Source of the DNA: Plumapathes pennacea
Lineage: Eukaryota; Cnidaria; Anthozoa; Antipatharia; Myriopathidae
Direction: 5' to 3'
Length of the DNA: 64,000 nt
Assembly: GCA_964036295.1 (NCBI GenBank)
Contig: OZ038468.1
Coordinates: 9,305,683-9,369,682 of the forward strand
Shown: positions 1 to 64,000 of the stretch, in pieces
Layout of the letters: each line of letters opens with the position of its first letter
Numbering within the stretch: the first letter of the stretch is position 1
Translations under genes and position numbers: made by a program
The notes under the pieces: model-generated
Databases searched by the model: none
What the model saw: the letters and a program-made list of their open reading frames with translations, nothing else
Told to the model about the DNA's origin: nothing

Positions 1-1307
1 GTCCCTCGGGCTGATTGCTTTCACACATGCGACAATAGTACTCTCCACACACGTGCGGAGGTCGATTAGCACGCTGTACATACTCATGACCACACATCTC
101 ACACAAACGCCATTGATTGGCGCACTGACCATGATGTTTGTGATTTTCCAAACACTGCGGTCCGTAAAAATAGCGATGACAAATTCCGCACTGCTGTTCG
201 CGCCGTTCATTTGTTTGACGCTCTTGACAGCCTTTACTCTTGCAAGCCTCACACAGAAGAGCGCATCGATGATTCAACCGGTGGTTGTGTGGTTTGTTTT
301 GCAACTCGCAAAAATGTTTAGCCCCCATGTAGGCATTCATTCGAGGAATAAACACGTAATGACCATCATGTAATACTAGATTCAAGATTTTGTGCGTATG
401 CACATCCTCTTCGTGTCGTTCCTTAAAGAAAAGAGCGTGATTCATACTCGTGGCATACACGCGAATGATAAATTCTTTGGGGCGCAAGTACCGAGCAAAT
501 TTCTAAAGTTCCGCTTGTCCTGATCGCTGATACACCTCCACGTCACAAGCCAAACACAATTCGGCCGCTTTCCGTTTCCACAACTCGGGATTGTTGCGCA
601 GTCGTCCCATCCCCTGATGCACTTGTCTCCCTTCTTCGTGATAGAGCATACCATACACCAAACATCGGGCCAAACACATCTGATCGTCTGCATCAAGGGG
701 GGGACACACAACACTTTTGTCACGTTTCAGATTGTTCATAATGTTCACACCGCGCAGCCGTTTACCACCGCTCCCCACAGGCTGTCACATAGCCGTCACG
801 TTGACAACAACTGTGTCGTCAATCTTGAAATCGTGATGCAATTGCATTACCCGTCCAAAATGTGTCATTGATTACCGTATCGGTCAAACGGTGAGCTGGC
901 ATAAACGAAACACGAATCGGAATTTGCAATTGCCGCGATTGAAACGTTATCAGAGCATAGTCATCATTCTCCAAATTTGCTTCTGCCATAGCGCAATGTA
1001 CAAGCGTAATCAATGCCTCGTTCAAATGTTCCATATTGGTGTGCAAATCACCCGCCTCGATGGCCGCTAATTGCTGGGCCCCGGGGTGAAATTGTAGGTC
1101 ATACTGTCGCACTCCAAATCAACGCAACTCGCGTTCCGTACGGCGTCGCAAATCCCAATCCAAGTGAGACGCTGCCTCTTCCTCCTCCTCTCTTCCACCC
1201 CCCACTTGCGCATCTAGCATATCCACATCTTCTAAAGGGTACATCTCGAGTGGTTCCTCCAGAAGAGCGCCTTCTCTTATGAGCTCCTCCAACCAATCGT
1301 CATCCAT
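1..1307 (-). pseudogene. Type B DNA polymerase (protein-primed, Polinton/adintovirus-like), N-terminal part, broken
   Basis: The gene reads leftward and runs off the window, so only about the first 430 codons are visible and the exonuclease and polymerase motifs are not seen. The start is set at the ATG at 1307, which opens an acidic N-terminus (MDDDWLEELIREG). Further on come a region with SVV followed by DDQMCLAR and then a cysteine-rich stretch at about 300-50 with repeated CxxC and HxC pairs (CGICHRYFYG, CEMCGHEYV, CGEYYCRMC). This arrangement of zinc-binding pairs before the exonuclease is what I know from DNA_pol_B_2 proteins of Polintons, adintoviruses and related elements; the family assignment is from pattern memory. 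It is broken: in-frame TGA at 1119-1121 and 785-787, a frame change near 820, and a TAG at 503-505 with a further frame change. The left 300 bases are open in one frame. It is therefore an old, inactive copy. Confidence 0.72.
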
Positions 1308-1345
1308 ATCCTATAAATAAAACGATCATATTATAATTTTCAATC
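1308..1345. promoter_or_regulatory. Short divergent promoter between polymerase and first rightward gene
   Basis: Only 38 bases separate the leftward polymerase start from the rightward small basic gene. The spacer is AT-rich and holds a TATAAATAAA box. Bidirectional promoters this short are typical of compact viral genomes. The assignment as a promoter is inference from position and composition. Confidence 0.35.
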
Positions 1346-1591
1346 ATGTCTGAGGACTGGAACTACGACAATACTCATGCGCGTGACGTGCGCAACGTGC
1401 GTAGAGTACGCTTTAATACACCAAACAATAACCGATGTCATCGTAATAGAGGTAGAAACACCCGCAACAAGTGGAAAAAAAGCTTTCCAGGAGTTATCCC
1501 AAATCAAACGACGCTTCAACTAGCTGAAACGACGGAAAATCCCCCGTATTTCTATCCACACATGCATTGTTCAAAAGACAGGAAGACATAA
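1346..1591 (+). CDS. Small basic virus-like protein, first of two copies beginning MSEDWNYDNTH
   Basis: This 81-codon frame starts MSEDWNYDNTH and is rich in Arg and Asn (NRCHRNRGRNTRNK), with a net positive charge that suggests nucleic acid binding. The same eleven residues open the next gene 282 bases downstream, so the two are tandem paralogues or a duplicated leader. I do not recognise the family. An adenovirus-like or Polinton-like core protein is possible from size and charge only. The neighbour to the left is the divergent polymerase. Confidence 0.5.
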   Translation: MSEDWNYDNTHARDVRNVRRVRFNTPNNNRCHRNRGRNTRNKWKKSFPGVIPNQTTLQLAETTENPPYFYPHMHCSKDRKT

Positions 1592-1627
1592 AAGGCGTTA
1601 AATTACAAAAACAACCATCAAACAATC

Positions 1628-1960
1628 ATGTCTGAAGATTGGAACTATGATAATACACATGGACGACGTAGCCGTAGCCGTAGCAGTAGCAGTAGTCTAC
1701 CACCTCTCATACCCTGGGATGACCCACTAATGGCCGCCTGCCGTGCCGAGGGAGAACGCCATCGCCTTGCAGTACTATGAACAAAGAGACAACAACCGAG
1801 ACCCTTTCAACACATATACGAGCGACAGATACAACAACGGCATCGACGCAGACACAAAGCCAGACAAGCTGCTCAAAGAGCCACTCGAAAAGCCCACAAA
1901 CGTGTTATAAGAAAAACGCTTAAAAAGCTCAAAAACACTCTTGCTGCTGGAGCGGCCTAA
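1628..1960 (+). pseudogene. RS-repeat basic core-like protein with one in-frame stop
   Basis: The gene starts MSEDWNYDNTH like its upstream neighbour, then has an Arg-Ser repeat (RRSRSRSSSSS). The frame stops at a TGA at 1778-1780, but stays open in the same frame to a TAA at 1958-1960. The downstream half is strongly basic, with runs such as QRHRRRHKARQAAQR and KTLKKLKNTL, and ends in a short Ala-rich tail. A basic protein with RS repeats of about 110 residues fits a DNA-packaging or core protein, but this is inference from composition. The TGA probably replaced CGA by CpG decay. Confidence in a real gene is moderate. Confidence 0.45.
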
Positions 1961-2007
1961 GCCTAGGACATAAAAGACATCCCCTAAAAGTAGAATCACT
2001 TTTCGCC

Positions 2008-2433
2008 ATGGACACTGCCAAGTACCGATTCAAACAAGCATTGCATGAATACCTTCACGACCGTGATCTCCAAAAACTTTTCAACCGAACCTGTACAAGC
2101 GGGTTGGCCATTCTTTTCCAATACTGTCGAGGAATTCTCAAAAACATTCATCACAGTTTAATCAGCATTCTGGCTCGCCGCATGAAAAAGTATTTGGGCA
2201 TTACCATACCCCTTCCTGGTTGCCATATCGTGGAAGAAAAAAACCATCAAGAGCGTGAAAACATGATCATTCAAAACATTTTAGATGTGGCCGACCGCTC
2301 TCCCAGCGAGTTGGATAGTGACCAGATCGATGGCCCCCTCCCACCCCCCCTGGAAACCTTGTTTGATGTCACCACCATCACCACCCAGGAATACATGACA
2401 CTTCCACTTGAATCACTTGTAAAACATGTTTAA
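2008..2433 (+). CDS. Hypothetical virus-like protein, 141 aa
   Basis: The frame is intact from MDTAKYRFKQALHEYL to a TAA that is directly followed by an AATAAA (TTTAATAAAAAACG), the same tight stop and polyadenylation signal arrangement as in neighbouring genes. The N-terminal half is predicted mainly helical with an amphipathic stretch (LFNRTCTSGLAILFQYCRGILKNIHHSLISIL) that could touch a membrane; the C-terminal half is acidic and proline-rich (GPLPPPLE). I do not recognise the family. The initiator follows a good context (CGCCATGG). It lies between the basic core-like gene and a leftward cysteine-rich gene. Confidence 0.5.
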   Translation: MDTAKYRFKQALHEYLHDRDLQKLFNRTCTSGLAILFQYCRGILKNIHHSLISILARRMKKYLGITIPLPGCHIVEEKNHQERENMIIQNILDVADRSPSELDSDQIDGPLPPPLETLFDVTTITTQEYMTLPLESLVKHV

Positions 2434-2495
2434 TAAAAAACGTTTTTCAAAAACAGCTTTCTTTAGTCACTATAGATCAAACGAAACGACTGTTT
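2434..2495. terminator. Convergent polyadenylation region
   Basis: The rightward gene ending at 2433 is followed at once by AATAAA and the leftward gene ends at 2496, so both transcripts would end inside this 60-bp AT-rich spacer. Confidence 0.4.
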
Positions 2496-2900
2496 TTACA
2501 TCCGTCGCGGTTTCTTGGCAGACAACTTTTCTTCTCCTTTCTTTTCTTCCTTTACATCACCACGAGGCATCAAAAAATTGACACTCGCTTTTACAAAGCC
2601 GCCATGCACTTTCATACACACTTCTGGAAAATATTTACAGCATCCCAGATGGCGCGGAAGCAACAGAGGACTAATATCTGTATCATGGCGGCACTCAAAC
2701 AGAGTGCCATCATCATACAGACTACACGCGCGACAACATCGCATATCATGCACATCCAGAGCACGCACTGCTGCCCAGGTCAAAAAGCACTTCTCGTCAT
2801 AACCCATGGCTGCCCAGTCACTGCGACACTGACTCATCATCCACCAGCACCGGTCCCATCGCCCCTTTTCCACTACCAACCCTTTCTTGACCTCGCACAT
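2496..2900 (-). CDS. Cysteine-rich hypothetical virus-like protein, probably 3-prime part of a longer gene
   Basis: This 134-codon leftward frame contains about ten cysteines (for example CWWMMSQC, MRCCRACS, LGCCKYF) and ends in a basic tail (EEKLSAKKPRRM). A neighbouring frame just upstream (about 2,993-2,840) also reads as protein-like sequence (GRWKANDLPQIVMWDSS), so the real gene may start farther right, in the frame at 3184, and be joined by a 38-base intron (2,994-3,031) and one frame change. I do not recognise the product. It converges with the gene ending at 2433. The cysteines could bind zinc, but spacing is irregular. Confidence 0.4.
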   Translation of the reverse strand: MCEVKKGLVVEKGRWDRCWWMMSQCRSDWAAMGYDEKCFLTWAAVRALDVHDMRCCRACSLYDDGTLFECRHDTDISPLLLPRHLGCCKYFPEVCMKVHGGFVKASVNFLMPRGDVKEEKKGEEKLSAKKPRRM

Positions 2901-2941
2901 AAGGAGCTTTAGAGCTATCCCACATCACTATTTGAGGGAGA

Positions 2942-3184
2942 TCATTGGCTTTCCATCGACCATCCTGAATAAGACGAGAAAACCAAACCATTACTATTTA
3001 ATAAATTACATATAATAAATAAAATATTTACCTCAAACACAGTTTCGGACGGCCCTGCCTCCACGGCATCTGGAACGGTATCTTGGGCGGGCTGACTTTG
3101 AACATCCCCTTGTCCGGTCCCTCCTCTGCCTTGTTCGCGTCCTTGGAATGCCCATAAATTAAATAAACTTACCATCGTTGTCAT
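2942..3184 (-). CDS. Hypothetical Gly/Gln-rich leftward gene start with possible tiny intron
   Basis: The frame starts MTTMVSLFNLWAFQGR and is low-complexity (GRGGTGQGDVQSQ). After the codons for SETVFE the minus strand reads GAG/GTAAAT, then an AT-only stretch, then AATAG/T, which looks like a 38-base intron at 2,994-3,031. Past that point protein-like sequence continues in another frame toward 2,840. An intron this short is unusual for animals, so either the element has compact introns or the signal is chance. The start overlaps the divergent rightward gene start by a few bases. Confidence 0.3.
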   Translation of the reverse strand: MTTMVSLFNLWAFQGREQGRGGTGQGDVQSQPAQDTVPDAVEAGPSETVFEVNILFIICNLLNSNGLVFSSYSGWSMESQ

Positions 3185-3189
3185 TAATC

Positions 3190-3552
3190 ATGGACTACAA
3201 CGCACTGGCCAACTTCGCTAATAATATACACACAACTGCCAACATGGAACAAGCTGCCACCAACTTAATCCAAGGACTTCAATCAGATGATCAACCCTCA
3301 ATTGAGCACACACCGATCAGAGGACTTGACCCCCCTGTACCCCGCCAAAAAACACCATCACCGCCAAAAAAAAGAAAAGAAAACAACACAATGACGAATG
3401 GAGTCGTGTCTTTAGCAAAAAAGGCAAACATAAAGCCCGCTACACAGCCATTCGCCCCGACAATGGAGTGATATCTTTGATCGCTTATACCGTAACAGCC
3501 AAAAACGGCGCAAAGATCGCAGAAGACGCCGGCGAAAATATCAGAAAAAGAA
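3190..3552 (+). CDS. Lys-rich protein with nuclear localisation signal; overlapping frames
   Basis: From the ATG at 3190 (MDYNALANFANNIHTT) the frame runs to 3471 and holds a classical nuclear signal PPKKRK. A second frame overlaps it from about 3,350: it is basic (KKKKRKQHND) and then reads ARYTAIRPDNGVISLIAYT and ends at 3552 with RKRK. A third frame across 3,470-3,560 is extremely basic (QKRRKDRRRRRRKYQKKK). Which of these is the true product cannot be decided by eye; a frameshift in one Lys/Arg-rich DNA-binding protein, or true overlapping genes as in small viruses, are both possible. I do not recognise the family. Confidence 0.4.
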
Positions 3553-3800
3553 AACACTTGATTACTTGATTTCTTCTTCTTCCATCAGCCATGATCTCAA
3601 AACTTGTGCTGGCCTCTCCAAAAACCACTCTTTTTATAACAATAATATACTTACGTCAGACTCGCGTGCACAACACACCCCACCTGGGTTGTCTAAAAGT
3701 ACATGTTTGTCTAAAAATACAGTCTAAAAATAAAACTTCTTGTGACATGCCCACATGGTATTATTTATTCCATAAACGTGCTCTAATTATTTTTCACAAC

Positions 3801-3938
3801 ATGGATGAAGTGCTAAACAAGATTCAAACGCGATTAGAAGAGCGAGAACAACTTCAAACTCAATTAAGATTGAAAGTACAAACATTCTCAACTCTCATCG
3901 ATTCACTCTCGAAAGAAATTCTACGGCAAAAACTTTGA
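3801..3938 (+). CDS. Short coiled-coil protein, 45 aa
   Basis: The ATG at 3801 (CACAACATGG context) opens a 45-codon frame, MDEVLNKIQTRLEEREQLQ, with heptad spacing of Leu and Ile and no helix breakers, so it is very likely a coiled coil. The stop overlaps the alternative upstream start of the next gene by a few bases, as in polycistronic viral transcripts. Function is unknown. Confidence 0.4.
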   Translation: MDEVLNKIQTRLEEREQLQTQLRLKVQTFSTLIDSLSKEILRQKL

Positions 3939-3970
3939 CTTCAAATCAGACAAAGACGGAGGAAACAGCG

Positions 3971-4360
3971 ATGTCCCAAAAAATGTCGAGGATGAGCAAA
4001 CCGCTCAAACCGTTGAAATGCCGCCGACACTCAGACAAGAATGAACCGCCCGCCAAAAAACACAAACAAGCTGGTTGGGGAAAAGATCAGGTCGATGATT
4101 TCGACTGGGAAAAACACATTGATCAGTCCATCCTACTCTATCACCGTCAGCAAAAAACGCTCACCGACGATGAAGTCAATGCCTACTGTGACCGCTACCA
4201 AGAAGAGATCGACTGGGTCTATTGGGGAAAAATAACACCTCTCAGCTGCTACAACGACAACAGCCATGAAAAGATGAAAGCAGAAATCCAGGAATTAAAA
4301 GAAAGTGATGAAGGTATGAAATGGAGAAGCAACTATTGGAACTGGATATCAGCATGCTGA
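3971..4360 (+). CDS. Hypothetical virus-like protein, basic N-terminus
   Basis: The first ATG in the frame is at 3971 (MSQKMSRMSKPLKPLK). The N-terminal 35 residues are basic with a bipartite-like signal (KCRRHSDKNEPPAKKHK); the rest is acidic and aromatic (DDFDWEKHIDQS, EEIDWVYWGK). It ends within the start of the next frame, overlapping by 40 bases, and the two could be one gene with a frame change near 4,320. The family is not recognised. Confidence 0.45.
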   Translation: MSQKMSRMSKPLKPLKCRRHSDKNEPPAKKHKQAGWGKDQVDDFDWEKHIDQSILLYHRQQKTLTDDEVNAYCDRYQEEIDWVYWGKITPLSCYNDNSHEKMKAEIQELKESDEGMKWRSNYWNWISAC

Positions 4361-4644
4361 AACAAGAGATCACAGAGGACATGAAGGAGCTGTTCTATCC
4401 AACTCCAGAAAGCCACCCCGATTGGAATGATGAAGTCGAGCGTTTTGGCCAATTGATGGAATGGGTCGAAGAGTCAAAAGCAACCACGCGCGAAGACTTT
4501 GTGTGGTGGATGTTTGGCCTGCCCAAAGACAGACCAAAGCTGGAAAAAGAAATCGTGGACAACCACTACATGAAGCCCTGGTTTGAAGACAAACTACAAG
4601 TTATCCTGGATTATATTGTATTTGAAAAGAACAAAGACATGTAA
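4321..4644 (+). CDS. Hypothetical virus-like protein, acidic helical
   Basis: The 107-codon frame starts MEKQLLELDISML and is rich in Glu, Trp and Lys (FGQLMEWVEESK, FVWWMFGLPKDR). It overlaps the previous gene by 40 bases in another frame; because both are similar in composition and helix content, a single original gene of about 230 codons with one indel is as likely as two overlapping genes. The stop is followed by ATGAATAAACAC, a probable polyadenylation signal. Function is unknown. Confidence 0.45.
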   Translation: MEKQLLELDISMLKQEITEDMKELFYPTPESHPDWNDEVERFGQLMEWVEESKATTREDFVWWMFGLPKDRPKLEKEIVDNHYMKPWFEDKLQVILDYIVFEKNKDM

Positions 4645-4725
4645 ACAAAACATGAATAAACACAGTTTTTCAAAATCAACTTATGTTTACCATTTTTTGT
4701 CCTTAATCAACTAAACTTAATTTAT

Positions 4726-5846
4726 CCCCGAACGAAGTGAGGGAAATAATCACGACTCTAATGCATTAATTTGAAGACTCCAAGCCTGTCGCCATCTCGA
4801 AATCTAATGTTCGTGTGTGGGTGTGATACTTATTCAGAAAGGACAAGCAACAAAGGTTAGTCAGTGGAAATCGAACAATCGCCGTGACAAATATATTCTA
4901 CCCGTATCTTGTAACTCGATCACTGCAAGAATGTATTAGAATCTGTATGTTGATCATTTTCCCTCGAAGTATTGTTTTAATACGCTTCTGTCGCCAGTTT
5001 CGGCTACCGTATTCGCTCAGAGCAATCGGAACTTGGAGTCTTGAATGATTTAGTCAGATGTCTTATTTTTCTGTCAAAACAAAAACTGTAAAGCCTGGTC
5101 CTCACTAGCGCACAAGCATAAGCATAAGCGTAAGAATAAGAGAGCGAAGGAATGGATGTGTTTGATCCTTATGCTTATGTCGCCACTGTCGCTCTCTTAT
5201 TCTTATCCTTATGCTTATGTTTATGCGCTAGTGAGGACCAGGCTTAACAAATGCTGTTATCTGACATGCGGTGATTGCAGAAGAATCGTTCACAAGCCCT
5301 TAGAAGTATCATTAGGTCTGAAGCCCGTGTATAATTTGAAGTAAACCCTTCAAGTTTTGCTTTGATTCTGGGAGAAATCATGCTGTTTGAGCGGGTTCAC
5401 ATACAAAACAATTTGAGCTCGTTAAATATGCATGCCTGAGTCTGGAGCATGCAGTCCAGAGTAAAAACAAATCGCCCAGGAAACCTATTTAATTGTACCG
5501 CCTATGAATTCAAAATAGGAAAATCAGCGTTCCTTTTTTCCCGTACTACGACGGCCGACCAAAATTTGGGTATTAAATTTTGAGAACGTGCTTGGCAGAC
5601 TGTATGAATTAATTTGACGTGCTGACCGTGGGAAATACGTACTTCGTCACGCAATCGACTCTTTTTTCAATGCAAAAGTATAACACACACCATTCTTTTT
5701 CTCCTTCCTTTGCGTGTAGTACTTGACTTCGAACAAAAGATTGAGTCAACATTTCGGTAAAACAAAGGCTACTCTTGTTGGGAGTACCAAAGTAAAAGTC
5801 CCATCAATGGCAGAGTGAGGGGTATCTGCGATTATCGTATTTCTAG
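4726..5846 (+). mobile_element. Non-autonomous Helentron/Helitron-like element N1
   Basis: The element begins CCCCGAACGAAGTGAGGG and ends GCGATTATCGTATTTCTAG. The same two ends bound the insertion N2 in unit A (12,281-14,047), where the uninterrupted paralogue in unit B gives the empty site, proving the borders. Here it sits between T and T (AATTTAT / TAACAC) with no target duplication, as reported for Helentron-type elements. It has no coding capacity. The first about 100 bp match N2 closely (CGCCATCTCGAAATCTAATG in both). It carries a MITE at 5,092-5,244 and cuts the 3-prime end of the leftward gene at 5,847-6,288. Confidence 0.75.
5092..5244. mobile_element. Fold-back MITE with TAA duplication (Harbinger type)
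   Basis: The two arms are near-perfect inverted repeats: AGCCTGGTCCTCACTAGCGC at the left and GCGCTAGTGAGGACCAGGCT at the right, continuing inward through repeats of CATAAG and AGAATAAGAGAGCG. The flanks are TAA on both sides (5,089-5,091 and 5,245-5,247), a 3-bp duplication typical of PIF/Harbinger elements. There is no coding sequence. Similar fold-back repeats are, from memory, common in coral and anemone genomes. Confidence 0.75.
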
Positions 5847-6288
5847 TAACACACTTCTTTAAACAAGCTTCTTGCTCCTCCGTCCAGTCGTTCTCATCCC
5901 GGTACTTGTTCATCAATTCAAGGTCGCGATCGCTGTACCGTACAGCCCACATGGCACTTACTTCATTCCAGATATATCGTTGCTTGTCGCGATCTTTTCC
6001 CATCACCCACGATTTTCTAATAGCTGCTTCTTCTCTCCACTTTTTTCGCTTGTCATGGATAATGTCATGCAAATCCTCCAAATCATTATTGTCCGTTAAC
6101 TTTTCGTATTTTCGTTTCCCCACGAATTTCCAGCTTGTTTTTCCAACGACCGTATCTCTTCTTAACATTCTCTTTTTCTTTCTCTTCTTCACTATTTTCT
6201 CCCTCTCCTCTGTCTCCTCTCCCTTCTCCTCCTTTTTAACTTTCTTCGGAACCGGCTCGCTCACATCCATCTCAAAAGACGATAACAA
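5746..6288 (-). pseudogene. Basic virus-like protein whose 3-prime end is cut by N1
   Basis: The leftward frame starts MLSSFEMDVSEPVPKKVKKE and has a long Lys/Glu/Arg segment (residues 15-45) followed by a charged helical region with Trp (KKWREEAAIRKSWVMGKD, YRDENDWTEEQEACLKK). The authentic sequence ends at 5847, where the CTAG end of N1 begins; the last about 34 codons of the open frame are transposon sequence. Without N1 the frame would close within a few codons, so little protein was lost. No function recognised; weak resemblance of its DxxDW segment to the gene at 3,971-4,360 may mean a diverged paralogue. Confidence 0.5.
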
Positions 6289-6472
6289 ACAACTGATTCA
6301 AATTTTATTTTCTGATTTATATTTATTCTCTATTTCAAAAAATCATGTGCTGTAATGTCAGCAGACCACTAATTTTTCCCGCCAGAATTGAACCAACCTC
6401 TCCGAAGAGAGTACCAGAAGAGAAATTTTGTGTGGTCCATGTGTGCACATGTTGTTTTGTTTTATTTACAAT
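6289..6472. other. AT-rich spacer
   Basis: Upstream region of the leftward gene at 6288. It is AT-rich with no frame or repeat that I can support. Confidence 0.3.
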
Positions 6473-6567
6473 CAGCGATAAAAACACTCAACGGTAAAAA
6501 ACACTCGGCGATAAAAAACACTCAACGGTAAAAAACACTCAGCGATAAAAACACTCAACAGTAAAAA
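6473..6567. repeat. Tandem repeat, unit about 33 bp
   Basis: The sequence alternates GCGATAAAAACACTC and ACGGTAAAAAACACTC about three times, giving a unit of roughly 33 bp (or six half units of about 17 bp). It could be a virus-like repeat or a transcription-control region; function unknown. Confidence 0.75.
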
Positions 6568-6571
6568 CAAT

Positions 6572-7346
6572 TTAACAAAAGCCGTGGTTATGTTCGAAAT
6601 CTGACCGGCAGAAACAGTGAACTGCGCCATGTTCATATGTGGATCTGTCAAATGCACACTGCGGCTGATGGTGGCTGCTCGTTACTGCATTAAATGCATA
6701 GGATTGGCTGTCTTTTTTCAGCTTGAATGGGTTCAATTCCATCGCACCAGGCTTGAACGGGATCAGTAACTGGCTCAGTGCTGTAAAAGAAAAATGTCTG
6801 AATGAGAAATACAAAACAAAAAACATCAAAATCATTTTAATTCAATCTACTTACGTATAGCTGTCAAAGCTAAACTCGGACCCGGCTGCTTCGCTCAACA
6901 TTGGATCCCTGCTGCTTTCCTGCAGCATAGCATCGTCGACAGACGGCTAATTCGGCGCTGGTATCTGGCGACAACAGCGGACTGATCTCAGTAACATCTG
7001 AAACTGATTCTGCAGGGCTGCTATTGATCGTGATAGCCGATCGGCTGATGGCATCGTCGATCGCCCTGTCAAGCGAGACTGCCATGGCCGGCCTTTGCGG
7101 GCACTCATCCATGTAGTGCTGGCCGACCCATGCTGGACAATCAGGATCTTCACATGGTTTAGGTGGATTAATAGCCTTCAGTACGCGTACCAGGCTGTTA
7201 TACACCTTTTTGCTGTCAGGTAGGACGTATGGTCCTAACTCATAGACCATTTCTAATGCCATGGCTTCCCAAGTCATTTCTCTATAATTTTCCGCCATTA
7301 TTTCAACAATTCCTTCTTTGAGCGAATTGATCAGTTCGTAAACCAA
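6572..7346 (-). CDS. Hypothetical leftward gene with probable intron
   Basis: The main frame (7,346-6,870) starts MVYELINSLKEG and has a helical N-terminal half, a cysteine-bearing middle (PKPCEDPDCPAWVGQHYMDEC), a Ser/Thr-rich segment and a CRRC pair near its end. Just past its TAG the minus strand shows a good donor (TATAC/GTAAGT at 6,854) and, 74 bases on, a good acceptor (TTCTTTTACAG at 6,781). The downstream exon can be read in a Cys/His-containing frame to 6,572 (AVHCFCRSDFEHNHGFC). The stop before the donor means that either splicing uses another frame or the gene is damaged. The Cx4C and Cx2C pairs suggest zinc binding; family not recognised. Confidence 0.4.
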
Positions 7347-7766
7347 GTCAAAAAGGTGTCAAATTTCATGCGCGAGTGCTTTTATACTAGCTGTCAAAAA
7401 ATCCAGTTTCAAACCTGTTTTAACTCCCCCACCACTCACAACCAAGAATAATTTCGCGCCTAAATTACCATGTGCTCACTTTCATTGACAGATAAACTGC
7501 TAATCCAATCAAAACGATACACATTCCCCACCACGTGGAGGCCATCTCAAACTGGTCTGCAAGTAGTTTTCCACTAGAAACCCATTATAGTGTCAAAAGA
7601 TCTTTCTAGAACTTTCTATTTCTAGAACTTTCTAGAACAACAACCCCACGTGGGATTCTTTACTAACAAGCTCATTAGTGGCGTCAACATGTTATTTTCA
7701 AACACCCCACATGGGATATTTGCACGCAAAAAACCTTCATAAACGGCTTTCTTAATTTAAGTCATT
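7347..7766. other. Divergent intergenic region with imperfect repeats
   Basis: This 420-bp spacer lies between a leftward and a rightward gene and must hold both promoters. It contains two close copies of CCACGTGGRR (7,532 and 7,643 areas) plus CACATGGGA, and a short direct repeat TTTCTAGAACTTTCTA at about 7,600-7,635. CACGTG is an E-box core. I see no gene in it. Confidence 0.35.
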
Positions 7767-7886
7767 ATGGATCAGATTATGTTCTGCGAATTACTGATCT
7801 TTGGAATAATCTTCCTATTTGTCTGCTTAGTTGAAAAGAAATACTTCATTGCCCTGGCAATCGTATTCATATCACACTTGGCTTGA
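7767..7886 (+). CDS. Small single-span membrane protein, 39 aa
   Basis: A 39-codon frame, MDQIMFCELLIFGIIFLFVC and onward, is almost entirely hydrophobic with one KK break, and ends TGA at 7,884-7,886. It would form one or two transmembrane helices. It lies just ahead of the zinc-motif gene, preceded by an AT-rich leader. Small membrane proteins of this kind are frequent in animal DNA viruses; no specific function can be given. Confidence 0.4.
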   Translation: MDQIMFCELLIFGIIFLFVCLVEKKYFIALAIVFISHLA

Positions 7887-7951
7887 AAGCACTTTTATTT
7901 TTATAATAGCTTATCCAACTATATACTATCACCATCACTGGCTACTACAAC

Positions 7952-8758
7952 ATGATCGGAATTGCCGCTAAACTAAACGATGTTGAATGGACCGACTACA
8001 TCGTCTCACGGACCCCGGTAATTATCCCACGGATGATGGTTCACCAACTCGAACTAGAAGAACACAAACCATTCTACATCATACTAGAAGACAGCGAACA
8101 AGCCCGCTTCCATGTACTAATAGCAAGCCCCTCGAAACCCGAATGCTTCCTGACCTGGCTAAACGACAAATGTCGAGATGCTCGCAAAACACTGCCTAAC
8201 AGCCAGTGGATCCGCTGCATCTACGCCATGTTATGCTACCTGGAACGCTGCAAATTCAACATGATCGCCACCAACTATTCAACCGCTCAAGAGTACTACG
8301 AAAAAATCCAGCACCCCTCCTACACTGACGCCTTCACCACCAACTCAGAAACTGCTACCGGTGTGGTCAAACAGATTGAAGGCATCGTCACCGATGTCCA
8401 GAACGGAAAATATGCAACAACCCGCCCCCCCGATGGATGCACCATCACTCCTATTCCAACTCACATTGTCTATCCTGTTGGACACAGTTATTGTCTCCTA
8501 TGCGGTCGTTACCAAAATCTTGTTCACCAAACACGTCCTTTTTGCCCCAGCTGTGAACACTGTCGTTTTACCGGTTTAAACGGCTTTTCCTGTACAAACA
8601 ACTACTCTTGTAAAGGACAACAAATAAAAACTTTTATTTCTTCACTCTGTCTCGGGTGGTGCGATGTGGCGCCCTGTGTTATCATGCTGCCTCTAACCCT
8701 TCAACCCTTCTCAACTTTCCACAGTTCGAATCCCCGGTCCGACAATGACCAAAAATAA
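7952..8758 (+). CDS. Hypothetical protein with Cys-rich C-terminal zinc-like region
   Basis: The 268-codon frame starts MIGIAAKLNDVEWTDY. Residues 1-150 look globular (KPFYIILEDSEQARFHV, WIRCIYAMLCYLERC); residues about 180-225 carry CLLCG, FCPSCEHC and two further cysteines (FSCTNNYSC), a likely zinc-binding module. An AATAAA lies at about 8,622, inside the frame and shortly after the last cysteine. Elsewhere in this block stops directly precede AATAAA, so the natural stop may have been lost and the last 45 codons may be read-through. Family unknown. Confidence 0.5.
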   Translation: MIGIAAKLNDVEWTDYIVSRTPVIIPRMMVHQLELEEHKPFYIILEDSEQARFHVLIASPSKPECFLTWLNDKCRDARKTLPNSQWIRCIYAMLCYLERCKFNMIATNYSTAQEYYEKIQHPSYTDAFTTNSETATGVVKQIEGIVTDVQNGKYATTRPPDGCTITPIPTHIVYPVGHSYCLLCGRYQNLVHQTRPFCPSCEHCRFTGLNGFSCTNNYSCKGQQIKTFISSLCLGWCDVAPCVIMLPLTLQPFSTFHSSNPRSDNDQK

Positions 8759-9019
8759 ATTTATCCACCGAGGAAAAAAAAGGCCTGACCTCACTATGGT
8801 AAGTAAAACTCCTTCTACCCCCCTCTCCCCCAGGGCGCCCTTTGCACACCCCTTTTTCCACTTCCGGTCAACCCCTTCCCCACCCTCCCCTCCCATCTTA
8901 GAGTGACAAAATTACACCCAACCCCACCCCCTCAGTTCCCGTTTTTAGGGTGACAAAAACCATCCCAGGGGGTGGGGGTAAGGCATTAATTAGTATGCAA
9001 AGTGGGGCATTTTCCGGAC
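8759..9019. other. GC-rich pyrimidine tract and hairpin at the edge of the virus-like block
   Basis: A C-rich tract (8,810-8,900) is followed by an imperfect inverted repeat, CCCCACCCCCT at about 8,922 against AGGGGGTGGGGG at 8,967-8,978, with TAGRGTGACAAAA repeated at 8,899 and 8,946. The right side of this segment passes into sequence shared with other Helitron-like units, so the border of the virus-like block lies near 8,980-9,020. I could not identify a terminal inverted repeat because the left end is outside the window. Confidence 0.4.
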
Positions 9020-9640
9020 ACCATACTATTTATATGTGCAATGCTATTTTCAATAAAAAATAAAAAAACAAAGCTTCTCACGCAGTTTGACTATGACGTA
9101 ATTGTGAGAAGAACAGTATGATATTTTGTATTACACGAAGATAAGTTTGGCAGCATGCAAAATGATTTCTGTGCTACAGTGTACTGTATTGCACAAGACG
9201 ATGTGCGTTGATGCGTAGAGCATGAAAAAAATATAAAAAATAAAAAATATTGAAAACAATTATCAAAAATAGGTCATGTGACCAGAAAAAATGAACGAAA
9301 TCAGACCCAAATGCACACTTTTTGCCAAAACAATTTCACAGCAGTATTCAACACACTGCATTGCATATATGTGCACTGCTAGTTTCAATGAAACATTAAA
9401 ATAAAGCTTATGACGCACTTTGACTATGACGTAATGGTGACAAGAACACTATGGTGATCATAATCAAGCTTCTTACAGAAGAAAGATCATTCCAAGATTG
9501 AAAAATGTTTCTCCAGATCTATGTCTTCATGATGATACGATCACTCATCCCGCAATAAATGTCTACCAATGGAAATTAAACATATAAGGCTTACTTCAAA
9601 TTTCTCCGGTTCTTGTCCGAGTCTGTAACAGAAAATAACA
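9020..9640 (-). promoter_or_regulatory. Unit Z: promoter and leader of a leftward Helitron-like unit, body missing
   Basis: Read on the minus strand this region matches the stretch 57,120-57,660 upstream of Rep in unit E, in the same order: leader exon, TGACGTAA site, GTGCACTGCTAGTTTC-type block and the GGTCAYGTGACC palindrome (9,272-9,283). A block of about 90 bp with TGACGTAA occurs twice (9,020-9,110 and 9,365-9,455). To the left the unit ends abruptly at the virus-like block, so its Rep gene has been lost or displaced. Confidence 0.65.
9595..9622 (-). other. Unit Z non-coding leader exon (28 nt)
   Basis: On the minus strand TTTTCTGTTACAG precedes and GTAAGC follows a 28-nt exon. Length, sequence and both splice sites match the 28-nt exon of unit E at 57,170-57,197. 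It contains no start codon. Confidence 0.6.
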
Positions 9641-10147
9641 AATAAATATCGTCGATTATCCGCAGTCATCTCAAATGGACATTGCTACTTTCCATAACAA
9701 TACAGAATATGTTAAAGAAATCCGAATTTCAAAACACGATATCTCATTGAGCATTTGTTTGACTGATCTCAAACTTGCTATGCATACTCTGCACATCAGC
9801 CCCTTGGAGGAATACAAAATCTAAGCCAAATCCAATCGGAAAAAAAATCGGAAAAAAAAATCGAAAAAAAGAACCACTTTGTATGGGAAAAATGAACTTT
9901 GACAACTCATAACTCTTGTTCCATGGAGACCACTCTGCTCATGTTCTGCATGAAGATCAGTACTAACGTCCTCTATCGAACTATGCAAAAATCTTGGTGA
10001 TGATGAAGTTTCAAAAAAGTCACTATATATAATATATATATATATATGATCATCTATGTACAATGTATATTTGCACATATATGAGTACACATTGGTATTA
10101 CGTAAACCTATGATGCTGATATTGTATTCCGGATGGACAAACGTACG
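9641..10147 (-). repeat. Unit Z 5-prime spacer
   Basis: The segment matches, in inverted form, both ends of the 54,910-57,120 spacer of unit E (for example CATGGAACAAGAG and GTCAAAGTTCATTTTT near 9,880-9,930). It lacks the four-copy satellite found in E, which explains why it is only 0.5 kb instead of 2.2 kb. It includes a (TA)n tract at 10,024-10,048. Confidence 0.55.
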
Positions 10148-10170
10148 GTTTCTTCCACCCATCCCGCCCA
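10148..10170 (-). other. C-rich strand of a boundary G-quadruplex-like run
   Basis: TTCCACCCATCCCGCCCAAA is the complement of the GGGCGGG...GGTGGGAG run found just after the 28S-like segment at the B/E boundary. On the minus strand it lies directly downstream of the 28S-like segment, as at the other boundaries. Confidence 0.5.
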
Positions 10171-10181
10171 AACTCTTTCTT

Positions 10182-10283
10182 GCAGGGTACCGCTGGCTTT
10201 GTACAGGCAAGCGTTCATAGCAACGTTGCTTTTTGATTGCTTGTACGAGTCGGCTCTTTCTCCCCTTTCTTAGCATCATTCGG
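10182..10283 (-). other. 28S rRNA-derived boundary segment (Z/A)
   Basis: On the plus strand it reads as 28S rRNA sense sequence (AAGCGTTCATAGC, ACGTTGCTTTTTGAT, GTCGGCTCTT) with the shared deviation GTACGAGTCGGC of all copies in this window. Relative to unit A, which is leftward, it is antisense 28S at the 3-prime side, the same polarity as at 34.5, 46.2, 54.8 and 63.6 kb. Confidence 0.8.
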
Positions 10284-10411
10284 TATATAATATATTAACG
10301 TTTGTATTTTGGTTTGATTGAACAGTTTTAGGGGTGGATGATTCACGTTTGTTTTACACTGTGCTTTGTCAAATGTGAACCGACCTGTTATTGGACAGTA
10401 TTATTAAGAAA

Positions 10412-10805
10412 TAGCGGGACCTCCGTGATCGGATTTTCCTTTTTTTTTCTCTCAGTTTCTTTTTTCTTTTTAAGTCCATTTCGAGCATTTTGAATGCAGT
10501 TTAGAGTGTCTCAGTACAAACTTCTCTGTAGGGCATGTTAGCAGTGGACCGTACCACTCGACGAATTGCCAATCGATCGACATAAAAATCTCCGCGTTTT
10601 TCGAAGATGGGGAAGCATCAGCACAACATCCGGTCACTTAACAACACAAATTCTCTTTTAAAAATCATTTTCGATTTCTAAAATACCTGTGGTCGGCATG
10701 CGAGGTATTTATACTTAGTTTCACTCGATGTGGCGGCCATCTTGGATTTCTTTCTGATGAGGAGGCCTGGGAAAGAGCGTTACAGACAGACCGAAGTGCC
10801 TTAGC
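10412..10805 (-). mobile_element. Non-autonomous Helentron-like insertion N3, copy in unit A
   Basis: On the minus strand the segment ends GGAGGTCCCGCTAT at 10,412, matching CACGGGGGTCCCGCTAG at 54,616 in unit B, and the probable start is near TCGGTCTGTCTGTAACGC at about 10,800. Because both A and B carry it at the same place, it entered before they were duplicated. The 5-prime border is estimated, since there is no empty site in the window. Confidence 0.4.
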
Positions 10806-10908
10806 GTATTATTATAAAGGTTTCCTTGAAGTGTGTGGTTGTTGTATGTTAAAATAGCCATTGTGTAGGGTAACTGCTTTTTTATTATATTTACTGCTGT
10901 ATTATAAA

Positions 10909-11472
10909 CTAATTATATTTCATTGAGTGAAGGATGGCGCCCCTAAAACTTCTATATAAAGCAAAATTTCCTTTGTCATTAAGATGGACGCCATCCTTTC
11001 TTATGACGGAGATCGATGGATTGTTTAATCCTCTGTGGGTCTAGTATCTGAGATTTGGTTGATGCTTACAGAATTCTTTCATAATGTTGTTGTAAATATC
11101 CACGTTGTGGTTGAAATCTGCTGTTGGCTGTTTGGTCCTGTGTATAATTTGGCACAGGTAAAGTTTGTTTACTTTTTCGTCCAGTAATTTGTAGGCTAAA
11201 TGAATGTTATCAGCAAGTTCTTGTGGTTGATGGCTTGCTAGATCATTGGTTCCTAATTCTAGTATAATTATGTTTGGTGCAAAAGAATTAACTATCGCCA
11301 CATCGTATTTTAACAGTTTTGCGACAGTGCGACCTCCAACTCCACACAGTTTTACGAGTGCATTTTTTTGACCCCATAATCTTGGTGCACCCTTTCGTCA
11401 TTTGTTTCATACAGGTAGTGTAGCTGTCTTCTGACAAAATGGCCCAAGATCAAGATGGAGTTGGCGGTTGCT
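10909..11472 (-). pseudogene. SGNH/GDSL-type hydrolase exon of unit A
   Basis: A splice acceptor (TCTCGTTTCAG) at 11,473 is followed by sequence homologous to the intact SGNH exon of unit B. The block ELGTNDL is present, but frame changes near 11,370 and after 11,041 break the protein, and the LGHSF-type serine block and the DGVHLND block fall in other frames. Family role: SGNH hydrolases cleave ester bonds; in mobile elements their role is unknown. Position after helicase is the same as in B. Confidence 0.65.
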
Positions 11473-11768
11473 CTGAAACGAGAGATATTGTAACGTTCTT
11501 GTAACGTTTCAAATATTATAAATAAGTGGAAAGACTTGTTATGTGAATGGTTGCAAAGTTTCTTTTTAAAACAGTAAATGTAATTTGAAAGGTATTATGT
11601 CAACGGAGTTACGTCTGCTAACCTTATATTTATATAACAGCGAACTTTAGTCGCCCCTGCAAACTATTTTTTTGTTAATAATTAAGGAAACTGAGTGTAC
11701 CTGTTAACAAGAAATATCGAGTGAATTTTGCAATGCCAGATGGACAATCAGCGAAAAAAATATTCGTT

Positions 11769-12280
11769 TCATGTGAGGTTTACGGGTTTGAAATGGGTAA
11801 CCTTCATTCTCGTAAGAAAAACAAGAGACAGTGGCTGTTGTCCACCAAAATATTTTTCTACTACAAGTTTGTTTATTCTAGCTGCCCCTGCTCTCGTTAC
11901 TGTTAGAACTGTAGCAGTGGGATGAGCACTAAGGGTTTGGAGTATGTCTTTGTCCGAAGGTATGCCATTTGAAACCCATGTTTGTTGGATAGAGTCTAGC
12001 AAGGTTTGGTTTGGTATCCATCTTTTCACGTGATCTAGGAATGTTTGTAACTTTCGATCTGTGCATCTGAACTGTTGGACCAAGTTAAAATGTTTCACTG
12101 AGCTCAAAAACTTTGTATCAGTAAGGATCTTTGGTACGGTCACTGTTTGCCCTCTTTGTCTGGTTATGGGATGTTTTTGGTATTCATCTCCAGAGAAAAA
12201 GACAATTGGACGTGACGAAAGTTGTGCAATTGTTGCCAAAATGTGATGAAAAATTTGTCGGTATCATGGAAATTTCATCA
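11769..12280 (-). pseudogene. Helicase of unit A, C-terminal part with internal deletion
   Basis: The frame at 12,239-11,769 begins at the SRPIVFFSGDEYQ motif III region of the PIF1-like helicase and continues through FRCTDRKLQTFLDH and ATVLTVTRAGAARIN, matching unit B residue by residue. After VVEKYFGGQQPL it jumps to LVFLTRMKVTHFKP, so about 130 residues with motifs V-VI (including the ICKAQGQTL block present in B) have been deleted near 11,843. A motif Gln is also changed (YQKHP against YQQQP). Confidence 0.75.
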
Positions 12281-14047
12281 CTAGAAATACGATAATCGCA
12301 GATATCCCCTCGCTCAGTAGTGGGTTTTCGGAAAGCGGGATTCTTGTTTATTTTCCGTTCGGAGATTATTTAAAATTTTTTTTGCAAACCACGGCTGTGT
12401 AGCGACGTCACCAGTCGTCCGCTAAAAAAAATCTTTGTCACGCGGCAGTCTGGTTTAGTTCAGACAACGTGCACAGTCTGCAATTTTCGTAGACACTAGC
12501 TGAACTTCAAAATTTGCTGAGAAAACATTCACACGCAACTACAGAATACACCCGAGGCTTGAAAGCCAAGCAAAGTCGATCTTGGACACTGAAGTTTTTA
12601 TGAATTTCAAGAAAAGCCGCGATTTCTCCAGCCAGTGCTTTATCCTAACCACATACGTGTATATGTTTGTTTTTTTGTGTGTGCCAAATTTAGAACCGTC
12701 AAAGCGAGTCGCTTGTTTACACGCTTTCAAAGTCTCGGAATCGTGTGAATTTTGGAAGGGATTCAATTTTGAACACAACAACTTTTCAAACTGCGTTTGA
12801 CGATTTTAAAATCTTTGACAGAAAAAAGAAATCAAGTCACTAAATAATACAAGGTCCGATTTTATTGAGCGAGCAAACCCGGTCACTAAATAATACAAAG
12901 TCCGATTGTGTTGAGCGAGTATCTTACGGGGGTCCCACTAGTAGACATATTGTTTAATTTGGAAAGCAGTGGCCGGATATTTTCTACTTTAATAGCCTTC
13001 AAAAAGCAAAAGCATTTTAACCCAGTTACATTTTATCGTTGAATACAGTGTGCCAACAAACGCGGCGACAAAACTTCACAGCATGTGTCAGACTGTCAAT
13101 GAAATTATGCAAACATGTCAGGAATCGGATGACACAATCTTGCACGAAGGCACTCTGAAATAGCTTTGAAAACCAGCGAAAAGATCACAGTATAATCCTA
13201 CTTGGCCTTCATCACAGTTCCCGGGGCATCAAACGACAAAATATACGGCAGTTGTTGAAATACCAATGATAACACGACCATCGTTTAACAAAAGTGTATT
13301 TAACGTTAATTGATGTAAAATTTCAAAACTCACCGGTTCCTGAAAGCCATAGCTTTAGCTCTTTTCCAGCAAAGGAAACAAAACCCAAAACACTATTGTT
13401 TACGTCTTCAATGATTTCAAAATACACTGTAATTAACTGTAAATAACTGTATAGAGCAGTCCTCATACAGTACGAAAATTCCACTTTCCATTGTATTGTG
13501 TTGTCATCTTGTCAAACTTGGATTCTGAAAACTGCATTCCTGTTATTGCAAAAGGTGAAATTTGCCACAGTGATTGTTCGATTTCCACCGACTGTATTTT
13601 GCTATTCCTTTCTGAAGAAGTGTCTGCGTTTTAACACAATACTGGCGTCTGGGATTGTGTTCAGGTCGACCAGTTGGGCCTTAAAGAATCCGTTTTACGT
13701 CTAGTAAAGCTTGCCTCCCATGCACTGGCAAAATATCCGGGCAATTTACAGCCGTCCGTCGAACTGCTTGGCCTTGTATCTGCATCTTGTTGTACAAAAT
13801 CACTTCAGTTCGTACTCTACCGCATGTCACCAAGAAAATGGCGGTTTACAGTTAAGCTGCCGATGTAACCTCGCCTGCTGTGGTCGCTCGATGCGGAGGG
13901 CCTTGGGACGAGGTCGTATGCCACACACAAACAATCACACAAACACACGAACATTAGATTTCGAGATGGCGACATGCTTGGAGTCTCCGATAAGGCGATA
14001 ATACTACTGCATTAGCGTCATGAGTATTTCCCTCACTTCGTTCGGGG
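12281..14047 (-). mobile_element. Non-autonomous Helentron/Helitron-like element N2 inside the helicase gene
   Basis: On the minus strand it starts CCCCGAACGAAGTGAGGG at 14,047 and ends ATTATCGTATTTCTAG at 12,281. In unit B the uninterrupted sequence is GTAAT/TGATGAAATTTCC; here the same GTAAT and TGATG flank the insert, so it went in precisely between T and T with no duplication. The ends are shared with N1. The interior (1.77 kb) has no convincing gene and contains a nested end signal of another element at 12,941 and a 50-bp direct repeat at 12,837-12,925. Confidence 0.85.
12837..12941 (+). repeat. Direct repeat and GGGGGTCCCACTAG end signal nested in N2
   Basis: TCACTAAATAATACAARGTCCGAT and TTGAGCGAG occur twice (12,837-12,880 and 12,888-12,920), and the second is followed by TTACGGGGGTCCCACTAG, matching the 3-prime end of N3 in unit B (54,602-54,616). 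This suggests a further non-autonomous Helentron-like end, in plus orientation, within N2. Its 5-prime end was not found. Confidence 0.45.
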
Positions 14048-14668
14048 ATTACAATACAGTCATAATTGGAGAGATGCCAGTTGATCAATGGTACTGCATT
14101 TTCTTCTACTGGGTACAGAAAGCCACTGTGCACAGTGTCGGTGTGAATCTTTTCACCAAAGGTAGCTTTGAATTTGCAGGCCAAAAATGCTGTTGGAGCA
14201 CAGACGAAAACTTTTTGATGTTTCTGCAAAGAATGCGAAATGCATACGTTCATAGCGTGTGTTTTTCCCACAGCCGGGTTTTTCAGTGATTAGCACAAAC
14301 GTTTTCCAATCTATGTTTAACCGGAAATCGGTTTCTTGGTCAGACGGATAGTTTTTGCTGTTGCCGTCATAGTCGCCATCTGCATCAGATTCATTGTCGC
14401 TTTCCGTGTCGCTGTTACTTGTTCTCTTGACATGTTCCAGTGTGCCGTTGTAAAAATGATTTCGTTTTTGGAGAGCTTGTTTGAAATAATCTATGATTAA
14501 CAACTGTGTTCCGGCCAACCTTGACTCTTGTAAAGCGTTGGTCTCGGGTGACTCGAGCTGTTCTCTGGTGAACATCCTTAACTGCCACAATTTGAACAAA
14601 TCTTTGAGACTGCAGACATAGTTGAGAAATGTTTGGATGAAGTAGTCCTTATTTCCTTCTAGTTGCAT
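14048..14668 (-). pseudogene. Helicase of unit A, N-terminal part
   Basis: The region encodes the linker and the start of the PIF1-like helicase: TNALQESRLAGTQLLIIDYF, an acidic stretch (SDTESDNESDADGDYD) and a Walker A motif (KPGCGK) near 14,275, disrupted by an extra base relative to unit B. After it come KVFVCAPTAFLACKFKA and DTVHSGFLYPV, family motif Ia, in a second frame. It is cut at 14,047 by N2. It follows Rep without a gap, so Rep and helicase were probably one long protein. Confidence 0.7.
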
Positions 14669-16803
14669 GAATTCGCATATGGCAGATAAATTGTTCCAAG
14701 TTTGGGTAGTAATGTTGAAACGGAAGCGAAAAATTTAAGATTATCTGGCATCGAGCCTGCATCAGGGTGATAAAGCTGGTCCAGTGATCTGTGTGGCACA
14801 TTCATCAAGCTCTTGGAAAAAAAAATTATTCCTATAAACAGAGAGAAATTTTTGTCCAACTAGAGTGGTTCCAGATTTGTAAGGCTTAGGCTGAGCTTTG
14901 GTGTGGTCAACTTCTCTCAGCCATTTCAGGAAAGTGTAGCCTTCCACTGTTGCCGGACATTGTCTGTATTTAATGGCTGTTTTGTCTTGACCAGCTTTAT
15001 CCCTTCGTGGTACTGTGTAACGTTTTGTTCTACTACAAGACCATGCCGGTTTAACTGCGGACAAAGAAAACCACATTTCGGGCTTGCACGGTTTCAGGCA
15101 GCCCAGATAATGGAAAGCTCCCTGATACACTGAAACATGTTGAGAATACAAGCTGTCGATGTCTATCGAATCTTTCCATTTCGATACACAAGATACGTAA
15201 CGCAGTACCATCGATTTTCCGTTGGTGGTCTGAACATCCATGTGACATTGCAAGGTTGGAAGGATGGTTTTGATGTATGCTCGAAGGTTCCGTTCAAATG
15301 CATCTGCTGGGTGATTACTTTTATGATGTCTTGATCGCCCTCCTTTGCAACGTGTGTTTTTTATTTTGTTCAGATAAACACAGACTCTTGTCTTTAGATT
15401 TCTGTAGCTTATGGGCTAAAAAACCTAACGTTTCGTTGTCTTTCGGAATGTCGGCTTGAATTCGTTGGTATTGAATCTCTTCCACATTACTTAACCAGAC
15501 CAACATATGCAAATGAAGGGTTCCCCTGCTTTGAAACTCGAATCTGTAGAAACAAGTCCGTACGTTTTTCTGTTGGATGATGAGCGTGATTGAAGATGTG
15601 TTTTCTCCATCGCTCTGAATTTGACCCGCAAAATAGCCGCGAACAATTTGTTCAAGGGTGTTAGCGATGTGTATGGTTTCTGGACCAACGAGATTGGTTG
15701 GTCCAAGTCCAGTTTGCGTTCTTATTTCTTCTAACCATGCGGGAAACGGGAAAGACCATTCGTACGGAGTTATTGTTAGAAAGAGAGATGGAAGACCATG
15801 CTGCGCCACTGCGTCCTTCAAAAAGCTATGCTGCCACTGCCAGTATCCGGGAGAGAAAGCCTTGGCATCTAAAGCTCGATGCGGAGAACAATTCTGTGAT
15901 TTGGCAGTTTGGATTGCACCTGTAATTGTTTTGAATAGCCATTGGTCGTACTGGAACTGGAGTAGCTCGAAAATGGTGCAATAGTCCAAAATATTTTTAA
16001 AAACTTTGCACATAAAAGCTACTTTTTCACTTTCATGCGTTTCTCTCCCGTCTAATGAAGATTCGCACCAAGATCTAAATGGATATATCGGAGGCCACAG
16101 CGCACATTCAATTCCTCGCAATTGAAAGATTTTAAAGATGCTCAGACTGATGTCATTAGACAGCATTTCCTGGTGAAGATCAACAAAGAACTTGTAGGAA
16201 GAGTGAGAGCATTTCAATAAACAATCATATGCAACAGAGCATCTTTGTTTCTTAGCTACATCTGTCAATTCTGCTATTTTCTGAGCGACAGATTTTTCCG
16301 ATGGTCTTAGTTTAAAGGCCCCGTCCTTTACCCTGTAACCATGTTGCATACGGCAATAGACGCCGCAGTAAACATCAAAAGGTTGTAAATAAAAATATCT
16401 TGAATGGACAGATTGAAAAGGGCAAGAGGGCAGGAATTACGTATCGCTCTCTTTGGCATGTACAAAGTGTTCGTTTTGGCCTCGGTGCATCCAGAAAGTT
16501 AAAGGGCATAATTTCTCTCTTTAACAGGTTGCAGTTAGTGCAGTATGACCAAGATGCGTAACGTATCCAGAACAACAACCTTTCAACAGTTTTTCATGGA
16601 AAATTGCTTTGTCGGTTGCGGTGAATGACAGTAGCTAGAAAACTCGCCTTTTCTCTTTCTATGCGATGCTCATATGCTGCTCTGTCATTTACATAGTTCT
16701 CCAACATATCTTGGAGGTTTGGTCTTTTAATAACTAACTCGGTCGGACGGTTAGACCAAAAAGTAGCAGCATCGTTTTCTGTAAACCGACGAGTATGTGG
16801 CAT
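14659..16803 (-). pseudogene. HUH/Y2 Rep protein of unit A
   Basis: Start is at 16,803 (MPHTRRFTENDAATFW), matching the Rep of unit B. In order it has a Cys cluster (SWSYCTNCNLL ... CTCQRERY), the GIECALWPPIYPF block, KAFSPGYWQWQH, the HUH motif LHLHMLVWL and the tyrosine motif RYVSCVSKW. In the tyrosine motif the second Tyr seen in B (RYVSSYVSKW) is missing here (RYVSC-VSKW), which would disable a Y2 nuclease. Small indels break the frame near 16,585, 16,360 and 15,320. Rep nicks and joins single-stranded DNA in rolling-circle transposition. Confidence 0.85.
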
Positions 16804-17820
16804 TGTTAAAGGTGTAGATATTTTTTTAGAAAGAGACTGTTGGAAGCCTGTAGTTCTGGTAATAAGCTATAAAGAAACCTAACGAGATAAGAAAGAAAAC
16901 AGAAAACTAATTAACAATAACAACAGACATTTCTTTGTTTGACTCACGGATCCATTGTGTCTCTACTCATTCTTCACTTGAATTGCAAAGTCCCTTTATT
17001 CTTGTCAGTACATTAAAAGCCTGAGGAACGGGAAAGTTTAAATAACAGGCACAATGAGAAGCAGATACGCATATAAAAAATCGAATTTAGTGAGCTCGCT
17101 ATGAGAAGATTAGTATTGAACTCGACAGCACGACTGTCACTTTCAAAGGTTGTAACGAGAACAGTGACGAGAAAATCTAACCAACAAGTGTAACACGCGA
17201 TTCCCGGAATCATGTATATGACACTCACGCTATTTTCATTGGAGAGGACACTTATCTTTTCTTAAAGTTGACAATTGTTACGAACACTCCATTGATAGCT
17301 GAAAAAAAGAGAAACAAGTGTCAGTTTAATACAGACATAATAAGAAGAAAAATACGAAGGTGGAAGATCAATTTTAGAAGATTTAAGAAACATAGTTCAT
17401 TAGTGCGATAAACAAACCGAAAGAAATCCTGAATTCTTGGTAAAGAGAAGAAGCGTGAGACATGATTCCGGGAATTGCGCATATGAGAGTTACGATAAAT
17501 TCATTGGAGAGGAGACTTACATTTTTGCACAGAGGGTTATTAGTCACTCGGTCCTTTAACAGATGGAAAAAGAGAAACAAGTGTCAGTTTAATATAGACA
17601 GAATGAGAAGCAAAATACAAAGGTGAAAGACCGATTTTGGTAAGCTGAATTTCAGAAGATTAGCTTTGAACTCAACAGCACAACTGCCACTTTTTAAGGT
17701 TATAATAAGTGAATCATCAATGTCATCTGGTAGCGAGATCTAAGGAACATATTTCATCAGTGCGATGAACGAACGGAAAGAAATTCTGAATTCTCGGTAA
17801 ATAGAACAAGCGTGAGACAT
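16804..17820 (-). promoter_or_regulatory. Unit A leader region with repeated non-coding exon modules
   Basis: The sequence is homologous to 48.6-50.3 kb of unit B but shorter. It holds about three copies of the module with CGATTCCCGGAATCATG-type and CTTGTTTCTCTTTTTC tracts that in B surround small exons with GTAAGT donors. There is no long frame. At 17,820 homology to B stops and the ORF3 fragment G begins. Confidence 0.55.
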
Positions 17821-17821
17821 C

Positions 17822-18332
17822 TAGACATCCCATGTCCTCGATGCGCTGTCCAACTTCGATGCGAAAGAAAACCGAGATGGGTCGGGTAGCAGCGACGATC
17901 TTAAGATCATCATGAAATGGTTCCTATCTGAAAACAGACATGCCACCGAGTATTTTGAAGAAGGCATGCATCTAGGAGAAGCAATGTTCACCATGGGCAT
18001 CCAGTATCTGGTCTTCAAAGCGATAGCAAACCATCCAGAAGATTATGCAAGCAAGCTGGTTGCAGAATTCAGCCAGATGAAGCATTTAATGGGAAAAAGT
18101 GCGGTATTAGAGACCTCTTCACGTACTTTGGCAAACACAGTGTCAAAGCAGAACCACGCCAAGTATCGAAAACGAACCAGTATGACGAGATCTTTTGGCC
18201 GAGCTGATGTCCGTAAATAGCCAGCAGAACGAGGAAGATGACGATGAGGAAAAAGAAGAACAGGAAGAAGTTGTAGAACTTTCGAAAAGAAAAAGGTCCA
18301 AAAAGTCCAGGAAAAGACAACATGAGCTGTAA
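17822..18332 (+). pseudogene. ORF3 fragment (unit G)
   Basis: The fragment encodes the C-terminal two thirds of the ORF3 family: a helical block (MKWFLSENRHATEYFEEGMH, LGEAMFTMGIQYLVFKA, NHPEDYASKL) matching the segment DNPDIDEAMETCCHLGNAMF and NPNEYGKM of the intact ORF3 at 62,123, then an acidic patch and a Lys/Arg-rich tail (KRKRSKKSRKRQHEL). Two frame changes are needed, near 17,905 and 18,190. Its N-terminus is missing because it abuts unit A at 17,820. It runs opposite to A, so it is a piece of another unit. Function unknown, see the ORF3 entry at 62,123. Confidence 0.7.
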
Positions 18333-18410
18333 TAGCTTTTGTACTTCACTTTTTAATTGTTTATATTAAATGTTAAACACGCACACATATCCACAAAAGT
18401 CTTTAATGGT

Positions 18411-18446
18411 ACCGTTTTAATACGGGTTCGAATCCAACAAAAGACG
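18411..18446 (+). other. tRNA-arm-like double hairpin downstream of ORF3 (G)
   Basis: ACCGTTTTAATACGGGTTCG and AATCC form a CCGT/ACGG stem followed by a T-arm-like GGTTCGAATCC. Equivalent pairs follow ORF3 in units F (27,415) and E (63,416). It is not a full tRNA gene. Confidence 0.4.
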
Positions 18447-18559
18447 GATCACACAGCTAACTCGTGATTTGCTTTCCATATTTTCAGATTTTTTCACTAG
18501 TAGTTTTATATTCTATGACGTGTGCAAAATTCACCAAAATTTTCCAAATAAAAAAAAAA

Positions 18560-18990
18560 CACAACGTTAACAAATCATTCTAATTGCATAGTCAATACCT
18601 TGCTTTGAGATAAGAAAGCAACAATGCAAAAGGTTGATGTAAAACCCTAAAAAATTAAAAAAGTGAAACTGCCATTTTGACCAAAAAAGGTGTCAGACTT
18701 TGGCTGTTTTGGCATAGAAATAAATTACTTATTCCTACAGTTTTAAGTTGTTCAACTTCAGTCAATAGTGAATTCGGTCATAAAAAGGATGAAACTTAAC
18801 CAATGATTCTTTTTCCATAGAGTCAATGCCTTGCTCTCAGACATGAAAGCACCAATACAAGAGTTTATCATGTCGATCTCTGGAAAATTGGAAGTTAGAA
18901 AGTGCCATTTTGAGAAAAATTCAGGTGTCAAATTTCTTATTCCTACAGTTTTAAGAGTGAATGTCCTTAAGAATCGATCAAACCGTGGCA
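18560..18990 (-). repeat. Inverted copy of the 385-bp upstream repeat of unit B
   Basis: The minus strand carries the block found twice at 48,016-48,640: GGAATAAGAAATTT, CCAATTTTCCAGAGAT and TCTATGGAAAAAGRACCA. It belongs to the 5-prime region of unit A, separated from it by fragment G. Confidence 0.6.
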
Positions 18991-20040
18991 CAACTCAAAT
19001 ATTCGATCTTCCTGATATTTTTTTCATAGGTAGGTTTTAGCAAGCAACTAAGCAAGGTGCCTTTAGTTTTCGAAGATACTGCTTCTTTTTGCCGAAAAAT
19101 AATAAAATCCCTGTCGCCCGTAAATCCCACGAATTACACCTCAAAACAATAAACACATAGGCACTAGTTTGTGAGAGCCGCGTAGAAACGCATTAACTTC
19201 TACGACCTTTTTAATTTCATACATTTCTTCTTTGGTCTTTTCTTTGATGATTCATGAAAAAAATTTCCGGATAGGATTTATTTTTGGTCCAAGAGGAATT
19301 CAAATGCGTGGCTACTAATTTGGAATTGCTCGCAACCCAGTTTTGACACTAAAACAGTGGCAATTTTTGCTATGTGCGATAACTTGAAACCCTATAAAAT
19401 AACTGTCTAGAGCTTGCTTATGTATTGATTTGTCCGAATATCAAAACAAAAGTCTGGGCAAAGAAATTTGAGTAGCCCTCACGGTCCCATTAATTTCACC
19501 TATTAGACACAGAAATAGACATAATTACAATAAACACATCAAGTCACGCGAGGCTACGAGATAAACCCAGTGGAAATAATCAACAAAATTCCTATCTGGC
19601 TATGCTACAGAGGACATAATGGCCAATTTCAAAAGAATTTGTGCTCTTTACTTCGTCTTGCGACATTTCTTGGCGTTGTAAATAACAAAGACAGCTGGCT
19701 TCTGCAGTAAACAGGTTGTACATGCCAGGAAATGTGGCTTTGTCTCAAGTTTTAAACACGTATATTGTACTATACCTGGCATACTATAATTTGTGTACGT
19801 TTTACAAGCATGTTTTATATATTATTACACTTCACGCAAGAATACTGCGTGTGACCGAATGCGCCAAGCGGCGCCACAGAGTCGTATTCCGTAATTCACA
19901 ACTTCTCTAATTGATTTTTGTCTGATCGTCGTAGTTTTCGGTATCCCTTTACTCTTTGTTGTGTAATTTTCAAGAAACATTCGTTTCAAAGATCTATTTT
20001 TCGAGTTTTTCTTTGTGTGCTAGTTAATTAATAATTAACG
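18991..20040. other. No gene seen
   Basis: About 1 kb of AT-rich DNA without a convincing frame, repeat family or RNA gene. It may be flanking host sequence. Confidence 0.3.
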
Positions 20041-21780
20041 TGCAGCGTAATACGTGTTGTGGGATTTCGAAAATCATTAAAAGATCACGAAATTGTTATG
20101 GATGCTTGCTGTTCTTTCAAGCCGTTGGTGGGAGATGCCTGTACATTTGATCGCAGGGACAGGAAACAATCAAAAGAAAGTGTCATTACTATTATGTACA
20201 AAGAGTATTTCGCACCACAAGACGTTGTGTCAATTCCAAAACGTAAACAACGAAGTTGAACTTATTCTATCGTGAGCTGCTATATTTTCTGTTTCATCAA
20301 ACATCGATTCCATTACTATTTGCCCATCTCATCGACTAAATCTTGGCCTCCACGGCGAGGTTCCAGTAGATACAGAGTTCCTCAAGAATTATCTGAGCAC
20401 GGGAAGAGCGGAGGAAAATGGCCAAAAGCGGACCAAGGCATCAGCAAAGCATTTTCCAAACTTGTTCTAAAAAAGACCGTAATCTTCCTTCAAGGGGGAT
20501 CAGGTACAAGATATGTACATCACGTTTTACCCAACACCAAACTTTGCTTCACTAATAGCCATTTCTTCGTTTATATCGCAGGTATTTGCCGGTCGTGCAG
20601 AGAAGTTCTGACATCACTTTTGAGAAGTCAGAATAGAAGACATTCAGATGTATTGTCGGAACAGGAAAAGCCAGCAAACATAAAGGAATTTGAACAAGAA
20701 GCTCCTGAACAAGTGAAGATGTCAATATTGGTAAACATATCTCACCTGTCTTATCATAAAAAGTGTCTGTGCGTACTCGGATCTGATGTGGAGGGATAGG
20801 GTGGGTGGTGCAGACGACAACAAGCCGTTGATAGGCATGATGCGTCGCTCACGCCCACAAGATTATAGAAATGGTTCTAACTTATAGAGCCAAGATGAGA
20901 ACAGGACAGGGACTATTAATCATCACACTACTTCACAAAAGCCCGCCTTCATCACGCGTATGACTGTCCCATATGCCGGGTTGTGCGGAGAAAAAACTTA
21001 CACTTCATGCCAGATATCTCATGTTAATTAGTCAAAGCTACCAATTTTTCCTTGCTTCGGTAATAGAATTTGACAGTAAAAAATATCGTAATAAGTAATA
21101 ATAGAAAAACAACCTCAAAATGCTCACAGTTGCTTAGTTCATGATTGCGATACCTTGTTCCATCGTATATTTCCTCTATATTTTCTCCAAATTCACCTGG
21201 CGGTACCGAGAAACAAGCTCCTGTTAATTTTTTTAACATTACAAGTACAGTTCACGCACAAACTGCTATTCAACTTCCTATCAAACAGAACTGTGAGCCG
21301 TATTTCTTGCAGTCAAAGTATTTGGTCCTTTGATTAGTTTGTTTTTCAGCTATATTTTTACCACCGTTCATATGTTATTAGGACGACAACAACCCAGGAA
21401 GCCCCTATTGTATGACAAGTACGCCCTTTTCAGCAGCAGAATTACATATATCACAATCTGAAAAACCACCGGGAAGTTGCTTTCTCCCCTTGTCAAGCCT
21501 GGATGAGTCCATCCGATGCTTCTAAAAACAACTCAAGATCCTGATTTAACAGTTTCCTTGCATCAAGAGACGTTAGTCCTATTCGTTCTTCCCTTCAGAC
21601 TCCTTGGAGTGAGGCAGCAGAGAGAACTAAACGGTACTATGTGAGAAAAGCTTGTCAGACTGTGGCTGCTTCATTGGAGGTGATGGCTGGTAAAGGTTCA
21701 GAACAGTTGTGGCATGCTCTCGTTACTTCACATGTAATCCAGAGAGAATTCCCCTCTATGGCATACATCCCCGCCAAAAT
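20040..21780 (+). pseudogene. Decayed multi-exon gene fragment of unknown family
   Basis: Several short protein-like segments occur in order on the plus strand. Around 20,340-20,460 reads LHGEVPVDTEFLKNYLSTGR, around 20,581-20,730 reads as a possible exon after a TTATATCGCAG acceptor, and 21,598-21,740, after a TTCCCTTCAG acceptor, reads TPWSEAAERTKRYYVRKA then GKGSEQLWHAL. The TKRYY-RKA pattern reminds me of large uncharacterised cnidarian proteins but I cannot name it. Stops and frame changes separate the pieces. A G-rich run (20,792-20,811) lies in the middle without 28S-like sequence. It could be a captured host gene or another transposon. Confidence 0.3.
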
Positions 21781-21872
21781 TCAAGTTTGCAATTCGACAT
21801 TCAAGTTTGCAATTCGACATTCAAGATTACAATTCGACATTCAAGTTTACATTTCGACATTCAAGTTTACAA
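21779..21872 (+). repeat. Minisatellite, unit about 20 bp
   Basis: Five near copies of CAATTCGACATTCAAGTTTG lie in tandem, with a stray copy at 21,910-21,930. It sits just upstream of the HECT gene start. Confidence 0.85.
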
Positions 21873-22028
21873 TTCGAGTTTCTGCATGATCGATCACAGT
21901 GCGATATCCAACATTCGACATTCAAGTTTCCGCATGATTGATCAGAAAGTAAATCGCGGGGCCCGCTCACAAAGAATTGTGGGCATATGACATGTGCGGT
22001 TTGGCCTTTGTTTATACCTCATGCACCG

Positions 22029-25000
22029 ATGGCCGCGAACACCAATCATTCTAATGCGGCAGCGACCCTTTGGCGTGTGGCCGACCAATTGCAGAGCCTC
22101 GTAAACCAAGGTCAGTGTCTTTCATTTCACAGTGATGTTGCACTATTCATATGTAAAGTATGTGCATAAAATACAATGTAAAGTTGTCACGCCGTCCGCT
22201 CCTGCTAACTTTCTATAAGAACCAACGTATCTAGAGGTATTTTTGCCGATCGAGATCGGTGGCAGAACAAAAATAAACGGTGAATTGGGATGGACCTCAA
22301 TCGCTTTTTGTTTGATCTGTTTATTTAGGAGAAGCTCCTACAAGTGCAAGGGAACTTGCACAAAGTAGTCAATCCGGGCAACCCATGGGGAATCAATCTG
22401 GCCAACCTGGGCAAATCGTGGCTCGAGCACATGTCGAGGAGCACAGGAGGGCATTTGGTTACACCGCAAGGACAAGTGCATTATTTCGTCCTGTTCAACA
22501 AGCATCTCGTGCCAGGCAGACAAGGGGGCGGGTCAGAACACCAACTCTCACCATAAAGTTTGTCTGCCTCCGCAACATGAACGCAACCAGGCCCCCAGGT
22601 TCTGTTGCTGAAAAAGCAGCACTGGCAAACAGTGGCCTGGGCCCAGGCAATATAACATTTCAGGTTAGTGGAGACTCTAAGACTCCAACTATTTCCACCA
22701 GATTCTAATGGGGAAGTTTCCTGCCCTGTCAACTGGTGGAAGATACGAATTGCTTTTGCACCAGAGGGGGGAAATGGAGCATGGTTTCCATACAATTTCA
22801 CCTCCATACACTCCTAGAGTAAAAGAGGTGGCTGCTCAGTCCCATGTTTATATCAGACCCCTGCAAAAAGACCTGGATGTAACAACAAATGACACCGTTT
22901 CCCCTAATGAAGAGGTAAGGTTACAGTTTGAGTTGAGCTGGAATTACACATAGGATATTGTGCAAAATTGAATCATCCACAGTAAATCCAGATGCTTGAG
23001 CCCAGTTCACATGGTGACATAATCATAATTACAGTCATGTGTTGCTTGACATGTGCAAATAATGACATAATATTGTAATCATAAAGGAATGGAAGTGTTT
23101 CATTCCCTTATTACGAATATGTTAATATGTTGTGATGGTTCACATATAGTTTTGCTTTACTAATTATTCTAATTAAAATGACTAATTTAATTTTCATACC
23201 TTTTATTTTGTCTTTTGTTCAATGAGACAACTCCAAAATTTGCATTGTATCATCACAAGTTCCCAATTAATGTTTATGTAAATAATTATTTCTCTCTTCT
23301 GCCAGGTAGGCCCAATAATTGAATGCTTGCAGTGCAAACAAGACATTCCAACGCAGCACTTTGAAGCTCACCAGCAGGAAGTGCACAACAACAGGAAGGT
23401 AATGGAAACTATAAACTGCTCATAGCACAATCAATGACCCCTATTTTCTTCATTTGTTCTTTCTTGCTACTGTTTCATTTACCCTGTGTTTCTAGAGGAC
23501 TGCAACAGAGGCATTGTTCTTTGGTGATAAAGAGGTACAATGTAAATTTGAAAAATGTTCTCTAATAATTTTTCTAATAATTAAAAGACAAGTAGGTTCT
23601 TTTCTCCTCCACCCTTGTCTTCTGCTGTATTATGCTTCAATTTTTTTAAACTTTTGCATTAAATTATTCCTAGCCAAAGATACTTAAATATATCATGTGG
23701 TAGGATGGTGATACTCACTACAAAACAGATTCCGATGAGGATGATGACCAGATGCCCAGTGTATTCACCACCACTGAAAATGCTTCATCCCCAAATAGTG
23801 CCTTGGGCAATACAGGTATTAAAGGGGTCCCTCTCAACCATGATACATTGCATGCACAAAACTTCACGGCGGCCATTTGCTAGGGCCCTGAAATTCCCAA
23901 TCTTGCCTGTGTACTGGCTGTACTATACCCCCAACATCACAAAAGTGTGGTCAGATGCCAGAAAATAGCACGAAGTACAGGAGTCAGTTTGATAAAGACT
24001 TTTTTGATTGCAAACGTCTGAAATTCCTGGTCTGATAACAACAACAGGGGTACGCAATGTATCATGGCCCTTTAATATTAACTTTAATAGGTATTATTGC
24101 TAGTTTAACAGTATTATCCATGTTTTCCCAATTATTTATGGTACAATAGCTACCTTGTGTAAAGTGGGAAGGGGAGGGGGGTGGGACAGGTTTTCCACCA
24201 ATATTTACTATTTGTTTTCGCTTTGTTTATTGCTGTGGTCTTTTGTCTTACACAGATGGTGTTGAACAACTTGTAATGATCTTTCCAAATAAGGCAAAAG
24301 AATATTTGGAAAGAATATTGCAATCCTTTCATTGTGACATTCAAGGAGCTGTATCAACTATCTTAAATGCTCATCAAGAGTCAGGTATTATTTGACCTTT
24401 TGCTGACATGGAACACCTGCCAAGATATATTTTATTATTTTAGTATTTAATAATTTTTGTACTTTGTTTGCCAGATACTCCATCAGGTAGACTGGGTGAC
24501 TTCCCTTTGAGTGTTGTACAGATACCACCAGAAGATGCCTTGAAGATGTTCAGGAACCATGTGGTGGATAATAATGCCGCTGAACAGATGATCACGGCAA
24601 ACCATAATCCCACAAGCATCGTACGGCAGATGTTCAGGCATTTGAAATGTGGTAAGCTGAGCCTCAAGGCAAAGCCTAACGTTGATTTCAACAATGAAGA
24701 TGGCATGGATGCTGAAGGACTAACCAGGGAACTGTGCCACATGGTCATGGCAAGTATGCGAGATGGTGAAGGTGGACTTGTGCTATCTGAGGGAACATTG
24801 GACCTACCTGTTCATAATCAAGAGTACGTTGCCTCTAACTTCTTTAAGTATGCTGGGCAACTAATTGCACACTCTGTCATCCATGCTGGATTTGGTATGG
24901 TTGGGCTGTCTTGAGCAATATCGGAGTATATTGTGTCAGAAGATCTTGAGAAATGCCTTCCTTTTTTGTCAGAGGAGGATATTCTGGACATGGATATCCG

Positions 25001-25196
25001 CCAAACTCTAAAGCAGGTACGTGGGACCAGCTATAAAGTACAGATGGGGGGATGAGCTGTGAAAAATTATTAATTTTTCCCATTATTGATGTAGATGTTT
25101 TATTTCAGATACAGGCTGCTGATACGGAAAAGCAATTGAGTGAGGCAGTTGCAAAGGATGAATTTCTGTTGCTGCTGACTCAGGCAGGGTTCACAC
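22029..25196 (+). pseudogene. HECT-domain E3 ubiquitin ligase-like host gene, truncated
   Basis: Nine exons with GT-AG sites and consistent phases can be followed: 22,029-22,110, 22,329-22,663, 22,702-22,914, 23,306-23,398, 23,496-23,534, 23,704-23,815, 24,256-24,384, 24,475-25,016 and 25,109-25,196. The start MAANTNHSNAAATLW lies in a weak but plausible context. Exon 4 has a small zinc-finger-like CLQCKQDIPTQHFEAH, exon 7 a CUE/UBA-like segment (MIFPNKAKEYLERILQ ... AVSTILN), and exon 8 the N-lobe of a HECT domain (VDFNNEDGMDAEGLTRELC, GQLIAHSVIHAGFG). A TGA at 24,912-24,914 interrupts the HECT domain, and the catalytic C-lobe is absent because the sequence changes into the helicase of unit F at about 25,197. 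HECT ligases attach ubiquitin through a C-lobe cysteine, so this copy cannot work. Confidence 0.8.
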
Positions 25197-25440
25197 ATTC
25201 CCTGTCACCTACATAACCCCAGCCAGTAAACGAAGAGCCTACTATCCATTCACTCCAGGGTACGCTATGACCATATGCAAAGCCCAAGGGCAGACCCTCG
25301 AGAAAGCTGTTCTTTGGTTTGATCGAGAACATCTTGCGCCAGGAACTGCCTATGTGGCATTGTCCAGAGTTAAAAAGAAAGACGACATTTGGTTTCTGAC
25401 ACCTCTACAGCCCGGTCATTTCTCAGTAGCAAATCAGTAA
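25197..25440 (+). pseudogene. Helicase C-terminus of unit F
   Basis: The frame beginning with codons for VTYITPASKRRAYYPF continues through TICKAQGQTL (motif V region) and GTAYVALSRVKKKDDI (motif VI) to a stop at 25,438-25,440. It aligns with the end of the helicase of unit B. The rest of the helicase and all of Rep are missing to the left, replaced by the HECT gene. The stop follows PGHFSVANQ, parallel to AHFTPVSTE in unit E. Confidence 0.85.
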
Positions 25441-25840
25441 CCAAAATCAAAACTCAAAATTAATCTCTCAAAAGCCAAAGCATCGCAGTAAAGCACATCT
25501 CTATAGACATATAAACATACAGAGATAAACAATGCAGATAATCTTGAATGTGCATCAACCACTCAAAAAAGCTATCTTGTCCTGCAATAACACGGTCAGA
25601 CCTTCTGCATAAACATCTAACATTACTTCGTAAAGAACATTTCAATCTCTTAAAAGAAACGACAGATGCAGCAGACACCATAACCCAAGGACAGGTCGAA
25701 CACACCAAGAAAAGTTTATAATGACCAACAAGCAAGTAACGTATGAAACAATTTTGGCAATATCAGTCACAACGTTACATTACCAAGCATAACACAAACG
25801 CATACCATACCAAACTTAACACGTCTTTTGTCTTTTACAG
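25441..25840 (+). other. Spacer between helicase and ORF3, probable intron
   Basis: AT-rich DNA that ends in a clear splice acceptor, CTTTTGTCTTTTACAG, immediately followed by the ATG of ORF3. In unit C the same acceptor-ATG arrangement occurs and in E the ATG follows the acceptor by 9 nt. The spacer is therefore likely intronic for an ORF3 transcript. Confidence 0.5.
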
Positions 25841-26825
25841 ATGTACAACGCTCAAGGCTCCAATTGAACAAGCGCTACCTCCACGCCAATTGGCTGATCA
25901 GGTGTACGGTTCTTCGACCAGTTTCCACAAAAGTTTCTACGACCCTACAGTCGCGTTGAAGACAAACCAACAGATGACGTCATCCTTCGTCGAATACAGA
26001 CCTTCACATGCGAATGGTTATGCCGACCTGATGTGCAAATAAGCGAACTAGCTCAAACCCTAAGCGCCAAGCTTCCCCTAATCTCTGAGGCAGGCAAACT
26101 GCTCAACCCACAGATAAGCCAGCACCTCAACGAGCATATCAGACCTCTAATCCAAATACTGACACCTTTCGATAGGAAGAGTGGGGAAACAGGCAATGGA
26201 GATATCCGAGCTCTGCTCCAGTTCCTGTGGACGGAAAAGCCAGAGCTAGATGCCATTTTGGCAGACGCATTTGAAGTCGGTGGCGCCTTGTTCCTGGTAT
26301 CCCTTCAGATCATGGTCGCAAAAGCAGTGACCGGAAACCCACACGAATATGCCAAAATGTTGCATACAAAAGACGGTAAGGACACCGTTTTTAAATGACA
26401 GCCGACCCCTCGCAATCTGTCGAACTTCTTGCAAGACGTCTGCGCCCAGCCTGCACCAGACCAACCAAGAACAACAGATAGACGCGACCTCATCGCACAG
26501 CTTAATGACCCAACCCATGAACATACCAACCCTCCTGTCTGCCTTCGACATGGACAAGCCCCCAGGGACAGCACACCAGAACCGCCAGGCTCAAGGAACA
26601 ACCCCAGTCAACAGAAAACCTACACCGCCAACACTTGAGAACAACACACCCAAGACTCTCCCAGAAAGGCCAAAAGACACTCCAAGGACAAGCGTGAAGA
26701 CAAACACCACCGATCCAAAGCCGCAAAAACCACTGAATAGACCATCACACCGAAAAACTACCATGTGTGAAGCCGAAAAAGAAACCCTGCAAGCCCACGG
26801 AAACTCTCAATTTCCACATCGTTAA
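25841..26825 (+). pseudogene. ORF3 of unit F
   Basis: The exon opens with ATG at 25,841, directly after an acceptor. Through two early frame changes it encodes the family landmarks: KFLRPYSRV (KNFLTPYG in unit E), FTCEWLCRP (FNCEWLLRP in E), then an intact stretch from 26,033 (ISELAQTLSAKLP, LIQILTPFDRKSGETGNGD, LDAILADAFEVGGALF, NPHEYAKML). The remaining region to 26,825 is Lys, Pro and Thr-rich, resembling the basic low-complexity tail of other copies, but out of frame. Function unknown. Confidence 0.7.
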
Positions 26826-27411
26826 TTGTTAAAGCAGTCATTTTAACAGGCCATTTGAGTCATTTAGTTTAATACGTTATCAACACCGCATGATTATAAA
26901 AATCGTCGTCACAATACCAATGTAACATCGTTTATTAAATGGCCATCCTGGCCTTAACTAATTTTTCCTAGTACAAATAAGCAATCATACAGATAACATG
27001 CAGATTCTTTCAAATAACTCACTTGTTCAACAGCAAAGTCAATATTTTCAAACCATTATCTATTAACATATAGCTATATTAAAACGTTGTATTTCAAACT
27101 AAAAGCAAAATCACTTGCAACAGCCCAGCATAAGACTCACATACAATTCCTTCTCTTTCGTCAACCCGTCTAATAGAATACGTCAGAACCCCTCGAAAAA
27201 ATTTCTTTTATCACATCTGGGTTAACCTCGTTACACGTTGTCGTTCTAAGAAACATGTTACAAACCACAACCGCATTTACAACCGCCTTACAAACCCATG
27301 CTGAATTATAGAAACCTTTGAAAGAAACCAACAATACAACATCCACATCGCAAAGCAACGACACAGACAAAGCGAAACATAACATACAACAGCCATACAC
27401 ACCACACATAC
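26826..27411 (+). other. 3-prime region of unit F
   Basis: AT-rich sequence after ORF3 with no supported gene; it corresponds to the 3-prime untranslated region between ORF3 and the double hairpin in unit E. Confidence 0.35.
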
Positions 27412-27414
27412 GCC

Positions 27415-27447
27415 CTTAACGGCACCGCAAAATGCGGGTTGGTTCGA
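27415..27447 (+). other. tRNA-arm-like double hairpin downstream of ORF3 (F)
   Basis: CCGC-AAAAT-GCGG forms one stem and GTTGG-TTCGACT-CCAAC a perfect 5-bp stem with a 7-nt loop, exactly the shape of an anticodon-side arm followed by a tRNA T-arm (B-box). No acceptor stem or A-box was found upstream. Confidence 0.5.
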
Positions 27448-27592
27448 CTCCAACAAAGGGCTGTGGTTTCACAAACAATGTGCACCGCTCACTTGCCTCT
27501 CAACAACCAAACGTCAACTCACGAACTTTATAACTCCACAAACAATGCAACAACTCCCTAATACACTCCGCAACCCATCGAAAAACCTGACA

Positions 27593-27624
27593 TCGCGAAA
27601 TAAAAAAGCAACAACGCTATTAAC
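27593..27624 (+). other. 28S rRNA-derived boundary segment (F/D), degenerate
   Basis: AAAAAAGCAACAACGCTATTAAC keeps only a short, diverged part of the antisense 28S motif (CAAAAAGCAACGTCGCTATG elsewhere). It is accepted because it sits between the F double hairpin and the G-run, exactly where the better copies sit. Confidence 0.5.
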
Positions 27625-27670
27625 AGTACAAAAAGAAAAGCTCCGAACAAGAAGAAAATGCAGAATATTA

Positions 27671-27690
27671 GGGGTGGGCTATGGGTGGGG
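27671..27690 (+). other. G-quadruplex-like run, start of unit D
   Basis: GGGGTGGGCTATGGGTGGGG has four runs of at least three G and short loops, a textbook G-quadruplex pattern. It lies at the boundary and resembles the run at 63,668-63,684. Confidence 0.7.
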
Positions 27691-27974
27691 TAGGAAACAG
27701 AATTGTAGATACTTCATGGGTTATTCAAAGTTACAGTTGTACCTATGAATCCAACGAAAGCCGTACACCAACGTGAAAGGTAACAAAAGAGAAAATTGTA
27801 CGGGGAAATACAGTATTACCATGAATACATACATATGAAGGATGGTAACAGTTTTGGCGCATTTTACTTCGGGTTGCGGTTATGATGGTTTGCAAGTACG
27901 GTACAAGTTACCGTCGAATCTAAAGTATTTCGGCGGGGGACGCTAATAAGCAGAAGTTAGGGGGATGGCACAGT

Positions 27975-28440
27975 GCCGTTTTCCCATACAAAGTCTCTTA
28001 AAAAATATCGAAAAACTGACATTTGAAATTTGAACATTTGACTATCTACGATTGTGTATATTTAAGAGTTATGTTCTCTGAGAAGATTTGAGCTCAAAAT
28101 ATTGAAACGGTGTCATGTTACAATTTTTTTGAAAATGTCGATTTTCCCATAAAAAGTCTTAAAAATATCAGAAAAATCAAATATTGAATTTTCAACATCT
28201 GACTAGCTACGATTGTGAACATATACCTGAGATGTTCTCACAGAATATTTGGGCTCAAAATATTGAAATTGTGTCATGTTACAATTTTTGCAATATGTTG
28301 CTTTTCCCATACAAAGTCTCTTATAAAAAATATCTGAAAAATGAAATTTTGAAATTTCAAAATTTGACTAGCTGCGATTGTTAATAAGTATCTGAGATGT
28401 TCTCAGAGATTTTAGCTCAAACTATGAAATGGTGCTATGT
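27975..28440 (+). repeat. Satellite-like tandem repeat of unit D, period about 162 bp
   Basis: Three copies of a unit with TTTTCCCATACAAAGTCTCT, AAATTTGAA, TGAGATGTTCTC and GTGTCATGTTACAATTTTT. The CCCATA landmark falls at about 27,984, 28,146 and 28,307. The same unit occurs four times in unit B and once or twice in E and Z. Confidence 0.85.
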
Positions 28441-28479
28441 TAAAAACAGATGTATATTACAGCAGGCTGCGTTTGCATA

Positions 28480-29410
28480 TAATTAAATATATTGTTTCTA
28501 CAATTTAACGATGTTCATATCAAGTTATACATTGTTGTAAAGGTTATATCATTTCTGACTAACACACCAAATATGAATAGCAAAGGTTTCAAACTGACAG
28601 AGTTACAGTTGTGCAAATTTGATTTTTCAAGTGAAAATAGAGCCTCCATGTGTTCAAAGTATGCTTATGTGGTTTCATTTATTTCAGTGACAAAGACATT
28701 GAACTTTTGCTAATGATTATTTTTGTCATAGAGTACATAGGCTGGTCTGAGACATCATAGTATAAAAATAAGAGCTTATGATCGAAACGCCTAGAGAATT
28801 GAAATTTCAAAAGTAGTTATTTCAGAAAAAAATTAGGTGTGAAATACACTGTGTATTGGCATTTAATTAAATGTATTATTTCTAGAATTTGACGATGTTC
28901 GTACCAAGTTATACATTATTGTAAAGACTATAACATTTCTGAATAACCGAACAAATATGAATAGCACAGCTTTCAAACTGACAGAGTTACAGTTGTGCAA
29001 AATTGATTTTTCAAGTGAAAATACAGGATGCATGTGGTCAAAGTATGCTTATGTGGTTTCATTTATTTCAGTGACAAAGAGAATGAACTTTTGCCAATGA
29101 TTATTTTTCCCATAAAGCAGTTAGGCTGTTCTAAAACATGATAGCATGAACACAAGAGCTAGTGATCTGAAGGAGTCAAGAATTGAAATTTCAGAATTAG
29201 CTTTTTCAAAAAAAATTAGGTCTCAAATACAGCCTGTGTTGGCATATAAATAAATTTATTATTTGTACACATTAATGGCGTTCATATAAAGTAATACAGC
29301 AATGTAAAGGTTATGACATGCCTGACTTGTATATCAAATATGGAGAGCAGACCTTTCAAACTGACAACGTTACAGTTGTACACATTTCATTTTCAAAGTG
29401 AAAGTACACC
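28480..29410 (+). repeat. Satellite-like tandem repeat of unit D, period about 383 bp
   Basis: Nearly three copies; the CAAATATG landmark falls at about 28,566, 28,948 and 29,334, with CAGTTACAGTTGTGCAAATT-type and TTTCAGTGACAAAGAG blocks between. The unit is homologous to the 380-bp repeat of unit E. Confidence 0.8.
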
Positions 29411-29614
29411 TGTGATTGATGCCCGCTGACCAAAAAATTGCATACTCAAAACATTGCGTGAGGAGCTATTTACAGGTACGACACACTTGGCAAGGGAAAT
29501 TTATCTGCTTTTCTGCTTTGGCAGAGCTTGTTCGGACTTGTTAGCAGTATCAGTTTCTTGATAACACCGCATTGTCCGACACATCAGTTTGAGATATATC
29601 TTTTCTCCTTACAG

Positions 29615-29645
29615 AGCCTTTCAACTAGCCTGTTGTAAAAAGAAG
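29615..29645 (+). other. Unit D leader exon 1 (31 nt)
   Basis: Acceptor TTTTCTCCTTACAG, exon of 31 nt ending GAAG, donor GTAAGC. Parallel to the 28-nt exons of units E and Z. No start codon. Confidence 0.55.
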
Positions 29646-30172
29646 GTAAGCTGATTACGTTATGCTATTTATTTCATGACACATTGATATCGAAGGCTAT
29701 GGAGTGTGGTATAATGATTGCTTTATGTATTTAGACATGTATTTAACAAAGTTTAAGTTTCTATGTAGCTGTATCGCTGTTATTACCGTACGATTAACAC
29801 CGCCATACTGTTCTTGTTATGTTGCCATTGCGTCATTGTAACCACGTTATAAACTGTTATTATTTTGTTTAAAAGAAGACGATATATCGATTGTAAAGAA
29901 CATGCAGCACAGAATAACAGTGAATGTCTAAGCGGATGGCATATTTTTCGATGAGATTTTTAAAGATTCTGTTTGAGTCTCGTGACCTAATTTTCAAGCA
30001 TTTTTTAGAATTTTCAGCACTATTTCATCTTGCTGCTATCCAATGATATGTACCGCTGTATCCAGTTATGTAAAATAATGTTACATATTGATATTTAGAG
30101 CCATCTATTACACATTTTGTTCTATATAGTTTCTTTAGCAATTCATTTACCAGGATATGTTCTTCATTGCAG
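29646..30172 (+). promoter_or_regulatory. Unit D promoter/intron region
   Basis: This 530-bp stretch between the two leader exons contains a decayed copy of the conserved palindrome (CTCGTGACCTAATTTT at 29,979) and a GCGTCATTG site near 29,833. The order matches unit E, where TTACGTCATAG and GGTCACGTGACC lie between the exons. Confidence 0.4.
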
Positions 30173-30212
30173 CTTCATTTGAATTCGAACAACGAAAATG
30201 TACACCGCACAT
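30173..30212 (+). other. Unit D leader exon 2 (40 nt)
   Basis: Acceptor TTCTTCATTGCAG, exon of 40 nt, donor GTAAGT. Matches the 39-nt second leader exon of unit E in position and size. It contains an ATG (AAAATGTACACC) that could be a short upstream frame. Confidence 0.5.
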
Positions 30213-30599
30213 GTAAGTAATTCAATTATATACTGTAACATCATTAATTGTCGAAATGTAACAATAAGCGATTAGAAACAGTTCAATTATGCGAACAACT
30301 GCTGTTATGGTACGTATACGAAGAGACTTACGACACATGCAAAATTCAAATATAAACAATAATCCGTTACAACAAGATTGAACAATAGCACCATACGTGA
30401 AAATATGACTTGAACACTATTGCAAAGCATTATGCAAATACCAACCTGTAGATATCAATCTCTGGTATTTTTCATATAATTTAAAATCGATAGGTGTAAC
30501 ATCGTTAAATAAGAATGTCACGCTGTTGGACAACACGAAAAGCGCAAAGATTCTGGAGAAAACGCAGTTACAGTGTGCTACTGCACAACGAAAACAGGC

Positions 30600-32563
30600 A
30601 AGCTAGTGTAAACGAATATAGCGACGCAGAGACAAAGAACGGCTGAACGCAACGCCGAGTTTCACGATTTTTGTATTCGACACAATCTGGAAGACCATCA
30701 AGAAATACAAGAGCAACAAGCCAACCAGAAAACTACTGTACTTCAACTCGAATTTTGGATAAAATTCTCGTCCTGGTCCTATTCTTTGCAATGTAACAGT
30801 ATCCAGCGACAGCAACTCCAGCACACGTTCATGGCAACACCCCAAACGAAGGTCGTCAATACCTGCCCCTGTAAAAGCAACCGCTATATCCTTCCAGTAG
30901 CAAGCAATATCCCTGATCCATTGAAACATCTGACGCCAGCGGACGTGTTAACACTCAGACCATTGGTTGTTCACTGCAGCGAGTATGTCCGAATGCAGCA
31001 TGGATAGAGAGAGAAAACAGGTATCTTTCGTGCAACGTGGTCCACGCAATCAGTTCTGGACAAAATCGAACATCTGCGTGATCCCGAAGTGAAACAGCGA
31101 TGTAGTACAGCGTATACGTACCTCATGAATTCAGATGAATCATCCTATCGCAGCTTTGTTCAGAAACGAGAGCGCTACTTGTCAGAAAACAAAGCACTCC
31201 AAATGTACGACGGCCGAGAAACGAAAGGAATAGAATGTTGTCTGTGGCCCCATCTGTACCCTTATACAAGATGGTGCAAAACATGCTTAACTGGCCAAGA
31301 ATCTCGATTGAGCGGTGAGGTGTCATTTATCCACAAGGTTCTCTCGAGTTTACCTGAGTACGGAATGCAATACGAGTTACTACAGTTCCAGTACGACCGC
31401 TGGCGCTTCAAGACCATAACGGGAGCGATCAGTACCGCCAGGAGATTGAAGTGCTCACCAGCTCGAGCTTTGAACAAAACCTTTTCCGCAGGCTACTGGC
31501 AGTGACAGCACAGGTTCCTGGTCGATGCAATGAGACAATTTGGATACCCTTCGCTGTTTATTACCATCAGCCCGTACGAGTGGACCTTTCCTGCTCCAGA
31601 ATGGCTTGACTCATATCGCAGAGACAGGTTGCGCTCCAACCAATCTTGCTGCCTTTGAAATCATGCACTTCACACACACGCTGGAGCAGTTGATACGAGG
31701 TTACATCTGTGGTTCGACAACTCTACGCTGGAGGAATCATCTCCTACAAACGGGATCTGAAGCGCAGTAACGTGAACACCTATTTCTACCGCTTCGAGTT
31801 CCAGCATCAAGGAACACTGCACGTCCATCTCTTGGTCTGGTTAAAGAACGTTGGTAATTTCAGATACTCGTGCGTTCGAGCAGACATCCCTTGGAAGGAC
31901 AAAGAGCAAGCGTTCTTGGTAAGCAAACTGCAGAAATCAGACAAACGGAGCCTACCTTTGAGACCGGAACCCACTGAAGTCGTAAACCACAACAATAGCA
32001 AAGTAATTAAATTGCATCATCCTGCCGAAGCTTTCGCGCTGAAACTAAGAGCGTACATTTCCACAATAACACCAACGCTCAATTGCTCCATGGATTTCCA
32101 GACGACAGACGGGAAAGCGATGATACTTCGTTACGTTACATCCTATGTGGCAAAGTGGAAAGACGCGTACAGCAACGACAGTCTGTATAGCATTCACACC
32201 ACTCCATACGAAGCAGCGTACAGGCACATGCGAGAATAAGGGCCCTGTGAGCCACAAATTTGGATGCAAATGTCTTCTCTGAAGATATCGTGGTCGTGCA
32301 GCAGAACGAAACACTACGTCGTACCGACCTCAACCAAAGTAAACCACAACAAGGTTCACAATAAGTACCTGCACAGACCAGCAACCATAGAAGAGCTATC
32401 CCTAACACAATGGCTGAGGGAAGTAAACGAAACTGCAACAACGCCAAAGCCATACAGCACAGGTACAACCTTGGTTGGTTTGCAATTTTTATCGCCTTTC
32501 AAGGATGAGTTTTTTCACCAAGATACAATAGAACCCAACCACAAAGAACCACAGCAAGCCTGA
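30600..32563 (+). pseudogene. HUH/Y2 Rep protein of unit D
   Basis: The Rep family can be followed through several frames: a Cys cluster that has lost its first pair (SSWSYSLQCNS, then CPCKSNRY), a stop at 31,006 after MQHG, the block GIECCLWPHLYPYTRWC, YDRWRFKTITGAISTARR, FSAGYWQ with a stop at 31,503-31,505, the HUH motif LHVHLLVWL near 31,818 and the Y2 motif RYVTSYVAKWKDAY near 32,130, both catalytic blocks intact. Frame changes lie near 31,530, 31,740 and a stop at 32,237. Rep would nick and join DNA strands; this copy cannot be translated. Confidence 0.85.
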
Positions 32564-33826
32564 TGCATCCACAGCAGCAGCAGTTTCCGGAAAACATAGG
32601 CTTCTTTGCTGCTGCCGTTTGTCAACCTAATTCAATCTGGCGAGATCTACAAAAGGTGCACGCTCGCTTCGAAGCAGAAGGAAATCGCGATTACTATGTT
32701 GCGAACATTGTAGCTCACATCAAGAGTTTGCAAGACACATACACTCTGCCAGATAAACATCATCCTCCCAACGCAAATGAACATGGAAGCACAAGATGCA
32801 GTCGAAAGATTTCCCATCAACGACGAGCAATGTGTGGTTCTCGAGCACGTCAAAACCGCTTTACAGCAACAGAACAACAAGTACAATGCACACATGCCAG
32901 ACGTTGAGCCAAGCTTAGAAGACGAAGACAACGTGAACGAAGAGCAGATTGCTGAACTCGCATGCGACTGTCTGGAGATAGGCATTGTACAATGCTCACT
33001 ATTTCACAACATCAGCTGGAAGAAATTCAAAACAATCAAAGGAAAACCTGGCATTGGCAGAACACATACCATTTTAGCGTGCATAGAGTACTGCATCCAG
33101 CAACACAGATCCGTTGTCATTGCAACACCTACTGGGTACCTGGCCGCAAAGTATCGCGCCCTATTTCAAGAAAGAATCCTGTGCGACACCATACACAGTC
33201 TCTTTAACTACCCGGTTGTACAAGCTGACAAACCAACCATTAATTGGCGAGTAGCCAACTACGAGCTCCTTATCATCGACGAGTTATCTATGGTGTCTCA
33301 GCAGATCTTTAAACACATCGTAGCTACCATAAACGCAATAACTACGTCCTGTCGTGATGTTGTCTGGCAACGAGGCGCAGCAGCAACCTATAGCAACTGT
33401 AGCAGGCAAGATTGTACAAGTGCAGAGTGCTATGCAAGATCCCGGTTTAGCACCAATAATCCACCCGCACACACTCAGACAACAACATCGATGCGTCCAC
33501 CAACGGTACAACGACTTCTTGTGCCATATACAACACCATGAGCCAACACAGGCAAAGCTCGATGACATACAATCGGACAGAATACTCTGCACTGACGACA
33601 AACCATCAGATGAGGACATACTGTCAGCCATCAAGAACCACCCCACGGCAACACTTTTAACCGTTTCTAAACGAGCAGCGAATCGTGTAAATTCGATAGT
33701 CATCGAGAAAGCCTTCAAGGACAAAGAACCGCTATGTACAGCTAAATGCGATTGCGACATGCCACCGATACCACTCTATGCAGACATGCGTGTTATGATC
33801 AGCCAAAACCGAGACAAAGCAGGAAA
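32564..33826 (+). pseudogene. PIF1-like helicase of unit D
   Basis: The frame at 32,777-33,541 contains Walker A with a changed lysine (GKPGIGRT instead of GKT), motif Ia (VVIATPTGYLAAKYRAL), DTIHSLFNYPV and Walker B (LLIIDELSMVS). A frame change near 33,350 leads to the second frame with IHPHTLRQQHRC and ATLLTVSKRAANRVNS and LYADMRVMISQNRDKAGN. There it stops aligning with helicase: motifs V and VI are missing. The Lys to Arg change in Walker A would abolish ATP hydrolysis. Confidence 0.8.
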
Positions 33827-33921
33827 TCCCCCGAAAGAAGCAGAAACTACCTAGCCTTACAAAGCAGACCGATAAGGCAAAGAAACCTCACAAAGACAAG
33901 AAAAATAAGGGAAAGAAGTAA
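33827..33921 (+). pseudogene. ORF3 basic tail fused to the helicase of unit D
   Basis: Immediately after the helicase NRDKAGN block a frame reads KQTDKAKKPHKDKKNKGKK and stops with TAA at 33,919. This Lys-rich end has the composition of ORF3 tails in units E and C, so a deletion removed the helicase end and most of ORF3 and joined the remains. Confidence 0.5.
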
Positions 33922-33959
33922 CTCCAGAAAGTAACGCGCCGTTTTGAACATGGTGCATA

Positions 33960-34100
33960 TAACAACACTAAATGATACGTTTTATTACCACTAACAAGAT
34001 ACATACAAAAACTCAAACTCGAAGTTGTATACGTACACGTTTTATTTCTACTAACAAGGTACACATATCCCCAAATTCGAACTTGTGTACGATGATGCAA
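33960..34100 (+). repeat. Direct repeat, unit about 66 bp
   Basis: ACGTTTTATTACCACTAACAAG and ACGTTTTATTTCTACTAACAAG head two copies of a unit that also contains GATACATAC/GTACACATA and CGAAGTTGT/CGAACTTGTG. It lies in the 3-prime region of unit D. Confidence 0.65.
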
Positions 34101-34509
34101 TCGTTCACATGTTATGATAGTTTAAATAACAGAACTCTCCCATATAACAATGTCAATCGTTTACATATCTCCGTTGCTACACTGTACATAAGTCTTTTTC
34201 TGCAAAAGAAATTTACGTGTCGAAAATTGAGACTAATTGTAATTGTAATTAAACAAAAATACCTAAACAGGTATGCCAAAATCAAACCTTCGGTTCAGTT
34301 TTACAAACATCAACCTCGTTAAACGTTTGCAACATGTTCAGAGTAAAAAGAACGAAATCGTAAATAGAAACACGTGAAAAATATACAAGTACCTGATTAG
34401 AAAAATCACTGTTTCAGAATAAAACATCTTGCATAATTAAGCAATCGTCTTTATGTCATATGAAAAGAATGTGCCTCACAGAAAACCCACCCTTCCGTTA
34501 CAAGAAACT

Positions 34510-34606
34510 ACGAATGATCATGAGAAATCAGAACAAGAGCAAGACATTCGAGCGAGCAATCAAAAAGCAACGTCGCCATGAGAGGCAGGCAACACAGTGC
34601 CAGGGA
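34510..34606 (+). other. 28S rRNA-derived boundary segment (D)
   Basis: GAATGATCATGAGAAAT, AAGAGCAAGAC and CAAAAAGCAACGTCGCCATGA align with antisense 28S rRNA; the following CCACAAGCC part is diverged (CAACACAGTGCC). Polarity relative to unit D is the same as at the other boundaries. Confidence 0.75.
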
Positions 34607-34643
34607 GGGGGGATGCTGGAAGGAGGGTGGGCAACAGGTGGGT
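34603..34643 (+). other. G-quadruplex-like run at boundary
   Basis: GGGAGGGGGG, GGAGGGTGGG and GGTGGG lie within 41 bases. They can form at least one G-quadruplex and follow the 28S-like segment directly. Confidence 0.6.
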
Positions 34644-34689
34644 GATGCCTCTTTAAGGGAGAAATACGACGTCGGTTATTGAACTTCAC

Positions 34690-36440
34690 CTTTAAGATCG
34701 TTCAAGCGTTCGTAATACTCAAGTTACTCTTTTATCTTTCACTATGTTTACGCTTTAACTAGTAGTGACACCATACGTTTTGTTTTCATACAAAATAGTA
34801 ATGGTAACTTTTCTGTTACATTTTTGAATTAGTGAAAAATAAGTCACAAGGCACCGCTAAAACACTTGCCGTAATGTTTTGAAGGTCCTTTCATGATTTC
34901 AAGTTTGAAACAGTTTTGTAAATTGACCGAAAAACGACCTTCCATTATAGTAGCATTTGAACTGTGTGCCTGGGTTCCGAGGAAGAACTTTTTTCAGCGG
35001 ACAGAGCTGAAACTTGGTGCAGATATTGTACTGAGTATCCATAGTGTGTGTGTGCAAAATTTTAAAGAAATTGCTTAAAACGGAAGGAAGTTACAGACAA
35101 TCTTTTTTAAAGCCAACGAGGATGTTATTGCAGGGAAACCAGCCAAACGGCGACCGGGTCCCTTTGGAAATTTTTTTTAGCGGACAGAGCTAAAATTCTG
35201 TGGGATTACTATCTGTATGAAGTACAACATGTGTGCCAAATTTTAGCTCCGTACGATAAAATTTTTTGGTTGGGACCCAGGCACGCAGTTCAGAAGCTAT
35301 TGTAGGAGTAGATGGTTAACCGTACGCTATGAAAAGCAAGGAGGATGTTCTCCAAAGGAAACCAGCCAAACGGCGACCGGGTCCCTTTGGCAACGTGCAC
35401 AAGGGTTCAGGACATCTACTAAAACGAAGGCGCCTGTTGTCTGATGCGAAACAACCGGACTGCGGCCAATCGGACTGCGGCCGCTTGACCGTGGAGAGAG
35501 ATAAATGGGGAAAAGCTCACTTGTCTTGCATTGACTGAGCGGAGATTCTCTGAAGCGAACATGCAAAGCGCCGTCGCTCTATCTGTTTTCCAAGACTCAA
35601 CAAGGCTCTAGGCACGTTTTCAAGAAATGGCGCTTGTTTTCCAATGGCAAGTTTTCAAGCGGCCGCCGAGAACGCGGGTCGACCGTGGAGAGAGAGAGTA
35701 GAAAAATGCTTACTGAGTCTTGGAAGGCTAAGGCAAGTTTTTCCAAAACGAATATGCAAAGCGCCGCAGCTGAACCTCTTTCTGAAGACTCAACAGGGCT
35801 TAAGACACGTCTTAAAGGAAGGGCGCCTGTTTTCCAATGGCAAATTTTTATGTGGTCGCCGACCGGCCTTCGACAAAGAAATGTTCCAAATTTTCTGAAA
35901 TTACAAAGTGTCTAAAGGTTTAAGCGGATGTTATGTTGTCCATAGGGATCTATCCAAACCACCATCCATGGTTTACAATATTTCTTTCGAACATGTTTAT
36001 TACGATGAACACTTAACAAGTGTGAACAAAAGGGCCTTTCTGATCTGTGGAAACCATTGTCACGGTCAGATCAGTGATCTCCTTGTTAACACGGAACGAA
36101 GGGTAGAAACAATTTATCTGGAAAGTGAAGAAGCTAAACTAGAAATAATATCTGCCTCGTGGTAAACTAACAGTAAAGCAATGATCTGCGAAAAATCTAA
36201 AGAATTGTTTTCAACTCAATAAGAATTTCGTGAAAAACGATGTAAAAAAGAACTAAGGTTTGACAAGTTGCGAGCCAGTACCGGGCCAATGCTCTCCACT
36301 TAAGCCAACAAGATGCTTTCAATTCACGAACAAGTTCAATCTAAACACAACAATGTTTCGCTGAATGGCATGTCTCTGCAAGTTCTCTGTTTATTCGTTC
36401 AGAAGGTTCTTTGCCCTTCTTGTGTTTTCGTATGGTAATA
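34690..36440. repeat. Non-coding region with direct and inverted repeats
   Basis: An inverted repeat of about 35 bp has arms at 34,947-34,985 (GAACTGTGTGCCTGGGTTCC) and 35,263-35,300 (complement). GAAACCAGCCAAACGGCGACC appears twice (35,137 and 35,358). From 35,405 to 35,870 a diverged unit of about 210 bp recurs about three times, marked by GCGCCTGTT or GCGCTTGTT, TTTTCCAATGGCAA and GACCGTGGAGAGAGA. No gene is supported. It lies between the D boundary and the 3-prime end of leftward unit C. Confidence 0.55.
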
Positions 36441-36469
36441 CTTGCCTAGTCACACCTGGGATATAGTTT

Positions 36470-37914
36470 GTCCCTCGTCTTGGCCACCTTTTTTCTCCTT
36501 CCTCTTAGCTTTCTTCTTGTTTTGCTTCGCGGTTGCCAATGAAGTTTCTACTTCGGTTTCTGGTGCAGTAGTGTCCTTTCGCTGCAGCGCTTTCTGTGCT
36601 TTTCTTCTTCTCTGCTATTGCTCCCTCGTCACTGTTACTGTATTCGCTCTCAATTGCCACCGACTTTCTCTTTCTTGCCGATCCTTCACTGGCACTGCTG
36701 TTACTTGGCACTGATGTCTTCGTTCTTGGTGATACCTGTTCTTTTTCTGCATCAATATTCACACCTTCCAACAGTTTGTATCCCTCGTCATCGCCATCTC
36801 TTTTCTCCTTGCGCTTGGCTTTCTTCTTGCTTTTCTTCACGGTTCCCAATGACTCTTCTACTTCGGTATCTGGTGCAGTAGTGTCGTTTTCCCGCGCCGT
36901 CTTCCGTGCTTTCTTGCTTCTTTTCTTGTCTGCTAGTGCTTCCTCGTCACTGTAACTGTCTTCACTCTGAAGTGCTACTGACCTCTTTCGCTTGGCTTTC
37001 TTGGCTTTTTTCTTGTTTTTCTGGATAGTTGCCGATGACTCTTCAACTTCGCTGTCTAGTGCAGTGTCAAGTCTAGTCTTTGCGCAATGCCCTTTCCTGT
37101 GCTTTCTTGCTTTTCTTCCTCTCTGCTACTTCTTCTTGGTTACTCTCACTGTCTTCGGTCTCAATTGCTATTGACTTCTTTTTTTGCGATACTTTACTGG
37201 TACCGGAGTGACTTGGTACTGACCTCTTTCTTTTTCGTGGCACTTCTTCTTCTGCGTCGCTATCCAAGGTAGCTAGCATTTTCTGCCAATCACTTCTGCT
37301 CTGTGGCAAATCTGCTTGATTTGCAGTAGGGCAAATGCACGTTTTATACTAATATTCTTTCAGGCCTTGCGCAGTGGGGTTTGACTTGAATTCAAGTGTC
37401 TCCTTGTCATTAAACTGACAATGCAAAGCGTAATCTTGCGGACTTCGTATCAGACTTCTCGTTAAATGCAGGTGTACAGCCGTTAAGCATAACGCTGCAC
37501 CCGCCTCGAATGCGTCTCGAATGTAGCTGTCTAACACCGAATCTTCGCTCCACAGTGCGCAGGAAGTCTTTTACATCTCCTCTGCCAGGCTGGTGTCCTG
37601 AGTCGCGCCCAAATGGAGCCGACGCCTGCAGGATGGGCTTAACCCTATCCAACTTATAAAGGAGCCCTTGTTTGTCAAACAGGGTGCTCGTGCTGTTTTC
37701 CAGGAACTCTACGTTCTTGGCTATGGTTTCAGCAAATTCCGATATTGCAATCTTCGGTCTTCTTGCAACATCTTGCTTGGAGTCGATGCAAAATCAAGGT
37801 TTTTGAAGGCAGTGGCTAAACCTTCCCGTAGGGCCTCAGAAAGTTTTTTGGGTAATGCTGATGGAAGTAGACCCCGCCACTTGACTCCGCGTCTCCGTCT
37901 CTCTTTGAACTCAT
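36470..37914 (-). pseudogene. ORF3 of unit C with a long repetitive Lys/Ser/Glu tail
   Basis: An acceptor (CTTCTCTTTACAG) abuts the ATG at 37,914. The start reads MSSKRDGDAESSGG and then carries the landmark PKNFLRPYGKV, shared with unit E, before a stop. Other frames continue through FRDAFEAGAALCLTAVHLHL-type sequence at 37,530-37,350 and a tail of several repeats with RKRKSVAIESEYSNSDEG and EVPRKRKRSVPSHSGTSK. The tail DNA contains a unit repeated about three times (landmark at 36,531, 36,841 and 37,027). The tail is much longer than in E, so it has expanded. Charged low-complexity tails of this kind often bind nucleic acid or target the nucleus; function is not known. Confidence 0.6.
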
Positions 37915-37952
37915 CTGTAAAGAGAAGATGAGAGTTCCTAAGTTCATAATCA

Positions 37953-39503
37953 TTACAATGAAACCGCAGTAAAGTGCTCTCTGCGCATTTGCACAAGAAA
38001 ACGTAAGTGCTGTGCTGTCTTGAGACGAGATAGGGCAACATAGGCTGATCCTGCTGGAACCGATAATACGTCAAACCAGATTACTGCAGACGGTAACGTC
38101 TGGCCCTGTGCTTTGCAGATCGTTAACGCATATGATGGCACAAAGGGGTAAACAACTCTTCTCATATTGTCAGTGCTCAGAGACGTAACCAAATACGTGT
38201 TTACAATAGATCCACCTTTACGTTTGAGAATTACACTGCCATTGTGCAGAAATTGCACTAGGGCTCTCGCACCATTGACCACGCCAGTTGCCTTGTTTTG
38301 GTTTTGTGTGATGATCACCCGCATGTTCTTATATAACGGTGTTGCTTCCACTTCATCATCTCATCTGACGTACGCTAGTGGAGTTTGTCCAACAAAACCT
38401 CTCTCTATTGCAACCTTGTTGACACGAGCTTTCGACACGGTTAAGATGGTCGTGGTACCACGAGCAGTTAAGGCGTCATAAATTTCGTCATCAGAGGGCG
38501 AGTCAGGTGTTCCAATGGTTCGCTGAGCTTGAAGTCTATCTAATGAAGCTTGCGATGGTTTCCAATACCTGATGTGATCCAGGAACGCTTTGAACTCCGG
38601 GTCAGCGCATCGATGCTGGCAGATCAAATGGTGTACGTAGCTGACGCTAGCAAGACGATTGCTCTCAAAAGCATTCCCAGTTTGAACAACACGGCCTTCC
38701 TGGGTTTCTATTGGCTGCTGTTGTGCTGGATCGCCACATGCCAACACAACAGGTCTGATGGCAATTTCTCCCAAGGTCTTCAAGATGTGGTAAAAGATGC
38801 GCCACGGGACCATTGACACCTCGTCTAGAACGATCAGGTCGTACATAGACAAATTCCAATTTGTGCTTGGTCTTTCTCCTTCTTTGACTGGGAATGAAAA
38901 TGCAGTATGGATGGTATCGCAATCAACCATCTCAGCAAGCCTCTGACGATATTCACTCGCTAGGTACCCGGTTGGGGCTGCCAGCAGCACTCGCTTGTTC
39001 AATCCAACGCAAGCCTCAATACCAGCCATCATAGTCTGTGTTTTGCCAGTTCCTGGTTTTCCTGTTACCAAGACGATCTGTTGCCAATCGTCATGGACAA
39101 AAGGCTGCACCACTGCATCACTTTCAATGTCCGCCTGTGTGGACCCGTTGGTAGTGCAAACGACGTGCAACAAGAGCACCTTTCAAACGGTTCAGAACTT
39201 GGTTTTGCTCTGCGTTCAAAGAAAACCTGTTGACGTCAGGTTCACAGCCTTCAACGTTTCTCGTACCAGGGAAGACACTTAGGTAGAATAGATGAACAAC
39301 ATCACAAAGGCTTGCCACGTGTGAAACAATGTTCGAGACGTAGTGGTCTTTGTGCCCTTCCTGTTCAAACTCTTTTCACACTAAGTCCGCGTTTCGCCAC
39401 AAGCTGCCCATCTCAGCCATTGCCAAAGCAAAGAACTTGACATGTTGTGGTAGGCGATCATGATTAGGGTGATATAACTGTGCCAAGTTTCTTTGCGGCT
39501 AAT
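37953..39503 (-). pseudogene. PIF1-like helicase of unit C
   Basis: The frame at 39,179-38,361 has Walker A (GKPGTGKTQ), motif Ia (RVLLAAPTGYLASEYRQ), Walker B (LIVLDEVSMVP), motif III (VVLACGDPAQQQP) and LICQHRCADPEFKAFLDH, all intact. One frame change near 38,355 separates it from the C-terminal frame 38,351-37,953 with RVIITQNQNKATGVVNG, ALTICKAQGQTLP (motif V) and GSAYVALSRLK (motif VI). Upstream, a frame change at an A-run near 39,515 separates it from Rep. PIF1-family helicases unwind DNA 5-prime to 3-prime; in Helitrons the helicase is fused to Rep and drives strand displacement. Confidence 0.85.
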
Positions 39504-41516
39504 TCATGAGAAGATGCTGAAAAAAAATTGGTCACGGAATGGAGAGCAGTACCGGATGCCTACCGAAGTGGAACCTCCCTTGTAAGGTTTTGGCTTAGCT
39601 GGAGTGTCGTGCATTTCACGAAGCCATTGTACAAATGTCAACCCTACTTGGTCTACATGGCGATTCCGGTACTTCGCATACGTCTTGTCTTGCGCAGCAC
39701 GGTCAGCAGATGGTGGAACATACTGCTTCGTCCTACTACAAGTGCAAGCCAATTTCACTGATGACATTTGTAATACCATCTCCGGTTCACAAAGCTCCAC
39801 TTCCTGAAGATGCCGCAATGCAGCCTGAAAACCAGTAACTTCATTGCAAAATAGTGCATCGTTCGTAAACGCATCTTGCCACTTGGTAACATAGGATGTT
39901 ACATACCTGAGAATCATAGCGTCACCATCAGTTACCTGAACATCCATGGCACACTCCAAAGTTGGCAATATCGTGGCCAAGTACGCTCGCAGGTTAACAG
40001 CAAAAGCTTGAGCAGGATGATGGAGGTCAAGCACCTTGCGACCGGAAACAGACGAACAACTGGTCGGCTCATCTCGTTGTGCAAGAACACTCTTGTTTGA
40101 CTTCTGGTACTTCATCGCAAGGTAACCAAACCTGTTATGTGGAAAGTCTGCTCGTATGAGGTCATACTGTATCTGCTCCAGATCCTTGAGCCACACGAGA
40201 AGGTGCATATGTACAGTACCACGGCGCTGAAACTCAAATCTATAGAAATACGTCTGAATATTTCTAATGTCCTTGTTCCCTCTGTAATTCAAGACCTGAG
40301 TTTTCCATCGTGCATCATTCGACCCTGTCAGATAACCTCGTGCCACTTGCTCCAGAACATGAGCTATATGTAGTGTTTCAAGACTGGCCATCTGTCGAGC
40401 CCCAAGGCCCAGCTTTTCCTGCTCCATAGCTAACCACTTCGCAACTGGAAATGTGGGCTCGTTTGGACTGATGGTCATGAACAACGCAGGAAATCCGAAC
40501 TGTTTCACTGCGTCAATCAGAAACTTGTGTTGCCAACGCCAATATCCTGGAGTAAAGGTCTTCATGTCGAGCGCTCGCACTGGCGAACAGCGCAAGTAAC
40601 GTGCGAAGTTAATTGCACCTGTGATGGTCTTACAGATCCATCGGTCATGGTGAAACTGGAGCAGTTCAAAGTCGAGGCTGTAGTCTACAATCTGCGAAAG
40701 AATCTTTCCCTGGAATGAGACTGTTGTGCTCTTGCGATTTTCCCTACCACTGATAACGCTTTCACACCACGCTTTACAGGGATACAAGTGTGGCCACAGG
40801 GCGCATTCGATTCCCATTGTCTCATCAAAGTTGAACAAGTTTGGATGCTTGTCTTCCGCCACCCATGTTACCCGCTTCTCTACAAACGACCTGTACGAAC
40901 TTGTCTCAAGATTTACTAAGAAATCATAAGCTGCCCGGCACCGTTCCTTTGCAACTGGATCAGTCATCCTGTCAATCTTCTCTGCAACAGATAACGGTGA
41001 ACATTTCAATCTCAGGATTCCAGTCTTCACGCGACAACCATGTAGAACACGGTACTCACACCCATGGATTTCGATTGGCCGCAATGTGCACACGTTGCTA
41101 CAAGACAAGCCTCTCAGTGCTTCTGGAATTTGTGAAACGACGGGAATCGTGTACGTACCCTTTCTGCAAATGCAATTCTTCACCGTCTTTCTAACCGGTC
41201 GTTTTGCAAAACTGCAGCGCATCTTTTCTGGCTTCAGCAGGAAACAAGTAGCACAGTATGACCACGATGAATTGCATACCCAAAACTTCAAATCCTGGAC
41301 ACAAGCTTCTTCCCTCGAAAATGAAACTTTGTCTTGATTGTCAGGACATGCAGCGTAAAAATCCTCTTCCACCAATTGCTCAATTTGCGCGCAACGACAA
41401 CAGTCAATCTCGTAACGTTCAACCCTGGCGATACGCTCGGAATTCCTTACAACAGAAACCCAGGGACGACCAAACCAAAAAGTATTCGTCTTTTCCACTT
41501 GCCAACCTGTTGCCAT
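39504..41516 (-). CDS. HUH/Y2 Rep protein of unit C, long intact frame
   Basis: The frame opens MATGWQVEKTNTFWF; the equivalent of the MPRTRRFTEN start of B is displaced, so the exact start is uncertain. Domains in order: Cys cluster (SWSYCATCFLL ... CICRKGTY, residues about 80-120), GIECALWPHLYP, HDRWICKTITGAINFARY, FTPGYWRWQHKF, FMTISPNE, then RFEFQRRGTVHMHLLVWL with the HUH histidines at 436 and 438, and RYVTSYVTKWQDAF with the two tyrosines four apart (Y2). All catalytic residues of a Helitron-type Rep are present. The C-terminus ends abruptly (FFFSIFS) because of a frame change at an A-run at 39,515; originally it continued into the helicase. Confidence 0.9.
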   Translation of the reverse strand: MATGWQVEKTNTFWFGRPWVSVVRNSERIARVERYEIDCCRCAQIEQLVEEDFYAACPDNQDKVSFSREEACVQDLKFWVCNSSWSYCATCFLLKPEKMRCSFAKRPVRKTVKNCICRKGTYTIPVVSQIPEALRGLSCSNVCTLRPIEIHGCEYRVLHGCRVKTGILRLKCSPLSVAEKIDRMTDPVAKERCRAAYDFLVNLETSSYRSFVEKRVTWVAEDKHPNLFNFDETMGIECALWPHLYPCKAWCESVISGRENRKSTTVSFQGKILSQIVDYSLDFELLQFHHDRWICKTITGAINFARYLRCSPVRALDMKTFTPGYWRWQHKFLIDAVKQFGFPALFMTISPNEPTFPVAKWLAMEQEKLGLGARQMASLETLHIAHVLEQVARGYLTGSNDARWKTQVLNYRGNKDIRNIQTYFYRFEFQRRGTVHMHLLVWLKDLEQIQYDLIRADFPHNRFGYLAMKYQKSNKSVLAQRDEPTSCSSVSGRKVLDLHHPAQAFAVNLRAYLATILPTLECAMDVQVTDGDAMILRYVTSYVTKWQDAFTNDALFCNEVTGFQAALRHLQEVELCEPEMVLQMSSVKLACTCSRTKQYVPPSADRAAQDKTYAKYRNRHVDQVGLTFVQWLREMHDTPAKPKPYKGGSTSVGIRYCSPFRDQFFFSIFS

Positions 41517-43100
41517 TCGTCTCTAAGAAAATCGATACGATAATGTGCTATCTTACATAGAGCCCTTTTAGCATGACTGCCAAAAATCAAAACCAAACCA
41601 ATCACAAAGCCAATCAATCCGGTAACAAAAAACACGTTGGATCAATTACAACAACGAGCAAATCCACAAGCACAACCAAGTAATTTCCATAGCTTTCACA
41701 AAACAATCAGTACTACGATAACACGTCATTGCCAATTCCTTTCTTGCATAAGAATCTGGTAACCAGGTTTTGCTTTTGTTCTCGATTGGCCAACAATGTT
41801 CCTAAACCTGTTACGGGCATACATAAAGCATAGCAAACGCAACAGCAATCACACCATCACCTTCGACAGTCTTGCGAAAATGGCTCTAACTACGTAACAA
41901 ACCTTGATACATTATCTAAAGTACGCACGAGCCATCTAACATAAAAAATACACCTTCACCATAGTCATTGATACAAAACCAGAAAAGATAACGCCAATGT
42001 AAACTAACCATCTTGCACAACAACACAGTCGAACAGCTCACCTTGTCACAAAAAGAACCAGAGAACAGCAACGACTGGAATTCAATGAACACTATAATAC
42101 CTGAAAAATACATGAAACTGTTACATTTGAGAAAAAACCAATACCATCTTGGTCAGAATAAAATTCAGAAAAATATAAACTAATATCAAAAAAATGTCAC
42201 ATCAGCTAAATATAATCCTGTAACATTACCCTGACAAACTTGCCATCTGCAAAAAGAATCTCTCCAAAACGATCCAACGAACAACAACCGATAGATTTAA
42301 AACATTCTTTTTGAAAAAATATTCAAAAGTGACTTGTATACGCCAAAACAAACCTCATTTAAACAAGAACTTCAACACAAAATGTTCCATAAAATAAGAG
42401 ACTTTATATGCAAAACAAAGACATTCCAGACACTATGTTCTCCAAAGCACGTCAAATACATGTCATAATACTTATAAATATGGCGTAATAGAAACAGGAC
42501 AAAAGTGAAAAAAAAAATCGAAAAATTCGGAAAAAATACTTTAAAATAGGTCACGTGACCAATCACAATCCGGAAAAACCTACCTGAAAAACTGACCATC
42601 CACCCAAAAAAACATCACAAAAGTACTCAACAGCTTACATTGCATCTGTACCTAACGTCATCTTTGAAAAAATATTGACATAAATATAATTGCGCAGTTT
42701 CATTACGGTAAATGACGTCAAGAAGAACAGTATGGCGAAAAGTGAAGACGTTGAAAATCACGCAAGAAAAACACCACTACATGTAAATTTGCATAAAAAC
42801 ATTTCTAAACACAATCCGGACAATAACCAGAAACAATTCATAACAGGAGGAATCTTTAACGATGCAAATAACCTTGATCTTTAAATCACCACCTACCTCA
42901 AATCACTTGCTTTCCTTCTCGATCTCACAGCTCTCAAATCGACGAAAAAGAACAAATAAATATCCTGAACACAGAAGAAAACCATAAACAACACATTCAC
43001 GTCAAAAGAAAGTCTTCCCCAACCTTCAGTGAAAGTTAAAACACCAAGAAATATTCCAACTCGCCATCGCTTACCTGTTTCCAAACAAACCTCATCAATC
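41517..43100 (-). promoter_or_regulatory. Unit C promoter and leader region
   Basis: The minus strand holds a perfect GGTCACGTGACC palindrome at 42,549-42,560, a TGACGTCA site at 42,713-42,720 next to AAGAAGAACAGTATGG (also in unit Z at 9,104), and an exon-like segment ending ATTTGAG/GTAGGT near 42,893, matching the end ATTTGAG/GTAAGC of the 28-nt exon in E. A second donor, AACAG/GTAAGC, lies near 43,075. No coding frame. Confidence 0.55.
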
Positions 43101-46100
43101 TGCAAACCCTTGGTCAGCGGTTACCCTATGGAGGAAGCCTGGACACCAATTAAAAACAGAAAACTTTGAAAAATTATAGCATCGCACCAATTTAACCGAT
43201 AAAGGTCATCTTTTTCCTATATAACAACAATTTCACATGGCACACCTTAGTAATCATATCTCAACATACAAGCTATATAAAATAATGAAAAAAAAAAACC
43301 CGAAAAGAAACCAACAAAAACATAACTAACAAGACAGGCCCGTGGCCAGTGCGCTTGTGACGTCATTAGTACAATGAATAGAGACACGAGGGGTCCCGGG
43401 AGAGGAACTTTTGTCGTGCGTTTATATGCAAAAGATATTATAGCCGAGTCAGTTTATGCACATGACGGATTCAAGAGCTCCCTTTATTTTTCTTGCCCTC
43501 TTTTCTTCTAATTTCGGTCAAACAGATATTCACGAAAAAGTGTATTATAATAATTGAGAGAAAACAATTATCGAAGGCCCCGTAGGAATATTCTTCGTTT
43601 GCAACAACCCAGTTTTCATTGCTTTCCGATGCACGTGACAGTACTTGTGTGACGCTTGCTATACAACCTGGCAACCTTGTTGAGTGAATTTTCAAGCTGA
43701 CATGTTTTGTGGAGGAACTGTGTTGTCATTTTGTAATGGGATTGACTGGGGAATACCCGACATCTTAAGTAGCTGTAAGACAGCGTAATAGCCTTATCTC
43801 ATCTTCCCAGCGTGTGCATCATGTTCAAGTAGCTGTAATTGAAAGCTTTCAGACTTATCTCTGTAGCACATTAAAGCATGACACTTCCCATGATGAAATT
43901 ACTTCGTATGAAAAAGCCATCTCAGACGTTACTCATCCTACATGTACAAGTCTGATTACTAATATGTTCAAGACTGCTATGCATTAAGCTTTAACGCAAA
44001 ATTCTGGGTCGATACGAAATTAATCTCTATCGGAAGCTGCAGACGTTTGAATACCGTGACAACAAAGGCGTGCATCACGGGCTTGTGGAGCGAACATTAC
44101 GGCTCGGATAGTCGGATATCAACCTTGAGCTTTTGAAGACTTCGAGGTATTCAGTGACAAATATTCTCGATGTAATCGCCTGCCGGTCTTTCCTGCTTTT
44201 GTTAAATCGGCGTGAGTGAAAACTAATTAGCTGATGATTCGGGATTCCCCGTTCTATGATATTATGCTCGTGACATTTCATTGACAGATCTTGTATCTTA
44301 ATCTCGCGTGATATTTGCCTCAAACCTATTAGTAATTCAATATCCTCAGACAATAAACAAAGAACCTTTACTGCACACAAAACGAAGTTAAACGCCGACT
44401 GTTCGTATACGCCGCGCGTTACACAAAGCCGCAGAGTTTCCGACAAAGGGAGACGCTCTGCCCGCAGGGAAAAGTTCAAGTTCTATCAAGTTTCGACTCG
44501 TCTTCTACTACTTATTCGATGTTCTTTCACACAAATATTGCTCAGAACACAGATACATTGGTTGAAGCGGTATCTATAATCGAGCATTTGCAAAACACAA
44601 CCCTTCGTACTTTATGGGGGTCCCGCTGGTAACACATCAAGCATTTGTGTACGGCTATTTTCAAGTCTTCCGACACTTAAAAACAATGCAAGCCAAAATC
44701 GCTCTTAAAGTATGGCTTCCGTGCATCCAGAAAGCCAACCGATGATCGTTTTGTTTGGATCAACAACTGAAGGACCGGAATTTTTTTCTATATCCCTTGA
44801 CAGAGAAAACCCATTGTACTTGGTTCTGTGATTTTGATCTCTGAGTACGTCTGATCTTGCAATGCCTGTTTTTTAACACATTTTAAAATACAAACGTATC
44901 TTAGCACCTCGGTTACTTTTGGCAATCTTCTTTTTGAGCTTCTAGCTTTCTCGCAGCGATGGTTTATTGATCCTAATTTTCTCTTTCCATTTCCATATGT
45001 GGCTTTTTATTGTTTACATGTTGTTTACATGCACGTTCTCGGAACGCATTAGCATTGTGAAGTACGTAAGCTCGAGTATAACCATGGACTTTTGACGACT
45101 TTGGGACATTCTTTGAAATGTATTCTTGTATTAGTCGCCTGCTTTTTCTACTCTTGTTCAAAATGCGTGAAAGGTTATTCAACTGGGTACGTGGCTTGGC
45201 TCACGACTTCGTCTTGCAGGACTTCGGTTTTCTTTCACATAAACATTTGTGGGAATACAATAAAACTGAGCGAAGCGAGATCTACCAACGATCACTTTTT
45301 CCTCAGCCATTTCCCAATTTTCAAATAACGCCATCTCTTCCACTGATTGTTTGACCTTCATGGCACCGAGCCAAAATGTCGCAACAACAACATAAATGCA
45401 CAGCAGAGTGAAATTTTGATCCCAAACAAAAGTCAGATTTTCTGACGCTTTACTTGTATCAGCAAGAATAATACAAAGTAAAAGAATACAAAGTATCTTC
45501 AAGTTCACCCTCATACTAAACAGTTCCATATAATCCGCTATCAAGCGCTTGTCAAGAATCGCCGTCTTTACACAGGTTCTCGTCTTTGTATGTCGAGTGG
45601 CTTCGTTCAGCTTGTTCCTTCAAGTTCTCAAGGTTCTGGATGTCAGATTCTTCGTAAATTTCTGTACAGTTGTGCATAGTTATGCAGTTCATTGCATTTG
45701 CTTTCATGGCTTTCAATATGGCTTTTGAGGCTGAACGGACCGACCCAAGCCAAAACCGCTCAATGAAATTTAGTATGGGTCTACCGCAGCTGGCGTATGC
45801 GTTTGTGATGAGCGGTCCATAAAATAATCCACAGAGCCAACTCAGGCAAGCAACTTGCTGTCTTCAAAATGGCGAAACTGCTCGCCCGCCAAGTCACTTG
45901 ATCACAACGTCATCACAAATCACATGATAATATGAACCAATCACCGCATGCAGATTTCTAACCCAGAAAAATAAAAAAAAATAAAAAATCGTTGCATTTT
46001 AAAGCTTGTGACGTCACAAGCAAAAACAACATTTTAGAGAAAAATCATCAAATCTCAACACACCATCCGCATATCTGTCTCCCTCCCTTTCACCTACCAT

Positions 46101-46143
46101 ACCGGACGAAAAAACCTCAGATCAATGATTTCATAGAATTATG
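43101..46143. other. Mixed non-coding region with Helentron-like end and diverged duplicates
   Basis: At 44,611-44,629 TTTATGGGGGTCCCGCTGG/T resembles the 3-prime end of N3, suggesting another non-autonomous element ending there (plus strand); its start was not found. The segments 44,120-44,215 and 45,070-45,170 are alike (CTTTTGAAGACTTCGAGG against CTTTTGACGACTTTGGGA, then CGCCTGC and CTTGTT), a diverged duplication. A GTGACGTCACAAGC palindrome lies at 46,008-46,021. Apart from the frame at 45,179-45,544 no gene is supported. Confidence 0.35.
45179..45544 (-). CDS. Possible small membrane protein, weak
   Basis: From an internal Met the frame reads MRVNLKILCILLLCIILADTSKA, which looks like a signal peptide, followed by NLTF (possible glycosylation site) and a second hydrophobic helix (FTLLCIYVVVATFWLGAM), then a charged end. 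It overlaps the diverged duplication described for 43,101-46,143, so the frame could be chance. No family recognised. Confidence 0.2.
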   Translation of the reverse strand: MIADYMELFSMRVNLKILCILLLCIILADTSKASENLTFVWDQNFTLLCIYVVVATFWLGAMKVKQSVEEMALFENWEMAEEKVIVGRSRFAQFYCIPTNVYVKENRSPARRSREPSHVPS

Positions 46144-46240
46144 GTAAGAAAGGAGAGAAAGGGCCGACTCGTACCAGCGATCAAAAAGCCAACGGCGCTA
46201 CGAAGGTGCTTGGGTGCCACGAGGAAGGAAATCCCCTGAA
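46144..46240 (+). other. 28S rRNA-derived boundary segment (start of B)
   Basis: GAGCCGAC-type sequence (GGGCCGACTCGTACCAGCG), ATCAAAAAGCCAACGGCGCTA and CTTGGGTGCCACGAGG align with antisense 28S rRNA with some substitutions. Confidence 0.75.
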
Positions 46241-46242
46241 GC

Positions 46243-46260
46243 AGGGTGGAAGCGGGTGGG
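46243..46260 (+). other. G-rich run, start of unit B
   Basis: GGGTGGAAGCGGGTGGG follows the 28S-like segment directly; three runs of three G and one of two, so a weaker quadruplex candidate than at 27.67 or 63.67 kb. Confidence 0.5.
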
Positions 46261-46551
46261 TAAAAAAGACTTGACGCTGGTTAAAATGCCCCCCCCCCAT
46301 TATTAGTTAATGACGTACGGTCATAACATACGTAGGGATGTTCCTACAAGTGTTAACTTCATAACGTCATGGCACGTAGTTACATACTTAAGTTACGTAT
46401 GTTATATACATATATCATAACTTTTCGGACCCATAGAAGTTTCAAAATGGACAACAGAATTTGCAAGTTCTTGTTGAGACAAACATGCTGACGAAGTTCT
46501 AGCATTGGGGAAGCCCTAGTTTTTGAGTTACAGGTCGCCAAAGATGGCGTT

Positions 46552-47060
46552 TCGCCATACAAAGTCTCTTAAAAATTTCGGAAAAATGAAAGTTTGCATT
46601 TTCATCATTTGACCACTTCAGATTGTTAACATATACATGAGATGTTTTCAGTGAAAAATTTGGGGACGAAATATTGAGATGGTGTCATGTTACAATTTTT
46701 TGAAAATGCCGATTTTCCCATACAAAGTCTCTTATGAAAAATATCGGAAAAATGAAAGTTTGAAATTTCAAATTCTGATTACGTAGTATTGTTTATATCT
46801 GAGATGTTCTCAGAGAAAATCTGAGCTAAAAATATTAAAATGGTGTAATGTTACAATTTTTTGAAAATATGCATTTTTTCCCATACAAAGTCTCTTATGA
46901 AAAATACCAGAAAAATGAGTTTGAAGTTTCAAATTCTGATTACGTACAATTGTTGATATGTATCTGAGATGTTCTCTGAGAAAATTTGAGCTAAAAATAT
47001 TGAAATGGTGTTATGTTACAAATTTTTTGAAAATATGCATTTTTTCCCATACAAAGTCTG
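46552..47060 (+). repeat. Satellite-like tandem repeat of unit B, period about 164 bp
   Basis: Four copies with CCCATACAAAGTCTCTTA landmarks at about 46,552, 46,717, 46,880 and 47,046, and TGAGATGTTCTCAGAGAAAA, TTGAAATGGTGT and ATGTTACAATTTTTTG blocks. Homologous to the unit D repeat. Confidence 0.85.
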
Positions 47061-47995
47061 TGACGTTTGAAAGTCGGAATGGTGAAAAACAACATAAGCT
47101 AGTTCGATAGAAATCATTACGACAAACACTTTGTAAAAGTTTCAAAGTAATCTGAAACAAAGTTTAGAAGTAATAGGTCTGCAAAGTTGACACCTCCCAT
47201 ACAAATTCCTATTATATTAAAACACAAGTCGAAATATCTCGGAACTTTTCCTGAGTTTTGATGTGCGCATAGTTACAAAATATAAGTTACATCAATGTAA
47301 AGGTTATAAAGAGAGAAGTTCATTGAGACATAAATTATGCAAATTGGTCACATACTTCCGGTGTGACGTCATTTTGAAAGTGAGAATAGTCAAAAAACAA
47401 CATAAGCTTGTTCAATACAAAACATCATGACCAACCTTTTGTAAAAGTTTCAAGGTAATGTAAAACAAAGTGTAAAAGTAATAGGTCTGCAAAGTTGACA
47501 CCTCCCATACAAATTCCTATAATATTGAAACACAAAAGTCGAAATATCTCGGAACTTTTTTTGACTTTTGATATCGGCATAGTCACAGCGTATAAGTTAC
47601 ATCAATGTAAAGCTTATACATAGAGAAGTTTATTGAGACATACATTATGCAAATTGGACACATATTTCCGGTGTGACGTCATTTTGAAAGTGATGATAGT
47701 GAAAAACAACATAAGCTTGTTCAATACAAAAGATCATTACCAACATTTTGTAGAAGTTTCAAGGTAACGTAGAACAAAGTGTAGACGTAATAGGTCTGCA
47801 AAGTTGACACCTGCCATACAAATTCCTATTATATTAAAACACAAAAGTCAAAATATCTCGGAACTTTCTTTGACTTTTGATATGGGCATAGTTACAAATT
47901 ATGTTACATCAATGTAAAGCTTATAAAAAGAGAAGTTCATTGAGACATAAATTATGCAAATTGATCACATATTTCCGGTATAACGTCATTTTGAA
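47061..47995 (+). repeat. Satellite-like tandem repeat of unit B, period about 308 bp
   Basis: Three copies with AATAGGTCTGCAAAGTTGAC landmarks near 47,175, 47,482 and 47,791; each has AAAACAACATAAGCT, CCATACAAATTCCTAT and a TGACGTCATTTTGAAA site (TAACGTCATT in the last). Confidence 0.85.
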
Positions 47996-48015
47996 AACGA
48001 AAATCTGTGTGACTT

Positions 48016-48640
48016 AAGATGAATAGCTTAAAACTGTAGGAATAAGAAATTTAATTCTATGCCAAAACAGCCAAATTTTGACACTTGAATTTTTCTCAAA
48101 ATTGCACTTTCAAACTTCCAATTTTCCAGAGATTTAAATAATGAGCTCTTGTATTAGTGCTTCCATGTCAGAGAGCAAGGCATTCACTATATGGAAAAAG
48201 GACCACTGGTTAGGGTTCATCCTCTTTATGACCGAATTCATTATTGGGGCATAAGCATAATTTGGGCACATGCAAAGTATATGTTTCAGGTGACATATCA
48301 AGTGTCAAGCAATGTAACTCGTTCATTTTGGAACCCTATCTTTTCATATTTGACATGCATAACAAGCATTTGACAAGCTTTAAAATGATATATGATTCAA
48401 GTTCAACAACATAAAACTTTAGGAATAAGACATATATTTCTATGCCAAAACAGCATAACTTTGACACCTGCATTTTTCTCAAAATTGCACTTTCAAACTT
48501 CCAATTTTCCAGAGATTTAAATGATAAGCTCTTGTATTAGTGCTTCCATGTCTGAGAGCAAGGCATTCACTCTATGGAAAAAGGACCACTGGTAAGGGTT
48601 CATCCTCTTTATGACCGAATTCATTATTGGCGCATAATGG
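48016..48640 (+). repeat. Satellite-like tandem repeat of unit B, period about 385 bp
   Basis: Two copies with CTTTCAAACTTCCAATTTTCC at about 48,107 and 48,492 and TATGGAAAAAGGACCACTGG at about 48,190 and 48,573. The same unit occurs inverted at 18,560-18,990, and it is a diverged relative of the 380-bp repeats in D and E. Confidence 0.8.
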
Positions 48641-48779
48641 AGTTTCCCCTCGTTATAACTTTAAAAAGTTGCAGTCGTGTTGTCGAGTTCAATGTTAATC
48701 TTCCGAAATTCAGCTGACCAAAATCGATTTTTCACCTTCGTATTTTGCTTCTCATTATGTCTATATTAAACTAACACTT

Positions 48780-50321
48780 GTTTCTCTTTTTTCAGCTATT
48801 AATGGATTGATCGTTTTATGTAATTTGTGTGCGCAAGTAAGCTTAAAAAGAACGTAAGTTTCTTCTCCAATGAAACTATCGTGACTGTCATATGCGCGAT
48901 TCCCGAAATCGTGTCTCACGCTTGTTCTGTTTACCGAGAATTTAGAATTTCTTTCCGTTTGTTTATCACACTGATCAACTATGTCTCTTAGATCTTCTCG
49001 CTACCAGATGACATTGATGTTTCACTTGTTATAACCTTAACGAGAACGTAATTCTCTTCTTAAATGATATTATCGTGTTTCTCGTATGCGCGATTCCCGG
49101 AATCGTGTCTCACGCTTGTTCTATTTACCGAGAATTCAGAATTTCTTTCCGTTCGTTTATCGCACTGATGAAATTTGTTCCTTAGATCTTCTCCCTACCA
49201 GATGACATTGATGTTTCACTTGTTATAACCTTAAAGAGAACGTAATTCTCTTCTTAAATGATATTATCGTGATTCTCATGTGCGCGATTCCCGGAATCGT
49301 GTCTCACGCTTGTTCTATTTACCGAGAATTCAAAATTTCTTTCCATTCGTTTATCGCACTGATGAAATATGTTCCTTATATCTTCTCGCTAGCGGATGAC
49401 ATTGACGATTCACTCGTTATAACCTTAAGAAGTGGCAGTCGTGCTGTTGAGTTCAAAGCTAATCTTCTGAAATTCAGCTTACCGAAATCGGTCTTTCACC
49501 TTTGTATTGTGCTTCTCATTCTGTCTATATTAAACTGACACTTGTTTCTCTTTTTCCACCTGTTAAAGGACCGAGTGACTAATAACCCTCTGTGCAAGAA
49601 TGTAAGTCTCATCTCCAATGAATTTATCGTAACTCTCATATGCGCAATTCCCGAAATCGTGTCTCACGCTTGTTCTCTTTACCAAGAATTCACAATTTCT
49701 TTCCGTTTGTTTATCGCACTAATGAACTACGTTTCTTAAATCTTCTAAAATTGATCTTTCACCTTCGTATTTTTCTTCTCATTATGTCTGTATTATACTG
49801 ACACTTGTTTCTCTTTTTTCAGCTATCAATGGAGTGTTCGTAACAATTGTCAACTTTGGGAAAAGGTAAGTGTCCTCTCCAATGAAAATAGCGTGAATGT
49901 CATATACATGATTCCGGGAATCGCGTGTTACACTTGTTGGTTAGATTTTCTCGTCACTGCTCTCGTTACAACCTTTCAAAGTGACAGTCGTGCTCTCGAG
50001 TTCAATATTAATCTTCTCATAGCGAGCTCACTAAATTCGATTTTTTATATGCGTATCCGCTTCGTTGTGTGTTATTTAAACTTCTTTCCCGTTCCTCAGG
50101 CTTTTAATGTACTGACAAGAATAAAGGAACTTTGCAATTCAAGTGAAGAATGAGTAAAGACACAATGGATCCGTGAGTCAAACAAGAAGAAATGTCTCTG
50201 TTGTTATTGTTAATTAGTTGTCTGTTTTCCTGCTTATCTCGTTAGGTTTCTATATAGCTTATTACCAGAACTACAGGCTTCCAACAGTTTCTTTCTAAAA
50301 AAAATATCTAAACTTTTAACA
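48780..50321 (+). promoter_or_regulatory. Unit B leader with tandemly repeated non-coding exon modules
   Basis: A module of about 200-260 bp recurs about five times, marked by CGATTCCCGGAATCGTGTC and TCACGCTTGTTCT (near 48,895, 49,088, 49,282, 49,646, 49,908). Three modules include a small exon between a CTTGTTTCTCTTTTTTCAG-like acceptor and a GTAAG donor (about 48,797-48,835, 49,558-49,600 with a weakened acceptor, and 49,822-49,865). A further exon is 50,100-50,172 (acceptor CCCGTTCCTCAG, donor GTGAGT) and the Rep exon begins at 50,248 (acceptor CTTATCTCGTTAG). None carries a long frame. Confidence 0.6.
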
Positions 50322-52078
50322 ATGCCACGTACTCGTCGGTTTACAGAAAACGATGCTGCTACTTTTTGGTCTAACCGTCCGACCGAGTTGGTTATCAAAA
50401 GACCAAACCTCCAGGATATGTTGGAGAGCTATGTAAATGACAGAGCAGCATGTGAGTATCACATAGAAAGAGAAAAGTCGAGTTTTCTAGCTACTAATGT
50501 CGTTCACCGCAACCGACAAAGCAATTTTCCACAAAAAACTGTCGAAAGCTTGTTGTTCTGGATACGTTACGCATCTTGGTCATACTGCGCTAACTGCAAT
50601 CTGGTAAAGAGAGAAATTATGCCCTTTAACTTTCTCAATGCACCGAGGCCAAAACGAACACCTTGCACATGCCAAAGAGAGCGATACGTAATTCCCGACT
50701 TTGATTCTGTGCCTCTTGCCCTTTGCAATCTGTCCATTCAAGATATTTTTGTTTTACGACCTTTTGATGTTGACTGCGGTATCTATCGCCGTATGCAACG
50801 TGGTTACAGGGTAAAGGACGGGGCCTTTAAACTAAGACCATCGGAAAAATCTGTCGCACAGAAAATAGCAGAATTGACAGATGTAGCTCAGAAACAAAGA
50901 TGCTCTGTTGCATATGATTTTTTATTGAAATGCTCTCGCTCTTCCTACAAGTTCTTTGTTGATCTTCGCCAGGAAATGCTGTCTAATGACATCAGTCTGA
51001 GCATCTTTAAAATCTTTCAATTGCGAGGAATTGAATGTGCGCTTTGGCCTCCGATATATCCATTTACATCTTGGTGCGAATCTTCATTAGACGGGAGAGA
51101 AACGAATGAAAGTGCAAAAGTAGCTTTTATGTGCAAAGTTTTTTCAAATGTTTTGGACTATTGCACCATTTTCGAGCTACTCCAGTTTCAGTACGATCGA
51201 TGGCTATTCAAAACAATTACAGGTGCAATCCAAACTGCCAAATCACAGAATTGTTCTCCGCATCGAGCTTTAGATGCCAAGGCTTTCTCTCCCGGATACT
51301 GGCAGTGGCAGCATAGGTTTTTGAAGGACACAGTGGCGCAGTATGGTCTTCCATCTCTCTTTCTAACAATAAGTCCGTACGAATGGTCTTTTCCGTTTCC
51401 CGCATGGTTAGAAGAAATAAGAACGCAAACTGGACTTGGACCAACCAATCTCGCTGGTCCAGAAACCATACACATCGCTAACACCCTCGAACAAATTGTT
51501 CGTGGCTATCTTTGCGGGTCGAATTCAGAGCGATGGAGAAAACACATATTCAATCACGCTCATCATCCAACAGAGAAAAACGTACGGACTTATTTCTACA
51601 AATTCGAGTTTCAAAGCAGGGGAACCTTTCATTTGCATATGTTGGTCTGGTTAAGTAATGTGAAAGAGATTCAATACCAACGAATTCGAGCCGACATTCC
51701 GAAAGACAACGAAACCTTAGGTTTTTTAGCCCATAAGCTACAGAAATCTAAAGACAAGAGTCCGTGTTTATCTGAACAAAATAAAAAAACACACGTTGCA
51801 AAGGACGGCGATCAAGACATCATAAAAGTAATCCACCCAGCAGATGCATTTGAACGGAACCTTCGAGCATACATCGACACCATCCTTCCAACCTTGCAAT
51901 GTCACATGGATGTTCAGACCACCAACGGAAAATCGATGGTACTGCGTTACGTATCTTCTTATGTATCGAAATGGAAAGATTCAATAGGCATCGACAGCTT
52001 GTATTCTCGACATGTTTCAGCGTATCAGGCAGCTTTCCGTTATCTGCGCTGCCTGAAACCGTGCGAGCCCGAAATGTG
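50322..52078 (+). pseudogene. HUH/Y2 Rep protein of unit B, C-terminus deleted
   Basis: The ATG at 50,322 opens MPRTRRFTENDAATFWSNRP. Domains: Cys cluster (SWSYCANCNLV ... CTCQRERY, residues about 85-125), GIECALWPPIYPF, YDRWLFKTITGAIQTAKS, FSPGYWQWQHRF, the HUH motif FHLHMLVWL with His at 437 and 439, and RYVSSYVSKWKDS with Tyr at 543 and 547. The frame is intact to 52,078 (CEPEMW), where sequence jumps to the helicase region, losing the last part of Rep and the linker that unit A still has (about 15,073-14,285). The visible frame continues out of phase to 52,193. Confidence 0.9.
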
Positions 52079-53190
52079 GAAAACCCGGCTGTGGAAAAAC
52101 ACACGCTCTGAACGCATGCATTTCGCATTCTTTGCAGAAACATCAAAAAGTTTTCGTCTGTGCTCCAACAGGATTTTTGGCCTGCAAATTTAAAGCTAAC
52201 TTTGGTGAAGAGATTGACACCGATACTGTGCACAGTGGCTTTCTGTACCCAGTAGAAGAAAACGCAGTACCCATCGATCAACTGGCATCTCTCCAATTAT
52301 GACTTTATCGTAATTGATGAAATTTCCATGATACCTCAACAAATTTTTCGTCACATTTTGGCAAGAATTCCACAACTTCCGTCACGTCCAATTGTCTTTT
52401 TCTCTGGAGATGAATACCAACAACAGCCCATAACCAGACAAAGAGGGCAGTGACTGTACCAAACATTCTTACGGATAGAAAGTTTATGAGCTCAGTGAAA
52501 CATTTTAACTTGGTCCAACAGTTCAGATGCACAGATCCAAAGTTACAAACATTCCTAGATCACGTGAGAAGTTGGATACCAAACCAAACCTTGCTAGACT
52601 CTATCCAACAAACATGGGTTTCAAATGGCATACCTTCGGACGAAGACATACTCCAAACCCTTAGTGCTCAACCCACTGCTACAGTTCTAACAGTAACGAG
52701 AGCTGGGGGAGCTAGAATAAACAAGCTTGTAGTAGAAAAATCTTTTGACGGACAACGGCCACTTTTAGTTGGTAAATGCAACTGCGAACTGCCACCAATT
52801 CCTCTCTACAAAGGAATGAAGATAGTCATAACGCAAAATCGTGAAAAAAACCGCGGCTTTGTGAATGGTCAGCAAGCCACAATTGTCAATTCTGAAAATT
52901 ACACCGTATTTGTAAAATTGGAGAATGGCACAATCTTGAGCGTATACATGGTAACTTACTACGACGTACAGGGTAACAAAAAAACCGTTTACCCTTTTTC
53001 GCCCGGATACGCCACGACCATTTGCAAAGCCCAGGGCCAAACCCTTCGAAAAGCGATTATCTGGTTCGACACTCGCAACCTGGGACCAGGAACTGCTTAC
53101 GTTGCCGTTTCCAGGGTGAAAACTGTCGACTCTCTTGTTTTTCTTACGAGAATGAAGGTTAGCCATTTCAAACCCGTAAACCTCACGTGA
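52079..53190 (+). pseudogene. PIF1-like helicase of unit B
   Basis: It begins at the deletion joint with Walker A readable as KPGCGKTHAL, then VFVCSNRIFGLQI-type motif Ia in another frame, FIVIDEISMIPQQIF (Walker B) and PIVFFSGDEYQQQP near 52,311-52,430. A frame change near 52,450 leads to the intact frame 52,450-53,190 with FRCTDPKLQTFLDHV, VTRAGGARINKLV, MKIVITQNREKNRGFVNG, ATTICKAQGQTLRKA and GTAYVAVSRVKTVD, ending KVSHFKPVNLT. The site GTAATTGATGAAATTTCC at 52,310 is the empty target of N2. Confidence 0.85.
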
Positions 53191-53525
53191 AACGAATATT
53201 TTTTCGCTGATCGTCCATCTGGCATTGCAAAGTTCACTCAATATTTCTTCGCAAATTGATGACGTAAAACATCAATTCAACAAATGTTAACAGGTACACT
53301 CAGTTTCCTTATTTAATTATTAACAAAGAAAATAGTTTGCAGGGGCGACTAAAGTTCGCTGTTATATAAATATAAGGTTAACTGACGTAACTCCGTTGAC
53401 ATAATACCTTTCAAATTACGTTTACTGTTTTAAAAACAAATTTTGCAACCCTTCACGTAACAAGTTTTTCCACTTATTTATAATATTTGAAACGTTACAA
53501 GAACTTCAATTTCTCTCGTTTCAGA

Positions 53526-54092
53526 GCAACCGCCAACTCCATCTTGATCTTGGGCCATTCTTTTGTCAGAAGACAGCTACACTACCTGTATGAAACAAAT
53601 GACGAAAGGGTGCACCAAGATTACGGGGTGAAAAACGCACTCATAAAACTGTATGGAGTTGGAGGTCGCACTGTCGCAAAACTGTTAAAATACGATATGG
53701 CGGTAGTCAAATCTTTTCCACCAAACATAATTATACTAGAATTAGGAACCAATGATCTAGCAAGCCATCAACCGCAAGAACTTGCTGATAACATGATTCA
53801 TTTAGCCTACAAATTACTGGACGAAAAAGTAAACAAACTTTACCTGTGCCAAATTATACACAGGACCAAACAGCCAACAGCAGATTTCAACCACAACGTG
53901 GATATTTACAACGATATTATCAAAGAATTCTGTAAACATCAACCAAAGCTCAGATACTGGACCCACAGAGGATTAAACAATCCATCGATCTCCGTCATAA
54001 GAAAGGATGGCGTCCATCTTAACGACAAAGGAAATTTTGCTTTATATAAAAGTTTTAGGGGAGCCATCCTTCACTCAATAAAATATAATTAG
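53526..54092 (+). CDS. SGNH/GDSL-type hydrolase of unit B
   Basis: The frame is open from 53,487 to 54,092, but a strong acceptor (TTTCTCTCGTTTCAG) at 53,525 suggests that the exon starts at 53,526, so the protein was probably spliced to an upstream part. All SGNH blocks are present (numbered from 53,487): LILGHSF with Ser25, VGGRTV with Gly60, LELGTNDL with Asn89, and KDGVHLND with Asp174 and His177. These enzymes hydrolyse esters; in transposable elements the substrate is not known. It replaces ORF3 of the other subtype. It is the only complete catalytic frame of unit B. Confidence 0.8.
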   Translation, partial: ATANSILILGHSFVRRQLHYLYETNDERVHQDYGVKNALIKLYGVGGRTVAKLLKYDMAVVKSFPPNIIILELGTNDLASHQPQELADNMIHLAYKLLDEKVNKLYLCQIIHRTKQPTADFNHNVDIYNDIIKEFCKHQPKLRYWTHRGLNNPSISVIRKDGVHLNDKGNFALYKSFRGAILHSIKYN

Positions 54093-54205
54093 TTTATAAT
54101 ACAGCAGTAAATATAATAAAAACCAGTTACCCTACACAATGGCTCTTTTAACATACAACAACCACACACTTCAAGGAAACCTTTATAATAATACGCTAAG
54201 GAACT

Positions 54206-54616
54206 TCTGTCTGTCTGTAACGCTCTTTCCCAGGCCTCCTGATCAGAAAGAAATCCAAGATGGCCGCCACATCGAGTGAAACAAAGTATAAATACTGGCC
54301 TCGCATGCCAACCACAGTTATTTTAGAAATCGCAAATGATTTTAAAAAGAGAATTTGTGTCGTTAGGTAACTGGATGTTGCAATGATGCTTCCCCATCTT
54401 CGAAAAACGGGGGAGATTTTTATGTCGATCGATCGCCAATTCATCGAGAGGTACAGTCCACTGGTAACACGGTCCACTGGTAACACGCCCCACAGAGACG
54501 TTTGTACTTAGACACTCTAAACCGCACTCAAGATGCTCGAAATGGACTTAAAAAGAAAAAAGAAGCTCAGAGTGAGAAAAAAATCCGATCATTGTATTTC
54601 ACGGGGGTCCCGCTAG
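54206..54616 (+). mobile_element. Non-autonomous Helentron-like insertion N3, copy in unit B
   Basis: The 3-prime end TTTCACGGGGGTCCCGCTAG/T at 54,616 resembles the CTAG ends of N1 and N2, including a preceding ATCATTGTATTT (ATTATCGTATTT in N1). The probable start is near TCTGTCTGTCTGTAACGC at about 54,206. The same insertion is in unit A at 10,412. The 5-prime border is approximate. Confidence 0.4.
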
Positions 54617-54750
54617 TTCTTAATAATACTGTCCAATAACAGGTCAGTTCACATTCGACAAAGCACAGTGTAAAACAAACGTAAATCATCCACCCCTAAA
54701 ACTGTTCAATCAAACCAAAATACAAACGTTAATATCTTATATACTGAATG

Positions 54751-54850
54751 ATGCTAAGAAAGGAGAGAAAGAGCCAACTCGTACAAGCAATCAAAAAGCA
54801 ACGTCCCTATGAACGCTTGCCTGTACAAGGCCAGCGGTACCCTGTAAGAA
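54751..54850 (+). other. 28S rRNA-derived boundary segment (B/E)
   Basis: AAAGAGCCAACTCGTACAAGC, ATCAAAAAGCAACGTCCCTATGAACGCTTG and CCAGCGGTACCCTGTAAG align with antisense 28S rRNA up to CCCTGTGGTAA. It ends unit B and is followed by a G-run opening unit E. Confidence 0.85.
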
Positions 54851-54857
54851 AGAGTTT

Positions 54858-54873
54858 GGGCGGGACAGGTGGG
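54858..54873 (+). other. G-quadruplex-like run, start of unit E
   Basis: GGGCGGGACAGGTGGG, directly after the 28S-like segment; matched by the complement at 10,150-10,168 in the inverted copy. Confidence 0.55.
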
Positions 54874-55499
54874 AGAAACCGTACGGTTGTCCATCCGGGG
54901 TGATTAGAAGAACGTTTCGGCAATCGGAGGTCTACGTTACACCAATGTAAACATACATGCACAAGTCTACATATTGCATGTATATACGTATAAATATAAT
55001 GATAACTTTTATGAAATTTCAGTATCGCCCTAATTTTTGCATATTTGAACAGAGCTCATTAGTGCGGATGTGCATGGGCAATATAAGCAGCGGGACGCGT
55101 ATGGAACAAGAGCTACGAGTGGTCAAAGTTCATTTTTCGCATACAAAGTCTCTTAATTTCTTTTGGTTTTTCGTCGATATGTGCATTTGGGTACGATTTT
55201 GCACTCCTCCAGGGGACGGATGTGTACCGTCTGTGTACCAAATATCAGGGAGATCGAGAGAAAGGCTGATTTTCTAGAATTTTTTAAACGAATTTTTCGT
55301 CCATACATTTCTTCTTAATTCTGGACCGAATTTTTTTTTTGGCATATATCGATAGGAGTCATGGCGACGCAGTTGGGTGTGTAATATCTAAGAGGCTGTG
55401 TACATGAGAACGAAGTTATAGCATGTTAAATGTGTCGGTTTCCCATACAAGCCTTCTTAATTTGTGGCGGGAAAATCTTGATTTCGTAGATTGACGGTA

Positions 55500-56780
55500 A
55501 CTCCCTTGCGTTTTGAAAAATCTGTTGCAAATTTTGCGCGATCAGTAATGGACATGTGTGACTCACATGCCAAATATGAACATCACACCTTTCAAACTCA
55601 CAGAGTTATAGTTGTGCAAATCTGACTTTCCAGTGAAAGTACAACTTGCATATAGTCGAAGTATGCTGATGTGACTTCATTAATTTCAGTGACAAAGAGA
55701 ATGAACTTCTACCAATGATTATTTTTCCCATAGAGTAAATAGGTTGCCCTGAGACCTAATAGCACGAAAATAAGAGCTTGTGATCTAAACACCCGTAGAA
55801 TTGAAATTTGCAATGTCCCTTTTTCAGAAAAAGTTAGGTGTGAAATACACCCTGTGTGGGCATATAATTAAATTTATTATTTCTGCACCTTATTGTTGTT
55901 CATATAAAGTTATACATCATTGTAAAGGTTATGACATGTGTGACTCACATACCAAATATGAACATCACATCTTTCAAATTCACAAAGGTATAGTTGTGCA
56001 AAGTTTGTTTTCCAAGTAAAAAGTACATCTCCATGTAGTCAAAGTATGCTTATGTGCTTCATTTATTTCAGTGACGAAGAGAGTGAACTTCTAGTAATGA
56101 TTATTTTTCACATAGAGTAAATAGGTTGCCCTAAGATATAGTAGCATAAAAACAAGAGCTTGTTATCTAAAGGCCTCGAGAATTGAAATTTCACATGTGC
56201 CATTTTCAGAAAAAAATTGGTGTGAAATTCACCCTGTGTTGCCATACAATTAAATTTATTATTTCTACACCTTATTGTTTTTCATATAAAATTATACATC
56301 TTTGTAAAGGGTATAATACGTGTGACTCACATACCAAATATGAACATCATACGTTTGAAACTCACACAGTTATTGTTGTGCAAATTTGGTTTGCCAAGTA
56401 AAATGTCAATCCTGCATGTAGTCAAACTATGGTTATCTGGCTTCATTGATTTCAGTGACAATGAGAATGAACTTCTACCAGTGATTATCTTTCCCATAGA
56501 GTAAACAGGTTGCCCTGAGACATGGTAGCCCAAAAATAAGATCTTGTTATCTAAACGGCTGGAGAATTCAAACTGAAAAAGTGCCTTTTTGACAAAAAAT
56601 GAGGTATTTTATACAACCTGGGTTGGCATATAAGTAAATTGATTATTTCTACAGTATAATGCTGATCATGACAAGTTATGCATCATTGTAAAGTCCATAA
56701 TATGCCTGACTTACATGCCAAATATGCAAAGTAAAAATGTTAAATTCACAGAGTTAGACTGGCGCAAATTTGATTCTTCG
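55500..56780 (+). repeat. Satellite-like tandem repeat of unit E, period about 380 bp
   Basis: Three to four copies; CCAAATATG landmarks at about 55,570, 55,950, 56,330 and 56,706, with TTTCAGTGACAAAGAGAATG, CATAGAGTAAATAGGTTGCC and TTGTTCATATAAARTTATAC blocks. Homologous to the unit D repeat; absent from the inverted copy Z. Confidence 0.85.
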
Positions 56781-57169
56781 AACTGGCTGGGGGCCTGGGA
56801 ACCAGTACATTCAAAGGTCTATAATTCATAGGCTATACATCCAATTCGACAATTTCTTGTGCAGAAGGACAGCTCCCTGAACTATCTTTCTGAAGAAATG
56901 AACAGGCATTTCAAACATTATTTCTATACTTGCTGATATTTTTTTTAATTAAAATTAGTATTTTTTCAATATTCAAAAATTCACTGCACATGCGCATTGG
57001 AACAGTTGATGTCGTCGTGTGGAACACAGGTAGAACACTTATCTCTGCATATTGACGCTGTTTTATTGCAGAAGAATTGTTTATGAACATGGACGATGAC
57101 CACAAATGTCCAATTGACATGACTGCGGATAATCGACGATATTTATTTGTGTTATTTTCTGCGTTACAG

Positions 57170-57197
57170 ACTCAGACAAGAAACGAAGAAATTTGAG
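57170..57197 (+). other. Unit E leader exon 1 (28 nt)
   Basis: Acceptor TTTTCTGCGTTACAG, 28-nt exon ending ATTTGAG, donor GTAAGC. Identical in size to the Z exon at 9,595-9,622 and nearly identical in sequence. No start codon. Confidence 0.65.
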
Positions 57198-57927
57198 GTA
57201 AGCATGATGCGTCATATGGTTCCTTTGCATTGATAGACATATATTGCAGGATGATTGCTCGTATCATCATGAAGACATAGATCTACAGTAACATTTTTTC
57301 AATGTTGGAATGATCTTTCCGCTCTAAGAAGCTTGATTATGATCTGCGTGATACCATTACGTCATAGTCTAAGTGCGTGATAAGCTTTCTTTTGATGTTT
57401 CATTGAAAATAGCACTGCACATATATGCATTGGAGTGTGTTGAATACTGCAGAAATTGTTTTTGGCAAAAAGTGCCCATTTAGATCAGATTTCGTTCATT
57501 TTTGTCTGGTCACGTGACCTATTTTTGATGATTTTTGCGGTATTTTTATATATTTTTTAATAATTATTTCTCATGTTCTACGTGTCAACGCACATCGTCT
57601 TCTGTAATACGGTAGTCTGTACGTCATCAGAAATTATCTTTCGTGCTGCCAAAGATGTATTCGTGTTGTAGAAAATCTCGTATGCTGCTCAGAAAGATGT
57701 ACACAAAGTGGGCATGTTGACCTTATTTGCTTGCTGATATGAGCTGTTTTTGTCATTTTTTCGTATTTCTACTTTTTGCGAAATTTTCAATCTTCTTTAT
57801 GCTGTTCTCCAGATGATCTTCTGAAATGTGGTGCAGTCTAGTATAGCAGAAATCACTTTTCAGATCATTAGTTACTGTCATTGATATACGCTCTGTTCTA
57901 AAAGATGTTCTTTGTTTCGTCTTGTAG
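57198..57927 (+). promoter_or_regulatory. Unit E promoter/intron with CRE-like site and E-box palindrome
   Basis: Between the leader exons lie TTACGTCATAG (57,357-57,366) and the perfect palindrome GGTCACGTGACC (57,508-57,519), followed by an AT-rich stretch. Both motifs recur in the same order in Z and, in part, in C and D. CACGTG is bound by bHLH-ZIP proteins and TGACGTMA by CREB/ATF proteins in animals; their use here is inference. Confidence 0.55.
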
Positions 57928-57966
57928 ACTATCAAAGCCATTTTGACAAAGACAGAACAAGTGGAC
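57928..57966 (+). other. Unit E leader exon 2 (39 nt)
   Basis: Acceptor TTTCGTCTTGTAG, 39-nt exon, donor GTGAGT. Parallel to the 40-nt second leader exon of D. The next acceptor is TTGCGTCTTTACAG before 58,364, which opens the Rep exon. Confidence 0.55.
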
Positions 57967-58400
57967 GTGAGTATGAATTCATTTTCTACATATTCAACAT
58001 TAGCGCAGAATATCTGCAAAGAACAAAAGTGATACATTTTCAACACATTGTGCACAAAAACGCACATTTCAAAGCAAAAGAAGACGAAAAACAACACCAA
58101 CAGCAACAGGATTATCTAGAACATGCTAAGCTGTATATCATCAACATGTTTAAATTTCATTCATCAGTGATAAACTTTTCGACAAAAGTTGTAAAGTAGC
58201 ATAACAAAACCCGAGAGGTCAAATGAACAGGGTCGACAAGAACACAAAGGCAGAAATTCAAAAGAAATATATACATTCAGCGGGAACAACAGAACAACTA
58301 TGAACGCAGTTTGCACAAGATCTGTAGAACACAAATGCAACAATATTTCATTGCGTCTTTACAGCATTTTAGAAGAAAACTGATGTGCAGACATACTACA

Positions 58401-60110
58401 ATGTCCAACCGATGGACGGATACTCTGTCCCTGAGTTTCTGGAACAATAGAACAATAAACACCGTCATACGTGATGATCAATCTGAGAGACGTATTCTGC
58501 AAATGCATGCAACGCAGGCAGACCGTGCAGAAAGAGAAGAACGCGCTGAAGAACGATTTGTTGAAGATCATGCTTCACAATTAGCGAACAATACTTCCCC
58601 GCCCGTCGTTGGTCTGCAAACAGCAGAGAATCTACAATTCTGGATTGCACACATGTCTTGGTCGTATTGCAAAGATTGCAATCTGCTCCAGTCCGAAAAA
58701 CTGCTTCCTGGATATGCTGCAAGACGCTCGCGTAAGACCACAACAGCATGCAGCTGCAAGACAGGCAGGTACATCATCCCCCAATTTTCTCAGATACCGA
58801 ATGTCCTCCAGAATCTCTCAATGGACGAAGTGCGAGCTTTGCGTCCCTTCACAATCCACACAGGTGCCTACGAAAGGTTGCAACATGGTTACCAGAAAAA
58901 AACTGACATCCTCAGAATCAAATGGTCGCAGACAGACGTCGACAGTCAAATTGAGAATCTGCCAGACACCTCATCGAGGCAACGTTGCCGGAACGCATAT
59001 CAGTATCTGATGAGTTCTGAACAAAGTTCATACTCTGCCTTCGTAGAACAGCGTCAACAAGCACTAGAAGATGGTTCCTTCTTCAATCTTTACAATAACC
59101 AGCAGAGTGCAGGCATTGAATGTGCTTTATGGCCCCAGTTCTACCCGTTTCGCGATTGGTGCGAAACGATCACAGATGGTCGACAATCTCGTCTTAGCAC
59201 GAAAGTTGCATTCTTATGCAAAGTTCTCTCCTCGATCATCGATTATGGACTGCAGTACAAGCTTCTTCAATTCCATTATGACTTGTGGCTCTTTCGGACC
59301 GTGTCAGGCGCCATTTGAACAGCACGTCGACTGCACTGCTCGCCAGCACAGTCACTTGAAAACAAGACCTTTTCAACCGGCTATTGGCGCTGGGAACACC
59401 GCTGCTTGGTAGATGCTGTTCTACAGTTTGGGTTCCCACATGTTTTCGTGACGATTTCACGCTACGAATGGACATTCCCGGTTCCTGCATGGTTGCAAAA
59501 GATTCGAACGTTGACCGGTCGTGGCCCAACACAATTAGCAGCTTTTGAGACCATCCACATAACGCATATCCTGGAACAAGTCGTCCGCGGGTACCTGTGT
59601 GGCTCAAACAGCAACAAGTGGACTGCCCATGTGTTCAGCAACAAACACAAACCACGCTCTCCAAACGTAGAAACCTATTTCTACAGATTCGAGTTTCAAC
59701 AACGTGGAACAGCACATGTCCACCTTCTCGTGTGGCTGAAAGAACTATCGCAAACTCAGTACAATCTCATCAGAGCAGATATACCATGGAGCAATAGAAC
59801 CATGGCTTCACTGGCTGCCAAGCTACAGAAATCTGACAAATCCTGTCTCCCTGTCAACGACACACCAACAGAAGTCATCACAGTACAGTCACAGCGAACA
59901 CTGCAGATCCATCACCCACGTGACGCTTTTGACAAGCATATCAGAGCCTACATTTCAAGCCTGTTACCAGCTCTGAAGTGCACAATGGACGTGCAAACAA
60001 CAGACGGAAAGGGCATGCTTCTGAGATACGTCATATCCTACGTTACAAAATGGCAGGATGCCTACAGCAATGATTCGCTTTATTCCAGAAATGAGGCTAA
60101 GCTTGTCATC
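58401..60110 (+). pseudogene. HUH/Y2 Rep protein of unit E, one in-frame stop
   Basis: I choose the ATG at 58,401 (MSNRWTDTLSLSFWNNRT) because it aligns with the start in unit B; an upstream ATG at 58,311 lies before the acceptor at 58,363. Domains: Cys cluster (SWSYCKDCNLL ... CSCKTGRY), GIECALWPQFYPF, YDLWLFRTVSGAI, then a TGA at 59,316-59,318, after which the same frame continues with TARRLHCSPAQSLENK, FSTGYWRWEHR, the HUH motif AHVHLLVWL near 59,720 and RYVISYVTKWQDAY near 60,025. A frame change near 60,100 ends it. The TGA probably came from CGA. Only this stop separates the copy from a full Rep domain. Confidence 0.88.
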
Positions 60111-61976
60111 TACGAAGATCGCCTGGACACCGAGCAGACGAAAACGATTTACAGTCCCTACTAGCGAAACAGCAGCTCAAAATTTGACGTATCAGAAGTA
60201 CAAGAGAAGAGCTAGGAGTGCTGAACACCTGTCCTTCCTGACATGGCTCAGACAAGTAGACGAGAGCAAAAATCCCCCGAAGGACTACGCCACAGGGACC
60301 ACCCTTGTTGGTATAAAAATGAGATCACCTTTCAACGACGAGTACTTCTTCCAGCATCTAGTGTTGAATGTGCCACACCGTTCCCAAAACACATTCTTCG
60401 ATCGTCATTTTCAACAGCTTCCAACACAGATCAAGTTCTTTGCCTCAGCTCTCGCGCAGAACAATCAGCTATGGAAACATGACAACTTGATCTTTGAACA
60501 CTTCTCGCGTGAAGGCCATCGCGACTACTTCGTAGAAACCGTCGTTGCCCATGTAGCCAGTCTACGAGATCTGCACAGCCTTTGGCAGCGAGAAGTACTC
60601 ACAACAAACATGTTCCAAGTCAACAGTGGACCGACCACGAACAGTTCGCCAGATCCCACACAATCTGCTGTCTTGAGAACAGTTCAACAAATGGCTGATC
60701 AACGGGACACATTTTATCGTACCATTAACTGCGTCGAAGAGCCAACCAGCGATGACGATTTGGACATGGACAATCCACCAGAACATGCACAGCAACAAAC
60801 GCAGACATTCGTGTATCGATCAACTGTTGATTGGAAGAAGTATTTGTTGGTGACTGGAAAACCGGAACAGGGAAATCCCACTTGCTCAAGCTCATCATAG
60901 ACGACTGTATTGAGCAAAACAGAAGAGTGCTTGTTTCTGTTCCTACTGGATTTCTCTCCACGCAGTACAAGGACGAATATGGTGACAGCATCTGGGCTGA
61001 CACTATCCACAGCTCCTTCCACTATCCAGTACTGCCAAATGAACGACCATCCCTGAACTGGGACATCGCAAACTACGATGTTGTCTTGATAGACAAGCTC
61101 TCAATGATCTCGACCAAGATCTTCCAACACGTCAACCAAACAATCAATGAAGTAACAGTTCGTCCTATAGTAATTCTCTGTGGCGACGACTATCAACAAC
61201 AGCCCATTGAAACTGTCGACAATCACATAGTGCAGACGAAAAGCATCATGCAAGAACAGCAGTTCCGAAGGATCGTCCATGAATTCAAGTTGACTATTCA
61301 ACACAGAACCAGAGATGACCACTATCGAGATTTTCTGAACTTCATTCGTTATTGGAAGCCAACTACACGACAGCTGAACGACATCCAAGCAAATAGAATC
61401 CTGTGTCCGAATGACAAACCTACAGACAACCAGATCGTCCTTGCTCTTCGTGAACACCCAACAGCAACTGTCCTCACAGTCAGCAGATCAGCCAGCAACA
61501 GAATCAACCTACTGTTCATAAAGGAACTCTTTTCCGATGACGATCCAATAGGAGAAATTCGAAGCGATTGCGCGTTAGGAACAATCCCCCTTTATCGAGG
61601 ACTACGAGTCATGATCACTCAGAACCGCAACAAACAAAATCGCGTGGTCAACGGACAACAAGCGGTGGTCCACATGCTGCATAACAAAACTGTCTTCCTG
61701 AAACTACCAACGAACAACATCGTGCCCATCTACCCTGTCACATCGCCGAATGCACAAGGAGAAGTACGAACTGTGTATCCATTAATGCCATCTTACAGCC
61801 TCAGCATTTGTAAAGCCCAAGGCCAAACACTGTCCAGCTGTATCATATGGTTCGATGTCCTCACTGTTCCTCCTGGATCTGCATACGTAGCACTCTCGCG
61901 TGTTAGAAGACTCAACGATCTGTATCTCCTCATACCAATGTTGCCAGCTCATTTCACACCAGTATCAACCGAATGA
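60111..61976 (+). pseudogene. PIF1-like helicase of unit E
   Basis: The frame to 60,900 holds the Rep-helicase linker (SRRKRFTVPTSETAA, GTTLVGIKMRSPFNDEYFF) and reaches KYLLVTGKP; a frame change near 60,865 inside Walker A passes to the frame ending at 61,976, with GTGKSHLLKL, VLVSVPTGFLSTQYKD, DTIHSSFHYPV, Walker B as VVLIDKLSMIS, VILCGDDYQQQP, VMITQNRNKQNRVVNG, LSICKAQGQTLSS and GSAYVALSRVRRL. In Walker B the usual Asp-Glu is Asp-Lys (AAG at 61,095), which would block ATP hydrolysis. Confidence 0.88.
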
Positions 61977-62122
61977 ACATTGTAGTCATCTGTCAACAAA
62001 GTATACTGTAAGGAGAATAATATTGCTCTAAATATATAAAACTGTACACTTCATCAATCAGCAAACCCAGAAAACAACAGTACTAATCGTCAACGTACTC
62101 TTTCTTCTAATAGACAAACGAG

Positions 62123-62941
62123 ATGAGCAACTACGCTGCTTACTCGCCCAAGAAAAACCCTCAAGGTGTCAATTGGACAGTGCAAGTGGCCAAAAATTTT
62201 CTCACGCCTTATGGCCCAGCAGCTCAACCTCCCGACACCGACGCAGTATTTAGAAACCTAAAACCTTTCAACTGCGAGTGGCTTCTTCGCCCGAAGTTTG
62301 CCATGTCAGAATTTGCAGCCATGATGATCAGCAACCTAGGAATGCTGAACAGTCACTCAAGCAATGTGGGACAAGTAGCGCCAATTCAGCAACTGATCAA
62401 CGACCTCAAGCCTCTTACTGGCACTCTGGACAACTTGCATAAAGATTCTACACAACCCGCAACCAAACATGACGTCATGAAGTTCATGAAATTCATGATC
62501 GCTGACAACCCAGACATAGATGAGGCAATGGAAACTTGCTGCCATCTGGGCAATGCAATGTTCAGCACTGCCATCAACTATATTATAACCCGCACACTAC
62601 TTCGCAATCCCAACGAATATGGAAAGATGGTGAGGGCAGCCGACCAGTCTGACACGGAATTCCAGAAGCAGCAAAATATGAAAACCATGCGAGATTTCCT
62701 CGTCAACAGCATCGTTACCAATCAAAAGCCCAAACAGGACATTTCCAGTTCACGGAAACGCATGCTCCAAGAGCTCATGAGTGACGACGATGACACAAGC
62801 AACAACACCAGCAACGAAGCTCCCACACCACGCACATCCAAACAAAGAAACAACTCCAAGAAACCACTCAAAACCAAAGAGAAGCATCGAAAGAAGTCAA
62901 AAGTGTCACAAAGCGACACAAGCCAGCCCAGTGCCTCATAA
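62123..62941 (+). CDS. ORF3, conserved third protein of the element family, intact
   Basis: The ATG at 62,123 lies 9 nt after a splice acceptor (CTTTCTTCTAATAG), so the gene is probably the last exon of a spliced transcript. The 272-residue protein has an N-terminal block with KNFLTPYG (residues about 24-31) and FNCEWLLRP (about 49-57), a helical middle (LINDLKPLTG, DEAMETCCHLGNAMF, NPNEYGKM), then LQELMSDDDD and a Lys/Ser/Thr-rich tail (KKPLKTKEKHRKKSKVSQ). Homologues or fragments with the same landmarks exist in C, F, G and as a tail in D, always after the helicase. I know no named domain that fits. Likely nuclear and nucleic acid-associated from the tail; a structural or accessory replication protein is possible. 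Confidence 0.8.
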   Translation: MSNYAAYSPKKNPQGVNWTVQVAKNFLTPYGPAAQPPDTDAVFRNLKPFNCEWLLRPKFAMSEFAAMMISNLGMLNSHSSNVGQVAPIQQLINDLKPLTGTLDNLHKDSTQPATKHDVMKFMKFMIADNPDIDEAMETCCHLGNAMFSTAINYIITRTLLRNPNEYGKMVRAADQSDTEFQKQQNMKTMRDFLVNSIVTNQKPKQDISSSRKRMLQELMSDDDDTSNNTSNEAPTPRTSKQRNNSKKPLKTKEKHRKKSKVSQSDTSQPSAS

Positions 62942-63551
62942 GCTGTATGAAATCTTATGATATTTAGTCAAGATTGCAACACCTGCTTATGCTACAAACT
63001 GTACATAATTGGTTGAAAGTTCTAGAAGTGTTAAAAGCAATAACCCAGGATGTTTCCTATTTATATAGCTTATGTGCGTTAAATTCACCTGTTTAAATTG
63101 AAGAAGACTACGTATTTTTAGGCTTTCCTAGTTGACGTTTTGTCTGAAGCTCTTTGGACTCAAAGAAACATATTTGCATATGAAGCTGCAAACCCAAAAT
63201 CAAGTATTAACAACTCAAATTGAACAATGAACCAAAACATTGCATGTGAAATTAATCTTTAAACAGTACTTACTTCGTTCCCAGTTGACGTTATACTAAT
63301 CTCATCCGTTTTGTTCATCTGAAATAGGCAACCGTGTCAAATAAAAGCGTTGAATTTACAAGTTCATTTCTACTGAATTGCTAACAAAACAGGCACACAC
63401 CACACGTACGACCTCAATGCTTATGCAAGAATGCGTGTTGGTTCAATTGCAACACTCGACCATGGAACACAAACAGGCCCCTAGCACAAAATGAACCACA
63501 CAGTCCATAAGCTCTTGAGAAACACCACAAAAAAAAGGGCCCAAGTTATAC
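62942..63551 (+). other. 3-prime region of unit E
   Basis: AT-rich sequence with AAATAAAAGCG near 63,340 as a possible polyadenylation signal and, in its distal part, the double-hairpin region. No gene is supported. Confidence 0.4.
63416..63455 (+). other. tRNA-arm-like hairpin downstream of ORF3 (E)
   Basis: GTTGG-TTCAATT-GCAAC is a degenerate copy of the T-arm-like hairpin of unit F (GTTGG-TTCGACT-CCAAC), preceded by ATGCAAGAATGCGT. It lies about 100 bp before the 28S-like segment. Confidence 0.4.
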
Positions 63552-63655
63552 GAATTCTGCTAAGCAATGAGAAAAAGAGCCGACTCGTACCAGCGATTCA
63601 AAAAGCAACGTCGCTATGTAAGCTTGGCTGCCACAAGCCAGTTATCCCTGTGGTA
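63552..63655 (+). other. 28S rRNA-derived boundary segment (end of E)
   Basis: The best preserved copy: GAATTCTGCT, AAGAGCCGAC, TTCAAAAAGCAACGTCGCT and GGCTGCCACAAGCCAGTTAT then CCCTGTGGTA follow the antisense 28S rRNA almost base for base, except the shared deviation CTCGTACCAGCG in place of ATCGAAGG. Confidence 0.92.
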
Positions 63656-63716
63656 TAAAGATATTAAGGGTGGGGTGGGTTGGGAGAAAAGGAAACACCC
63701 GAAAAATTGCAGAATG
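63656..63716 (+). mobile_element. 61-bp element start (with G-run) inserted in 28S sequence
   Basis: The 61 bp include GGGTGGGGTGGGTTGGG (63,668-63,684), a clear G-quadruplex pattern, and resemble the start of unit D (ATATTA, GGGTGGG, AGGAAACA). They are flanked by identical 12-bp copies of ATCCCTGTGGTA (63,644-63,655 and 63,717-63,728), which occurs once in intact 28S rRNA. It looks like the stub of another unit whose body is gone. Confidence 0.7.
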
Positions 63717-64000
63717 ATCCCTGTGGTAACATTTCTGACACCTCTAGATTAAAACTCCTAAAGACTAAAGGATCGTTAGGCCATGCTTTCACAGTTTGTA
63801 TTCATACTGAAAATCAAAATCAAGTGAGCTTTTACCCTTTTGTTCTACATGAGATTTCCGTTCTCAAAGAGCTCACCTTAGGACACCTGCGTTATCATTT
63901 GACAGATGTGCTGCCCCAGCCAAACTCCCAACCTGACAGTGTATTCGACTTGGATGGGCCTGCACAAGAGAGACCTTAAGTCCAGAAAGTGAACCTTGCG
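63717..64000 (-). pseudogene. 28S rRNA pseudogene fragment (antisense to the plus strand)
   Basis: The plus strand reads ATCCCTGTGGTAAC, TTCTGACACCTCTAG, CTAAAGGATCG, CACCTTAGGACACCTGCG and GCCCCAGCCAAACTCCC, which is the reverse complement of the large-subunit rRNA domain near the peptidyl-transferase centre. Many differences from the usual sequence are C to T or G to A, several at former CpG sites, so this is a decayed, not functional, copy. It continues past the window edge. Confidence 0.92.

Follow-up and report, generated by a model that had tools for sequence, protein, structure and literature searches.

Why does a short stretch of antisense 28S rRNA sequence recur at the borders of successive Helitron-like units in Plumapathes pennacea, and does it mark where these elements land or what they carry? 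The stretch of DNA analysed here (the window, 64,000 nt; GCA_964036295.1, contig OZ038468.1:9,305,683-9,369,682, forward strand) had been given a sequence-only reading that posed these as alternatives: either HUH/Y2 Rep elements target 28S rDNA, or they carry a 28S-derived segment. Our analysis supports both, in that a Helitron-like lineage inserts at one exact 28S position, seen as precise insertion at many loci alongside empty sites, and the 28S-derived segment lies inside the element 3' end even where host 28S adjoins it. The whole is probably best explained by such a lineage with a typical 3' end composed of an inherited mimic of ~88 bases and a tail with a G-run; as the most likely mechanism, one Rep specificity would serve both target and ends.

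The window units are more or less decayed copies of one Helitron-like lineage (HUH/Y2 Rep plus SF1 helicase), arranged as listed below with mimic limits given relative to the cut in host 28S.

10128..18935, minus strand: inverted unit, a relative of unit 3, with its 3' end at 10128 and Rep at 16803-15071 (minus); another repeat interrupts it at 12280-14049, and 18935 marks only the last match to unit 3
10193..10282, minus strand: 28S-derived mimic of the inverted unit, host -89..-2, 78%
25226..27722, plus strand: 3' half of a fifth unit, ending in CATGGGTT at the junction; 25226 is not a mapped left limit
27509..27624, plus strand: degenerate mimic of the fifth unit, 66%, score 66 against a shuffle maximum of 40
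27723..34677, plus strand: Helitron-like unit 1, 6955 bp, with Rep at ~30735-32263 and helicase at ~31961-33821
34511..34603, plus strand: 28S-derived mimic of unit 1, host -89..-2, 69%
34678..46298, ends in plus orientation: Helitron-like unit 2, 11621 bp, with coding parts on the minus strand (Rep 41516-39504; helicase ~40.1-37.96 kb)
46136..46223, plus strand: 28S-derived mimic of unit 2, host -88..-6, 75%
46299..54902, plus strand: Helitron-like unit 3, 8604 bp, with Rep at 50322-52193 (HUH H437/H439, Y543/Y547), helicase at ~51759-53178 and a GDSL esterase-like ORF at 53487-54092
54746..54834, plus strand: 28S-derived mimic of unit 3, host -88..-2, 78%
54903..63716, plus strand: Helitron-like unit 4, 8814 bp, starting ATTAGAAG and ending GCAGAATG against ATCCCTG of 28S; Rep ~58404-60092 (one TGA), helicase ~59868-61964, ORF2 62123-62941 (junctions set by comparing 28S-flanked copies, coding parts by Pfam and tblastn)
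63551..63655, plus strand: 28S-derived mimic of unit 4, 86% to host -89..0 and running past the site to +12
63668..63716, plus strand: 3' tail of unit 4, opening with the G-run GGGTGGGGTGGGTTGGG, whose start lies 49 nt before the terminus
63717..64000, minus strand: host 28S rRNA gene, the 3'-side flank of the array, reaching the cut at CCACAGGGAT

The units abut, the 3' end of one meeting the start of the next in tandem junctions of the form 3' end^AT(T). The last 284 bp of the window, 97% identical to an uninterrupted host 28S copy and matching Rfam RF02543 (LSU) at 269 bits, is, by its sequence, genuine host 28S, antisense on the plus strand. The 10.2-kb segment lies in DNA related to the 46-55 kb stretch in inverted orientation (94%/86%), and the 3' half of the fifth unit is 94-95% identical to element B (C7:6016.9-6029.4 kb).

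The antisense 28S segments at the unit borders are real, and all six in the window were confirmed against landmarks and shuffles. With up to 3 mismatches, landmark 1 (GAGCCGACTCGTACCAGCG) occurs at four places (10.24 kb on the minus strand; 46.16, 54.77 and 63.58 kb on the plus strand) against 0 expected, and landmark 2 (CAAAAAGCAACGTCGC) at five (10.22 kb minus; 27.60, 34.56, 54.79 and 63.60 kb plus), a number reached by none of the shuffles (mean 0.89). Aligned to uninterrupted host 28S (locus L003), the six segments scored 60-127 against shuffle maxima of 39-48, each exceeding 100 of 100 shuffles. Several details of the sequence-only reading need revision. The copies do not have a single deviation in common; they carry a block of changes, including TTCGC to a TAAGA-like form and an inserted TCG. 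The G-run does not open the next unit; it belongs to the 3' tail of the same unit, because insertions ending in 28S carry it too. Finally, the constant polarity holds relative to the element ends but not for the coding strand, since the Rep and helicase of 34678-46298 are reversed.

The encoded proteins place these elements among Helitron-like elements in the broad sense, with an HUH/two-tyrosine Rep and a linked SF1/PIF1-like helicase. Among the 20 ORFs scanned, 5 matched PF14214 (Helitron_like_N) at E values of 3.9e-5 to 4.9e-11, the match in element B lying under the curated cut-off. H437, H439, Y543 and Y547 (HxH plus two tyrosines) were invariant in alignments of relatives with 23 and 26 rows. 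Matches to AAA_30, AAA_19 and PIF1 lie downstream of Rep, and in element B Rep and helicase form one frame of 945 residues. A Helentron endonuclease domain after the helicase gave no Pfam match in the scanned ORFs; unscanned ORFs, introns or decay could hide one. A comparison of Rep with solved structures returned one match (E 0.39), which was taken as chance. For ORF2, a protein search yielded none of 139 candidates at E 0.001; its structure model (mean pLDDT 57.5) has helices in residues 18-201, with residues 1-25 and 196-283 below 50.

On the element strand the insertion site reads GCCAGTT^ATCCCTG (in 28S sense, CCACAGGGAT^AACTGG). The part of 28S left of the site has 16 matches in the genome: 8, including the window itself, break off at one common base, abutting element 3' ends; 7 continue across the site (2 by coordinates alone) and 1 never reaches it. 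For the right part of 28S, 7 of the 17 matches on contig C7 (among 40 listed) begin at the site after ATT, the others being 3 uninterrupted copies, 2 solo tails, 4 element mimics and 1 ambiguous match. The mirror (5') junction, GCCAGTT^ATT, occurs at 7 places, with host 28S touching ATT directly. Several of these loci are near-duplicates (L035/L037, L047/L048/L055, L052/L053); counted as distinct elements, the 3' junctions come from about 7, including two solo tails, and the 5' junctions from 4. The 28S copies that continue uninterrupted across the site represent empty sites. Two insertions have matched 28S on both flanks: element A (11.45 kb; flanks matched over 264 and 242 bp) and element B (12.5 kb; 220 and 62 bp). 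The ends face the same way at every clean junction examined, and the element start and the target have AT in common, assignable to either, with no target duplication longer than AT. Independent insertions at one base, together with empty sites, identify this lineage as a 28S-site-specific mobile element.

The mimic copies the ~88 bases of 28S that adjoin the cut on its left, and its copies have derived changes in common. It outscored all 100 shuffles in 15 of 16 element ends, a proportion that overstates its frequency because 10 of these ends (W10, W27, W34, W46, W54, L005 and L085-L088) were found through landmarks or mimic similarity. Among the six ends found through the 28S flank alone (W63, A, B, D, L035 and L037), five carry it and A does not. 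Its left limit falls at -87 to -89 in 10 of 15 copies and its right limit at 0 to -6 in 13 of 15; extension across the cut is clear in unit 4 (63.6 kb) and L087 and was not significant in the other 7 of 9 tested. Across 36 pairs of nine family representatives, mimic identity was 70.6%, against 56% in the flanks and 55.6% in shuffles, the segments having been picked for 28S likeness, which raises their mutual identity. Each changed column is common to 6-9 of the 9 representatives, and the changes are absent from the host 28S copy compared.

The mimic is thus common but not universal. The sequence-only reading had named units without a 28S-like segment as counting against it, and such units exist, although other elements do carry the segment: element A shows no detectable mimic at its 28S site, and two further Rep loci, chosen away from known mimics, have neither mimic nor G-run within the ~1-7 kb of downstream sequence fetched. 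By its 5' end L052 is a near-duplicate of A, its 3' end lying outside the comparison. Because A inserted without a mimic, either the mimic is dispensable in some lineage or A is a chimera. One of the two mimic-less loci, L090, also has no Rep, helicase or ORF2 match and may be a truncated copy. The solo tails L038 and L039 resemble recombinants of host 28S with an element mimic.

A typical 3' end comprises the mimic followed by a ~70-nt tail with a G-rich run and a terminus at ^AT. Among 15 own-genome tails, 14 have the G-run at a distance of 41-55 nt from the 3' terminus (49-52 nt in 9), and a four-run pattern was present in 14 of 15 tails against 4.7% of background windows. Elements start with ATT or AT and end in, for example, TT, TG, TA, TC or CC, the 28S site being GTT^AT. 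Canonical Helitron termini (5'-TC, CTRR-3', inserted between A and T) were not found. Neither were the asymmetric terminal inverted repeats and T-rich/TT insertion of Helitron2/Helentron elements, clean junctions reading GCCAGTT^AT. In nine tails, DNA folding gave no 3' hairpin above mononucleotide shuffles (z-scores -1.4 to 1.9), and for 2 of the 9 a quadruplex was predicted by RNA folding that allows for such structures. No terminal inverted repeats exceeded the 95th percentile of shuffles (6 elements, ungapped, 200-nt ends).

Might the lineage have no target specificity and merely pile up in a region that happens to hold rDNA? All 80 Rep matches listed fall on C7:4.71-10.54 Mb (71 of 139 candidates scored), whereas the 150 PF14214 matches listed (150 of 209 candidates scored) are spread over 12 contigs, 17 of them on C7. 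Other Helitrons are also dense in the C7 stretch (13 of the 150 listed matches in ~2% of the genome), and therefore clustering alone would not prove targeting. Of 39 Rep clusters, 19 lie within 10 kb of a detected 28S or mimic match (3.2 expected) and 20 have none at that distance. This explanation is nevertheless very improbable, being contradicted by 28S insertions that always use the same base in one orientation. Still harder to credit is the idea that the 28S segments are scraps of host gene stranded outside the elements, between neighbouring insertions in an rDNA graveyard. The array does adjoin a 28S gene in a stretch with many 28S pieces, but the segment sits inside the 3' end of B, which has 28S on either side, and of D, L035 and L037, where 28S follows the 3' end; its derived changes recur in most families and are absent from the compared host gene, and true 5' junctions have host 28S directly at ATT. 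A scrap origin was rejected on the strength of the 28S-flanked insertions that carry the mimic.

Integration by homologous recombination between the mimic of a circular element and host 28S was likewise rejected as most unlikely, given how tail and mimic are ordered where element meets 28S. The mimic does offer ~88 bp of homology beside the site, and L038 and L039 look like products of such exchange. However, a crossover within the mimic would place the G-run tail at the 5' junction and leave the 3' junction without one, and the reverse is seen, with tail-free 5' junctions (GCCAGTT^ATT, 7 places) and 3' junctions of the form tail^ATCCC; these clean junctions contradict it, and A integrated without a mimic. 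Alternatively, targeting may be real and the mimic a passive relic, captured by an ancestor from adjacent 28S and hitchhiking since without a role. Helitrons are described as transducing flanking DNA by bypass of the 3' end (PMC4778049), and some fish R2 families are described with an inherited 28S-like piece in the 3' UTR (PMC5035012). Element A sits at the site without a mimic, and the identity comparison is biased toward segments that still resemble 28S. We nonetheless regard a passive relic as unlikely. Between families the mimic remains 71% identical, whereas the DNA beside it is no more alike than shuffled sequence (56%). In most copies the mimic's right limit meets the cut and its left limit is nearly fixed, and the spacing between G-run and 3' end hardly varies. 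Moreover, read-through at the 3' end would capture the right half of the site (ATCCCTG...), not the left.

We favour a mimic with a function in 3'-end recognition, which probably lets one Rep specificity cut both the target and the 3' end. One DNA-binding specificity of the Rep machinery would recognise the left half-site of 28S in three settings: the empty target; the 5' junction, where the left flank is the same 28S; and the mimic marking the 3' end. All three cuts would fall before AT, and the joint of the donor circle would resemble the target. New copies would then enter directly at the border of an existing unit, building head-to-tail arrays. Such growth would be possible because no insertion destroys the left half-site, and a typical 3' end supplies one more. 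The fullest version of this model, in which a rolling-circle lineage, probably animal, lives in 28S rDNA, the 88-base mimic unifies targeting and end recognition, the circle joint mimics the target and arrays target themselves, is put forward tentatively, at somewhat less than an even chance. The mimic may also be refreshed by recombination with neighbouring 28S, as hinted by the unit 4 mimic, which is 86% 28S and runs through the site, and by the two solo tails.

The canonical Helitron 3' end is CTRR. The elements described here resemble Helitron-like elements (Helraiser; Helitron2/Helentrons; FoHeli of Fusarium) in their two-tyrosine HUH Rep with SF1/PIF1-like helicase and in an AT-containing site, any target duplication here being no longer than the AT that could belong to either element or target. 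Head-to-tail copies have been described for Helitron-like elements (PMC5876387, PMC5148889), as has a coding region running against the ends in FoHeli4/5 and some Helentrons (PMC5148889), the arrangement of unit 2. Unlike Helitrons, which use AT/TT dinucleotides, they occupy one fixed 28S position, lack the canonical ends, show no 3' hairpin (9 tails) or terminal inverted repeats (6 elements) above shuffles, and have a 3' end that holds the G-run and the segment derived from 28S.

Among mobile elements, living at specific sites in rDNA is classically the province of R-element retrotransposons. The site used here, the GGGAT^AAC stretch, lies downstream of the R2 and R1 sites. Strict 28S insertion recalls R2 and other R-element non-LTR retrotransposons, and the inherited 28S-like piece recalls the fish R2 families mentioned above; R elements, however, are reverse transcriptase elements, and no reverse transcriptase match was found among the 20 ORFs scanned. 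The group I omega intron and its I-SceI site share with these elements GGGATAAC of the large rRNA, between 2449 and 2450 (E. coli numbering), but that system is a splicing intron with a homing endonuclease, with no relation to the proteins seen here. Pokey, a piggyBac element of Daphnia, is a DNA transposon at one 28S site with rDNA-derived spacer repeats and tandem insertions at its own flank; it was called the sole known rDNA-specific DNA transposon in 2013, with most copies elsewhere and an estimated 6 of 175 in 28S (PMC3849761). Our elements share with Pokey a DNA transposon nature, one 28S site, carried rDNA-derived sequence and tandem insertion. Pokey, though, has a piggyBac transposase and TTAA duplication, whereas these elements have Rep and helicase, with no piggyBac match by Pfam among the 20 ORFs and no TTAA in the site GCCAGTTATCCC; the confinement of all listed Rep matches to one rDNA-bearing region also differs from Pokey's spread. 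HUH chemistry links them to IS91 and IS200/IS605 (IS608). The IS608 cleavage site includes the target flank, and a related site lies in the other end. These bacterial families (IS91, IS200/IS605) rely on recognition of a few bases plus hairpins, unlike the 88-base half-site copy here.

No 28S-specific Helitron was found in the literature searched. A Helitron-like lineage with a single 28S target, if true, would mean that rolling-circle Reps can acquire long sequence specificity. Two questions would become testable, namely how Helitrons choose targets and how a loosely defined 3' end is recognised, and developers of targeted DNA insertion tools would take an interest in a naturally occurring HUH enzyme whose conserved target lies in multicopy rDNA.

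Beyond this genome, the Rep alignment gave 154 pattern stretches in viral contigs, none confirmed, and a 29-base 28S pattern gave 0 there. Among contigs of prokaryote genomes, both Rep and helicase turned up in two stray MAG contigs, L083 and L084; these relatives from other assemblies have neither a 28S piece nor a mimic. Rep relatives come from a coral, an ascidian and the two MAG contigs, which suggests that the Rep group may be widespread; records of the coral Desmophyllum include two Rep proteins. In L083, a G-run and GGTT^ATT lie ~1.1 kb after the helicase.

The Helitron-like units of the window almost certainly belong to a lineage specific to 28S rRNA genes. The assembly searched spans 290 Mb in 24 contigs, and the window is C7:9305683-9369682 within it. 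On contig C7, 28S crosses the insertion site without a break at three places (L002, L003, and L004); L003, our reference for host 28S, scored 930 bits over 1 kb against Rfam LSU. In the 28S sense, the site is GTTACCACAGGGAT^AACTGGCTTGTGGC. A query of 285 bases of 28S from the 5' (sense) side gave 16 genome matches, half of which gave way to element DNA at the site (L033-L039 and L031, which is the window itself), while three on C7 continued across it, four on C8 and C10 were rRNA pseudogene copies crossing it (L045 and L046 by coordinates only), and the remaining one, on C2, ended short of it. The sequence at the site is CATGGAT in L039 and CTACAGGGAT in L038. With 201 bases from the right side, 40 matches were listed, 23 on C8 and C10 and 17 on C7; the latter comprised seven whose 28S begins at the site, bordering an element 5' end (L047, L048, L052-L055, and element B), three uninterrupted 28S copies, two solo tails, four 28S-derived segments inside elements (hereafter mimics), and the unclassified L057. 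Once near-copies are merged, these loci represent about seven different 3' ends (including the two solo tails) and four different 5' ends.

Two elements fetched elsewhere in the genome lie between matched 28S flanks: A (L077 and L078; 11.45 kb), with flanks of 264 and 242 bp, and B (L079 and L080; 12.5 kb), with flanks of 220 and 62 bp, the 28S gene being broken by other sequence beyond the shorter one. In element orientation the junctions read GCCAGTT|ATT...element...|ATCCCTG; the AT can be assigned to target or element, and a 2-bp duplication is compatible. Element ends had one orientation relative to 28S at all clean junctions examined, and TAACTTTT or a near variant lay 100-127 nt inside the 5' end in 11 of the 12 starts tested from this genome; the motif was absent from the 5' end of L083, a locus from another assembly. 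The target seems to correspond to the peptidyl-transferase centre's GGGATAAC stretch, the place of action of the omega intron and of I-SceI in mitochondrial rRNA, and that position is a likely reason for the stability of the target. At L038 (C7:6043731-6043811) and L039 (C7:6096887-6096961), 28S genes are broken at the site solely by an element 3' tail of <100 nt, with 90-91% identity to 28S as far as roughly the cut, and tail thereafter; they resemble solo ends, the structure that recombination of host 28S with a mimic would be expected to leave. Separately, C10:11.320-11.351 Mb (L017-L030, L044, L045, and L060-L076) holds a tandem array of ~1.48-kb units in which sequence that we presume to be an 18S start is fused to a 28S piece spanning the target site. 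This array is an rRNA-pseudogene satellite, and a similar copy lies at C8:8789176 (L006).

Four units in the window follow the junction rule of the 28S-flanked copies.

Helitron-like units in the window
27723-34677, + strand: unit 1
34678-46298, + strand (by its ends): unit 2
46299-54902, + strand: unit 3
54903-63716, + strand: unit 4, with host 28S from 63717

Each begins with ATT immediately at the terminus of the preceding unit; to the left of unit 1, a B-like unit is represented by its 3' half, and the minus-strand unit that terminates at 10128 is related, in inverted orientation, to unit 3 plus part of its neighbour. We lean towards growth of such arrays by self-targeted insertion rather than as rolling-circle concatemers. 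The Rep/helicase orientation is opposed to the ends in unit 2, element A, and element C (L081), and coding regions flipped against the ends are on record for Helitron2-like elements (PMC5148889). Tandem repeats of ~160, 309, and 382 bp, partly alike between units, occupy the 5' non-coding part of units (27979-29408, 46550-47996, and 55554-56726). A ~1.77-kb repeat (89% identical), probably another mobile element, breaks both the inverted unit (12280-14049) and element B (L079:1005-2738).

The sequence-only reading had labelled the proteins HUH/Y2 Rep, correctly so, because an alignment of 23 rows that includes relatives from the database shows no variation in the HxH pair or in either tyrosine (Y543 and Y547). 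Among 20 ORFs scanned, five matched Helitron_like_N (one of these scoring under the curated cut-off), others matched PIF1/AAA helicases, and a single one, belonging to unit 3, matched a GDSL esterase.

Other open reading frames
Window 53487-54092, + strand: GDSL esterase/lipase-like, 3' of the helicase in unit 3
Window 10912-11498, - strand: GDSL esterase/lipase-like, likewise 3' of the helicase, in the inverted relative of unit 3
Window 62123-62941; L082:2963-3811 (-); L077:957-2204 (-); L081:6317-7075; L083:4062-4712: ORF2, the second protein of the elements
Window 7952-8758, + strand: 268 residues, near the inverted units, without a Pfam match

By tblastn, no GDSL-like ORF was found elsewhere in the window or in elements A-D. 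ORF2, modelled as a helical stretch of ~200 residues followed by a basic tail, is present in all four fetched elements (A, B, C, and D), window units 2 and 4, the B-like half unit, L083, and L089; it had no Pfam match above cut-off and no protein database match at E 0.001. One guess is that it could act as a partner in binding the target.

The 28S-like segments reported between successive units were found where the sequence-only reading had placed them, and all six in the window aligned to the host's own 28S above all 100 shuffles. That reading had asked whether 28S is targeted or carried along; there can be little doubt that the mimic (~88 bases) is inherited. It scored above 100 shuffles in 15 of 16 element 3' ends, not a fair frequency given that 10 of the 16 were chosen via landmarks or mimic similarity; among six ends found through a 28S flank (W63, the end of unit 4; A; B; D; and the near-copies L035 and L037), five carry it, and element A scored at shuffle level, with no detectable mimic. 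Counted from the cut along the element strand, which is antisense to 28S, the left limit lies at -87 to -89 in 10 of 15 and further left in five, and the right limit at 0 to -6 in 13, the alignment halting at -22 in B and the 27.6-kb copy. A G-run usually follows 19-28 nt after the mimic (46 in B and its relative, whose alignments end early). Measured from the 3' terminus, the start of the run lies at 41-55 nt in 14 of the 15 tails from this genome and at 49-52 nt in nine of them; in the 34.6-kb unit, the pattern found begins 75 nt away. The four-run G pattern occurred in 14 of 15 tails versus 121 of 2558 background windows. In L083, the G-run lies 64 nt before GGTT|ATT, taken as its end.

What the mimic duplicates is the target half that remains on the left of the element rather than the half past its right end. 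One recognition would most likely serve target, 5' joint, and 3' joint, with every cut before AT, and mimic plus G-run could stand in for the missing 3' hairpin. In IS608, the target flank is likewise part of the cleavage site, as in the shared recognition proposed here. For Helraiser, published work supports circles joined directly end to end, and a 3' hairpin in the role of terminator (PMC4778049, PMC5876387). Across nine family representatives, altered mimic columns are each common to six to nine and unlike host 28S, and pairwise identity averages 0.706 for the mimic, compared with 0.562 and 0.560 for two upstream stretches, 0.606 for the tail, and 0.556 for shuffled sequence; the mimic value carries the caveat that mimic segments were picked for 28S likeness. 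Subject to that caveat, this is what one expects of an inherited part kept under constraint, and we consider a function in 3'-end recognition plausible, on balance. That the mimic is instead a passive relic seems rather unlikely; because of the same choice of segments, we moderated our confidence in function and gave the relic more weight. Two other routes fit the junctions poorly: simple 3' read-through capture as the origin of the mimic would yield the other half of the target, and with integration by recombination through the mimic, the tail would fall on the wrong side. Searches of open-licence PMC papers, most of them judged from the title and opening of the abstract, showed none that describes a Helitron in 28S or rDNA, and the nearest parallel to the mimic is the inherited 28S-like 3' UTR segments of some fish R2 families (PMC5035012).

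The search with the unit-3 Rep listed 80 matches (a lower bound; 71 of 139 candidates scored), every one of them on C7 at 4.71-10.54 Mb. As a control, 150 listed Helitron_like_N matches in the same genome (150 of 209 candidates scored) were spread over 12 contigs, 17 on C7, including four from the unit-3 Rep lineage. Nineteen of 39 Rep clusters lay ≤10 kb from a detected 28S or mimic match, versus 3.2 expected under uniform placement in that stretch of C7, and 20 had no such link. Two of the latter were inspected: L089 has helicase and ORF2 with neither mimic nor G-run over 6 kb, and in L090 Rep, helicase, ORF2, and mimic were all unmatched. Such copies may be truncated or lie within older array material, or specificity may not be absolute. 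Rep relatives P0018 and P0092 of Desmophyllum pertusum (OS493_019947 and OS493_019943) both lie on a contig of 1,840,441 bases, which suggests neighbouring copies in a coral too. Helitron-like Rep/helicase contigs also occur in bacterial bins, L083 (MAG "bacterium isolate Cli_8") and L084 (a Poribacteria MAG), the probable source being the sample's eukaryotic host.
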